Shown: positions 1 to 64,000 of the stretch, one piece after another
Numbering within the stretch: position 1 is the first letter of the stretch
Layout of the letters: every line of letters begins with the position of its first letter
DNA from: Tetradesmus obliquus
Lineage: Eukaryota > Chlorophyta > Chlorophyceae > Sphaeropleales > Scenedesmaceae
DNA length: 64,000 bases
Direction of reading: 5' to 3'
NCBI GenBank assembly: GCA_030272155.1
Contig: CP126200.1
Location: forward strand, 3,534,001 to 3,598,000
Translations under genes and position numbers: made by a program
The notes under the pieces: generated by a model
Told to the model about the DNA's origin: nothing
The model's database searches: none
Seen by the model: only the letters and a program-made list of their open reading frames with translations

Positions 1-55
1 AACAGCAGTAGCAGCAGTAGCAGCAGCAGCAGCAGCGACAAGTAAGCCAGGCAGC

Positions 56-1399
56 ATGCGTTATACTGTACTGGAGAACCCTCCCTGGTGGGAATGCATA
101 GGTCTGGGGTTCCAGGTGCGGCCAGGTGTCACTGCAGGCAGGCTCGACAGCCTGTACGCAAGCATGCCCAATCCATTGTGTGCAGTAAAGCTCATTTATT
201 TCCAAAACTGCAGTCAACAGGCGGCCTCTTCTGCACACCACCAAGCAGTCCCACTGCCCAATCAGATGTCGATGCACGAATACAGATGCAACGGCTGACT
301 TGCTGGAGTTGATGTGTGCTGCACTGGCCTGCTGTCACGCAGCAATACCTCACCATGATTGGCAGCATCCTGGTTCCCTTCATTTGTATCCCTGCAATGG
401 GCGGCAGCCCTCAAGGCAAGTACACAGCCCACTGATTCCACCTGATGGCTAGTCAATGCAAGGCGACAGTCGACAGTGTGTTCTGCTGCAGTCTGTTTTG
501 TCGGTCACATTGACAGTCACTGCAAGGTCGCAGTCTGGCCTGATTCATGCACCTGACAGCAGCTTGAAGCCATGTTTAGCGCATGTGATACCTGCAGATG
601 CGGCAGCAGCTTGTGCTGGTCAAACACAACTCACCCTTTACAACAGCTGCAGGCCCCGCAACGGAGCTGATGCGCTGCGCCGCATTGCTGCACAAAGGCT
701 GAGCCAGCAGTGGGAGTCATTCATTCACTCCGTCTGTGCATTAGCCAGTGTCAGCAGCTGTATGCCATCTCCAGCAACATCCGCTGCCTGCTGGGCCGTC
801 TGCAGCACAGCTGTCTGATTCCCTTACCCTAAACCTGCGTCCACACAAGGTGGAGGCTTTTCTCCCGGCCCCAGCATAGTGCAGATATGCTGTGCTTGTT
901 GCGCTTGCCACTCCGCTGCAGACCTCGCGTACGTGATTTGCACAGTCTTCTTTGTGGATGGCATCGTCACCTCGCTGCAGCTGATAGCAGGCGACAGGCT
1001 GCCCCTCATCCACAGCGCTGCTTTTGCATACGTCAACCCGACCCTGGCAGTTGCAGCCCACATCAAGGCAACACAGGCTTTTGCCAGTGAGCACGAGCGA
1101 TTTCTGGTGAGCACACTTGCCTGTGTAGCGCCGTTCCTTTGCTATGTTATCAACATTGTCATGACGCCTTGTCATAAGACTGTATGTTCAACATGCCGCT
1201 GATCAGTAGTGCCAGGACACAAGCGTTGCTGGCCCTGGTGTTGCCTTTTGAATGCCATGGCGACAACGGCATGGTCTGAATTTGACTGATTTGTGTAGTT
1301 GTGCTGCTGCGTGGCTGCCTGCAATGCAGCACACGATGCGGGAGATGCAGGGCGGCTTTATGGTAGCGGGATCATTGTGGGCATTTGGGCCGACTCATA

Positions 1400-1465
<66 letters not shown>

Positions 1466-2842
1466 AGTACACGATGCGGGAGGTGCAGGGCGGCGTTATT
1501 GGCAGCGGGCTCATCATCCTCCTGGTGGGTGGGTGGGTGGGTGTGCCTGTCCAGCTCTACCCATAGCAGCACACGTCGCCCGCACAACTCACACAAACAG
1601 CACAATGAAAGCATCTTGATTGTCGTACATATGACCTTCAATGAGGCATCACTGGCAGTTGATGGGCAGCTGCTATCTGCCGTACAATGTGTCACTGAGC
1701 CAGTTGCACTGCCCCTGCAGCCACATTCAACCAGTGACCATTGAGCCACTGTACAAGCTTGCTTGGCACGTCCTGGCTGCTTGCGTGTTGGCTGTTCTGC
1801 TGTAAGCATGGTGCATTGCTGTTGCTTTGCGCGTGTGCTTTGTGCTGCAATGGTGCGCAGGTGGGGGCCACAGGCATTGTGCGGCCGCTGCTGAGAGCGC
1901 TGGGGCCGATCACTGTGGCAGCAAACATTGGAGTGCTGGTGAGAGGAGCCTGACTGGCTCATCATCATGTTACCCGTCAAGCCATAGCATCAACGCCACC
2001 GGCTGACTGGCTGGCACAACCCCTGGGATCACATGCCAGCTGTTGTTACATGCGTCAGTACATACCTTCACAAATCATATTACATATATGTTGCGCTTCA
2101 GTTGTGTGCAGCAGTGACGCCGTGTGAGAGTTGTGGACAGTTGCTCTAGCCACAAGAGTTGGCGCGCTGGATATGATTGACTGCTTTGATGGCTTGCTTG
2201 CTGATAGCGTATTCGCAGCGGCAATATCAAAGGTGGTGCCTCAGACAACTCACTACAAAGCAGGTTCTTGAACTGCTACCCTATGCATGGCCTGCTGCTT
2301 GCTGCTTATGAAGCTGCTAACAGTTACACCCATTTTGCAATCAAAAAAATTCAGCAAGTATACATGCTGCAACCTCACCATCAATCTGTCCTGCAGGGCC
2401 TGGCACTTTACAGCAGCGGGTTCTCAGGCATGATGGCTTGCCCGCAGCTGGGCTTGATGCAAATGGCCCTGCTGATACTGTTCAGTCAGTATCTGAAAGG
2501 AGTGGCGATCCCGCTGCCCTGCAAGTTGGGCAGGTGACCAGCAGCAACGACGGAGCGTTTGGGGTTGCACCAGGGGGTGCTGCCGTGACTACAGACTAGC
2601 CTGCATGCATGTATGCATGCATGCATGTATGCCAGCAGGTGGCACACCCAGCTGGCAACCTGCTCTGCCAGCCGCAAACGCGCAGCAGTGCAAAGGATAA
2701 CTGTAATGTGCAAGCAAACCTTCCACCAGACAAAGGATTTGTCGTCATACGCATCACATCAGGGTGATGCCCCCTGCAACGCCAGCCTGTATGCGCAGTC
2801 GCACCAGGATGCAGTACACGTCCTTCACTGACTTTTGACACG

Positions 2843-2874
<32 letters not shown>

Positions 2875-2877
2875 GTG

Positions 2878-2918
<41 letters not shown>

Positions 2919-2921
2919 GTG

Positions 2922-2958
<37 letters not shown>

Positions 2959-2961
2959 GTG

Positions 2962-3053
<92 letters not shown>

Positions 3054-5053
3054 CGTGCCTGCCTGCCTGCCTGCCTGCCTGCCTGCGGCCACCTCTTACC
3101 ACAATCTAACACACATTGCCGACCATCACACCAGGATACATCACCAGTCCCTCACCAACTCTCAGGTAGATAGATAGAGGGGTTGCACGGTGTGTTCATG
3201 CGGCATACGCCACCACAGACACCTGGTAAAGACCAACTCTTGACACGCTGCCTGCCTGCCTGCCGCCACCTCCCTTTCAACCGACACACACCTCGCCGGC
3301 CAGGGCCCGCATCTTCGAGCTGTTCCCTGTCATCCTGAGCATCCTCACCAGCTGGTGCATTGCCTGGATCATAACAATCAGCGGCGCATATGACAGCGCC
3401 GGCCCCGAGGTGCAGGCGGCCTGCAGGACAGACCAGTCCCATGTTTTGGCGGCTTCGCCATGGTTTAGGTTTCCCTACCCGGGGCAGTGGGGGCCCATCT
3501 CGATGAGCTGGGCCAGCACACTGACCATGCTGGTGGGTCTGAAACACCGTACATACGTTTTCTGCGTCGCTGGGCTGGTGCATGCCATGCTGCGCTTTTT
3601 GGTGTGGCTCTGCATGTGTTACACCTATTGGGCTGTTGATGAGGGTGCTGAGTGTGGGACGCGCAGCTTCCTGCAGCAACATTGCCACATTTCTGCAAGC
3701 AGCTTGCACACAGCTTCAGAGGAACTCCCAGCCAGGTGATGGCAGGCATGCCACACACACAGCTAGCAAGCACCGCTGTGACAGTCAATAACGACTGATC
3801 AAACTGTTGTTGCCCACTGTGCGGCCTGTGTGCCTCCCATGCATGTGCAGGCTGGTGCGCTGCCGGCTTGTGTGGAGAGCCTCGGAGACTACTTTGCTGC
3901 TGCAGGCATCGTGGGTGGGTGGTGCAGTGCAGTGCATTGCAAAGGGTGATGTGCCAGCCTGCGTTTTGCATGGCGTGTGTGCCTTCCTTGTTTCTTTTCA
4001 GGTGAGCAGTCTGTCAGTCACTACGGGTAGGTCCCTCAGCCCATCCTTCAAAGTTCCCCTCATTGACATGCAACCAAACTACACACATGCCTGGACCACA
4101 AGCTCCAGCACACTCTCAAGCAGTCACACCCTTTCACTACGCTCGCCCCTTGTTTCCCTGCCCCGTGCCCCTTGCCAGGCGCCCCCGTGCCGCCGCCAGG
4201 GCTCGTCTGCAGGGCCATCGCACTGCAGGTATGTCCACTGCTTGATGATAGATAGATAGATAGAGGGGTTATGTAACAGATTACATGGTGTGTTCATGCA
4301 GCATACGCCACCACCAACACCTGGTCAAATGGGATTCAGCATAGAGCTCAACACGGGCCGGCCCTGACTGCTTGATGCCGTGCTGCCGGTCAGCTGCGCC
4401 CGCATGACAGCCCACTCGAAGCGTCAGGAGACTGTGGGCTGTGGTCTCCCGGTCCAGCGTTGCTTGGATGTGCCCTCAGCATGCTGCGACTGCTCAGCCT
4501 ACAAGCGTGCTGTGTGCCGCAAAATCACTGATGGCCAAGGCACCGCAGGCAGGCTGGCTGCTGTATGATTTTGGATTCGTCCTGTTGCCGCAGGGCGCCT
4601 CCTGTGTGCTGGCTGGGCTGTGGGGCACTGCCAGCGGCACCACTGCCATCAACGAAAACATCGCTGCCATGGCCATCACGCGCGTGGGCAGCCGACGTGT
4701 GATGCATATGGCTGCGCTGTGCGCGCTGGCGATGGGGCTCATGGGTGAGCGGCGCTGCAGCAGATGCTCACCCCGTTGTTGACTGGCCTCCGCTGAAGAC
4801 TCATTTGACAGGCCAAGATGTGACTTGTATGGATGTGCGCGCTAGTGATGCGGCTAGACGGTGCGCTGCACTGGTCCGCAGTGCTGCTGCTTCTCCATGC
4901 AAACTATGTTCAGGCATATGGTCCCTGAAGCGAGTAATCGGTTGCTTTGTCTGCTATTCTGCTGTATGTTATCTCTGGTGGTGCTGCGGCCGCATATATG
5001 TAGATGGTCGTTGACTCTGTGCTTGCTCAGGAGCTGCTCAGTTGGCCACCGCC

Positions 5054-5088
<35 letters not shown>

Positions 5089-6365
5089 GCAGCCAAATTT
5101 GGTGCGCTGTTTGCTTCCATGCCCAATGCCATGGTCAGCGGGTGAGCACCTTGGCACCATGTTAGCGGCACATGGTTTAGCTGTGCTGTGTTGGGCTCTA
5201 TGGCAGAGATGGGTCTTTGCGCTTGCGTGCTTGGCTGTTGCAGGCTGCCATGCACGAGGTTGAACGGATCAGGTGATTCACAGCTGCAGATGCGCATGCA
5301 CAGTCTACAGTACCACAGCTCAGTACATCATTGTGTTTGCGGTGCAATGGGCAGACACCGCATGCAATGACTGTTTGCCTGCAGGCTCTTCATGGTGATG
5401 TTTGGCATCATCAGTGCAGTGGGATTAGCGCAGATGAGTCACACCGAGCAGCATTCCAGCAGGAAAATTTTCATCCTGGGTTTTGCGCTGTACAGTGGCT
5501 TGTCAGTCACATACTACGTATCCGATTTCACAAACAAGCACGGCCATGGTCCTGTCAGCACCAGCAGCGATGTCTTCAACAGCATTGCAAACAGCGTGTT
5601 TTCGTCTGCGGCGGCAGTGGCGCTGTTACTAATGCTGTTACTTGACAACACGATCAAGGGGAGTGATGCGGAGAGGGGGCTGACAGTGTGGCATGGCATC
5701 CTGAGGGAGGGGGTGCAGAAGGCAGCAACTGGTGGGAGGATGAGTTCTGTAACAAGGTGAGAAAATGACAAGGCGAATGTGCTGTCACAACCACAGCACT
5801 GCACAATAGTATCACACGGTGGTCGGAAGCGGGTTTCTGCTGTGCCGCTTGAAAGGCTAGTGTGCAGACCCAATCACAGCAGATGATGTTTGAGCAAGCA
5901 TTGATGGCTGCAGACAATGTGTATAGTGTAAACAGCGCACCACTACCGTGATCATTGGCAGGGCATGCTGTAGCCCACATTGCATTCCAGCATGACCCAG
6001 AAGATGAAAAAAATATGCAGATGTATGGCCTCCCATTCAATGGCACACAGAGATTCCAGCGCCGCTTGCAGCCGTTGAAGGGGTGGCTGCGTCAGCACAT
6101 CGCAGCGCTGGTTGCTGGCGCGCGGCAGCAGGCAAGCAAGCTTTGCTGCGGGTTATGGCGCTGCAGCAGCAACACGGACCTTCCAGTAGAATCTCACCAG
6201 CCTGCAGCTGCTGCAGAGAGTATTCGGCTGTCAGATGACACAGGTGATTGGCGGCAAGATGTGCAGATGGCTGCAAAACAGCATGATGAAGAAGATGCAG
6301 GAGAGCTGCTCACAACAGCAGGCAGTGGCAAGTTAGACCAAAGCAAGGTTGAGCGTAATGTCTAG
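56..6365 (+). CDS. Nucleobase-ascorbate transporter (NAT/NCS2 family), 13 exons
   Basis: Multi-pass membrane permease expected to import purines, pyrimidines or ascorbate by cation symport. Proposed exons: 56-115, 343-415, 922-1106, 1468-1524, 1861-1938, 2397-2533, 3304-3532, 3851-3914, 4179-4228, 4594-4744, 5093-5141, 5385-5731, 5962-6365. They sum to 627 codons plus TAG, a usual NAT length. Diagnostic pieces are the start ENPPWWECIGLGFQ, TMs ending GLALYSSGFSGM and LILFSQYLKGVAIPL, ACRTDQSHVL, the TM8 glutamate in ACVESLGDY (about residue 282), the signature ENIAAMAITRVGSRR (332 onward) and the tail YGLPFN. Oddities: the TM1 Gln-His motif reads Gln-Gln (residues 20-21), and the signature Gly is Ala. 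Intron 2 is GC-AG. The 5731/5962 junction was chosen for phase; the better-looking donor at 5756 breaks the frame. An upstream exon before position 56 cannot be excluded. Confidence 0.91.
1330..1376 (+). repeat. Second copy of NAT exon 4 (5' edge)
   Basis: A CAG acceptor at 1327-1329 is followed by sequence closely matching the start of exon 4 at 1468. Both read TMRE(M/V)QGG in the same register. The copies are 138 bp apart. The first could splice to a GT at about 1377 or be silent; only the second gives a clean phase-0 exon of 57 nt. Confidence 0.75.
1401..1467 (+). repeat. (CTG)n run ending in the exon 4 acceptor CAG
   Basis: About 20 CTG/TTG triplets run straight into the CAG used as the 3' splice site of NAT exon 4. 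In the sense strand the run may act as the pyrimidine tract. Open frames through it (poly-Leu, poly-Ala, poly-Cys, poly-Gln) are artefacts. Confidence 0.85.
2842..3086. repeat. (CCTG)n tetranucleotide microsatellite in NAT intron 6
   Basis: About 60 CCTG units, interrupted a few times by GTGT or CGTG variants. A short (CCTG)3 run with the same left flank (TTGACACGCTGCC) recurs at about 3241, shortly before the exon 7 acceptor, so the flank itself is duplicated. Because the unit is 4 bp, all six frames stay open; none is a gene. Confidence 0.95.
3168..3228. repeat. Intronic repeat, copy 1 (GATA run plus 40-bp core)
   Basis: A short TAGA run, then GAGGGGTT, then a core including GGTGTGTTCATGC, GCATACGCCACCA and ACACCTGGT. 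It recurs at 4246-4326. Both copies lie in introns of the NAT gene in the same orientation. Confidence 0.8.
4246..4326. repeat. Intronic repeat, copy 2
   Basis: Same order of elements as copy 1 (GATA run, GAGGGGTT, GGTGTGTTCATGC, GCATACGCCACCA, ACACCTGGT), with about 15 extra bases after GAGGGGTT. It lies right after NAT exon 9. Confidence 0.8.
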
Positions 6366-6432
6366 CATCGTCTAGGGCGTCCGATTGGCTTGCTGTTGTG
6401 GCTGGCGGAAGTTTGAAGTCGGTGTCATTCCT

Positions 6433-6437
6433 TGTAA
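6433..6437 (+). terminator. TGTAA poly(A) signal for the NAT gene
   Basis: TGTAA, the usual chlorophyte polyadenylation motif, lies 68 nt after the NAT stop codon and before the next gene starts at 6571. Confidence 0.5.
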
Positions 6438-6570
6438 CCATTAGTCACTGCTCTCCGACACTTATCACGGCATGTGCTGGTGTAGCCAGCAACGCTAACA
6501 CAGAGACAATCATGCAGCATCATGCCTGATTTGTTTCTAGGCCTATGAGCCAGCTGCAACGAGCCGCACG

Positions 6571-8737
6571 ATGCAGCTGCACAGCGTGAACTCGTCCCGC
6601 GCTTTGCTTGGCAACGTCCGCGTGGCTTCTGTGCTAGCTACGTCCGCCAGGAGAGCTTCAGTAAAAGCCATGAGCACAGCCAAGGCGTTGGTCTTCGAAA
6701 GGAATGGAGAACCGGCAGATGTCCTGCAACTGAAGGAGCAGCAGCTGCCGGAAGTGGGAGAGCAGGACGTACAGATACAGATCATCGCTGTAAGCGCCGT
6801 TCACCGTCAAACAACCCATCATGTATATAAGCAGAAGGCTCACACGACATGATCTGCGTCCCTTGCTGCCTCTGCTGCTGTCCTGCAGGCACCCATCAAC
6901 CCCTCAGACATCAACACAGTACAGGGCAAGTACCCACTGCAGCCAAGCCTGCCAGGCGTGCCAGGCCACGAGGGCGTAGGGAAAGTGGTGAAGGTCGGCA
7001 GCAAGGTGAGTCACAGGCCAGCTTGCAGCAGCATGCACAGCGCGCCGGGCGTTGTGCATGCAGGTGCAAACCCTAGCACAGCAGCAGGCATAAGACATGT
7101 GCATTGCATGCTTATCAATCAAACCTGTGTCAATTTGGCACGTGTATGACAGTCAAACCTTTTGACGCAGGATGGGAAGCGGTTTGCATCCATTTCAGCC
7201 GTGTTCCAGGCAGCCATGCTTTGCTCTCCCTGACAGGTTCTTTCTCACACAGGTGCTGCTACAGCTTCCCAGCAGTTGCCCTGCAAGCAGCACCTGCCTA
7301 TGCGCCCTTGCACCGCCCAAAGCACTCCTGCTTAACCATCATCAATGCAACACAGGTCGCTACTAGCTAGTAGCTTCCATTGCATCTACCAAATTATTAT
7401 GGTGCTTGCAGGTGTCGGGGCTGTCTGCTGGTGATCATGTGGTGCCGCTGGCCTCTGCTCTGGGCACCTGGCGTAGCGCAGGCGTGTTCAGGGCAGCAGA
7501 CTGGCACAAGGTGCCGCGCGACCTGCCCATTGCAGCAGCAGCAACACTCACCATCAAGTAAGCTGGCACTTCGAGAGGCTGCTCGCAATACTTCAGTGCG
7601 CTGTAATGTTTGAGAGAGGATAGTTGTGGGTCCTGGCTTAGATGGTGTGAGCCACAACAGGTTGAAGACACGTTCTGAGACCAGAGAAGGAATGTTATGA
7701 ACACCCACTGTACTACCTTGCTTGGTCAGGCTGCCAGGACCTCCTGCTGGCCTGCCCACAGCAGCTGCAGCAGGAGCAACAGCCACGCTATTCCTCATAC
7801 ATTGCATCATGATTGAACGCAACTGACAGCTCAGCTGCAGAGAAAGGCTGGCCAGCAGTCACTGGGCTGCAGTATGCTGAGCATGTATGTTGCCTGTCAT
7901 CCTGCTGCAACATCTGATGCCCCTGCTGGGCTGCTGCAGCCCTCCCACCGCGCTTTGTATGCTGGAGGACATCGTGCAGCTGCAGCCTGGCGACACTGTG
8001 GTGCAGAATGGGGCCACCAGCGCAGTGGGGCAGGTGTGCAATGTTTGCAGAGATATGAGGCACAATCGTTTATCAACAGTTATCTGTTCTTGCATCTGCG
8101 GGTCAAGGTATACTGTTTTTTCCATGATCTGGGCACATGTGGCTGTGTGAGGTGGCTTGCTGCACGGCTTGTTTGCTGTTGCTGCCTTCTGCCTGGCAGT
8201 TGCCACTGATACCGCGCATGCACATTGCCGCATGCTTGCAACAAGATGCCCCACAGAACTAGCAGCTGTCTGCCTGTGGTGTGTGCAAGCGATTTCCCGG
8301 TTAGCCTGCCGAGGGCAGCTTGTCGGTGTGGTGCGACAAGCGCGGCAGCCGTGAGGGTGCTGAACTGATCAGCCTGCCTGCCGCCTTTTTGTGCGGTGTC
8401 TGCTGCCCCGCAGCATGTGATCCAGCTGGCGATGGCCAAAGGCCTGAAGACGGTCAACGTCATACGCGACAGGTGCGCCAGCAGACCTGCTGCAGCAGCA
8501 GCAGCAGCAACTCTGCAAATCTTGTGGCAGACAGCTGACATGTTATGCCCCTTGCTCACAGCCATACGCCTCGCGCAGTGGTGCTGCGCCCACTTGTACT
8601 ACAGAGGCTTCATCTCTGGCAAGGAACAGCAGCAAACCACGCTGCATAAGTGCGTCTGGTCACCAGCTGTCCTGCCACGCAAGATACTGCCGCTCCAGTA
8701 GCCACTACCCATGAGCACACTGCTCTCGTCAGGCCCG

Positions 8738-8777
<40 letters not shown>

Positions 8778-9108
8778 TCAGGCCGGACTGGGAGGCTGCT
8801 GTGTCATGGCTGCGGGCAATGGGTGCTGACGTGGTCACCACTGAGCAGAAGCTCAAGGCAGACCTGGGTGCGCCGGCCATGAAATGCTGCTGCCTTCCGT
8901 GTTGTTTGGTGTGTTCCGTATTGATCTGTTGTTGTGTTATGTTATGTGTTGCAACATTAGCGGATTACTGCCTGTCAATGTGTGCATGAACATGCACTTT
9001 CAAGTGGCAGCTGCGACACGCTGCTCTGCGACTTGCTCAATGCATAATGTATCCGAGCTGGGCACTCACTGCCAATGCAACATGATGCTCTTCTCCTTCT
9101 ACCAATAC

Positions 9109-9149
<41 letters not shown>

Positions 9150-9858
9150 AGCTGCGTCAGGCTTGCCTGCCCCCAAGCTGGCCCTCAACTGCGTCGGTGG
9201 CAGCAGCGCAGCAGCGATTGCCAAGGTGCTGCAGGCTGGCGGCACACACGTCACGTATGGGGCCATGAGCATGCAGCCTCTGGCGCCGCCCACTGCGCTG
9301 CTCATTTTCAAGGACATAACATTCAGGGGCTTCTGGATCAGCGGAGGGTGAGCAGATTTGTGGTTTAGCGACCACAAAGAATGGCTTGACAGGATGAATG
9401 GCAGAATACCATGTTGGCTGCAAAGGCACCTGGATCAGCAGGCGCCGAATGTGAGGATCGTACCTTACTTTGCTGTTGTGCAAAACAGCGAGCCTGCTCC
9501 GTTTAAATTCCTTGTGATAGGTGCTTCGTTTGTGTTGAAAGCCATTTTGAATTCCGGTGCTGCTTGCAGGTGGGCGAAGCGTGCTGGCCCCGCAGCGCAT
9601 GCAGCGCTGCTGGACAAGGTGGTGGGACACATCCAGCAGGGACACCTCACGCCACCCAAGTGAGCAGCAGCAGCAGCAAGCCGCGCGCATGTACAGCCTG
9701 GAGTTTGGAAGTGCACGCTGTGTTGCACAACACATCGCCATTAGCCTGTGCAAATGTGATCACTATGCAGTCTGTAGTCTGTTGAGAGGGCTGGAGTGGT
9801 CAGTGGTATAAATGCTTTGCTGTAAAGCTCTGCCCACAACTGCCTGCATGCACTCTTG

Positions 9859-9894
<36 letters not shown>

Positions 9895-10059
9895 GCCTGC
9901 TGCGCCTGCTGCTGCTGCTGCGCCTGCTGCGCCTGCTGCTGCTGCTGCTGCTGCTGCCGCTGCAGGCTGCAGGAGTTCCCGCTGGCCCGCTTTTCTGAGG
10001 CGCTTGAAGCCAGCAGCGCCGCACACAAGCAGCACAAGGTGGCGTTTGTGCCGGAATGA
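6571..10059 (+). CDS. MECR: Mitochondrial enoyl-[ACP]/trans-2-enoyl-CoA reductase (MECR/ETR1), 9 exons
   Basis: NADPH-dependent 2-enoyl thioester reductase, the last step of each cycle of mitochondrial type II fatty acid synthesis (octanoate for lipoate). Exons: 6571-6789, 6889-7005, 7412-7557, 7940-8033, 8414-8472, 8782-8867, 9161-9347, 9570-9659, 9966-10059. They total 363 aa; the human protein has 373. The first ~35 residues are rich in Ser, Arg and Ala without acids, as in a mitochondrial presequence. Next comes [10 protein letters not shown] with the expected catalytic Tyr in QGKY (about residue 88), [19 protein letters not shown], the nucleotide-binding [35 protein letters not shown] and the family hallmark [10 protein letters not shown]. 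Phases agree throughout. Introns 5, 6 and 8 end in long CTG runs. It starts about 200 bp after the NAT stop. Confidence 0.93.
9859..9965 (+). repeat. (CTG)n/CGC run ending at the MECR exon 9 acceptor
   Basis: About 33 CTG triplets with regular CGC interruptions, then CTGCAG used as the 3' splice site. Similar shorter runs precede exon 6 (about 8740-8776) and exon 7 (about 9109-9150) of the same gene. Confidence 0.85.
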
Positions 10060-10753
10060 TGCAAAGTGTACAAAGCCGTGCTGGTGCAAAGATACTGTAT
10101 TGTCACCTTGGCGGTCTAGAGACTGGAGGCTGTGGGGTAGCCTTGTGGGCAGTGCGGGCATTGCTGCAGCAGTACTGTACTGCCACCTTGACAGACATCG
10201 TTCCAGTGATTGGGCACTTAGAGGACTCCGTGTTGCAGCAATTCTGTCAATGCAGTTGTGAGTTGCTGAGATTAGGTGTTGGGAAGTTGCACAGAGATGG
10301 TGAGGCACCAAGTTCGATGGGATGTAGGCAGTAGCAGCAGGATGCTATGATTGAAGGCCACAGCTCAGTCTGTCAGGACCCCAGGCTCGTTGACTGATGT
10401 GAAGGAGATCGAAGCGACTGATCAGACTTTGCCTCTCTAACAAGAGCAATGAACGTTGAAAAAGCTGAGACGCTTGCCCGTGTGCAGTGGCCGTGTCTTG
10501 GTGGGCGGGGTGTGTCAATGTCACATCACAGCAGTAACACAGCAGTTCTCCCAACACTTGACCGACAGCAATTACCAGCACTGTGCTTAGATCTGCAGCT
10601 TCAGGTGTTGCTACGTGCAGCGAACAGCTGCTGCAATGCGAACACCTCACTAGCACTCGCACGCCAGATTTGCAGAGCACGCCGTCTCCACTGATTGTTT
10701 TCAAAACACTTTCACTACCAGTAGTTTGGTGATCTTTCGGGCACGTTGGCGCG
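10060..10753. other. Intergenic: MECR 3' region and NAA15 promoter
   Basis: Short open frames on both strands have no recognisable motif. I saw no clear TATA box, and no TGTAA in the first 200 bases. Confidence 0.5.
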
Positions 10754-12567
10754 ATGGCGCAGCCCACACAGCCTCTGCCCAACAAGGAGTCTGGCCTGTT
10801 TAGACAGGTGGTCAAGTTCTATGAGAGCAAACAGTACAAAAAGGCCATCAAGGCCGCAGACCAGATCCTGAAGAAGTTTCCGGAGCATGGAGAGACGCTG
10901 GCAATGAAGGTGTGCAGCAGCAGGCTGGCAGCAGCAGCAGCAGTACTGCACGCAACTTTGCTGGACTGCAGCTGAGCAAGCAGATACCATTTATGGCTCA
11001 AGATGAGCTTTATTCAAATGTTCAACTCACCGGTGTTGTCCTCTCAGTGCTCAGGGGCCTATAGCTCGTAGTTATGCATGCCTGACTGCAAGCCTGGTGT
11101 GCTGCTGCATCTCATAGGGCCTGACTTTCAACTACATGGAGAAGAAGGAGGAGGCATACGAACTGGTCAGGAAGGGCCTCAGAGCGGACCTCAAGAGCCA
11201 CGTTTGCTGGCACGTTTACGGGTGAGTCGGCACATCTTGCTTGCTGGCAGGAGTGCCAGGTGACTGCGGCGGGCCAGATTGCACTCGCCAGCCTGGAACC
11301 CGGCACGAAAGCAGGCAGGGCCCGTCGTCTAATGTTGAAAAATACGTATGTTTTCGATTGTGATGTTGCCGTGCAGGCTGCTGTACCGCTCGGACAACAA
11401 TTACCTGGAGGCGATCAAATGCTACACGAACGCTCTCCGCTTCGACAAGGACAATGTGCAGATCCTGCGAGACTTAGCTATGCTGCAGGTTGGTTTTATA
11501 AAGCTGTGTAGGGGCGCAGCAGCCCCGATTGACCAGGAGCAGCACAGCCTGGCAGCAGCAGCAGCAGCAGTACAGGCATTTGGCACACTCAAGTGATTGG
11601 CGAGTTGTGCAGAATAGTGGCCTGTTTTGTCAGAGCATGATACACACATACAGAATCTCAAACAAAGCACAGCAGCAGGTGCAGTGCCAGGCTGCTGGTC
11701 AGTGTTTCCCCAGATTATTGCGTCTGTGCCATGAGTCTCTCAGTCGCATGCCCAGGCTGCGATTCACCAGCCGCTGCTGCACTTGCAGCTCCCTTGCTTG
11801 AACCACTCCGCCCCTGCAGTGATGCATGCCTTCACATATGCTGTCCGTCTCTGACAATTGCGTCACCACCTCTGTTACCCCTGCTGTGTTACTAACGCCC
11901 CGCAGATCCAGATGCGCGACATCGGCGGCTTTGTGGACACGCGCTACCGGCTGCTGCAGCTGCGCGCCAACAACCGCAACAACTGGATCAGCTTCGCCAT
12001 TGGGCACCATCTGGACGGCAACCACGAGCTGTGCGTGCAGATCCTGTCAGCGTTCGAGTCCACGCTGGTGAGCGGCCAGCAGCAGCAGCAGCAGCAGCGA
12101 CAGCAGCAGTTGCAGCGGCAACAGCAATAGAGAGTCCAACCCAGCTGCATCAGCCGAGCTGCTGTTATCAAGTATCTGCTCGTTGAAGTATATGTGGTAA
12201 GGGCCTGTTTCGTATACTTGCACAACAGCATATCTCTGCACGCGTTCCTGCAAGCAACCACGCTTTCCTGCAACCCGCCGCTTTCCTGTAAGCAGGACGA
12301 GGTGCCGTCCAGCGAGGCGTACGAGCACAGCGAGCTGCTGGCGTACAAGGCGCAGGTGCTGCAGGAGGGAGGCCAGCCTGAGGCAGCACTGACACTGCTG
12401 GAGCAGCAGCAGGTGAGGCTGGGGACTAAGGAATGAGGGATGAGGGTTGACACTAAGAGATGAGGTTTGAGGGGCTTGAGTAATGAAGATGGCAGTGGGA
12501 GGGAAGCAGCTGCTGCTGTTGGATGTGTAGGTAGACTTAGGGGGCGGGCACGGGATGGTGGCAATTC

Positions 12568-12618
<51 letters not shown>

Positions 12619-15600
12619 GAGGAGTGCCAGGAGGAGGCAGGGCACCGCGTACTGCAGCAGCAGTGGCTTCAAGATTGTGCAGCTCCAGGTGGTAGTGCAG
12701 AGCTCGCTTGCGACAATATGTGTCACTGCAAGGGTGTGCCCAGCCTGGAGTGTCACCTCTTGGATTAGCCGCCTCCTTGCCCTTTCGTACCCAATACATG
12801 CTTGCACATCTGCTATTCACCTCCCCAAACAGCACACGCTGCTGCATCTGTGGCCACTGCTACCTCTACAATTTGATGTGATGTGCTACCATATGCACCC
12901 TGACGTGCCTGCACAACTGCGATGTCATGTTTCCACCCGCACAGGACAAGCTGCGTGACAAGCTGGGCGTCATGCACAGCAAGGCGCAGCAGCTGCTGCA
13001 GCTGGGGCGCCCGGAGGCAGCAGAGGCGCTGTTCCGCAAGCTGCTGGTGCTCAACCCTGATGACTACCGCGTGCATGAAGGCCTGCAGCTCTGCCTGGGC
13101 ATACAGCCGCCCAGCGAGGGCCAGACCTGGCAGCAGCAGCAGCAGCAAGCGGCAGCAGCAGCCGGCAGCAGCAGCGAGGCCGCACGCAGCAGCAGCAGCA
13201 GCAGTGTGTGGAGCCCACACAGCGGCAAGAAGCGGCGGCTGCTGCAGGCGTACAGTGAGGAGCAGCGGGGCAAGCTTGTGGCGCTGTATGGTGCTCTGGG
13301 CCAGCAGTACCCCAAGAGCATGGCCTGCCAGCGCATCCCGCTGGACTTCCTGGTGCGTTTGTTTATGTTGTGTTATGTTGTGTTATGTTATGTTACGTTA
13401 TGTGCTGCTGTTGCAAGAGCATGGTGTGCCAGCGCATCCCTCTGGACTTCACGGTGAGTCTGATCACATTGGATCGTTGCTGCTGTGAATGATCATATCG
13501 TGTTTGCTCTGCTGCCATGCATGCTGTGCATGGCATGCATGGCGTACTGTGTCAATCGCGGAGCTGCTGCTGGGTACCTCTGCATCAGCCAGGCCTGCAC
13601 CACGTTTAGCCTGCTCACTGTCGCTGCTGCTGCTGCTGCCGTGCCGCAGGTTGGCTCCGACTTTGCGGCTGCCGCGGACAGCTACGTGCGCCGCTACCTA
13701 CTGCGCGGGATCCCCAGCCTCTTTTCAGACCTCAAGCCGCTCTACGCTGACTCAGCAAAAGCAGCAGCGCTGCAGCAGCTGTTTGAGGGCTATGCAGCAG
13801 CCCTGCGCAGCAGCGGCAGCTTGCCAGGACTCCTGCAGCCGGCCGCAAACAGCAGCAGCAACGGCCCGCTGCGGCAGCAGCAGCCGGCAAATGGCAGCAG
13901 CAGCAGCAGCGGCAGCGGCGAGGACAACCCGCTGACCTGGGTTCTGCATTACCTTGCGCAGCATTACGACCGGCTGGGTGATGCTGAGTCAGCGTTGAGG
14001 CTGAATGATGAGGCGCTGCAGCTAGCGCCTGAGGTAATTGAGCTGCTGCTGGCGCGTGCACGCATCCTGAAACACACAGGTGGGCTGGTGATCACTCATC
14101 GCTGTCAATAGATAGTTATGGTACATGTGCAATGGGCTTCAAGCCAACTTTTGGCTTCGGTTTTTCTAGCTATGCGGGAGGGCTGTTCGGTTGGAGTGAC
14201 GGAGTGACTGTTCGACAGTGGTGGTGTAGCGGCTGTGCCGGTGATGCTTACACTTTTGTTACACACACTGAGGGTGGCTGTGCGCAGCTCACCCGGGCAT
14301 TGATTACATTATTTCTCTGAGGCGCGGCCCGCTCACCACCACTGTTTTGTGAATTGATTGGTGTCTGTTCTCGTATAACTTTGTAACACGTGGCAGCAGG
14401 CACATCGTTGTGCGTGTTGCCGTGCTCATTGCGTACAGTTTGCTTGGGTGTTCAGGTGCCGTTGCAGGCCTCCGCTTGTGCCGCAGACGCACATTGCTTG
14501 CAATCACAATTTCTTCACATACGTCACATCATGTTGCTTTGTTGCTGCCCTGCAGGCGACATGGTGGGAGCGGCAGCAGCAGCGGACGCCGCGCGCAAGG
14601 CCGACACCGCGGACCGCTACACCAACAGCATGGCCGTCAAGGCTCTGTTTGCAGCCGGCCAGGTGGAGGCTGCAGAGCAGACCGCCATGCTGTTCACGCG
14701 TGATGGGGACCAGGTAGGTGGTGATTAGTACGCAGTTTGTTTTGTGTGGAGTTCGTTGTGGCACTGGCGGATGCAGTACAGTGTGGATGGGCCAATACAT
14801 AGCTAGTGATCAAGGTGCAGGCAGTCTCATGGGTGCCAGCAGCTGCGCCAAGCGCGCAAGCAAGCTGCTTTCAGCTCCCATGGTTTGTATGCAGCCCTAA
14901 ATCATGGCACCCATTTTGCAGCTGGCGTGCTGCATCATTTGCCGCCTGCCTGCTGTATGTATTGATGCATGTCTGCTGGTGATGACAACTACACACTTGC
15001 TCATGACTTACACATTCATGCTTGCTTGCTGCAACCTTGCTGCTGCCTGCAGCTGAACAACCTGTACGACATGCAGCACATGTGGTACGAGGTGCGCTGC
15101 GGCGACGCGCACCTGGCAGCAGGAGCACTGGGCAAGGCCCTCAAGCAGTACACAGCAGTGGCCAAGCACTTTGCTGACTTTGTGGAGGACCAGTTTGACT
15201 TCCACTCGTACTGCGTGCGCAAGATGACGCTGCGCAGCTACATTGGCCTGCTGCGGCTGGAGGACCGGCTGCAGCACCACCCCTTCTACATGCGGGTGAG
15301 GCGGGTGTTGCCTGTTATTTTATCTGACATGTTATGTTATTTAACATATTTTGTGACAGATGTTGTGAGGTGGCGCTGCGCAGCTACATCGGCCTGCTGC
15401 GGCTGGAGGACAGGCTGCAGCACCACCCCTTCTACATGCGGGTGAGGCGGGTGTTATTTGTTATGTTATTTGACATGTAATGTTATGTGGCGGCATGTGT
15501 GGAGAGATGACGCTGCGGAGCTACCTGGGCCTGCCGCGGTTGCAGGACCGGCTGCAGCACCACTCCTTCTACATGCGGGTGAGACGGGCGTTATTTGTTG

Positions 15601-17403
15601 GGTGTTTTGTGCCATGTGCTTGATCGTCTGGCTGCTTTTGAGGCCCGTCTGCAGCAGCAGCAGCAGCAGCAGACATTGTTGACCTCTGTGCTGTGCTGAG
15701 CCGCAGGTTCAGACCTCAATGCGCCTATACTCTATACTCTATACTTCTAATCTATATACTACTGCGTGAGTCTGATTGCTGTGGAAACCGGCCTGCCTGC
15801 CCACCCCTCAAACATGTGTATGTGTGCTGCGCCTTGTGCAGGCTGCGGTGTTGTTGTGTTGCTGTGGAAGTGAATGCTTGCCTTCCCACCGCTAAAACGT
15901 GTGTCTGCGGTGTCCTGTTGTGCTGCGCCTTGTGCAGGCTGCGGTGGGCGCTGTGCGCTGCTACCTGGCGCTGCAGGACGCGCCCGCAGCAGCAGCAGCA
16001 GCCACAGCAGCAGACGAGGCGTCACTGGCAGCACTCAGCCCAGAGGAGCGCAAGAAGGAGAAGCTGCGGCGCAAGAAGGTGGGTGATTGTTATAACATCT
16101 GTAATAACATATGTTATTTTTTTGGTATGATGGGACGGGCCTGCACTACGCTGCATGCACACCTACGTGTGCAGGCACACGTAGGTTTGACACGCTGGTA
16201 TGTTGCGGCACGCGCGTTGTTGCACTGCACCCAGAACGCTGCAGAGTTGCAAAGGAGGGAGGATTCTATATGCACGGTTGAGAGAGTGTTGTGCTGCTTG
16301 TGTCGTAGCAGCCCGACTAGTTTAGCCAACCAACAGCAGCCATGCCAGCCACTCGTTACCAAGCAGTCCACAGTAATGGGCTGCATACGGCTCCACATGG
16401 CCGGCACATCTTGCCACACGCACAGTGCTATCACAATTCACTATGTTTTTGGGCTAGGAATGGCGACCTTCTGCAGTTCGACCTTGACTTTGTCACAAGC
16501 GTCTGATACACTGGCGAAGAGCTACCCACCGAGGTGCATGCTGCTGCTTCTGCTGCTGCTGCTGCTCTTGTAGGAGGAGAAGCGGCGTGAGAAGGAGGCA
16601 GAGGCAGCTGCGGCTGCTGCTGCAACTGCTGCTGCAGAGGCAGCCAAGCAGCGCAGCAGCAGCGGCGGCGGCGCAGCAGACAAGCAGAAGAAGAAGAGCA
16701 GCACGCGGTGAGCAGCAGCAGCAGCAGCAGCAGGTGCATGCCCGTCTGGGCTGCAAATAGGGAGCAGTACAGCTGCCAGCTGGCTGCATCCGCGCCTTGT
16801 GTACAGCCCCTCATCACAAGTGATGAACCAAAGCGTTCACGCGTCATGGTCATGGAGCGATCAATCAAGTTAGCAACGACTCGAGCTGGCTTGCTTACTG
16901 CACATGAGACAGTTGATCATTACTCAAGCTTACACATTGCTGCTGCTGCTGCTGCTCCAGGCCTCCTGACCCCGACCCTGATGGCTCCAAGCTGGCTGCT
17001 GCTGCCGACCCGCTGGCGGAGGCCACCAAGTATGTGGTGGGCCTGGTGCAGGTGAGGCGGTGTGTTTGTGGCCGTATCATGTTGGAGATTTTAGCGTGTG
17101 CGGGTGGGGTGTGGACAGGTAGTAGCAGCGCTGATCTGCTTGTTGTGCTGTGCATGTGGTTGGGCTGGTGCAGGTAGGCTGCATCGCTGTGGCTCAGAAG
17201 AGGTGGAGCAGCAGCAACAGCAGCAGAAGGTGGTGGCGCTGATGTGGTTGAAGTGGGCTGCAGCAGCAGGAGCAGCGATGAGCAGGGGCAATGTTTGTGG
17301 CTTGACAAGTGCTGCTGCTTGCTCTGCAAAACATCGTTTGGCTGCTCAACAGCTCACCACACGTCTACACGCTCTATGCCACAAGGCTGCTAACCTTCAC
17401 TCC

Positions 17404-17450
<47 letters not shown>

Positions 17451-18502
17451 AGGCTGCGCCGCAGCACCTGGAGAGCCAGCTGGCTGCTGCTGAGGTGTAT
17501 GGCCGCAAGGGCCGCGCCCTGCTGGAGGCGGCAGCAGTCAAGCGCGCGAGAGACGTTGCGGGCCCGGAGCACCCGGATGTGCACCGCGCCATTGTGCGCT
17601 TTGCGCAGCGAGGTGAGTTTGTTGGTGCTGAGGGACGAGGATTGGAGTTTGGATTTGAATTTAGAGGCAGTGTGAGGCTGGGTGCCAGCTGTTTGGGTAC
17701 CACATGCTGCGCGCAGTGCTGGGGTTCCAAGTAAGGCATAACTGCAGCAGAGGGTTCTGCTGCAGCTGAGTGGCAGCTGCTTGCGAGGCCAGTGCGGTAA
17801 TGTGTGCTGGGTGTTGTGCATGGCGGCCCCTGGCACGCCACATGCTCCTGCTGGTGTTGCTGGTGTTCATGGACCTGCTGGACATATCAGACAGATCACA
17901 AAAGAGTGTGACGTTAAACAGTTTGAGGGTCATCGGGATTAGGTGTTATAAGTCTGCCTCGCTCCTCACCTGCCTTGCCTGCCGCGCCCTGCCCTGCCCT
18001 GCTGTGCTTCTCCCCACCGCCTGCTGCCCTGGTGCCATTCATATCTGCAGTGTCCAGCACCCCGCCAGCCAACCCTGCAGTGCAGCAGCTGGTGACGGAG
18101 CTGCTGCCGCAGCTGCTCGGCGGCGCAGCCAGCGTCGCAGCGTACGCGGCAGCCTACAGCAGCCAACACAGCAGCGGCAGCAGCAGCTTGCGCCACCGCG
18201 CAGCAGCAGCAGAAATGGCGGCGCTACTAGACCCTGCAAGCAAGCAGCAGGGCGTGCAGGCGCTGCTGTCATGCCTGCAGCCGGATGCAGCAGCAGCAGC
18301 AGCAGCAGATTTGGCGGCTTGCACAGAGGTGCACAAGCTGCTGCTGTCTGGGCCGCTTGCTGATGCAGCAGCAGCAGCGGAGTGGAAGCAGCGCTGCGCC
18401 AAGGTGTTCACGCGCAGCAACTACTTTGGCGGGGAGCAGAGCAGCGACACGATTCAGCTGCTGGAGCAGCTCGCTGACAGGATAGGCGCGGTGAAGCTGT
18501 GA
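10754..18502 (+). CDS. NAA15: N-terminal acetyltransferase A auxiliary subunit NAA15, 14 exons
   Basis: TPR scaffold that anchors the catalytic NAA10 to the ribosome for co-translational N-terminal acetylation. Exons: 10754-10909, 11118-11221, 11377-11488, 11906-12067, 12296-12412, 12945-13352, 13650-14079, 14556-14713, 15053-15295, 15938-16078, 16574-16707, 16961-17051, 17453-17612, 18051-18502. They give 955 codons with every phase consistent. Landmarks: [19 protein letters not shown] near the start, [90 protein letters not shown], then the Lys/Ala-rich charged stretch (exons 10-11) and RPPDPDPDG. It is longer than human NAA15 (866 aa) because of Ser, Gln and Ala runs in exons 6, 7 and 14. 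Exons 6, 9 and 10 have duplicated edges. Confidence 0.95.
13414..13453 (+). repeat. Duplicated 3' edge of NAA15 exon 6 with donor
   Basis: The last ~40 nt of exon 6 (CQRIPLDF) recur about 100 bp downstream with their own GTGAGT donor at 13454. The two are separated by a TTATG-rich spacer. The copy has an altered last codon (Thr for Leu). Confidence 0.8.
15230..15600 (+). repeat. Three tandem copies of the NAA15 exon 9 end plus intron start
   Basis: Units of about 140 bp with donors at 15296, 15442 and 15579. Each holds the last ~65 nt of exon 9, GTGAGRCGGG and a TTATGTTATG-like stretch. Copy 2 encodes exactly the same residues [15 protein letters not shown] as the exon, with only synonymous differences. 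Copy 3 has amino-acid changes (LGLPRLQDR). Confidence 0.9.
15779..15950 (+). repeat. Duplicated 3' end of NAA15 intron 9 with exon 10 start
   Basis: TGCTGCGCCTTGTGCAG followed by GCTGCGGTG occurs at about 15825-15850 and again at 15921-15946, where it is the true exon 10 acceptor (exon starts 15938). The sequence upstream of both copies (TTGCTGTGGAA and the following CCCACC...AAAC) is also related, so the unit is about 96 bp. Confidence 0.8.
16161..16186. repeat. Perfect 12-bp inverted repeat in NAA15 intron 10
   Basis: ACCTACGTGTGC, a 2-base centre, then its exact reverse complement. It could form a short hairpin in the pre-mRNA. No function is apparent. Confidence 0.7.
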
Positions 18503-19192
18503 GGGACTGTTTGATGCGGACATGACGGCAGGAAGTGGCTCCTGCGTGGCAGCTGGCGTGCTCTGCAGCTGCAGCAACTGCCACAACCGACAGCGTCACT
18601 GCGCTGCATCAGGATGGGATATGAGGTGGCTCTGTAAATGGCTGTTGCATTGTGTGGGCTATGTTTGGTGCTGGTGAAGTGCTTGAGCGGGTATTCAGCC
18701 CTTCTTGTTTGCTGTTGTCGTTGCCTGCTGCGTGATTTGCTCTGTGGGCATTACCAGGCACGTGCAGCCGATGCATGCAGCTGAGACTTGCCAGGCTGGC
18801 GTAACAGGTTCTCGTTAGGTGTCCGGCTTAAACCACTGCAGTTGCTGGTACCTGAAAAACCAATGCAAAATACACATTTCGGCTGTAGCCTTGATCAGGT
18901 CTACGCATGATTGCCGGAGGTCGAAGGTCACTAGCACGGGCAACAACCATTTTCCTCGGTTCTTGACTAGCTTTGAGTGTGGGTGTACAAACGTGTTTGT
19001 TGACTCTCCGCAGCCTTATCGGCGTTGCAACGTTTTGTCAAGGGGCCAGTCAGCATCTCACAGATAGCTCGGACTGGGCACGACAACTCCCAACTGAAGG
19101 TGTGCATTTGAAGTTGTGTTGGCTTGTAAGCTTGCCATAGCGCCAACCACGTCGGCCCCTTGCATAACCGTCTGGTGATGCCATAACCACCA

Positions 19193-19230
<38 letters not shown>

Positions 19231-19523
19231 ATCATGCGCTGCTGCTTCGTGCCAAACTATGAACTTTCGCCTGAAGGCACACGGCACGCAGCCATGCACA
19301 TACTACTTGCAACTGATCTTTTGTTACTGATACATTGGATTTATGCACTGGCGTGCCCAGTGCACTGCACACGCAAAGCAGCGCTTCCTCAATTTTATCC
19401 TGCTGCACTGTGAACCGGTCCTTGCAGGAAGCCCCCAACGCAATCCATCACAATCCCACCCGCCTGCCCAAACCCTCATCCAGCAGCTGCAAGCCCTGCA
19501 GCCGCAGCATACTGTGCAGCACC
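18503..19523. other. Intergenic: NAA15 3' end and upstream region of the NMO-like gene
   Basis: A TGTAA at 18633-18637 is a good poly(A) signal for NAA15. A CTG run lies at 19195-19227. The ORF at 18819-19067 has no recognisable motif. A further 5' exon or targeting peptide of the downstream gene could lie here, but none is clear. Confidence 0.5.
18633..18637 (+). terminator. TGTAA poly(A) signal for NAA15
   Basis: TGTAA about 130 nt after the NAA15 stop codon. Confidence 0.5.
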
Positions 19524-22500
19524 ATGCCCGCCATGTGGAAGCACACCCCTGCAGGTGCCCGCAGCATGCTGTCAAGGCTAGGCATGAGCAACCCCATCGT
19601 GCTGGCACCCATGGCTGGCTGCTGCACACCTGCTCTCGTGGCTGCCGTCAGCAATGCTGGTGGGTGCACAGCAGCAGGTTGATGGCTGTAGGAAAATAGG
19701 ATTAGGGGTGCAGTTGGCACACTTTGTGTTTGAGCCCATGGGAGTCCCCTTTACTGTCCCAGCTATATCATCATGATGCAGCTGTGCTGGGTGTAGCTGT
19801 GGCTGCTGCATGGCAGGATGCAGCCACTGATAAGTGTCAAGGGAGAAGCAGCAGCCTGTCACAGGCGCAATCGCTGCAGCGTCATTCGGACATGCAGGCG
19901 GCTTGCCAGCAGAAAGTCAAACACTTGGATCGACAGGCTTTGACCGGCATGCATCTCGCTGCTGTCAGCCAACAATGACTCTACTGCGGACACACAACAT
20001 GAATTTGCTGCACCATTTTTTTGCAAAACCACTGCATCAACCCCGCCACATGCCTCGACCTGCAGGAGGTCTGGGCATGTATGGCGCTGCCTCCCTGCCT
20101 GCCGCACAGCTGCCCAGCATTGTGCAGGACATCCGCGCACAGCTGCAGCAGCCAGACCTCCCCTTTGGCATAAACCTGTTTGTGCCCCCAGCAGAGCTGC
20201 CTCCTCACACAGAGGCACAACAGGCAGCGCTGCAGCAGGTGCACGCCTACTACGCTGATGCAGCAGCTCGGCTGCAGTTGAATTGTGAGGTGAAAGCGCA
20301 AACACCAGATCTTGCTGCGTTACAAGCAAATTTTGCTGCGCAAGTGCAGGTGAGCGCCGCCAGCTGTTGTTATTGTTGCAGGCACCAGAAATATGCACAC
20401 ATGTTCAGGTCGCTGGGCGCGTGTTGCCTGCAGCACACTTGCGAGAGGTGCACCACACTAGGCAGCAATGTGTGTGGCGCTTCGAGCGGTGGTGCCGCCT
20501 CAATCATCCAACGGCATACAACAAGTCCAACATCTGCATGTGGCTGATCAAGATGAGCCAGCTGTGCTGTGCGAACAATCCAGCAGCTGTGCAGCTGCAC
20601 CTTGTGCTTGCTGCACCTGTGAATCATCACAAGCACAACTCTACCATTGCAGCTTTCACTTATGCTAAACAACATGCATGCAGGTGCTGCTAGATGAGGC
20701 TGTACCTGTCATCGCTTTCTATTTTGGGCTCCCTGAGCAGCAGCTGCTGTCAAGAATCCAGGCAGCCGGCACCTTCACCATGGGCACAGTCACGTGCCTG
20801 CAGGAGGCACAGAAGCTGCAAGCTGCAGGCAAGTCCTGCGGTGCCAGCAACACCGAGCACTGATCACATCAGCACCGACCACATAAACAGCAGCAGCAAC
20901 ACCCTTTAACGGAGGTCCCAGGACAGAGCTCCACTGCAGCAGCAGTCAGCATGCTGCCTGAGAGTGCTAGCATGGCGGGGCAGCACCCTTCACTGCCCCA
21001 AATTCTGTCATATGCTTCTGCATGCTGGGCCTGCAGGCATCGATGCCATGGTGGTGCAGGGATCAGAGGCTGGCGGCCACAGGGCCACCAAACCAGCCAG
21101 CCAGCACAGCCTGCATGCCTGCAACGCACTGTAACACTGCCACCGTGCCTGCAGGCATTGATGCCATGGTGGTGCAGTGCTGAGAGGCAGGCGGCACAGA
21201 AGCACAAAAGCCAGCCAGCCTGCAATGCTGTGTTGCTGCCTTGCGCTTGCAGGCATCGAAGCCATGGTGGTGCAGGGCTCAGAAACAGACGGTTCCATGA
21301 GCACACACGCAGCCAGCCTGCAATGCTGTGTTGCTGCCTTGCGCTTGCAGGCATTGATGCCATGGTGGTGCAGGGCTCAGAAGCAGGCCGCTGAGGCACA
21401 CAACCAGCCAGCCAGCACAGCCTGCAAGCCTGCGATGCACTGAATCTGTTGCTGTCAACGCTGTTGCTGTGGCTGCAGGCATCAATGCCATGGTGGTGCA
21501 GGGCTCAGAGGCAGGCGGCCACAGAGGCACATGGTACAAGACCGGGGATTACACCCCACACATGACTGGTACCACTACCCTGGTGGCACTGCTGGCGCAG
21601 CAAGTTAGGGATGTGCCGCTGCTGGCTGCTGGAGGCATCATGAATGGCGGGCAGGTGGCAGCAGCGCTGGCAGCAGGTACAGTGGTGTTATGAGGTTTGT
21701 GTGTGCTGTTCTGACAGATGCCATGTGCATGCCACGCAATGTGTGCCGTGGCAAAACGTATGTTGAGTATGTGACAGGTGTTGCACTGCTTCGTCAGTGT
21801 TATGTGGTTGCCTACAGCGGCCAATGCAGCAGCCAATGCAGGCAGCCATGTAGCAACAAGCAGGACAGACACCTGACGTGGGGAAGCCACGGCGTGCAAC
21901 TGCTGTGAACCTCGACCACGCACATGAAGGCTGACAACTTGCTGATTTGCTCGCTGTGTCATGCACCTGGGGTGTTTCCTGCAGGTGCTGCTGCTGTGCA
22001 GGTGGGAACGGCTTTCCTGACAACAGCAGAGGCAGGCACCCCGCAGCCTGGCCGGCAGCTGCTGCTGCAGGACCACACCAGAGGCACCACAGTCACGCAA
22101 GTGAGGCCTGATGACCTTCGCAGCTGCACACGTAGTTGACTGCACAACCGTTTGATTGCATCGCAGCCATCGGACATGTTGTTAAACAGCAGCACTGTGC
22201 AAAGGCACTGCAAAGGTTAGGTTTGCATCAAACACGCAGTCAAAGCGCACTGTGGGTGTCAGTCACGCACTTCCGTCACAAGCAAGAGCTCGCGCAAGCA
22301 TGATGCAGACCCTGTGTCACTGGCACCTGCATGAAGCGGACACGCGAATGAGCACATTGCGTCCCATCACACTCATCACAACACTCGGCATCGCACTGGC
22401 ACCTTCTTGCAGGCCTTCACAGGGCGGCCTGCTCGGGGGCTGACCAACCAGGCCACCAGGGACCTGCAGCAGCTGCAGCAGCAGCTGCCGCTCAACCTCA

Positions 22501-22881
22501 TCGGTCTGGTGAGCAGCGGGCTTGCTGGGCAACTGCATACATATATACGGCAATTTGTTCTGCCACACGTAGCCTTCTGCTGGCAGCTTTGAGATCTCAA
22601 TATCTTTTGTATGCGCTGGCAGTGCATGCGCGTGTTCAAGTTACACGTGCATAACCACAAAGGCGATGATCATGATGGCTGTTGTGCTGCATGCTGCACA
22701 GGTGAACGCCAGGCCGTTCTACAACGCTGCCGCATCTGTCAGTTCCGACTATGTGCTGCAGCTGTGTGGCCAGGGCTACCCGCTGTGCAGGGAGTGCTCA
22801 GCAGAGGAGCTTGTGCAGCAGCTGCTGCAAGAGGCAGAGGCTGCGGTGCAGGAGCTTGCTGGCAATGAGTTTGCTGCCTAG
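19524..22881 (+). CDS. Nitronate monooxygenase / 2-nitropropane dioxygenase-like flavoprotein, 7 exons
   Basis: FMN-dependent TIM-barrel enzyme of the class that oxidises nitronates such as propionate-3-nitronate. Exons: 19524-19659, 20066-20349, 20684-20828, 21479-21676, 21985-22100, 22413-22508, 22702-22881, giving 384 aa. Motifs: NPIVLAPMAG at the barrel start, NAGGLGMYGAAS, LPFGINLFVP, VPVIAFYFGLP, then GSEAGGHRG with the expected catalytic His (about residue 203), VPLLAAGGI and AAAVQVGTAFL for FMN phosphate, and TGRPARGLTNQ. The start is the first Met before the domain; an earlier exon remains possible. Intron 3 uses a GC donor (GCAAGT at 20829) and contains four earlier copies of the exon 4 edge. 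TGTAA at 22903-22907 follows the stop. Confidence 0.9.
21037..21520 (+). repeat. Five tandem copies of the intron 3 end / exon 4 start in the NMO-like gene
   Basis: Each copy has a GCAG acceptor followed by GCAT(C/T)(G/A)A(T/A)GCCATGGTGGTG. Copies begin at 21037, 21155, 21253, 21351 and 21479, with spacings of 118, 98, 98 and 128 bp. Only the last continues into the full exon. Copies 2 and 4 run into in-frame stops soon after; copy 1 keeps the GSEAGGH motif; copy 3 reads GSETDG. The spacers share CCAGCCAGC and TGCTGTGTTGCTGCC blocks. Confidence 0.95.
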
Positions 22882-22902
22882 CTGCTGCTGTTGGTAGGCA
22901 AA

Positions 22903-22907
22903 TGTAA
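22903..22907 (+). terminator. TGTAA poly(A) signal for the NMO-like gene
   Basis: TGTAA 22 nt after the TAG stop codon at 22879-22881. Confidence 0.5.
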
Positions 22908-23664
22908 CAATCGAGACGCAATGCTATGCTGTGTGAGGCAGCGGCTGCCATGCAGGAGCTTGCCAAAGAGGACCCTGCTTGGATGTTGCTGTTGTTTGAC
23001 GCTTGTGACACATGACAAGACGCAATGCTATGCTTGCAGCCGCGGCAGCATCAGGTGGTGTTTCAACAACTACAACCGGCAGCTGCGCTGACATGGCCGC
23101 AGTGTTAGACATCATTACAGCCAGTGATGTGACATCCTCCTGCTGCTGACTCCGTTCCTCGGTCATTGCAGTTGCACTCGCCAAATATGCACCAGCTTCA
23201 CGTTACACTTCAGCATAGCAAAGCAGCCAAGCATGCATGCCAAGGCATGACTTGCAGCACACTACTTTGGACGTAGTATGCAGACAGCTCTGGATGTGCA
23301 TTGCACACAATCACAAGAACAACATCAAATTATCGGCACATACATGTGCTGCCACGGCTGACTGCGCGGCAGAAGACCATGCAGCAGCTGCTGGCACTGA
23401 CACCGACCCTACTGCACAGCCACACCCGCACAGCCACCAAGTCCTGCTTGGCGTAATATAAAAACACTGCTGCGCCGCAGCAGCAGCCTTGTTTTGCAGC
23501 AAGACCCTCTGCCAGAGTACAGTGCATGCCTAACACCTGCTGTGAACCACGCAAACAACTCCCACCATGTACAGCGCACTGCACATGGCGCCTAACAATC
23601 CAATTCTTCAATGCCGCTGGACAGCCGCAAACAAGCAGTCGTGCAGTTATCATGCAGCAATAGC

Positions 23665-23669
23665 TTACA
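23665..23669 (-). terminator. TGTAA poly(A) signal (minus strand) for the E2/F-box/TerD gene
   Basis: TTACA on the plus strand, about 100 nt beyond the TGA stop codon at 23767-23769. Confidence 0.5.
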
Positions 23670-23766
23670 CAAAGAGTGCAGAAAAAAGAGTGCAGAACAG
23701 CCTGCCAAAGCATCGAACCCTTGACTGAGGCAAAACGCCATCTCAAGAGCTTCAACCTTCTCATGA

Positions 23767-26700
23767 TCAGCTGCGCAGCACGCGAATGCCAGCCACCATG
23801 CCACCCACTCCTTCCACATCCGCCTCATCATCATCATGATGGCCTGTGTTGCCCTGGCAGAAGGCGCCCACGCCCTGCACACCCCAACCACCCGCCGCCT
23901 CCCTGAAAATCCTCGCCATGATAACACACTTGTGGCTGCGCTTGGTCGCCAGCTCAGCACTATCCAAGTGCACCTGGCACAGCTCGGCCCCGCTGCTGGG
24001 CTCAAACAGCTGCACATACGGCTGGATGATGTCCGACAGCATTGCGTCCGACCATGCAGACAGCGTTACAAACGCCTCGCTGACCTGCCCGCCCAGATGA
24101 CTCAGCCGTAGCGTAGCGAGGTTCTTGCCCGACTGCTGGTCAAACTCCATGATGTCGCCGCTGTGGGTGACAGCGCCACGTGTTGCGGTGCTGCTGCTGC
24201 TGGTGTGGTTCCACGCGACCATCTCCAGGAAGCTGCGATTGGGGCCAAAGAGCAGCACTGCGCCGTCCAGGTAGCGCACGTGGTGCTCCGGGCGCCACTT
24301 GTAATGCACCTCCAGCTCGACTGCAGGCAGGAAGGGAAGGGAAGGATGCGGCGGTTAGGGATGTGTGTGGCGGTTAGGTGGGATGAATGCCGTGCGCATG
24401 CTGCATGAGAGGCTTGCGCTGAGACAGCACATCAGCTGCTGCTGGCTGCAGATGCTGTCTGACATTGCAAACACTGCAGACGTCAATGCAGTGCGTCTTC
24501 AGTGTGGATAATACCGTCAAAAGTCTGCCGCCACGTCCCTCTGCAAGGCTCACACATGCAGGATCCTCCGGAGCAACTCACTTGTCTTGGTGCCTGGTGG
24601 AGTGCTGTAGCTCTGCCCCTTGAGCAAAATCCTGCTAACCCCAGAGGCCTGCACCTTACTGAAGTCCATGTCCTTCTTATGATACCCCTTAGCCAAGCTG
24701 CGCTGCCACGCTAGCCGCAGCACATCAGACATCGCAGCAGCGCTCGGCGGCGCCCGCCCCAGCAACCTAAACCACTCCTGCCAGCCATCACAACACTGGA
24801 TCTGCTGCACAGCCCTGCTGAACTTGCTGCCGAGGGCAGCAGCAGGCCAGCCGTAGAAGGCATCTGCGCTGTCCATGACCGATTCAAGGCTGCTGCCTTT
24901 GGGTGCTGCCACCAGCTGCAGGAAGGCCAGGTGGAAGGCCATCAGCTTGCAGGAAACTGCTGCGCCGGGCCAGGCGCCGCGCAGCAGCGGCAAGTCGGGG
25001 CCACTGCCGACCGCTGCTTGGAAGCCCTGCGCGGGGCACGCATCAGCAGCATCGTGACAAGCGGGGTGTGATCCAGGGCATCGAGCAATGATGGCATCAT
25101 GCACGGGGTCGCCACAAGGCCACAGCTGACGCATCCTGGCTTGCGCACACTCAGCATTGCCAAGCATCACAAACGCAGATTTGGTTAGTGGCGGAGAAGG
25201 ATCAACAGCAGCTGCTCTGCCATCAGCTCTGCAACTCAAACATCTCGCCGCTCATCTCCCTCATCTTCCCAGTGCACATTTGCCCCAGCAACATAGTTCT
25301 CACCTGAACCAGCCGGGGGTCCTTCTTGCACATCCACAGCACCTTCCTATCCATGGCTTCCTGCAGCAGCGGCGCTGCCATGACAGCCCAGCTGTGCCTG
25401 GCAGGGCTGCAGGCCAGCAGCGGCAGCAGCAGCCCTAGATTTGGCGTTGCTGCCTTGGTGCGGCTCTTGGGGCTTTGCAGGAAAGTATCCAGGCGGGAAG
25501 ACACTGCAGGCCACAGGCGCCAGTGCTCACACACGGCCAGCAGCAGCCTGCAGGACAGGATAAAGCAGGTATGCTGTGAGTCCTGCAACAGCAATTGCCC
25601 TGACAGAGGTACCAGGGTACTGCGGATGCGGGTGCCATGAGTGCAGGGTGTGGTAGATGTGCACTGCCTGGTTGCTGTAGAGCTGCATGTGCAGATGCTG
25701 CGGCAATGCGCTTGCAGGACGCTACACATCTAGCTACCATTGGCTTAGCGCGCGTCAGCCAGGCCTAGACAGCAACAATGGTCGCTAAGGCCGTCAGCTC
25801 ACGCAGAACACGACAGGGCCAGGGTTGCATATTGTGCAACAGCACCATGCCACACGCCGCACCTGTAAACCTGGCAAGCCAAGCAAGGCTCTTGCTGCTT
25901 GCTGCCAGGCCATTGTCCGCCAGCAGCACCACAGCAACCAAAGCCACTGCCACAAGCCACAACGTGAATCAACATTAGATCAAAACTCCTTGCAGTGCCG
26001 CACCTGTACACTTGGCATGCCACCGCCAGGCTCTTGCTGCTGGCTACCAGGCCGTTGTCTGCCAGCAGCACTGCCTGTGTGTTGAGCAGCTTGGGCAGCA
26101 CCTCCAGCCAGGCATCAGCAGGAGGGCAGCCGCCACCTCGTGGCACCTGCAGGAAGGAGGGTGGCATGAGCAACAGGCAGTCAAACAACACCGTGCAATC
26201 AGGATTGGAACCACGCAATGTTGATGCGCAGCAGTGAACAACTCCACATATGTGCCAGCTGTTGGCCAGGCAATGCTCCACAGCACAGTTGCCCAGTCAA
26301 AACAGCAGCAAGCCATGCACTGAGTGTTCGAGCAGTCAAACATGCGGCGTTCAAACACTCAAGCGACAGCTGCGGCCAGCTTGCAGGACTCACCCGCTCT
26401 GGGGCCAGCAGCCGCAGCAGGGGCTCCATGTGCGGCAGTGCCCTGTTAAAGTGGTCTGCTGTCAGGTACAGCGGCAGCAGTGCCTGGAACTCCTCCTGTA
26501 CAGCAGACAGCACCACAGCAGGAAAGCATCAAAGCAGTCAAAGTTTTGACAGAGGTAGTGAGAGCGAGGTAGTCACAAATAAGCAGGAGAGCGTCAGAGT
26601 TTGACCATGGCTGCTCATGAGCAGCTAGAAGGCACTCAGTAGGTGTTGACCAACAGGGCAGCAGCGACAGATGATGGCTTTTGCATGTGCTCAATGTGTC

Positions 26701-28189
26701 TGGCCAGGGCGTCGGGCATGCCTGGCAAACAGCAGCAGGAAGCAGACATCTGTCAGCCTAGTGCCACGTGCAGTACTCAACAGAGAGTAGAACCGCAGCA
26801 CCCTCAGTTATCACCTGCCATACGTAAAAGCACATAAAACCCACATCAAATGCGCTGCTCTGCTCCATGCAAAAGCACATGAAAACACACATCATATGTG
26901 CTGCCCTGCTCTTACCCGCTCAGGCGTGCGGCGTGCTCCTGCCTTGAACGCTGTCACGCCCAGCAGGTAGGGGTGCGCCTGGATGTAGTCAACGCGTTGA
27001 CTGGCGGGGTTGACCGTGAAGGTCAACGGCAGGCCCAGCACATCTTCCAGCAAGCTGGCCCTGCTGTAGAAGCAGCGCAGCTCATCCAGGATGGCCCCGG
27101 ATTCCAGGCGGTACGCCACCTGCAGAAAATAAGTGGATGAAAGTGGAAGTTAGAACACATGCAAGCCAGAGATAAGCCAAACACAAGGTAACAGTCAGCA
27201 AAGCGGCCCAACAGCCTTGCTGCCTTGCTGCTTCAGCACATCCACTTTGTGCAGTCACTGCATTGCCCAACAGGCAACCCATCAAAGTGGCAGGGCGTGT
27301 CGAGCTGCCTGCGTCGGCACTTTGATGATGTTGACAGTAGGGCTGTATCTACGCAAACAGTGTCACCCAGATGACTTGCACTTCCAAGCCCTCACCTTCC
27401 AGTCCTGCAAGCACGAGGCCCTCAGCTTGTGTGCAGGGAAGGACTGGGCCATCAGGCTCTGCCACAGCGCCCCATCATCACACGCTGCCTGCATGGCCCT
27501 GCAGCTGCAGCTGAGAGCAGCAACGTCTTTGGGCTGCAGCAGGCACAGCATACCAAGCAACTCATCCCTTGGAAGACGCCCCAGCTGACCAGCAGCAGCA
27601 GCAGCAGCAGCAGCACTTGCCAGCTGGGTGTCAGGCCCTGCTGCCAGGGAGAAATCACTGCTGCTGCCAGCGAGGCTAGCTGCTGCTGCTGCTGCTGCTG
27701 CTGCAGGCTGGGCTTCGAAAGATGCCCCCTGCATGCACTGCTGGATTAGCTGAGGCAGAGGCTGCTGCTGCAGCTGCTGCAACTGCTGCTGCAGAGGGCT
27801 GGCAAACAGCTGCTGCTGGGCTTCAGCTGCTGCCTTCTTCTTTGCTTCAACATCAATCCAGTCACCTGCTGCATTCTGCTAGGCCTGCTGCTGCTGCTTG
27901 ATGAGTGTCGCCTGTGCAGCTGCAGCAGCTTGTAGCTTAACTGCAGTTGCTGCTGCAGGACTGTTGGCGTTGCTGATGTTGCTGCCTGTCACCGCTGGCT
28001 GCTGCTGTTGCTGGCGCTTCAGGCTGCGGGCCAAATTCTTCTTTGCAGCCTTACTCAACAGTGGCTGCTGCTGCTGGTGCTGGGTTTGCTGCTGCTCCTG
28101 GTGGTGTTGCTGCTGCTGCTGGGGCACCCCCTGCAGATGCCTTGCCTCCTTTGATCGAAGTACACTGAAGCGGCTAGAACCAGCAGCAC

Positions 28190-28221
<32 letters not shown>

Positions 28222-29970
28222 GCAGTAGCAGTAGCAGCTGGGCCAGCACAGCCAGCAGCCCCCGCAGCTGGGGCGACTGCTTTCTTTGGAGCCTTGCCCC
28301 TGCTGACAGTGCACCACTGGCTGTTGTTGTCAGCAGCAGCTGGCTTGCTGCTGCTGGTACTGCTGCTGCTGCCACTCTCTGGTGTGCTGCAGCGGGAGCT
28401 GCTGCTGGCACTGCTGCTGCTGCTGCTGGCACCAGCCTGGCTGCTGCAGATGCTGCTGCAGGTGCTTGGTGCAGAGCTGGCGCCTGTCACTGCCGCTGCT
28501 TTGGGTGCTGCTGCTGCTGCTGGCCGCATTGGGCGCTGGTGGTGCTTCAGCAGCAGGACAGTAGCACGACTCCTGGCAGGCAGGAACGGCTTGCTCACCA
28601 CAAGCCTTTCCTTTGCCCGCTGTTTTGCTGCATCCAGCTCTGCCTCTGTTGCAAAGGGCGGGTGGATGCTGCTGCTGCTGCTGCTGCGGTGCTGGCACTG
28701 AGGGCAGTCAAAGGCGAGGGCCTTGGCGACTGCTGCTGCTGGTGTTATGGCTTGGTGGTCATAGTGAAGGTCTTCGTCCATCAGGAAGACTGCAGGCAGT
28801 TCAATGAGGTGCCAGCAGCAACAGCCAGACGGGCAGGCAGGCGGAGTAAGACAGTGGGCGATGCACGTGAGTAATAAGTGCAGCAACAGTCAGCACGCAG
28901 GCAAAAGGGCACACAGGGAGAACACGTATTGGGTGCATCAACAGGGTGTGCACAGCACCAATGCACTTCACGCCTGACCTGTTTGATGTACACTGTGCAA
29001 CAGCGCAGGCAACACTGCAAGACCTAAGCACTCCAAGCTGCTAGGCCATGTGCACTGCGGTAACACAGGAATCTACTGTCCTGCAAGCACCACAGCTACA
29101 TTCAAAGATGCTGCGGCAAGATCGTGCTCTCACCTTGCAGCTGCAGCAGCACGCTGTGCACGCTGTAGCCGCTGCTCCAGCTGTCCTTGCCAGGAATGCA
29201 GTCCCAAAGGGACAGCCGCCAGCGGGCCTGCACCGGGATGCGCCTGCTGCTGCTGCTGTTAGGGTTTGCAGGAGCAGCAGCATGCAGTACTTGGATGCCT
29301 CCAGTAACTGGTTTGACGTTGGGGTGGGGGATGGGCTGAAACAGGCGGAGTTCCGGGGGGCTGTTTGGGTAGTCGGGCGGGAACTTCAGTAGGAAGTGGA
29401 AGGGCACTGCTTGCAGGACGGAGGCGGGCTTGGAGCGCACTGCGGGGTTTGCAGAAAAGTTTGCGGCGGCAGCAGCAGCGGCAGCAGCAACATGGGGAAT
29501 GTGTGAGGCTGGGACCGAGGCATCTGACAGTGGCGAGTGAAACCGGTTTGACCACACACGCATGACAATGAAAGCTTGCTACTAGCTGGCCAGCATCATG
29601 AGTCAGAGTTGTGTATGGCATTTGAATGCATGCGCTTGGCACCAGACTGCTGCGGTCATGGTGCCATCAGCAATAGACACTCAGTGGCCAGGCTGGCCAG
29701 GCTGCTATGGCACTTCCTTATGCAGCTGAAGACTAGCCTGGCTCATCGTTCAACTTTGTCCCAGGTTTGATTTCAGCTGAAGGTGTCGGCTTTCCGAGCA
29801 AAGCAAAAGACCATCTGCCACTCACCGTTGCCGTGCCACGTGTACAGGTCATCGTCCAGGGGCAGGCAGCTGACGTTGGGCAGAGGGTGGTCCAGCACTT
29901 CCCGCAGGTCATGCAGCAGGCGCCGCACACCGAGGCAGGGCAGCAGAGAACTGGAGCTGGAAGACGACAT
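23767..29970 (-). CDS. Multidomain E2-like (UBC) / F-box / TerD fusion protein, about 10 exons
   Basis: Exons, 5' to 3': 29970-29826, 29439-29134, 28789-27396, 27119-26916, 26495-26394, 26146-26004, 25674-25621, 25547-25304, 25026-24582, 24320-23767; about 1175 aa. Residues ~10-155 are a UBC fold: LPLDDDLYTWHGN, FPPDYPNSPPELRLF, PHPNV (His ~87) and GYSVHSVLLQLQ, then FLMDEDLHYD. A Gln/Ser/Ala-rich linker follows, then an F-box-like segment (LPRDELLGMLCLLQPKDVAAL) and conserved blocks seen after such E2 domains in other protists (LPLYLTADHFNRALP, SRTKAATPNLG, DFSKVQASGVSRILLKGQSY). The C-terminus is TerD-like (GAVTHSGDIM...AFVTLSAWSD). The position of the E2 active-site Cys looks like Ser (LSLWDC, ~125). 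An in-frame TAG (27881-27879) disappears if GTT...TAG, 63 nt, is an intron. Exon 7 is the weakest call. The function is probably ubiquitin-related; catalytic activity is doubtful. Confidence 0.83.
25857..25935 (-). repeat. Duplicated exon 6 3' edge of the E2/F-box/TerD gene
   Basis: On the minus strand, LLADNGLAASSKSLA and a CAGGTGCGGC donor-like sequence repeat the end of exon 6 (LLADNGLVASSKSLA, donor at 26003) about 141 bp into the following intron. Confidence 0.8.
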
Positions 29971-30588
29971 ATTGTCGACGGAAGTTTGATGTTACAGGAA
30001 AACAAGGGGTTTGACAAGCGGCGACAGCACCGTGTGCAGCTGCGAGCGCGGACTGCGACCAGCTGCTTTGCGACCTGCTGCCTGCTGCGGGAAAGGTCAC
30101 AGCTCGGCGCAGCGAGGCAGGGGAATCAAAGGCAGGCTGGTCGCAGAAGCGCAAACGCGCGCGCGTCGGGTGCAGGCTAGTCACTACGCATGCGCTTTGC
30201 CTATGTCCAGGGTATCGGGTAGGAATTCGACTGTGTTGCTGGATGGCTGCTGCAGGCTGTTGGAGTATATAAATAGTGCACGGAGATGGTAGCTTCCCCC
30301 AATAACACAATACCAAGGATACAGCTTCCGACCTTCCTCCTCGAAGCTGTTACTTGGGAAGGTCATCCCGAGCTGCTGGCTGCTGCTTCGCATGGCAGAC
30401 CACGCCAAGCTGAAGCGGGTGCAGATGCTTGAAGTTGGGCAGCAGCAAGCCCGACATCAAGCCAACGACAAGACAGCTACAGACGAGGGAGCAGGAGGCT
30501 ATGCAGCAACATGCACACCCTATTCTTGTGCTGTTGCAAGCAAACCAACTTCTGGCAGTGTACATTGGATGCTTCAGCTCATGTCTTC
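29971..30588. other. Intergenic: PCIF1-like 3' region and E2/F-box/TerD promoter
   Basis: An A/T box TATATAAATA at 30266-30275 reads TATTTATATA on the minus strand, about 295 nt before the proposed start codon. Otherwise only small unrecognised ORFs. Confidence 0.45.
30266..30275 (-). promoter_or_regulatory. TATA-like box
   Basis: TATTTATATA on the minus strand in a G/C-rich surrounding, upstream of the minus-strand gene starting at 29970. The distance is long for a core TATA unless the 5' UTR is about 260 nt. Confidence 0.3.
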
Positions 30589-30663
30589 TCACTTCTGCTT
30601 CTTCTTTTGCTTCTTTTTCGGCCTGTCCTGCTGTTCGCTGCTCTGCTGCTGCAGAGCCTGACC

Positions 30664-30726
<63 letters not shown>

Positions 30727-32743
30727 AGAAGGCTCTGTCATGCTCTTCGTCTTCTTTTTCTTCTTCCTCTGCTGCTGCTTCACCACTGCCGGCCCCTGCT
30801 GCTGCTGCTGCTGGCCGTCCCCGCCGCCCTCACCCTCAGCCTCCCCTTCATACTTCAGCACAGGGGTACCCAGGCCCCTCCATTCCAGGTCAACCAAGCC
30901 CCGCTGCTTACGCTGCCGCTCCGCTGCTGCTTCAGAGGGACAGCAGCTGGCCATGGCTGCCTGCAGCTGCTGCAGCAGCCCATCACGCACAGGCCACTTG
31001 GCTGCTGCTGCTGTGGTTTGCAGGAACAGGATGGCGCTGTCGTAGGGAGACTGGCGGTATAGATCGCGCCGCTGGTGCGAGGCGCCATCACAGTAGCCTG
31101 CACAACAAGCCAGCAGCAGCAACAACAGTGCGCCAAGGCGGGCATCACATGTCTACAAGAGAGGACTTATGCAAGTGTGCATACTGTCAAGTACTAACCA
31201 TGCAACACGGCACATGTCTGCACACACCATGCCACCTTCCGTCCTTGTCACAACGCTTATGCGCAGCACATAGGCCACATAGGCTCATGTTCTAAAGGTA
31301 CTCTCAAACGCAAGCAAGTGATCTGAACTGTGTTGCGAGCAGTGGATAGCCAGTCGGTCCAATCCTCAAACCTGAACCGCGCAGCACATAAGCCACAGCC
31401 CTCATCATGCCCGTCTTGCTCACCATGGTCTGCAGCACATGTCTGTCTGTACACACCATGCGACCTTTCGCTCTTGTCACAGCGGTTGCGCGCAGCACAT
31501 AGGCCACAGCCCACAGCAGGCCCCTCCCACTCACAGCATGCCCCTGCCACTCACAGCAGCACATAGGCCACATCATGCCCCTCCCACTCACCATGGTCTG
31601 CAGCAGCCACCACCAGCGACCTTTGCAGGAAGCTGCTGCTGTTCATCAGCCCCCAGCCCGCCACCTCCGTCCATCCTGGCACCAGCACACAGAACGACAG
31701 CGCGCCGCCGGCTGCCTCGGCCTGCTGCAGCAGGGCTAGCACGTGCTGCGCTGTGGCTGTCAGCAGTGCCGGCACAAAGGGCGGGTTCGCTTCATAGGAG
31801 CCGTGCTTGAGCTGCATCCTGCAATGCAGCAGCAGCAGCAGCAGGAGCCAGGTACGGCAGCGTACCGGTCAGGTTCAGGCTGCTTTGTGTGCAGCAGTCC
31901 AGATGGTTGTGGCAACATGGCGTGCATGCAGTGTGATCAGGGCTGCAGTGAACTGCAGGCAGCACACGAGCAGCACAGTGCTGTGCATGTTGCATGGCTC
32001 CTCCTGCAAGCAGCCTGACAGGTGCTTGGCACAAGTGTGGCTGCACTAAACCAAAACGTATCCAGTCTCAGCATGAACAATGTCATTCATAGCTCGCACA
32101 ACCCTGTCCATGTGGGGTTGAATCCTGCACATTAAAAAGTGCCTACCTGAAGAAGCTGCCTGCGCTGCCAAAGGGCCCATCCACATCAGGAAAGGCCGAG
32201 CCGAACTTGTTGAAGTGCGCATTCAGCGGCGAAGCGAAGCACTCAAAGCCCACAGCAAGCTTCTGGCGCAGCAGCTCAAACACAGGCGGGCCGGCAGCAG
32301 CCTGCAGCAGCAGCAGCAGCAGCAGCAGGCCGGCGGCAGCCACATGGTGTTGATGTGGCAGTAGCATGTGTTGGGGAGCAGGCACGACATCTGCACAGAA
32401 TGCAGGTGGTAGTTTGCAATAGCAACAGGCTGCAGCAACAGCTGTCCCAGCGCAGCATTGCAACGGCAGCCGGCAGCAGGCCCCGTCTAAAACCTATGAG
32501 GAAAGGATGGCCAACAGACAAAGTCCACGCTGGGAGAGCATATCATCAGCATGCTCAAGACTTCAAGACCGCGGTTGGTCAAGGTTGTTGGCACGTTTCA
32601 TAATGCATGTTATGCATTCCGTGCCCATCCCAGCCGCGTATTGAGTCACTTGCCTGAAAGCCATGCCCCTGGATGCTCTTGTAGCGCAGCAGCAGCGCAA
32701 TCAGCCGCTGGTGCAGTGCCACGCGCTCAGCACCACCCTCACC

Positions 32744-32775
<32 letters not shown>

Positions 32776-33089
32776 GCTCTGCTATCTTTGCCTCAGCACA
32801 CAGAACAACATGATGTGCACCACCCCCAGCTGCTGCTGCTGCTGCCTCTTCCTCTTCCTCTTCATCCATTGCTGCTGCATCATCACTGCCAGTGGCCTCA
32901 TCAGCAGCATCGCCGGCACCTGCTGCTGCTGCTTGCATTGCCTGCAGTGCTGCTGCTGCCTCATCCATTGGCAGGCCGACAGTGCAGTCTGCTGCTGCTG
33001 CTGGCTGGCCAGCGGTCAAGAGCCAGTGTGTGCGGTAGAGCCGGGCCAGCTTGCCGTATGAGGCACGTGACACCTGCGAGTAACGCAGC

Positions 33090-33160
<71 letters not shown>

Positions 33161-34993
33161 CAGCATGCGGTAAAACGATCAGGTGCATTGCCTGTGTCGG
33201 TGAGCACATGAATTTAAAAGCAACGATTGTGAAAAAATGATCGCATTTTGAGCACAGACAAGCAGGGCATGGCACAATAAGAAAGCCAGCCTAGGAGCGG
33301 CAATAATAAAAACTACATAGCAGCTCCGCCATTGCTGCACCCTGCAAATAGGGCGTATCCACTTTGACTGGTACAACCGCACCTTGACAAATGACTTGCC
33401 GCATGTCAGGTCCAGCGAGTGCTTGTGGAATGCCACAGCAACAGCAGCGCAGCTGGCAGGCCTACCAGAGGCCAGCTGGTGCCGCCTCCTGCTGACACCT
33501 GCTGCTGCCTCCGCTGACGCTTGCGCCAGCTGCAGCGCCACAGCAGTAGCAGCAGCTGCTGCCAGTCCGGCGCGTGTTAAGTCGCTGACAAGGCCAGGCT
33601 CCGGGGCCGGAGGCAAGCAGCCGCCAAATGGCAGCACTGGCTCCGCACTTTTGCTGCTGCTGCTGCCGGCTGTTTTATTAGTACTAACAGGCATGCCTAG
33701 AGCCAGCTGCGGCTCATCTTCCGCCCACTTTGCGGCAAAGCGCCATCGCTCAAATGCAAGCAGCGGCACGTTGCGCAGGCCTGCTTTAGCACACAATGAG
33801 GCCAGCTTGTGGCGCAGGCTGTCGAGTGCAGCAGCGCGCAGAAGCTCCAGTTCCACTGCTGCTGCGGGGCTGGTGGGGCATGCTGAGTGGGGCACTGCTC
33901 GGGGAGCCCACTTGGCAGCTGGCTGGGACTGGCAGAGCTCTTGCAGCGGCCTGTGTGAGTGGAAGGAGTGGAAGTTTGCAGGAAGGTGGCGGCATGGCTG
34001 AGGAGGATGCAAGATTATGATAAGCGTAGTGTGGTTCTGGCTGGGACTGGCAGAGTTCCTGCAGCGGCCTGTGTGTGTGAAGTTTTGCGGGAAGGGAGCG
34101 GCATGGCTGAGGAGGATGAATGAAGAAAGTAGGTGCAGTTTGGGTCTAGCTGGGACTGGCAGAGCTGCTGCAGCGGCCTGTGTGACTGAACGTTTGCAGG
34201 AAGGCGGTGGCAGAGGTAAGTCAAGAGGAGATATTTGCAGTGTGGGTGGTTCTGGCTGGGGCTGGCAGAGCTGCTGCAGTGGCCGGCGATTGCAGAGCTT
34301 GCAGGAAAGTGGCGGCAGAGCTTTAGGAGTTGAGCAGAAAGAGAAGTCAGTGTGCAAGTGTGAGGTGGGAGATGCGGTAGTAGGTGGTGGCAGCAGCAGC
34401 AGGAGGTGCTGAGCTTCAGCTCTTGCAGTAGCTCAAAAGTCAACGTCAGAAAGCAGGTTGCAGCAGGACGATCACCTGCATACCTCTATGTGCAAGCTAC
34501 AAGCTTGACAACTGTGGAAGCTAGCCTGGCTAATTGTACTGGCTGGCGCACATGCGGCAGGCCGACTGTACTGGCTGGCGCACATACAGCAAGCTGGATG
34601 TGCAAGCTGGGGCATCGGCTGCCTATGCTATACATGCAGGAGAGGATGGCTACAGCTGCTCGCAGTGGTGCTTTGCAGGCTGCTGCTGGCTGGAACCAAA
34701 CGTTACCGAAGAGTGATACAATGCAAACACACACGCTACAAGAGCAGGAATTTCAGTGCAGGACGGTGTCCTGGTGCTGGCTGCTGCTGGTGCTGGTGCT
34801 ACTCTACTGCTGCTGCTGCTGCTGCTGCTGCTTGCCGCCTAGCTGCACGTGTTGCGTGTGGCACTCACCCTTTCGCAAGGCGGCCTGGAGTCGACACAGT
34901 CTGCTTGCCTAACCCGGTGGGTTGAACGTTCGTGTGCTCATGAGCGTGCTTTTGCTCTGTTGCCGCACTTTCGGAGTTCTTCTTTCGAGCCAT
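30589..34993 (-). CDS. PCIF1: PCIF1/CAPAM-type cap-specific adenosine-N6 methyltransferase, 6 exons
   Basis: Family of SAM-dependent enzymes that N6-methylate the cap-adjacent 2'-O-methyladenosine of mRNA. Exons, 5' to 3': 34993-34869, 33950-33383, 33073-32654, 32301-32147, 31818-31592, 31097-30589; 667 aa, all phases consistent. Family blocks: LAFERWRFAAKW, SLDLTCGKSFVKV, LIALLLRYKSIQGHGFQ, FECFASPLNAHFNKF, FPDVDGPFGS, the catalytic NPPF tetrad (about residues 434-437) in GSYEANPPF, FCVLVPGW and ILFLQTTAAAAKWPV. There is no WW domain at the N-terminus, unlike the animal protein. Exon 3 carries an acidic poly-E/poly-A insert, and the C-terminus is poly-Q followed by a Lys-rich, NLS-like tail. 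Intron 3 has a GC donor. Exons 2 and 5 have duplicated edges. Confidence 0.9.
30663..30727 (-). repeat. CAG run coding poly-Q near the PCIF1-like C-terminus
   Basis: About 20 CAG codons on the minus strand, between a Lys-rich block and the final KKKQKKKQK tail. Likely length-polymorphic. Confidence 0.85.
31180..31600 (-). repeat. Repeats in PCIF1-like intron 5, including a copy of the exon 5 donor edge
   Basis: CACCATGGTCTGCAGCA (minus: exon end CTGCAGACCATG plus GTGAG) occurs at the true exon 5 end (31591) and again about 168 bp into the intron (about 31421). GCGCAGCACATAGGCCACA and ACACACCATGC blocks also recur two to four times between 31200 and 31580. Confidence 0.75.
33092..33160. repeat. 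CAG/CTG run in PCIF1-like intron 2
   Basis: About 22 triplets. On the minus (sense) strand it is a CTG run located about 20 nt upstream of the exon 3 acceptor at 33074. Confidence 0.9.
33915..34320 (-). repeat. Up to four tandem copies of the PCIF1-like exon 2 5' edge
   Basis: Units of about 110-118 bp. On the minus strand each reads a CACACAG-type acceptor, GCCGCTGC, then CTCTGCCAG(T/C)CCCAGC. Exon 2 proper starts at 33950; acceptor-like copies begin at about 34068 and 34177, and a decayed copy without the acceptor lies near 34270. All intact copies would join exon 1 in the same phase. Confidence 0.88.
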
Positions 34994-37900
34994 TGCCCGT
35001 GCGTGTCCAGAAGAATGTGGCTAGCGCAGCAAAGCCAACATCTATTGCAGACAGGTGATGGGTTTATTGTTAAGGGACAGGGTTGGGCTTGCCCACATGT
35101 CTTCAACGGAACAGCTGCTGATCAAGTGTCAAGTGGGCTGCACAGTGCTGTGAAAAGTTGCTGCTAGCCTGATCTCTACGGTCAAACTGGCGAGCTACAC
35201 ATGTTAACAACTATGCATATGAGTGAGCATGTCATTGGCGACAAAGGAAAGCAACGGTCAGAAAGTAAGGAACGGTGTTACATTCCTGGACAGACACCCT
35301 GCTAGAACCCTAAATAGCAGTTCACACAAGCGCAGCAGCCCCCACAGCAGGTCCCTACAGAATGAAGTGAACAGTACACAGCAAGCAGTGTTCTCATTCC
35401 AACGTTTGGCAGCCAGCACCAGCATCGCTATCTAGCAGAGCGCCAGTGTGCTGTCACAAGCATACATTGGATTAGCCTGGCAGTACGACAACACCAACAG
35501 AGAGCAGCCGCCGGCCGCACCACAATAAATGCGCGTGCAAATGCTTTCATGAGTTCAATAGGACCAAGCCCAAAGCTGGGATGTGCAGCAGTCTCATCAA
35601 GCTGCACACCCATCATGCTCATGTACCCACACAACTGCCAGTGCTGCCGTACGATAGAACAAGATGCATCCATCATGCACCCCAGCATACTGTGATACGC
35701 CTGCATCGCCAACACACCAGCAGGTGCAATGGCTGAGGGCATCTGTGCCCTGCCCTGCACTGCAAATGCACAATGCCACACAGGTATTGTCACAGCATGT
35801 TGTAACGTAACACACATGCCTAGCAGCTGCCTGGTGCTCCATCCACACCTGTATTGCACTCTGCAGTCCCTGGGGCAAGCGTCTGATTCAATCCCTTGAT
35901 CCAGCTTCGTGTACCACACACATGTTTGGCACGCGCCAGGCCTAAAACCCTCCGGACATGGCTCCTGAACCCTGCCGCGTTGTTTGCCATCCAATGCAGC
36001 CATGAGAGGCTGGCCCAGCAGTGTTTGCAGTGCACAAGCAACCATGCATTTGACGTGCGTTGTGCACAGTAAGCACAGCACACGAGCCATACACGTGCTA
36101 CCATAGTCACCACCTCCTAGCATGCACCGACTATGCTCATCACCTGCTCGCACCATGCCCAACAGCCATACGCTTGCAGCTGCAACCACACACGTAGCTG
36201 TGCACAGCTTGACTCACAACACCAGTGCATGTGCTACCTCCTGACAGCAGTTCTCACAGCAGTGGAGCCAGCAGAGTTGCAACAACTAAGCGCGGTACAC
36301 CATACAGGTGACAACGCAGGAGTAGTAATGAGTGCATGGTGCTCACAAAAAGGCTGTCAACGCACGGTGAACACGCCTGCAGTGGCGCCGACGTAGTATG
36401 CCACACAGCCACACCACCACAAAGTAACTGCCCTCCTGGACGCTGGTTTCTGGCATGTTGAAATGATGGAAAGACGGCTGGTGGAGGCTCAAACGAGGAG
36501 AGGAGAAGGTCTGCAAACAAACCAAGTGCCGCAACACTTGCACGCATGGCATGGCATGATGCGCCACAGGAGCGCAGCGCAGCGGCACCGTGACATGTGA
36601 AAGATGGGCCGGGGAGATGGGTACAGCCCGCATGACCATCTACTAGTAGTACTAGCACAGCTCAATACCATGTGCACAGGCAGCATAGCTACAGATGATG
36701 CTATCGGTGTGGTGTATGTGCATGCCAGCCAGCCACAAGAACAGAGGTTGTATCACCTCTGCAACTCGCCAAAACACACAGTACACCAGCCAAAGTAGTA
36801 CTAGCGTCGTCTGCCACGGCTGCTGCAACAACCCAGCAACAGTTTCTTTCTTTCCTCTACAGCAGCTTCCAACCTGCAGGCTGCAATACCACCCATCCGA
36901 ACTCAACAACTGCCTGTGTGCCTGTGTGTGCGCTGTATCTACACAAGCTGCGCACACAGCGTGTTGGCAAAGAGCGCACCCAGCGACACGAGACGTACTG
37001 CGTATGGACTGCATGGTTGCCTGTTGCCATGCAAAGAGAAGGATGCAGGCTGACAGCAACAGCTGCCATCCGCAGCCCACCAAGCACCCACCTGCCGCGC
37101 AAAGCACAGGCAACTCTATCCCACAATAGCGGCGCAGGACGGCGCGCACCGCAATCCGCGCCGACAACAGCAGACAGAAGGCACGTGTCCTGTAGGTCTG
37201 TCTAAGGAGGCTGGCAGAGAACAGCAGCACAGGTGGCCTCCGGCGGTTGCAATGAAGTACGGTGCAGTCCCGGTTTTGCAGGCGGCCCACCAGTGCAACA
37301 CCAAGCCAGAACGCGCCTGAGCATGGGCAATACAGTGTAGTAGTAGTGCTAGGTTTGGTGGAATGCATGCAACCAGCTGCGCTAGCATGCAAGGGCGTGG
37401 CATGACATGGACAGCTCGTGCATTGACGGCCAAAGCAAAACCAAACGGCAAAGCCACTCAAAAGGCTTGCATGCTACACAACCGCTCTCTGTGTGGTGTC
37501 AAAAAAGGCTCAAGCTAGACTCAAGTAGCGCTGCCTGGTGCATGCCGCCTTGAAAGGCGGAGTGCCGGAAACAACAAAGCAGCAATGTGCGGAGCCAAGG
37601 GCGCATAACAAGGCCAGGACTGCACAAGCATAGCCTCTGCTTAGCAGCAGCCTCTTCACCAGGTGACTCATACTCCAAGAGTGCGCGGCGCAACAGCAGG
37701 CTAGCATGCATGAAGGCAGTAGCCTGCTGCTGCTGCTGCTGCTGCTGCTGCCCAGTCAGCACTGCACTGATACCAAAATCAAGCGATAGCCCCGTGCTGC
37801 TGCTGCTGCAGCCCAGTCGATTAGTATGCAGTTTGCACGCATGCAACACACAGCGGCACTGAACAAGGGATCATCATCAAGCAAGCTATGCTTCAGGAAG

Positions 37901-40079
37901 TTGCCAGCCTTCCTGCAAGCGCCGCCTTTGATTCGCACAGCCACGTTGCATAGCAGCAGCATGGTCCAAGGTATCCCAGCCTCCAATGCAGCCGACACAC
38001 AGCAGGTGTCAAGCAGCCGACACATATCAGGTCAGGCAACTAGCATTTAGTCAGGCAAGCTCGCAAGCACTCCAGGTACCCTTGAGCTTGAAGTGATGCC
38101 ATGCAATGCATGCACACCGTGGGAAGGAGCCTCAGGCAGGCAGGCAGCGCAGCCCAAAGTTGCATATCCACATAGTATGCATCGCAAACCAGAGATGTCA
38201 TTGCACCACGCTGCTCTTGAAACTCGCAGCGCAAGGCGCTGCTGCCCTGATGCAGAGCGGCAGCAAACTGCTGGCACTTCAGCCAGCATCAAAGGGTGTT
38301 TGATGCATGCCGCGGCGGCTTTGGAAAGCCAATGTGCGGCATTGCAGATGATGGTACCCTCGCATAGCAATGCAGAAGCACTGCCGGCCGGCCTTGCTCA
38401 ACATTGAACCACCTCAGCAGTCTACCTGAATTAAGCAACCGCTTTGGCAGTCGCAATGAACCGCCCCACCATTCAGACTGGATGTGCCTAGGGAAGTCTT
38501 GCCGCCGGTCCCGTGCCAAAGCCTTGCCTGCCAGCCAGCCAAGGAGCTGCTGGCATAATCCAAGCCAAAGATTACGCACCATCTGCCGTGTCATCTCATC
38601 GGGCAGAACTCATATTATGACAGCAGACTCATGCTCAGCTGCGCCTGGCGCAACAGCAGCATGCATGGCTTCCACCTCCTCACGCCAGCCAGCCAGCCGC
38701 CAGCCAAGCAAAGCAAGCAAGCAAGCAAGCAAGGGAAGCAGAAACAGTGATTGCCAAATGCATGGACGCAAGAAAGTGCTGATGCCATACACCTGCCACA
38801 TCGCAGCAAGTGCGTGTATGTGTGTGTGCAAGCGCGCTCTATGCACACACATGACACACACAGCTGCAACAGAGGGGTGCAGCTGTGCCTTGCCATGCTT
38901 GCTGCGCCCCACCTTCTTCACTCAAATTACCTAGCCTCTGCCAAGTTTGCAGCTGCAGACGACGCAGCTGCACCGTATGCAGCAGCACTCACGAAAGGGT
39001 GAATGCACAGAGGATGCAAACAGATTGCAGCAGTCACGCAAGCACAACAGGAGCCAGCCAACACAGGAGGCTGGCTTGAGGCAGCACCTGAACAGCTGAG
39101 GCTGCTGCGCTTCGATGCAAGCACGTAGTACATGCGGCAGGGCGCCAGAGCTTCAGCATCAACAAGTGCTGTTGTCTGACATCATCAGTTGGCGCTGCCG
39201 AGCCTTCTCTGTGACCATGCACAGCCAACACAGCCACACTGTCGCAAACATGCAGCGCAAGCCTGCAATGCACATGTTGTGCAGGTTGCAGCAGACAGCC
39301 AGATGAGGTGTCATCGTGCAATCTGCCGAAGATTTAGCAGCATCGGACAGTCTTGCAAGTTTTGGGTGCTGTCAGACACTGTGGAGGTACATGGTTTCAA
39401 CCGACCAGCAAAGCCAGAACAAGCGCACCCACTGACCGAACACACCGGGCCATACCCCTCATACTACAAACATACATTTCATGCAGTGGATGCAACGTCA
39501 CACCCACAACACAGCCACGCACTGCTGGTGAGCAAAAGCCAAAGGGAGCACTGCAGGACACAGCAGCACACGCGTCAAAAGGACGGACAAGCAGCAGGTT
39601 TGCACAACGAGCGCAAGGACATGCGCTCTGGCACTCAACACACAATGCCAAAACACACACACACAGGAGTTCAAACCGCACAAAACTGCCCATCCACTGC
39701 GGTCAGAAGCCGCACTCAACAGCAGAGCTGTATCATCAATCACTCGCCCATCACTGCCCCAAAGCGTGCAAGCCGAACCCACAACGAGCCTACCACACCC
39801 GCACATATACACGCAGCGCCTGAAGGCGCGTGGCAGCAGACAGCACACAACACACACGGCCACAGCCATAGCACCAGCATTAGCCTGCTGCTTGTGCAGG
39901 CAAAGTGCAGCAGAACACCAACATGCAAATCAGAACTGTTGCAGAGCGGAGGCTGTAAGCAAGGAGCAAGCGCTGCCTGCAAAGCCCCGCAGTACAGTAC
40001 ATATGCACCCGCACAACTCAACTACTCAGACTCTCCTTCCCACAACCGTGAACGCCATAACAGCCCTAATACCGGACGA

Positions 40080-40084
40080 TTACA
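40080..40084 (-). terminator. Candidate TGTAA poly(A) signal for the bHLH gene
   Basis: TTACA on the plus strand, about 1.2 kb beyond the bHLH stop. It would imply a long 3' UTR, so this is weak. Confidence 0.25.
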
Positions 40085-40876
40085 GGTCCTGCAACGTCCC
40101 ACGCCTCTTGCCAAGTGAGTGCAAGCCCAAAAAGCAACTCGAAGGACACACACTGGGTACACTCACATGCTCGCACGCACACCGCAAGGTTTGAACCGCC
40201 GACCTCATCTGACATGTGTTATTCTCCGTTTGAATTGAGACAGCTGGGCGATACGTAACGCAGCACAACAGCAGCAGCAGGTACGTCTGATTTGGTTTGT
40301 ACCTCGCATGCAGTGGATGCCAAGTAGTAACAAGGGCTGCGGTGCTGCTGCAGCCCGATTGGCAACACCATCAACCTGCCTCAAAGCAGGCTGCAGTCCA
40401 CTGCAGGAACACTCACACAGCACGGCCTTCAAAACTGCACACCACTGCTGAAGTGCCAGGCTTGCTGCATGGTAACTTCCCAAACAACGCAGCCGTACAA
40501 GAATAGCATGCTCTGGCAGCTTCTGCAGCAGTTGCTGCTGCCGTGGCCCACATAATACATGCCTGTGCTGCACATCCGAACAGGGGTGCGTGCCGCAACA
40601 CCGCGTGCAGAACAACACGGAATCGCAGTAAGAAGACAGCACAGCACCCTGGTAATCCCGCACCGCACTCAGCCGCCAACCCCACACCAATCTGCAGGCC
40701 CAAACCGCCAACAGGAACCCAGGCAGGCAGACTGCTGGCCCGCACTGCCAGGTGTTTGTTTGTGGACCAAAACTGCATGCGTCTAATTAGGACCCCATGC
40801 AGCAACAGTCTGCTGCAGCAGAGCTGTCACAGCTTCCATCAACTGCAGCACTAATGCATGCATGCATACATGCCCT

Positions 40877-40910
40877 GCATGTGATCAGATGATGTCACCT
40901 GATCACATGC
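40877..40910. repeat. 12-bp inverted repeat with 10-base loop
   Basis: GCATGTGATCAG and its exact reverse complement CTGATCACATGC flank a 10-base loop. Located about 400 bp downstream of the bHLH stop, possibly in its 3' UTR. Confidence 0.7.
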
Positions 40911-41293
40911 TGCTGCAGCCGCTGCTTGCAGGAAAGCCCTGCCCAGTTCAAAAGGTGGCACGCGTGCACACCACAGCATGCCGCCGCGCTTATCAACAGC
41001 CACCTGACAAAGCAACAAAGCCAGGCATAAGTAGCCACAGCCGTATCAGAACCCGCAACTGCAGCAGACCGAGATGCTGCAGGCCCTTCCCAGCTCCCTT
41101 CCAGCCTTGCTGTTTTCCACCCTTGATGCAGCAAGAGCTGCATACTGAGCCCTGAAGCAGACAAGTGCTGCATCCCAACTGGACTGACAGCTGGTGGTAA
41201 GGCTACAGCCACCGATGGTACAGATGGCTACAGCCGCACTCCACTGCAGAGCAGCACTCACACTTCACACTGCAAACCTTGAGGCAAGCGTGC

Positions 41294-42755
41294 TCAGTGG
41301 CCCGACTGGCTGAGCTGCGCTGCTAGCTGCTGTGCCTGCTGCTGCAGAGCATTTAGCAGCGCCTTCTCCAGCACACTCTGCAGCTCTGCCGGCTGCAGCT
41401 GCACCTGCACACCACCAGCACCTGCTGCTGCAGCTGCTGCCGCTGCTGTTGGCGGAGCAGATGCCGGCCTGAGCAATGCAGCAGCGTGCACAGGCACTAC
41501 AGCCGACTCTGCTGCTGCGGCTCCTAAGCCGACTGCCGCGCTCGCTGCTGCTGCCGCTGCTGGTGGTGGCGACGTGCCGAACAGCTGGCCATTTGCGTAA
41601 GCTGCGGGGCCTGATAGGGCTGGATGCGGCTGCTGCTCTGGTGTTGGGCTGTGCTGGCTGCTGCCAGTGGGCCCTGCATGCATGCGGGCGCCTGTGCTGA
41701 AGGAGGAAGCTGCTGCAGCGGCTGCAGCAGCAGCAGCAGCACTAGCCAGAGGCTGGGAAGCCTCAGAAGCTGCTGCTCGTGGTGAAGCAGACAGCGGCGT
41801 GTTGGTACCGCCTACAAAGCCAGCTGCTGCCGCTGCCGCAGCTCCTGCACCCACTCCAGATGCGCAAGGCTGTGCTGCTTGCGCTGCTGCTGCCACTGCT
41901 GCCAGGCCTGCAGCGTATTCTGCTGCTTGCTGCTGCTGCTGCTGCTGGCGGCTCATGGCAGCCAAGGCAGCTACAGCTGCTGTGCTGGTGTTGGCCAGCT
42001 GGTGCTGCTGCTGCTTGCTGCACCGTAGGGCTGACAGCTGGGACTCCAGCACAACGTTGTTCTGCTGCAGCGACTGGATGTAGCCAATTACGCCCTCGAG
42101 AAACGTCGCTGTGTTGCTTCGCTGATCGTGGGGAACCAGCTCTCGCAGCTGTGCGAGCCTGCATGCAAAGGCGGGGGTGTGCAGCAGCAGCACGCCCACG
42201 TCAGCAACAGGTCCAGACCACACAATGGCGGCAAACCACACCTGCAAGAAGTCTGTAAGTACTACACGAGGGACCATGTGAGGCGTACTGCTCGTCACGT
42301 GCGTGATTGGGGAGAACGGTTGAGCTTCACGAAGCTGTGCGCATTACGTGAATAGCTGCCCCGGAAGCCATCAGCTGCACGAAAGCTCACTTCTCGTTGA
42401 TTCTCTCTCTTCGACGCTGCTCAGCGGCCCTGTGTTTGTTCTGCTTGTTGGGGCCGAAGTCACTGGACCGGGTTGTTGTGGGCAGCCTGAATCCCACATC
42501 GCCCGTGTTACAGCCTGAAAGCCCAGCTAGATCCGATGTAACGCCTGGGCCATGGCTTGTGGCGCCCGAAAGTGAGGGCTGCTGCTGGCGCCCTGCAAAT
42601 GGCCCCTTGGCAGATGTGGCAGCAGGGGCATCTCCCTCCATGGCATGGGCTGTTTGTGCCAACAAGTGCAGATCCATAGAGCTCTCAATTCGTGGCCGCT
42701 TGTACAATGGACTCAAACTCAGGCTAGTGGCATCTTGAGCCCTCACGAGTCTCAT
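41294..42755 (-). CDS. bHLH transcription factor, BIM-like, 2 exons
   Basis: Exons 42755-42391 and 42158-41294, 409 aa. The intron splits a Lys codon (AA/G) inside the bHLH, and the splice restores a helix 1 of normal length: INEKLAQLRELVP. The basic region HRAAEQRRRER carries the E-box/G-box-contacting triad His108, Glu112, Arg116. Helix 2 is TATFLEGVIGYIQSLQ. The spacing and DQRSNTATFLEGVI resemble plant BIM (BES1-interacting Myc-like) factors more than other bHLH groups; this subfamily call is inference. The N-terminal ~95 residues are Ser/Thr/Gly-rich, with KRPRIE as a possible NLS. The C-terminal ~250 residues are Ala- and Gln-rich, like an activation or low-complexity region. Confidence 0.9.
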
Positions 42756-43956
42756 CACGTTTTCATGTTTTGTGTCTCTTTCGATGCAAAGTCACACCAA
42801 TCCAGGAGCACGTGGGAGCCCTGCTGAATTGTTGACGCACGAATCGATGTGTCAAACACGTGCACCCTCGTTGTGTTATGCCGTAACACCTCAAGAGCTC
42901 AAGAAGGCACGCCCTCTACCACGTATGATGCGACGTCCCCGCAAGCAGGTTGAAGAATCCTAGGCAGTCTGCGTCATTGACGGAATCTATGCACGAGCCG
43001 CGGCGCTAAACGTTGGTGCGTGAAGGTCAGCGCTGGGCTCACGATTACCACACTCGATTCTCGCTTAATCATGAGATCGAAGATGCCTGTGAAGTACCGT
43101 GATAACCTTGAAAGCATTTACGATGTTTTGGGGCAACCGCTTGATGCACGTTCCCCACATGTACATGACAAGGGTGCCTGCAGACACACTGAACTCTACA
43201 GCCACCTGTTTGAGCCTGCACAAGCATAAGTGCACGCAGATCCCCAAACATTTGGGGAAATGAGCAAGTATGATTGTCGTACGAGCTGCAGACCAGGCAG
43301 CCAATGTGCACTGTCCAATGAGCCAAGACTCCCTGCTGTACACTGCCCAACGATGCCCGTTTGTTGCTACATGCGCCGTGTCAGGTCACACGCAGATTAA
43401 TCAAAAGCACAGCGTGTGGCGTGCAAAGAAGCATCTGCAAACACAGAACCAAACAAAAAATTAAGCCACACTGAAGGACACAGAAAGTGGCCCTGACAAC
43501 AACTGTGCTGCCACTGGCAGTCAACAGGCAGTGGCGATGAACAGCTACCTGTCTTGACGTGAGACAGGCCATATGACCAAAGCAGCACCAACAGCAGCAG
43601 CTGCTAGCTTACTTGGCCACGCCTGGCTGCTGCCAAAAAAACACAGCATAAAAACATACAGTGCGTGCGTGATGTCTCGCCAGTGCGACATCCAACACGT
43701 TTTTGATGTCGTGATACCAATATAAGCCCTGGCAAGGTGCAAGCACACCAGAACAGCACTTGTCAACAGGTGCTGCGTTTGCCCTCCCTGCATAACCAGC
43801 TCAGCTGATAGGATGCATCACAACTGGCGTACACTGCAAGCCTTCTGGCTGTGCAGCTAGTGTACAACTATGCCATGTACAAGGTTGCTCAGCTGCAGCC
43901 AAGCATGCAAAGCACGAGCAACCATGCTCGCGCATCCCCTCACGACTCACGCCCGA
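42756..43956. other. Intergenic: BPI/LBP-like 3' region and bHLH promoter
   Basis: No gene recognised. Several short ORFs on each strand lack motifs. Confidence 0.5.
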
Positions 43957-46900
43957 TCAAAACAGTGGCGGCAGTTGCGTCACCTTCACGTCACTGGACA
44001 CTACAAACCACTGGTCCACTGCACGTGTAACAACTTTGTCCAAGCCTATGTATGGCGTTGCCGGCGTCTTCACATATGTGTCCCAAAGCTGACCTAATGA
44101 CTGCCGCGGGCCCGCCTGCTTCACCACCCAATCAATGATCTGGTTCCAACCCTTCACATTCACTGGGAACATCTCATACTTCACAGCATAGTTCACAGCC
44201 GTGCTGTGAATAACCGTGGCATCCCACCCAAAATCCGCGGCAATGCTCACATTTGCAGCCAGCTGCGCAACCAGCAGCGTAGCCCCGTCCCCTGTCGCAT
44301 TCAGCACGCTGACATTCGTGTCGTACTGCGCAGCAATCACAACGCCGCCCTCCGCGCCAGCGTTGAAACTGACAACGGGCGGTGTTGTCATCACGATGTT
44401 CATCAGCATGCCGCGCTTGGAGTAGTGCTTTGGCAACTCCGGGATCAGCCCACCAAACAAATCGGTGATCAGCCGCAGCTGCGGGATGTTCCCATCCTGC
44501 ACGGTCTGATGCAGCGCACCAGCATTGAACAGCCCCCAAAAGATGCAGTTGGGAATGGCCTCATGCAGGTACAAGCTGAACATTGAACTGTCCCCGCCAA
44601 TGTCAGCGGGTGTCAGCGGCAGCGGCGAAGCCGGGAAGGGGCACGCGCCGTCCAGCAGGTTCGGCCGCAACAGCTGCTGCTGCTGCTGCATGGTGAGGTG
44701 CCGCGCTGCTGCCTGGCCAGCTGAAGCGTCCTCCTGCTGTTGCTGCTGCTGCTGTGGTGCTGCTGGCGAGCTGGCTTGGAGGCTGGGTGGCACGGGGTCA
44801 ATCACAACCTCACCATACCCCTGCAGACATCAAATGCAGACAGGCCCATGGCAGCACACCCTTGAGATGGAGGTTGGGAGCTGTTGAACCATTGATAATG
44901 AAGCTGAGCGCAGACAACCGCAGCGCACCCTGTGCAACAAGCACATGCAAGCGTAGCAGACACATGCTGCTGCTGTTGCTGAATCTGCTGCTGCTTCTGC
45001 TGCGAGACGGCAGCCAATGCAACTAGACAGCAGCGTTGGTGCCCGCTGTGGTCCTTGGCTCTGTGCTTCTGTATCAGCATACACGTATGTCCAACGCAAA
45101 CAGCAGCCGCGCAGGGCGTGCACACCTTGACGATAACGTAGTTGAGCGTGTACACTGCGTAGGTGAACACAGCATCAAATGGCAGCCCCTGCACAGACAC
45201 CTTGGCTGGCAGGCTGTCCAGCAAGCCGTTGATCGCCCCCGGCACGTCCTGCATTGCACACCAACCAGCACACACACAGCAGCAGGTCAAGCAGCTGCAA
45301 TGGCAAGAGACATCGTGCGGCAAGGCGCCATGCCGGCGCAGGTGCCAAGGCAAACCAGCAACAGTCGACGACGGCTGAACAGGTGCCGCTGAACCACAAA
45401 GAGTACCACTGCTGCCAGAATGCTGCTGACGCGTCGCACCCCACCGCGCAAATGACATCACACAGCAGCTCTGACTGTGCCTGCTGCTGCTGCTGCTGCC
45501 CCATGCCGCCGCCCTTGCCGCCGCTGCTGCTGCTGCAGCCCAACTACACACGCCCGACAGCAGGGGCAGCAGCGGGGGCAAGCACCACCCCACAGCACAA
45601 CGCGCTGCCGCTCTCACCGTGTGCATGGCGCCGTCCAGCTCACACTGCTAGCCCCGGCTGTTCCCGCTGCTGCTGCTGCTCATGTACATGGCCCCGCTGT
45701 TCCTGGCGCAGCAGCAGGTGCAAGGATAATGCTGCACCATAACACTGTCCGCAACTCTCACCGTGTGCATGGCGCCGTCCAGCGCCTCCTCCACCTGGCG
45801 CTTGATGGTGCCGCTGAAGATGTACAGCAGGCCCTGGTACAGCCAGTCCGCGCTGTAGCTGTGGATGGTCAGCCGCAGCGACTCAAAGCTGACAGCAGAG
45901 CTCACCGCCACCAGCTGCGGCACGCCAGACTCCTGGTTGCGCACCTGCAGATGATGTGTAAAGATGCGATGCATGAAGCAGGCGGCAGAGCACAAAGCAT
46001 GCGTCAGAACCAGCCTGCAGCCAACAGCCTCCATCACAAAATTCACTTTTTTGACGTGAGGTGTTGCAAGCATAGCTGCATGCTGTGTACGCAACTGCGC
46101 CGGCGTTTCGCGCAAAAGCGCTGCCATGGAACCATGGCAACCATGGCAACCTGTAGCTCGCTGGTGCAGTGCACACGGCTGGTGCTGTGCGACAACATTT
46201 CAAACATGTAACAGGTCATGTAGAGCCAGGTTCTTGCTGTGTGTTTCCAAGGCGCTTGCACCTGCTGCTGCTGCTGCTGCTGGACGGGCTCTCACCAGGA
46301 AGATTTCGTCCAGCGCTCCGCCCTGCAGCGAAAGCTCGCCATAGCCGCTGCCTGACAAGGGGCCCTTTGACCAGCCCCAGTCAAACGTGATCTGCACGTC
46401 AACGCAGCACACACACCCGAGTTCTGTTAAGGCAGGCATATCGAAAGTGCTCGCTCAACGTGACTAGGCATTGCACTCTTGTCTGCAACTGTGCATGGAG
46501 GGTCCATGTTGTACGTGCCTAGTATGCCAGCAGTGAGGCAGGGGCGCCTCGCGTGCCCCCTCCCCCGGGAGGGGGACCAAGCACGGGTAAGCAACTACTG
46601 CAACAGCAAACCTGTACCATGCTGCGCTGCAGCACTTATGCCATATTGAGCCCTGCTAGCACTGCTAGCTGTATAGCTGCATAGCATCAATTGTGTCTTC
46701 CTGCAGTTGACGTGCATCTCACCTCCGCTGTAAGGTTGGCAGCCTTCAGGTGGTAGTACCCGCTCTCAATGGCTACCTTTGCCAGCTCACGAGGCACCTG
46801 CAGGTTTGTGATGTTGACGTTGCTGACAGACACATCGATACCGCCAATCACCGGGATCTCCAGCGTCGTCTTGTACTCTGGGATCTTTATCTTCTTTGCT

Positions 46901-47175
46901 GCCACATCCAGCAGGTCCAGCGCCTCTGTTACTGCGTAGTCAAACAGCCGCTGCCTAGCTGCTATCTGAAGGGACGCCTCGCTGTTGAACGGCGTGTGGA
47001 TGATGCTACGGCTCTTGTGCGGTGGCGCGCCGCTGAGTGTTTCCTGCAAGCCTGCTGCTGGTGTAGGGTGCCTGCGCCTGGAGGCAAGAACAGGCGCTGT
47101 GCTGCACTCCAAGAGCAGCAGTACAGCCAGCAGCAGGCCATGCACGCGTTCCGAACGCCTGCTGCTGGCGCCCAT
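43957..47175 (-). CDS. BPI/LBP/CETP-family lipid-binding protein, secreted, 6 exons
   Basis: Exons, 5' to 3': 47175-46723, 46391-46296, 45944-45762, 45248-45126, 44929-44858, 44820-43957; 596 aa. The N-terminus has basic residues then LLLAVLLLLE, a clear signal peptide. The first barrel has IPVIGGIDVSVSNVNITN, ITFDWGWSKG, LDSLPAKVSVQGLPFDAV and TYAVYTLNYVIV. A Gln-rich linker then leads to the second barrel with FSLYLHEAIPNCIFWGLFNAG and GMLMNIVMTTPPVVSF. Members bind lipopolysaccharide or other lipids; plant homologues act in LPS sensing. The ligand here is unknown. The exon 5/6 junction works in frame only with a 37-nt intron (GTGCTG...GCAG); the more obvious GTGTGC donor two bases earlier shifts the frame, so an indel is the alternative. 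Confidence 0.87.
45612..45775 (-). repeat. Duplicated exon 3 donor edge of the BPI/LBP-like gene
   Basis: CTCTCACCGTGTGCATGGCG (minus: exon end GCCATGCACACG plus GTGAGAG) occurs at the true donor (45761) and again about 144 bp into the intron (about 45617). Both are followed by CCGTCCAGC. Confidence 0.85.
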
Positions 47176-48326
47176 GGTCTCTGTTTAGGACGTTAACTAG
47201 CAGCTGCTGCCTAGCTGGTCGTGGTTGTGGTGCTGTGCTGCTGCTTGCTGACACGGCGTCAGCCCTGCGTTGAAGTATGAGCGAGCACGTGCAACGTAGC
47301 GATCAGTGCTCTAAAAGTGAACGTTGGATGGTAGTTTGCGGCCACAGGCATATCTATCTCTCCAACCAAGCTCGGTCGAGAGGGGCCAGCAAAGCACGCA
47401 CCCTTGAGCACCAGCCAGGCCCTGCTATGTTTTGAATTGGTAACCTTCAGCCAACAAACGACTACAGGTACTGCTGCTACGCTTCAGCCACGAATGAGGT
47501 GTGTCAAAAATGGGTGTGTTCGTGTGGGGAGGGGTGCTCTGTGCTCGGTAGGGAGAATCACTGATCGTTCGTGCAATTGAAGCTTTCCTGAATGCGCCCC
47601 AACTGCATGCATAGCAACAAAGAGTGCAGGTTGTTCAGCATGGTCTTTGCACCTCTGCTCCTAACCCTAGCTGCTCAACTGCCACTTGGGGTTTTGAGCC
47701 AAGCATGTGGTGTCGTGCGCAGCAGGGAGTTGACCAGCTTGCGGATAGAAGGCCCCTCGCATCTTTTACATCTGCTTGCTGACTTTTCAAGGCCACTGTC
47801 TCGGCATCAACTGGATCCTTGCAGAGATGCAAACCAGCTCAGCTGCAAGCTGCTGGAGCCGTATCTCACAAATTAGGGAGTCTCGACTCCGTATCCCGGA
47901 CGATCGTTTCTTTGCTTGTGTGCGAGGCACGCGCCATTTCGCGTGCACGCATGGGTGCAAGTACTTGCTGAGCTACTGTCACAGTTGTTGCCTGGTATGA
48001 AGCCATCCGGCCACCCACCCACCCCTCCCAGCCCCTACGAGGCACTTCATCACCTTTGATTACATTGGGAAGTATCTTTTCGTGACGTGCTATGGGCAAA
48101 CACCTGCCTGCAAAGTCTGGCAAAGTCAAAACCCACAACCCAAAACACCAGAAGCCATTGACCCTGGCGAAGAGGCAGAACTGGACGTCTTAATTTGCAC
48201 GTTTGCTGAAGCACATTACTGAATAGATTACGAGGCAGCATGTTTGGCCTGATTTGACGTATACATAGACTGTTACTGCTCCACGACGCTCTCCAATGCC
48301 TGCGCCTCGCGCGCTCAAACTTCAGC

Positions 48327-48333
48327 TATAAAG
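48327..48333 (+). promoter_or_regulatory. TATA-like box TATAAAG
   Basis: TATAAAG in a G/C-rich context about 110 bp before the 44-bp shared element. I cannot tie it to a recognised gene. Confidence 0.25.
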
Positions 48334-48443
48334 GGGGACCACAACTCACATTGCAATGAACCCTTGCTTGCCGTCACAGCTTCATTGACTTCAGAGCAGT
48401 TCGAGTCGGAAAAGCCGGTGTAACACGAAAAATAACGCTGGCC

Positions 48444-48487
48444 GGAAGGCCACAGTCTCCGTCCTCATTCTATTCGTCCGGGTAAAT
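48444..48487. repeat. 44-bp element, copy A
   Basis: Begins GGAAGGCCACAGTCTCC and ends ATTCGTCCGGGTAAAT. It matches 57478-57522 except for a single-base length difference (ATTCTATTCG versus ATTCTCATTCG). GTAACACRAAA occurs about 20 bp before both. Confidence 0.9.
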
Positions 48488-49144
48488 ATATGAAACCTGG
48501 AGCTGTCAGCACACTGAGAGTGTGCCCTCCCAGCCAATGCGAGCAAACAACATATGACTTGGTCTCTAGGGCCATCACAATTGTGAACGCACCAAGGGTA
48601 ACCTGGCCCATTGAGTTGAGGAGTCACGCAACAATGGCATCCAAGGTGTTCAAGCAAGAGGGTGCAGATGTGTCATCCACTGCCAGCAATTGCGAATGCC
48701 GGCAGTAATAGCAGGAGCAGTAGTACTGCTGGTAATAGGTGCGGCTCCAAAAGCAGGAGCCACGTGCTGCACGCGACGTGCACACTGTGCGGTTGAACCG
48801 CTGGCCATGGATATGGCGGGCATGTGTCATGCATACAGCACTGGATTTGTTACCTCGTGGCATGAGACGACCACACCGCTTTGCACAGGCTCGACTTCAT
48901 CGTTGCAACATACTTCCTTTCTCTTTCTCATACCTGCCACCTCGCGGCACGTCATAACCTGTCCGTAACTGTATCGCTGACTCAGCATAACACGGTTTTA
49001 ACAGCTGAATCCAATGTCTCCGGCTGACTTTTTGATGCAGCAGGCGCACACATAGAAGCTGTCACACCATTCAATAATGAACTTACACCTCACAGCATGC
49101 TGCGGCCGTAGCAGTTCACACAACGAAGGTCACGTTGACGTTGA

Positions 49145-49178
49145 AGTATACAATATATTGTATACTGTTATATAACAG
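49145..49178. repeat. Two adjoining perfect palindromes (22 bp and 14 bp)
   Basis: 49145-49166 is a perfect 22-bp palindrome centred on AATATATT. 49165-49178 (CTGTTATATAACAG) is a second perfect one, overlapping by two bases. Strongly AT-rich against the local background. Confidence 0.8.
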
Positions 49179-50900
49179 TCAGCGCTGTGTACACATGTGT
49201 AGCCTAGACCTTCACCCCCTCCCAACAGAGAAGAATGAGGCACAAGCAAGCCATCACAAGCCAACACTACATCCAAACAACTGACGGACAATGCAAGGAA
49301 AGCATTACAGCATCGCAAATCATGCAAAGCAGCCAAAAACACCCCAACCAGATGCAGCACAGGGATGCAGCACACAGTGATAACAATCCGTACTCATACA
49401 AGCCAGTAAACAAGCACCATTGATGACCAGAAACCCAAACAAACACCCAACACTGTTAACAGTGTTTCACTGCAAGTGTGCTGGCTATAGGCTGGCACAG
49501 AGCAGTGCATGTACATGTGTTACTCAGGGTTCTGGTGACCACAGAGCAGGACACAGCTACAGCAGAATGCTGCAAATCACAGGCTACCTGCATGACCCTG
49601 ACTGGGCCAAGGGGGTATCACCGTGGCAGGTTGGCAGGATAACCATTAAATCAGTCATACAGGCATGCGGGCCGCAGGCAACCAGGGACGCACTTCTATG
49701 TGCATGTGCGTGACCAGTATGTATTGCCATGTGCAGGCGCCCACCATAAAACTACAACTTCACCCACATGTGCCGCTGTACAGTGGGCAGCAGCTGCAGC
49801 ATCAGCATGCTGAGCCGCCCTGAACCTAGCAGCCAGAGAAAAGCAGGCGGCACACCATCACAGCAGCTGCCAGAGCACACCACCCTGTCAACAACACAAC
49901 ACCCAAGCACAGGCAAAACGCAGCACTAGTGGAAATCATCAAGCCCGCCAGTCGTTTGCACCAGCTCTGGCTGGCCATCTCATGTACAGACTGTCTCAGA
50001 GCCTGCAAGCATATGCATTGGGCGCTGCATAATGAACATCTGCATCATAACATCTGCACAGCAAAAACATCTGCACAGCAAAAACATCTGCCTGAACCCA
50101 TTACTGTGATTGGTTGCCAGACCGCCACAAACCCCATAGAACCCCTTTCTGAGCAGTCTGTCGAGATCACAGACCAAAATAGTGCCTAAACCTCGACCAG
50201 TGGGCCAAGGAAGGCTGCTGTTACTCAGCAGCGGCAGGGGCCACTGCACGCAGTGCAATCATAACAACCTAGCGAGGAATTGACCCCCTGGGGCCCAGCT
50301 GTGGAAACCTGCAGAACCCCAAGTAAGGCTCTGCCTCAATGCTAGGCATCTAGCGGCCTGTTGATCAAAAGACCAGGGCAAAACCATGGAATAATGACTT
50401 GGGCCCTTGCTGGATGTGCTCTGCACAACAGCTCAAGTAAGCTACGCAACCCCATGCAGGCCGCAGTAGCGTCATGAGCAAATGCTGCACTGGCCCTCAA
50501 TGGTGCCTACACAGCAGACTCTGCAGTCCAGCACTGCAAGAATGCATCGCTGCGGGGAGAGCAAAAGAAGGACTCAACAAACACGTTCTATGCATGCGCT
50601 GCAGCTGCAACAGTTTGGCAGTGGCCCTAGGCCTGACATGCAAGGGTCTAGAGTTACAAAGGTTAAGGTTTCAGCATACGCTTCCAGGCAGCTGTGGCCC
50701 ACTGCCTTGAACCAGCAAGGCACAAACCGTGTGCCTATGCCACCCGCTCAACCAGGTCCCGCTCACTCCTACTTCAATCCCTGCCAGGAACAGTGTGCAT
50801 TAGCCTCGTTTGCATCAGCCATGGGGAATCCCTGTGCCGGCGCTTGGATCAGCCACACAGTGAGGAGCGCCAGCCATGACAACTGCCAGCTGGCTGCAGC

Positions 50901-53900
50901 TTAGTGCTGCTTGATGGCAAACACGGCTGTGTGGGCCAGGGGGTCAGCGCCAGCATCATCCCTGCGAGCCCATTTGCCTGCGGTGGGTGGCAGGGCAGAC
51001 GGCAAGGGAGCAGCAGCCACACACACACACACACAATGTTTCACAACAAGAATTAACCAATTATCCACACCCTCTCTCATGCGCAGTTGCAGCCAAACAC
51101 AACTTGAGCAGCCGCAAGCAACCGCAGGGTAACTTGTCAGTCTCATTATTGAGCTGGCGACTACAGGGCCAGCAGCAGAGGCGAGAGGTGAAAGTGCAAT
51201 TTGCTGTCATTTGCACTGCGCCGCAGGCTCTGGCAAAACAAACTCGCTGAACTTTGAGGCATGGCTGATCGATTAGACCCTGTGATTGCACTGGTTGTAT
51301 CAATGTGGACACGCTGGGATGAGTTGCATTGGGTGCAGGGGACGATACATGGGACGATACAAGGGGAGGGCAGACGATGTGCTGTGCAGCTCAGAGGTGC
51401 AACAGAGAACCACCGCTGGCCTGGGCTTACCTGAGCGCACGTGGCTGAGCATGATGCAGATGGGTGGCAGCACAAGCATGCCTTTCAGCACCAGCAGTAT
51501 CATGGGAGGGATGGTTGACATGAGGGTGATGGTGGGGATCATGGCGGGCCAGTCCTCCTTTGCGGCCGGCCACCATGGGGCACCAAGCAGCAGCACATGC
51601 ACCTGCAGCCGGAGCAATGGGGCAGCGGTGTGAGGCCAGCATGTACAAGTGTGGGATTGTGATTGGCTGGCAGCACGTTGGTGTATCTGGGCTCGCTGCG
51701 AGAAACAGCAACCAAATGCATATGTTGACCTTGTTGGTGCCGCAATGGCCCCATCTAATAAGCCCAACATCCATGTATTGCACATGTCTTGCATATGAGC
51801 AAGGGTGTGCCCAGTAGCAGCAGCGGCAGAAGTGACAGCGGCAGCAGCAGCCCAGCAAAAGCAGTGAAAGCAGCAACAGCAGCTCTTGAAGCCGGGCTGC
51901 CTAGTGACGCAGCTTCAGAGAGGAGGTCTTGGGTTCAACTCCCAAAATTTCCATCCGTTCGTGTTGATGCATGTTCATGCTTCAGGACTCAGATGCAACG
52001 TCTGAGTGGATGGGCGCTGACTTGCTAGTGCGGCCTTGCAAGGCCAACTGCCAATTAGCGTACCGTTGCTGTGCAGACGGCCAGCCAGCCTGCTCGGCTC
52101 TGCAGCAGCCTCCACTCGCGCCAGTTCATTTTTGGCGTGATGCTGGGCATGGAAGTCAGCGCAATCACACCCATCAGCACACCTGGGCAAGATGAGCGCA
52201 GCGAAAGGCACAACAATTTGGCTGACCTGCAATTGGCTTATGCAAGCCGGTTGACAGTAAACTACCGTGAAGCACATGACTCAGCATATGCAGACACATC
52301 AGCAGTGATGCAGGACTGCTGGGCAAACTGAACATTGCACTCGCATGATGTAAAAGGACAGATTGTACGGTTGTTGTGTTGACCTTAACATGAACACACA
52401 TGTATTGTACAGTATAGGCTCTGATCGTTCTTTGCCTGAACACCTCTGCTGTCCAAGGAATTGGGGAGGAGGGGCCGGAAACGGGTTTATCGCCTGAAAA
52501 TATTCCCATTCCCAGCGGGACACATATGTTGGTGGGCATACGGTGGGGGCAGGAGTGTGCCGTCCGCGCGCTGTCAGCAGCACAGCGCACCAGCGCTGTC
52601 AGCAGCACAGCGCACCAGAGCTGTCAGCAGCCAGCGCACCAGCGCTGTCAGCAGCACAGCGCACCAGAGCTGTCAGCAGCCAGCGCACCAGCGCTGTCAG
52701 CAGCACAGCGCATCAGAGCTGTCAGCAGCACAGCGCACCAGAGATGATGCCGAGCAGTGTCGAGGACTCTCCGATCCAGTTCAGCTTGCTCCTCAGGGTG
52801 ATGATGTTGGTGGCGGTTGTCAGCATCTCCAGTGGGTGGCTAGCATTCAGGGCTGCCGCAGCCACTGTTTGCTTGCGGGGTCCTGACACTGGCCAGGTGC
52901 TCATTGTAGTGCTGTTGGTGGTGGAGTAGGTGTAGGCGTCATCAGCGAATATGACCTGCGCCAACGTATTGCAGGGGGTCACAGGTTGGCAATCAGTGCT
53001 TGGCCAAGGCCACTGCCCTTCGGTAATACGGAGGCTTTTGATGCATATGCAGCAAGTACTTGATGGGACAGAGGAACTGTTGCCAGCATGCATGCTTTGC
53101 ACCTGTGAATTGCGTGATAAGTGCGACATTCCAGCCCAAGCCTTAGGCATTGCTTATTTCGTTTTGCTTTTATTCTTCGTTTTCTTGGCATCGATAGATT
53201 TAGATAATCAAGAATGTAACCCTTCAACCCTGAATGGCATACTGGGCTGCAGCGCACCTGCAGGCCTGGTGGCACCTTGCCGCCCTTGATCAAGCCAAAT
53301 GCGTCCAGCCCTGTGCCGTTTATGGTCGGCACCACCGCCACATCAGTCTTGTCCCACAGCTTGGAGTAGTAGCTGGGCATCCACAGGAACGTGGAGAACA
53401 GCAAGTGCAGCAGCACTGCACACACGTGCCGACACAGGGCCAAGCAGGCCATGAGCAGCAGCAGATGCACGGAAGGAGAGGCTGCTGCTGCTGCTGCTAC
53501 TGCTGCTGCTGCGGCATGCACCGTGCAGTGGCTGATGCCAGCAGCATGCTGTGCTGCACAATTCAGGAGGCATTGAGTGCTGCCAGGTACTTGAGCAGAT
53601 CTTTGAAACTGGTGCTCAAGTACCGCTGCCGCTGCATGGTATGCTGTTATATGCGGCCCGCAAAGAGGGTTTGGAAGGACGCTTCAAAGTGAGGCTGTGT
53701 GCTGCAGCTCTCAAGATTGCCGACTCAATGGCTCAAACAGCTGCCTGATACCTATCCACAATACGCTGCTAGACATGGTATGCACGGCACCACTTACTTG
53801 TGAACAGTGAGAGCAGCCCCAGTGGCTTCCTAGCATCCATCCAAGTCTTCAGCCAGCAGGGTAGGCGCACAACAGGGCGGCGGGCCAGCAGCTGCCACCA

Positions 53901-56900
53901 GCACACCAGCACACCAGGCAGGTAGGTGTACACCATGCCCCACAGCGAGACCCAGCCGATCGACTTGTTGGTAATCTGATGGGGGCGGAGTACACGGGGT
54001 GGGCGGAGCACAGGCAGGCAGCAGGCAGCAACGGTGACAGCCAGCATTGCAAGCTTGCAATGCCTTTTTGAACAGCCAACCCTTGCTGCCATGCACTTGT
54101 GTGTCGGCTTGGCCAGGGCCAGTACTCGCAGTGAACGTGCATGCAGTAGCCCGAGTCTGCAGCGTGGAGCGAGCTTGGATTAGACATGCACCAGCGACAT
54201 CCCGCAGCAACAGCAGTTGCTGTCCTGCATGACGATGTTGTATCGAGCTTTTTGCTGCATTCCACCTTCAGGCTTGGGAGTCATTGTGACCATGGGAGCA
54301 TGCTTGGGACATCACTTACTGAATCTGGGCACTGTCACAGAGCCGCAGGCAAGCAGCATGCCGCTGTCACTGTGGTTGATGCCAGCAGCGAGGCAGCTCT
54401 TCCAATGCTACAGCTAATTCACAAATGTACATGGATTTCATGCGTCTTGGTTCCTTTTTAAAACCTATTTTTAATCTGGAAAAAGGAATTAACCTGGGAA
54501 AAGGAACAAAAAGGGGCTCACCCAGAGGATGACGGTGTACCAGGCAGCGTCGCCGTAGTAGTTGTAGCGGATGAAGGAGTAGGTGTGCACCAGCAGCCAG
54601 GTAGTGGCCATTAGCCAGGTGGGCCACTGCCATGCGGGCAGCAGGGAGTGCTGGCGCGCCTCAAGCGTGGCGGCGTATGACAGGCTGGCGACAATGCGCA
54701 TCTGCACAGGCGCAACACGGTTATGGCAGGTTCATATATATGAAACATATGAAGCATATGAATCATATAGCCGGCTGCACGTCCAGCAGCAGCGCAGTGC
54801 TGAGCCGCAGCACGATACAGCCAGGGCACAGCACCCACGGCAACATGTGCAAGAAGAGGTAATTATAATACAAGAAGCAGGCAACAGCAGAACACGTTTG
54901 CTGCCAGTGATGTGCCGCCCGCGTGATGCAAGCGGCTTACACAGCTTGACAAGTAACATGTACAGCTGGCAGTCTGAGCAACAGCTGTCTACCAGCCCTA
55001 GCCCTGGATCCCCCTGCTGCCACCTATACCACCTTGATGCTGCAGAACATGATGCACCTTGCCCCTATAGCTACCCACCTCTAGGCCCATTGCAGACCCC
55101 AGCTCTGCTGCTGCCTGTGCAGCCTGATGGCTGTCAGATGCCGCCACACTCTTCATGTGCTCAGTGAGGGGGTCCCCGTGGATGAGTGTGTAGGCAGACA
55201 GGTTGTTGAAGGACTTGACAACAGCAGCAGATGAAGGCAGGGCACTAGCCAGCCAGGTGGCACTGCTGCTGGTGGATTTGGGGGGCCCAGGGGGCACTGC
55301 GTCAAGAGAGGGCGGTGGTGGTGTGGTGCAAGGGTTTGCGGGGACATGCCACAGCAGCAATACTTATTGTCAGGGGTGGAGGTTGCACTGAGGGTTTGTT
55401 TGGGGGTTGCAGGGTTTTTTGGGACGGCATGCTGGGCTCGCCGTCCCCACATGCTGCTTTGCACAGGCCCCTGAATACCCAGGCACATGCTCTCTTATCT
55501 GCTGCAGGATTATTGCACCGGCATGCATGCAGCTGTGCACCAGTGCCGGCAGTGCATGCAGCTGCAGCAGCGCGCGAGCACACTGCTGTTGATTATACGC
55601 TGCCAGCTGAGCACGCTCACTCTTGGTGCTCCAGCTGGAGCTGGTGTCTGTTGTGCCCAGCTGGTCCTTGTACTCAACATCCTTGTTCTCAAGGTCCACA
55701 CTGCAGTCAGGGCCAGCAGTGCACCCCAGCTTGGCATAGTCACTCTTCCAGGGGTTGGTCACATCAACAACCACCTGCAGTTGCAGCAGCAGCAGCAGCA
55801 GCAGCTCAGCAGGAGTTTGCATCACCCGCTCTGCAGCAACGCGCTGTGCATGGTGAGGGCGTCTTGCTGTAAATCACACCTGTGGTGCTTGGCGGGAGCG
55901 GCAGCGGGCGACAACAACAGCTGCCAGCTGTTGTTGTGGTACTGTGACAAGGTTCAAGCAACTGTCTGGCTTGTGCAGAGGCCCCGATGCAGGTCGTGGC
56001 CCCGTCCGCAGCGCATGTCTAGAGCAGCAGTTCTGCTGCTGTGCATTGAGAACAGATGCTTTTTTCGAGGGCTGGCTCGTTCAAAATGCTGCAGCGGCTG
56101 CCCACACACGGGTGTGTACCTTTCCTGACAGCTGCTGTCCATAGGATGACACAAAGTCTGGCAGGCCGGAGGCGGGCAGTGCCACAATAACCTGCGGCAA
56201 GAGGAGCAGTTGAACATTTGTTTGTTTGAACAGTCTGCAGCTGCAACAGTGCACCAGACAGCTGCGGCAACGTCTGGGCCATCACAGCTGTGGCTGCAGC
56301 TGAAAGCAGCCGGCTGCAGCTGCAGCTGGCCTGCTTGCTACCAGCAGCCAGTGGCTGCTTGGAGTGCTTACCCCACTGGCATACAGCAGCAGTGCAGCAC
56401 AACCACAAAGCACAAGTCCTACGCATTTAGCAGTTTGTCCAGCTGTGCGTGACGCAAGGGATACTGAGTTAGAGACCCATGCCACGGCTGATGAGCCATC
56501 AGCTGCCAGTTACAGGTCGCAAATTCTACAGCATCCCCTGCTTATTCTGGCGTGCGTTAATCAAGGAAGGGAGTCGAAACTCACGCCACTGCAACGTCGT
56601 GACGCAACCCCCTACCAGCATCATGATCGGCTGCCACACTGCTGCCACACTGCTGCCACACTGCTGCCACATTGCTGATCATGATGATCATGATCATGAT
56701 CATGAGCTGATCAGCTGCCACACTGCTGCCTGCATGCACTCACCATGTCAGCCTCAGGCAGTGCCTCCTCAAGGCAGCGCACAGGTGTGTCCTCCAGGCC
56801 TGGCAGCAGCCCAGATCGCCCTGGCAGCATCCTCCTGCTGCCCATAGCAACATTGTACGAGGCGGTGGCGCCACTCCTACTGGCCAGGGAGGCCAGGCCT

Positions 56901-57266
56901 TGGGCAAAGGCACCAGTGCCCACGATCAACACCTGTTGCAAGTTTCAAGAGGGTGTGAGCAGCGGCAGAACGTGTGTTGTGAAACAGAAAATTTGTAACT
57001 GGGGTTGTGTGCTGGCTCATGGGGTCGTATGCTGGCTCGTGCCCAAAACCGCCGCCAAAGTCACAGACGCATCTGTGCACATGCGCACCTCAAAGCATAC
57101 AGGCATAATCTTTTATAGCTTGAATTATACTAACAAGCGTGATCGGCACCATGCGGAGTAGCTGAGCCGCCGTACTTCAGTACCTCACCTTTCTTGCTCG
57201 TTGTTCCATCTTTTTGAATACGTGTTGAGCCACGTTCTGTCGATCTAGGCTTGCAAACCGCCACAT
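50901..57266 (-). CDS. STEAP-type metalloreductase (NADP-binding domain plus ferric-reductase membrane domain), 12 exons
   Basis: Transmembrane reductase expected to pass electrons from NADPH via FAD and one heme to Fe3+ or Cu2+. Exons, 5' to 3': 57266-57189, 56932-56744, 56191-56120, 55774-55519, 55296-55058, 54701-54522, 53975-53798, 53415-53276, 52955-52739, 52182-52064, 51602-51431, 50977-50901; 638 aa. The N-terminal Rossmann domain is of F420-oxidoreductase type: VLIVGTGAFAQGLAS, VIVALPASGLPDFV, VVVDVTNPW, VKSFNNLSAYTL. The membrane part has WPTWL, ARKPLGLLSLF with heme-ligand candidate His ~401, SMPSITPKMNWREWRLLQS and TVHVLLLG with His ~558, then the last helix LLVLKGMLVLPPIC. The His-His spacing (~157) exceeds the ~93 of human STEAPs because of an insert in exons 8-9. 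The start Met could instead be at 57209. The exon 4 and 5 ends are less certain. Confidence 0.86.
52564..52740 (-). repeat. About seven tandem ~25-28-bp units at the STEAP exon 9 donor
   Basis: Each unit reads, on the minus strand, CTCTG or CGCTG, GTGCGCTG, (TGCTG) and CTGACAG. Every unit therefore carries a copy of the exon 9 donor (TCTG/GTGCGC at 52738) and a CAG acceptor-like end. The array begins exactly at the splice site and extends into the intron. Confidence 0.9.
56630..56740. repeat. CTGCCACA repeats and a GATCAT palindromic run in STEAP intron 2
   Basis: Four CTGCCACACTG-type units, then alternating TGATCA/GATCAT (about 56673-56714) that is almost fully self-complementary, then CTGCCACACTGCTGCC again just before the exon 2 donor. 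Confidence 0.75.
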
Positions 57267-57930
57267 CTTACTTTTGTAGTCTGCTGGGAAGGGGGTGCTC
57301 TCGACACGCGCCTCTAGCAAGGGACGCGCGTGTTCGCGTGTGCGGTTGGGAAACCCCAGAATGGGGGACTGGAGAATTTTCTTGTCATTAACGATTTGCG
57401 CGCACGAACTTCGTCTCAGGCTCTGACATGCGAGCGCAAGTGGCGATGACACGTCAGCTGTAACACAAAACCCTGCGGGAAGGCCACAGTCTCCGTCCTC
57501 ATTCTCATTCGTCCGGGTAAATGCAAATCGACCGGGAGCCATAACTCAAATAACTGTTATCAATTTAGACCCCGAAGTGATGACATGTCATCTGTACAGA
57601 CAGTGACTGCACATGCTCGGCAGCATGGCATGCTCCTTAGGCATGCCAGATGCATCATCAATGATGCGGCGCCTAGGCAGCATCCCCAACACACAGCAGA
57701 TACGTGTTTTGTAGGCCTCAAGCATTGCACATCCAGTCAGCACGGCCGACAACAGCACATCACCCAGAGCCCTCTCACTTGTACTCTGTTGCGCTGCACA
57801 TGAGCGCTGCCAACGAATCCGTCACGGCGCGCGCACTGTCACCAGCCCACAATGCAGACCTCCCTGCAAAACCCTATTCGCCAATCAACCTCTTCCATGC
57901 AGCTTTCTTCCATGCAACCTTTCCCGCCCT
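57267..57930. other. Intergenic: plastid-protein 3' region and STEAP promoter
   Basis: The minus frame is open from 57542 into STEAP exon 1, but it runs through the 44-bp element, whose other copy has a frame-changing indel. I therefore treat it as 5' UTR/promoter. Confidence 0.45.
57478..57522. repeat. 44-bp element, copy B, upstream of the STEAP gene
   Basis: Same element as 48444-48487, about 210 bp upstream of the proposed STEAP start codon. A one-base length difference from copy A argues against selection as coding sequence. Confidence 0.9.
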
Positions 57931-60697
57931 TCACGGCGTGCTGACTGCCACTGCTGCCCTGATGGCACGAGGCATGGTTGCCATGAGTGTGTCCACATCA
58001 GGCATGGACTTGAGCACCACCTCAAGCCGCTCCTCAGGGTCAGTGGGCGGCGGCGTGCTGCAGCACGGCGTCAGAAAATTGAACAGGACAGGGTTTGATC
58101 AGGCAGCGTAGCAGGAAACCAGGCGTGGGCGAGGAAGGCGCGTTCCAAAGAGTCACTCGCGTGCAAAGCATTGGCAGCAAGCCTGTCCCCTGCAAGTGTC
58201 CGGTGCAGTGTATGCGCTTGCTAGGAGAAAGCAGCTTGATGCACATGTGCTTGCTGGCAGCTGTTTCTGCAGCATCCTCGCAGCAGTGCAGCCTTAGCAG
58301 CCACTGCAGCAATGCCTTGCTTTTTGCTGCCGCTTTCATCATCGAGTGACTCACATGCGGCTGTCCTGCGCTGTGGGCCCCTCGTAGAACCTGATCATGA
58401 GCACCTTGCCCTGCAGCGCCACAACACACGCAGTAGTCAAGAAGAGTGTGAGACGTGCATTGTGAAGCTGCAGTGCAGTGGCCAGCCGACAGCGTGCTTT
58501 ATCGGCGGTGCACGCAGCTAGATGGCGAGGCGCGTGCAACGCCTCTGCTGGCAAGGTGCAGACCACTGCTGCAAGCAGCTCATGCATGCGTGTCTCGCGG
58601 GTAATGGGACCTCCCATATGTGCAGCTCCCACGATGTTGATCATGCATACAGGTCTGCTGCCTGCAGTGTGCAAAGAAACCTTTCGGCAAGTAGCGGGAC
58701 AATGCATCAGATTTCCAACCAGAGCCTGCAAACAGCTCACCACGCCAGGGGCATCCTCCACTGTGCCCTGCAGCAGCAATGAAAAGAGCAGCAGGGACGG
58801 TACTAAGTGGCAGTGTTGTCGCTCAACAATACTACCTCAAAGATGCTGGCTGCTGAAGCAGATGGCAGCTGCATCAGTTAGCTAGCTGAGCATGGGAAGC
58901 ATAGGCTTTTCCCTGGAAACAACAACAAAAAGCATAAACACCCAGTGCTGCCGCGGCGCTCAAAGGCAGTATACTTGCACACAGCTCTAATGACCCTCGC
59001 TGTGCAGGTATTGCCAGCTCATGCTAGCCTGATCAGCCGCTGCTGCTGCTGCTGTTGTTGCTGCAGTGCTGATCAGCTGGCCCAGTTAGCGACTAGTGGT
59101 GCCAAATACTGCACAGCAGTAGTGCATTGCAGTAGTGCACTGCTGTGCTGTGCTGTGTGCTGTGCTGTGCAGTGCTGCGCCATGCTGCGGGCTGTGCTGT
59201 GTGCTGTGCTGTGCTGTGGGAGTGACAAGCTCACCACGATGTCGCCTGCACTGCCAAACCCGCCATTCTTGCCACGCCTCAGCAACGACATCTGCAGGCA
59301 GTACAGCACATGGATGAAGTTACAGACTCAATGCTTGGATGGCCGGATGGCAGCAATTGTTGCGTATGCGTCTACACATGGCCGCAGAGGATTCCATGCA
59401 GCATGGGCCACTGACTAGCCAGGCGTCTCCCACCCCTGGAAACCACTTGCTGCTGCCAGAAGGTCACAAACACGGAGTTATGCAGCATGAAGCACCGACT
59501 AGCCAGGCGCCACCCGCCCCTGGAAGCCACGTACCGCTGCCAGAAGGCCAGAAACACGGAGTTGTGCCATCAGCAGTGCCTACTAGCTGCCAAAACATGA
59601 CGTAGGTGCCTGGGTGCACCATGAAACGTTTGCTACTATACATCTTGCAGAAAGCAGTGCTATTGGCAAAGCACAGACCATGCACACGGTGAGCTGCTGC
59701 ATGGTGTGAATATTGCTTGCGCGCAGCCGCTGCAGCCAAGCGGTTTGCTGTTCCCTTGGTGGGAACTTCCCACTCCCATGTGCAAGAACTTCTCACCTGG
59801 AAGCCTGGTGGTGACTGAATCTTGTCAACCTGGATGGGCAGCACGAATGGGAAGTTTGCTCCCGACTGCAGCAGCGACGGGGTGACGAAGCCACAAAGGG
59901 CGGCAGCAGACAGCACACAGGCAAGCAGATGTGTCATTAGCTCAGCAGTAACAGCTGGTGCAAGCACCTGACATCCGCTGCTGCTCTCCGCCAGTGATGT
60001 TGATTTCTGCTGATCCGCTGCATGTGCCCTGCACGTGCAGTTGGCTGTGAGGAGGGAAGGCAGGTGACAGCTTTGATCCACAAATGCTGTCGCCCTGCAA
60101 GGTGCATAAGGTGTTGCTGCTGGCATTGGCAGTGGCACCCTCTTCTAACGTATGGATTTGTTACTTTGTTCCGTTGCTTAGCATAGCGCAGGGCCATTGC
60201 ACTGTTAACTGACAACGTTGTCAACATATTTGCAACCCTACCAGAGACTGAAGGGACACCAAATGTATCCCTCACCTGAGTCATGGTTGCTGCCCACTGG
60301 TACATGCTCTCTGCAAAGCGGTTCACATCTGCGGCCCTGCAAACACAAAACCACACAGCAACGCGTCAGTTGAAACTGCAACAGGCGAGGTGCACACCAC
60401 TGGCACCCGCTGGCTTGGCAAGGCATCTTTGCAGTTCAGCACTCTACTTGGCACAGACGATCCATCTCACTGCCAGCTTAAGCATGCTACGGATATGCAG
60501 AGGATGTTGAGGCGAAGTAGAACTTACGCTGGCAGCTTTGCTGTTGCCAGCTGCAGGTGGGCCTCAGTGGCAGTGCGCACTGCTGCCTGGCACAGCACTG
60601 TCCTGCTCCTGGGCTGAGCAGCTGCCCTCAGCTGCACTGAAGGGCGAGCTGTGCTACGACAGAGCTTGTGCGAGGGTGAGCAGCGAAGGCTCTGCAT
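57931..60697 (-). CDS. Small putative plastid protein of unknown function, 7 exons
   Basis: Exons, 5' to 3': 60697-60528, 60336-60276, 59865-59797, 59291-59235, 58767-58741 (27 nt), 58410-58355, 58057-57931; 188 aa with consistent phases. The first ~45 residues (MQSLRCSPSHKLCRST...) are basic and Ser/Ala-rich without acids, like a chloroplast transit peptide. The mature part has FAESMYQWAATMTQSGANFP, FVLPIQVDKIQSPPGFQ, SLLRRGKNGGFGSAGDI, VLMIRFYEGP, PTDPEERLEVVLKSMPD and MPRAIRAAV. The layout resembles uncharacterised conserved chloroplast proteins of plants and algae, but I cannot name a family with confidence. It is divergent from the plus-strand gene at about 61.1 kb. Confidence 0.65.
59398..59570. 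repeat. Two tandem ~83-bp units in intron 3 of the plastid-protein gene
   Basis: Shared blocks: GACTAGCCAGGCG, CCACCC or CCGCCC followed by CTGGAA(A/G)CCAC, GCTGCCAGAAGG and ACACGGAGTT. A degenerate third start may follow. No exon lies within it. Confidence 0.8.
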
Positions 60698-61090
60698 GTT
60701 GGCGTGGGTGATGCTGATGTGAGAGGTTGGGAGGGAGACGAGCAAGATCACTAGTAGAGCAAGCCCAGGTCCGCCTGAGACACGCACATTGGTAGATTGT
60801 GAAGGGTATACGCGTTGTATACGTCAAGCGGAGTGGCTGGGTGTCACAACTGTATGATAAGCGAACCGCGCACAACTGTTGTGTTGTGAGGCTCTGCAAT
60901 TTCGCAGGCACGAGACTGCTGCAATATGCAACAAAGCTTACTGAAAAGGCCTGAAGTACAACAAACCATTGCTGCTGGGTTCTTAGCACTTGCTTTGATT
61001 TGGAATTGTCACCGCAACCTGCATACTGCCCAAGATGGTCAAAATGGGCGTCATGGGCCATAGTGGCCACAAAAACATTGCGGTTTACAG
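60698..61090. promoter_or_regulatory. Divergent promoter region
   Basis: At most about 390 bp separate the minus-strand plastid-protein start (60697) from the first supported exon of the plus-strand gene (61091). Its missing first exon must also lie in or near here. No clear TATA box. Confidence 0.35.
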
Positions 61091-62926
61091 GTGCGAAGCC
61101 AGGCGGTGCCGTCTTTCAGCTGAAGTTACACCACAACAGCAGTACACGTGTACTGTATGCCAGGCCAGACAGCAATTACATCAGGGCCAGTCCGCGTGCA
61201 TGGTGTTCTATACAGCTTGGTCAAACCCCTTTCAGCTTCAAACTTGGAGGAGGACACTTGAAAGCCTTGAAAAACACAGTGCATGCCCCTCAGCTGCGGG
61301 AGCGTTGTTTGCCGCAAGTGTGCATGCTGCACCTGACGCTGTGGTAAACCCAACCTTGCTCAGCATGCGCTGCTTATTGCTGCACCCATTGATGCAGCAG
61401 GGGAGGTGTGCTAATAGGCAACTTCTACGAGGAGACGCAGCACAGGCTCACCAGCAGTCAAGGGGAGCAGCTGCTGGGACTAGGTGCACGCTTTCAAGGA
61501 GAGGCCACAACAGCAGCAACACAGAAACCAGAGGTGCGTGCTCGACACAGCTGCACTGAGTGCATGGCAAAACCATCAGCGCCACCAGCAGCATCAGCAT
61601 CAGTAGCAGCAGCGGCTGTTGCTGTTGGCAACCTGTGTGCCAGCTGCTTGTCTGCAGGACAGCTCTGCCAGGGACCGCTGCATCTGCCTGTGCTGCGCAG
61701 CCTCAAGCCTGCAGGACTTCTGGTGGCAGCGGCCGTCTGTGCTCAAAACATCCAGCAGCTTTGGTTGCACCCTGGCTTGACACACGTCCCATTGCACGCT
61801 GCAGGGCCGCACAGGGGCAGAGCTGGCCGCATCATACGCCCGCACAGACTTGACACGCGTTGGCAAGTGTGTGCTGCCCTCCCTCAAGTTCACACATGGA
61901 GACCCGCATGAGCAGCCTGTGCAGTGCTTTGCAACAGTAAACCAACTGGCCTTTGGTGGGTGCCACATGTGCAGCAGCGCTGCTGGTTGTGTGCCAGACG
62001 CAGCTGCAGCAGCGTCGCGCGGACGGTCTGTTACTGCACCGGAAGCGGCTTTCTTGAACAGTGACTAAGTTAGTGGCGGCAACTGCAGAGTGCTTGGGGC
62101 CTTCAGAGCAGTGGCAGGTGGAGCAGTGCACATCTGTACAGACTTACATAGACGCATGTCAGACCAGCTCGGCTGTGCTCTCGCTGAATCGGCCCTTATC
62201 ATAACCCTCCAGCAGCTCTGTAAAATATAACATTTTTTTCTCAAGAGCCGTACCTTCGCAGAGCCAGGCGTGCATCCTGCCATTTCAAGCCAACCAAGCG
62301 TGTATGTATCTTGGTGCATGCTGCAGGCGAGAAGTGCCTGGGTGAGCCGCCGGTGCAGCAGTACCTGTGGAGTGGCAAGACACGGCTCAACGCAGCAGTG
62401 CCTATCAGCACACCAGAAGGCGGCAGCAGCAGCACACTGCTAGGGGACACAAAGCGCAGCCAGTGGGCACAGGTTGCAGACAGCAACATGTACACTACTT
62501 CAGCGCAGGTGGGGTGCGGAGGAGCGCAGTTGTTCAGTCGTTGTTTTGCGCATTATATGGTTGCATGCTGTTTGGCGGTTGTGAGTGGAATCTGGCGCAG
62601 TCATGTGCATGCAGGCAACTCACTTCTGGCCCCAGCTGCTGCTGACCATAGCGACAGCAGCAGCAGTAGCAGCAGGATAACAGCCTTGCATGTCAGCCGC
62701 ATCATCATGAATGCGTGCAAGAACCTGCGTGCCATGTGCTGTTTGCCTTGTGCAGGTGGCTGCCAGCAGTGCGGCGCTGCAGGCTGGTACAAACCCTGCA
62801 GCCTGCCAGACAGCCAAGTGCGTGCCAGCCAGCGAGGATGGGCCTGCACCAGTGGGCAGGAAGGCAGCCGGGCAGTTTGCTGCTGAGCTGGACAAGAACT
62901 ACCATGCAATAGGCCTCAGGAAGTAG
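61091..62926 (+). CDS. Unknown protein, 5' end missing; possibly axonemal (microtubule-inner-protein-like)
   Basis: Supported exons with matching phases: 61091-61202, 61401-61533, 61715-61738 (24 nt), 61805-61955, 62327-62508, 62756-62926 (TAG). The joined reading gives RPDSNYIRASPRAW/GGVLIGN, then FYEETQHRL, DFWWQRPS, VGKCVLPSLKFTHGD, PVQCFATVNQLAFG/EKC, LGDTKRSQWAQVADSNMYTT and a tail KNYHAIGLRK. Short Trp/Tyr/Pro-rich motifs such as VLIGNFYEE are reminiscent of small flagellar inner-junction proteins, but this is a weak resemblance. The 61739-61804 intron would be only 66 nt; without it, exons 3 and 4 are one frame broken by a single TGA. The first exon was not found. Confidence 0.42.
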
Positions 62927-64000
62927 CTGCTGCTGCTGCTGCTGGAGATGGGCGATGCCGAGTGTGTCGTAGGTGGCGGCAAGGGCAGCAGCAGAAGATC
63001 AGCAACATGGGCAGTGCAGCGGCGAATGCCTTGCGCCAATTGGTGCGGGGCTTCGGCACTGGCAGCAGCAGCAGCAGCAACATGGTTTGGGCATGCGAAC
63101 AAGGATAGCTTGTGTTGATACCACAGTCTTTGAAACAGACTTCTGCAGCCTGTGAGGCATGTACGTTGCACATACGTGCAGTACGCGTGTGTGGAGAATG
63201 GGCTAGCATGGCCTCAAGCTTCCTGCAGCTTTGCTTGTGCCACACCAGTGGTTCACCCGTCGCAGGACAGCCCGACGGTAGGCATCTGGTTGTTCAATAT
63301 GCCTGCATGTTAGGGCAGCACGGCGTGCTGCTGCGTCCTCATGCTGCTGCAGCTGTCGTTGTGCTTCAACTCCAGGGTTCAGCAATGAGCAACACCCTCG
63401 TGCATGCGTCATTGGGTTTGATCTGCTATGGTTGTGGTTCGAACGGAGCGCTGTTGAATGCAGCAGATCCGGGGAAGTGTTGTGTATGTCACCATCGTGT
63501 TACCAGTGTCCGCATATGACACTTGTATGACATGATATGTGCGAACACCAAGCCACAGCGACAGCACCATGCTGGCTGACTGATGACAGCCTGCAGCAGC
63601 TTGCTCAACAAAATGCTGCTGGGCCATCTTTTTCGCGTCATGACAGCTGGGATATTTTCACGATGTTTGCATTGCGCATTGACAGCACATATTACCATCG
63701 CCCATATTACAACAATAAGAGTGTGTACGCATGTTTACAAGGAGTTTACATGTGTTGACGCTACATGCAGCTGCAGCACAACAATACCACGCTTGTACAT
63801 ATGCACACCTTCTAAATATTCCCATGAACCAGCTGCCACTGGCGTCACAGGTACGAGAAAAACATGGATGTTTGCTGTGCATGACTGGCGGCGGAGCTGT
63901 GACAGTAGGAGGGAAGTTAATGCCACCCTGCAAGCCTGGTGCAGCAGCATGCTGCACAGCAGTACATGTACTGCGGTGCAAGTACATCCATCTCGGCAGT
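62927..64000. other. Right end of window: no recognised gene
   Basis: Small CTG/CAG runs at 62929-62942 and 63064-63080, and short ORFs on both strands without motifs. It may be the 3' UTR of the preceding gene plus intergenic DNA. Confidence 0.45.

Follow-up and report, generated by a model that had tools for sequence, protein, structure and literature searches.

Short tandem duplications inside genes, carrying or creating splice sites, were reportedly described by Hellsten in 2011 and by Gao and Lynch in 2009, and in the Rogers model a new intron is said to get both of its splice sites from a duplicated exonic AGGT. Introners are many near-identical dispersed introns, and tandem exon duplication (mutually exclusive exons) doubles a whole exon together with both splice sites. 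Passages of PMC3443670 and PMC4974935 also treat short intragenic tandem duplications that contain or create splice sites; those of PMC4974935 include the potato RdRp gene, with a tandem duplication across an intron-exon boundary and the gain of a new intron. Gene conversion between duplicates, leading to concerted evolution, is the subject of PMC2720389 and PMC3924837. Among the titles and abstract openings of literature on tandem or internal duplication, splice sites, Sphaeropleales introns, and conversion, only the potato case reports exon-edge copies lying next to the intron.

We looked at such copies in the green alga Tetradesmus obliquus, in a 64-kb window (the whole stretch of DNA that was analyzed first) and in a further 250 kb from other parts of the genome, 314 kb in all. 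Exon limits all came from self-trained HMM gene models, predicted from sequence alone. Before counting, 165 of the 655 predicted exons, having less than 25 bp outside repeats, were excluded, and any exon shorter than 25 bp was thereby dropped. The sample held 59 direct-repeat loci, with recognizable copies at 45 of 924 predicted junctions (∼5%). Like the Hellsten and the Gao and Lynch cases, these are short intragenic tandem duplications associated with splice sites, but here the duplicated splice site already existed, and no gain of an intron was shown. The repeat unit described for potato RdRp, consisting of the 3′ portion of an intron and the 5′ portion of the exon that follows it, resembles the acceptor-type loci of this alga; in the passages on it, however, a single gene is concerned, an intron was gained, and the copies still have the intron part and its splicing signals in common. 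The exon-limited likeness of the algal copies, presented below, does not figure in the passages of PMC3443670 and PMC4974935 on earlier cases. In the window, we located the following features.

1466 to 1514, plus strand: real acceptor edge of the NAT/permease gene (HMM exon 1468 to 1524; PF00860).
1328 to 1375, plus strand: intronic copy of the NAT/permease acceptor edge (88% over 49 bp, spacing 138).
13313 to 13361, plus strand: real donor edge of NAA15 (HMM exon end 13352; PF12569).
13414 to 13462, plus strand: intronic copy of NAA15 donor edge 13313 (86% over 49 bp, spacing 101).
15222 to 15309, plus strand: real donor edge of an NAA15 exon farther downstream (Pfam prefers the protein without the copies).
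15368 to 15451, plus strand: second copy, intronic, of NAA15 edge 15222 (2/60 exon and 24/70 intron positions different from the first).
15505 to 15592, plus strand: third copy, intronic, of NAA15 edge 15222 (6/60 exon and 29/66 intron positions different from the first).
15776 to 15946, plus strand: two acceptor-like units with few exon bases in common (74% over 88 bp, spacing 83).
21037 to 21478, plus strand: four intronic acceptor units preceding an NMO exon (from comparison of the unit sequences).
21479 to 21676, plus strand: real NMO exon, its start repeated upstream (HMM exon; PF03060).
22823 to 23034, plus strand: repeat at the 3′ coding end of NMO, a gene end and not a splice junction (74% over 111 bp, spacing 104).
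25997 to 26071, minus strand: real donor edge of the gene called F-box/TerD in the initial annotation (from display of the locus).
25856 to 25929, minus strand: intronic copy of the F-box/TerD donor edge (87% over 75 bp, spacing 141; flanking intron sequence unrelated).
31215 to 31605, minus strand: donor copies of the PCIF1-like gene, with the real edge at 31556 to 31605 (79 to 86%, spacings 111, 175, and 229; PF12237).
33919 to 34320, minus strand: acceptor-like array ahead of the following PCIF1-like exon, whose start is uncertain in the HMM (76% over 302 bp, spacing 118).
45705 to 45783, minus strand: real donor edge of the BPI/LBP-like gene (HMM exon 45762 to 45944; PF01273).
45563 to 45639, minus strand: intronic copy of the BPI/LBP-like donor edge (76% over 79 bp, spacing 142).

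Thus, the junction copies that the initial annotation had noticed were recovered in the NAT, NAA15, NMO, F-box/TerD, PCIF1-like, and BPI/LBP-like genes and not in STEAP, where the array of seven 25-bp units (52570 to 52743) lies mid-intron, between HMM exons 51431 to 51602 and 53258 to 53502. Pfam searches, run on proteins trimmed from the HMM models, supported a permease, a NatA auxiliary subunit, NMO, PCIF1_WW, E2 (UQ_con), and LBP_BPI_CETP; they gave no match for the 530-aa F-box/TerD candidate and, as the sole match of the STEAP candidate, F420_oxidored, barely above the cutoff. Six of the 11 window loci cross the junction of a kept exon, the exceptions being 1328, 15776, 22823, 33919, and 59396. 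The exon at locus 1328 was lost to the 25-bp filter (by eye, this locus is an acceptor copy), the array at 33919 was scored as crossing no kept junction, and the repeat at 59396 to 59567 has no reliable junction. At the first NAA15 edge the donor is GTGCGT in the gene and GTGAGT in the copy, and the third copy of the later edge differs from the second at 7/60 exon and 26/66 intron positions.

We then evaluated the position of the repeats relative to predicted junctions. As had been claimed, copies occur at splice junctions far above chance, in 46/59 loci versus 22.5 ± 3.4 when positions were shifted (at most 32 in 1,000 shifts). Repeats away from junctions were not equally common, and the outcome named beforehand as refuting the enrichment was thus not seen: over the 314 kb, 46 loci fell at a splice junction, 2 inside an exon, and 11 elsewhere, for expected values of 22.5, 9.9, and 26.6. 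If the sample is typical, these 46 loci would extrapolate to roughly 15,000 junction loci in the genome. The enrichment is held by the pairs of copies aligned over only part of the unit (39/65 at junctions versus 16.8 ± 3.5, 0/500 shuffles as extreme). The 19 whole-unit pairs, which are nearest to fresh events, showed no significant junction preference (13/19, with 120/500 shuffles at least as extreme), and local duplication directed at splice junctions is therefore unsupported. These totals count splice junctions only; admitting gene starts and stops as edges gives 47/59 loci and 14/19 whole-unit pairs.

A clustering of spacings at 95 to 145 bp had also been proposed. Of adjacent pairs, 53/84 were 80 to 149 bp apart, but per copy from the real junction just 35/69 were at 80 to 147 bp. 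Coding phase, said to be often kept, mostly was not: only 4/27 spacings of up to 160 bp were divisible by 3, so the reading of the copies as in-frame coding exons was rejected. When copies were included, the Pfam score of NAA15 fell from 200.8 bits in one stretch to 188.9 bits in two, and that of NMO rose from 126.0 to 138.6 bits with two copies, so that skipping was not favored there. Since repeats can add aligned stretches in NMO, this comparison is informative for NAA15 alone. One locus, C1:69627, resembled a gained exon; with its GT donor the exon is 71 bp long and out of frame, and the in-frame 63-bp HMM model needs a poor GC donor. No case of new intron or exon creation was found among the loci of the sample. 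Lengthening of introns by the copies, and their supply of putative decoy splice sites, are plausible.

We then compared the exon and intron sides of the copies. The adjoining intron, described at first as part of the repeat, is mostly not among what is still alike, and 65/84 pairs are not whole tandem units. For the 69 copies of the 45 junctions, identity was 0.887 on the exon side and 0.638 on the intron side (Wilcoxon, 5e-12), with an unrelated-intron baseline of 0.525 for donors and 0.555 for acceptors. Comparing copy with copy, the working exon being excluded, gave 0.847 and 0.624 (34 nonindependent pairs). The reach of the likeness was measured in 37 of the 84 pairs, those below 80% identity, whole-unit, or without a kept exon being left out; 35 of these 37 part-aligned pairs span the junction, and likeness extends for a median of 44 bp into the exon and 6 bp into the intron. 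In a donor array on C1, four 34-bp exon edges show 0 to 1 differences and the introns are mostly unrelated. Exon-only likeness is not universal, since the intron side exceeded the 95th percentile of the null in 23/69 copies. Residual intron homology in part-aligned pairs was initially estimated at a mean z of 0.86; as local composition could inflate this value, we retested it against windows of the same intron and obtained 0.67 (p = 0.003, 26 pairs, 4 of them at rank 0.05 or better). This class was picked for short alignments, and the comparison over all copies (0.887 versus 0.638) is thus fairer.

Plain neutral tandem duplication followed by undisturbed decay of the copies agrees with the behavior of the 19 whole-unit pairs but does not explain the unequal likeness of exon and intron parts. 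At the observed exon likeness, simulation gave an intron z of 6.9, compared to the 0.86 first seen in the 26 short-alignment pairs, and exon sides exceeded intron sides between copies without any such choice of alignments. We regard this account as already disfavored and improbable. Alternatively, repair or replication slips might deposit 30 to 80 bp of exon edge, splice site included, in the adjacent intron, the intron part never being duplicated. Most pairs are indeed part-aligned, and the remainder of those 65 pairs had a mean identity of 0.567 versus a null of 0.533 (sampled more coarsely, to the advantage of the observed figure), and this held also for pairs whose shared part was 97 to 100% identical. 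However, such slips leave unexplained why the copied piece should stop at the splice site (a median of 6 bp beyond it), and whole-unit duplications of similar spacing (19/84) and the weak residual intron homology also speak against this proposal, which we consider unlikely.

We tentatively favor, at slightly under an even chance, a scenario in which tandem duplication is frequent and tolerated at junctions, intron parts decay, and the exon edges of the copies are refreshed from the real exon by conversion. Local tandem duplications, mostly of about 80 to 150 bp, would be common in this genome; those within exons would be purged, and those within introns or across junctions tolerated, the latter because splicing would still use the outermost site, presumably the first donor or the last acceptor. 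The duplicated edge would end up inside a lengthened intron, and the intron parts of the units would diverge over time. Occasionally the intronic edge would be recopied from the real exon by gene conversion or template switching, the direct repeats being ∼100 bp apart. Selection would keep the real exon and the splice consensus fixed, so the shared stretch would stop at the splice site. The whole-unit pairs and the residual intron homology fit such a tandem origin.

One small paralogue test leans toward conversion. Two neighboring paralogues carry one copy at the same place, and over 36 bp these copies differ from each other at 9/36 positions (14/56 for their intron), compared to 2/36 from their own exon in one paralogue and 8/36 in the other; a third copy, in the second paralogue, shows 4/36 differences plus gaps. 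Apart from this pair, on C5, searches for further paralogues gave only one weaker match, on C6. At this one place, a copy nearer to its local partner than to its paralogous counterpart may recall the concerted evolution treated in the papers cited above; unlike the duplicates there, the partners in this alga are a 30- to 80-bp exon edge and a noncoding copy lying ∼100 bp from it within one gene. NMO units 3 and 4, which have an identical 40-bp intron end and exon parts different at 9/45 positions, count against the conversion reading, and conversion leaves the spacing unexplained.

Selection could instead keep the copies because they serve as decoys or alternative sites for splicing or because minor transcripts that include them are translated, with the rest of the intron drifting. 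The codon comparison covered 42/84 pairs (identity of at least 78% and a kept exon) and yielded 108 synonymous, 60 nonsynonymous, and 3 stop changes between real edge and copy. The synonymous share, 63%, is above the 47 to 53% or so expected for a neutral copy (estimated from 33 to 38% for the copy alone), and some constraint on the copies is thus possible. Exon sides are also alike between copies, and GT/GC or AG was retained in 66/70 copies, more than the fraction of 0.787 that exon-side likeness predicts (p = 3e-4), with GC donors (7/43) scored as retained. However, we estimate that decay of the copies alone (5 to 6% per site, positions 1 and 2) would leave about 62/70 sites anyway. The scarcity of spacings divisible by 3, the level of difference between the two paralogous copies (the same as in their intron), and the gap or stop present in 13/36 part-aligned pairs (9 frameshift-length gaps, some maybe in intron columns, and 3 stops) also weigh against selection, which we consider an unlikely cause.

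An assembly artifact, in which polishing with RNA reads or misplacement of reads between repeats made the copies exon-like up to the splice site, would fit the end of the likeness near that site, as expected from spliced RNA reads. However, the contigs are long (17 for 104.7 Mb), and gaps and stops in copies should vanish under such polishing; we hold this very improbable. Introners, inserted many times as a dispersed intron-making element, would account for the many introns affected. Four DNA queries over copies nevertheless matched only themselves in the genome (in a search skipping very common words), for two others, with 40 candidates scored out of 54 and out of 445, matches elsewhere were confined to short stretches away from the exon copies, in one case in a spacer, and 30/36 spacers had no other match in the 314 kb. 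The loci queried thus do not look like introners, an explanation that we consider close to negligible. An origin of the copies from paralogues or homeologues was likewise rejected for three part-aligned loci with 97 to 98% likeness, which matched only themselves in the genome.

Other known systems fit in part. The tandem units and the whole-unit likeness of 19/84 pairs recall minisatellites, but the other 65 pairs align in part, mostly over the exon edge, which sets them apart. In 66/70 copies the existing donor or acceptor is found at the homologous position, and no new intron was identified, which departs from the Rogers model. The copies also differ from tandem exon duplication, part-aligned pairs taking in, at a single junction, a median of 44 bp of exon (18 loci displayed), although some whole-unit pairs hold more.

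It is conceivable, though rather unlikely, that exon-limited homogenization is genome-wide and continuing, thousands of intronic exon-edge copies being refreshed from the working exon as far as the splice site, with spliced RNA perhaps as the template; these would form a standing store of splice sites and a route for introns to rewrite exon edges. Intron lengthening and the origin of splice sites have mostly been studied from single cases. A genome with ∼5% of its junctions copied would offer many natural experiments on the choice between near-identical splice sites, and on whether conversion can operate on individual exons of one gene.

We analyzed 314 kb of the 104.66-Mb genome (17 contigs), namely, the window (C10:3534001-3598000) and blocks from C1 (2.00-2.10 Mb), C2 (2.00-2.10 Mb), and C5 (4.00-4.05 Mb), with a base composition of 0.57 GC. 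Together with the genes and introns, this composition suggests a Scenedesmaceae-type green alga. Gene models were predicted from the sequence by an exon/intron HMM, which was seeded with 15 peptides from the window, trained on the same 314 kb, and returned 621 introns (median, 252 bp). Since the HMM fused adjacent genes and took some copies (intronic repeats of an exon edge and its splice site) for exons, counts were limited to exons having no fewer than 25 bp free of repeats (490 retained, 165 removed). After the first four rounds of training, the HMM put C at donor position +2 (GC donors) in ∼12% for the sample, a proportion that self-training may inflate. Among the window gene names proposed in the initial annotation, Pfam supported permease, NAA15, NMO, PCIF1, E2, and BPI/LBP, recovered STEAP only as F420_oxidored, and did not support F-box/TerD.

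Self-comparison of each block at offsets of 25 to 1000 bp, with short-period repeats masked, yielded 107 alignments, 84 adjacent pairs, and 59 loci. We found that 46/59 loci span the splice junction of a retained exon, with 2 lying within exons and 11 doing neither; a position-shift null gave 22.5±3.4 at junctions (maximum of 32 in 1000 shifts), 9.9 exon internal, and 26.6 elsewhere. In the window, where tandem duplications straddling splice junctions had been claimed earlier, 6 of 11 loci span one, to which inspection by eye added an acceptor copy at 1328. Copies accompany 45 of the 924 junctions in the sample, all donor copies (43/43) being downstream and all acceptor copies (26/26) upstream. 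Adjacent-pair offsets fall at 80 to 149 bp in 53/84 cases and at 200 to 259 bp in 14/84, and copies lie 80 to 147 bp from the real junction in 35/69.

Other repeats were also observed. A 45-bp intronic stretch (window 1959-2003) is a short dispersed repeat, with at least 41 further genome matches at 92 to 98% from the 40 of 445 candidates that were scored. In the C1 block, the spacer between two copies (33341-33388; L005 3341-3388) carries a ∼40-bp motif also present in other introns (C2 96750-96787 and C5 4899-4933). A second occurrence of the tail of a last coding exon, stop codon included, lies 226 bp downstream of the first (C1 block 87351-87422 and 87577-87648; codon changes, 4 synonymous and 0 other). 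In the C1 block at 69627-69827, an exon start has been copied and a ∼53-bp GT...AG stretch comes after it; together they are possibly a young exon and intron, in an uncertain reading frame. Two arrays lie in the window:

52570-52743, seven-unit minisatellite (25-bp unit), intronic and away from any HMM-predicted junction
2843-3086, CTGC tetranucleotide array of ∼61 units

We then examined what stays alike. The 84 pairs comprise 19 whole-unit tandem duplications and 65 part-aligned pairs. Among the 37 part-aligned pairs with at least 80% identity and a retained exon, 35 span the junction, and their shared stretch has a median of 44 bp of exon versus 6 bp of intron, contrary to the proposal that adjoining intron is repeated too; the junction lies near the end of this stretch much more often than under random placing (KS p=7e-11). 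Over all 69 copies of the 45 junctions, identity is 0.887 on the exon side and 0.638 on the intron side, with unrelated introns at 0.525 for donors and 0.555 for acceptors. In 23/69 copies, intron-side identity exceeds the null 95th percentile; among the 36 copies whose exon side reaches 0.90, it is at or below that percentile in 20 and at least 0.85 in 6. Copies compared with each other gave 0.847 (exon) and 0.624 (intron) over 34 nonindependent pairs. Between NAA15 units 1 and 2, mismatches number 2/60 in the exon part and 24/70 in the intron part. NMO is a partial exception: the last 40 bp of intron are identical in units 3 and 4, but 9/45 positions of their exon parts are not, so that exchange between units there was not confined to exons.

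The copies are unlike ordinary coding exons, since 13/36 part-aligned pairs contain a gap or stop and 23/27 spacings no longer than 160 bp are not divisible by 3; their exon part nevertheless outlasts the intron part. The exon edge of a copy may be re-copied from the local exon. Two adjoining paralogues in the C5 block (23300-28500 and 29500-34500; L024-L025), with introns aligning at ∼72 to 81%, can be used to date copies. One acceptor copy occupies the matching place in both; these copies diverge from one another at 9/36 positions, like intron (14/56), and from their own exons at 2/36 in one gene and 8/36 in the other. The second gene has a third copy, which is 4/36 positions plus gaps away from its exon. 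This small sample is compatible with local-exon re-copying in one lineage. In a four-copy donor array in C1, the outermost copy and the real donor share ∼20 bp of intron that the two intervening copies lack, and this single case points to DNA tracts as the source, not to spliced RNA.

By the codon and splice site data, selection may act on some copies. Synonymous changes make up 63% of codon changes (108:60:3, 42 pairs), above the 47 to 53% calculated for the case of a neutral copy and a constrained exon, which speaks against a purely neutral copy. The splice dinucleotides survive in 66/70 copies, a higher proportion than expected from exon-side likeness (p=3e-4) but about the level left by the copy's own decay.

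Tandem duplication across an intron-exon boundary is described for potato RdRp (PMC4974935), and a role for within-gene tandem duplication in intron gain is known (PMC3443670); our search of open-licence papers found no prior description of such copy density (45/924 junctions) or exon-limited likeness. A paralogue or introner origin is disfavored because three high-likeness loci, used as queries, had no second match in the genome. Part-aligned pairs lie at junctions in 39/65 cases (null, 16.8±3.5; ratio reached in 0/500 shuffles). Whole-unit pairs do so in 13/19 (null, 10.7±2.2; 120/500 shuffles), no significant preference, and with only 19 pairs a modest one is possible. The simplest view is that duplication would have come first, without a target, and that likeness would then have survived unequally.
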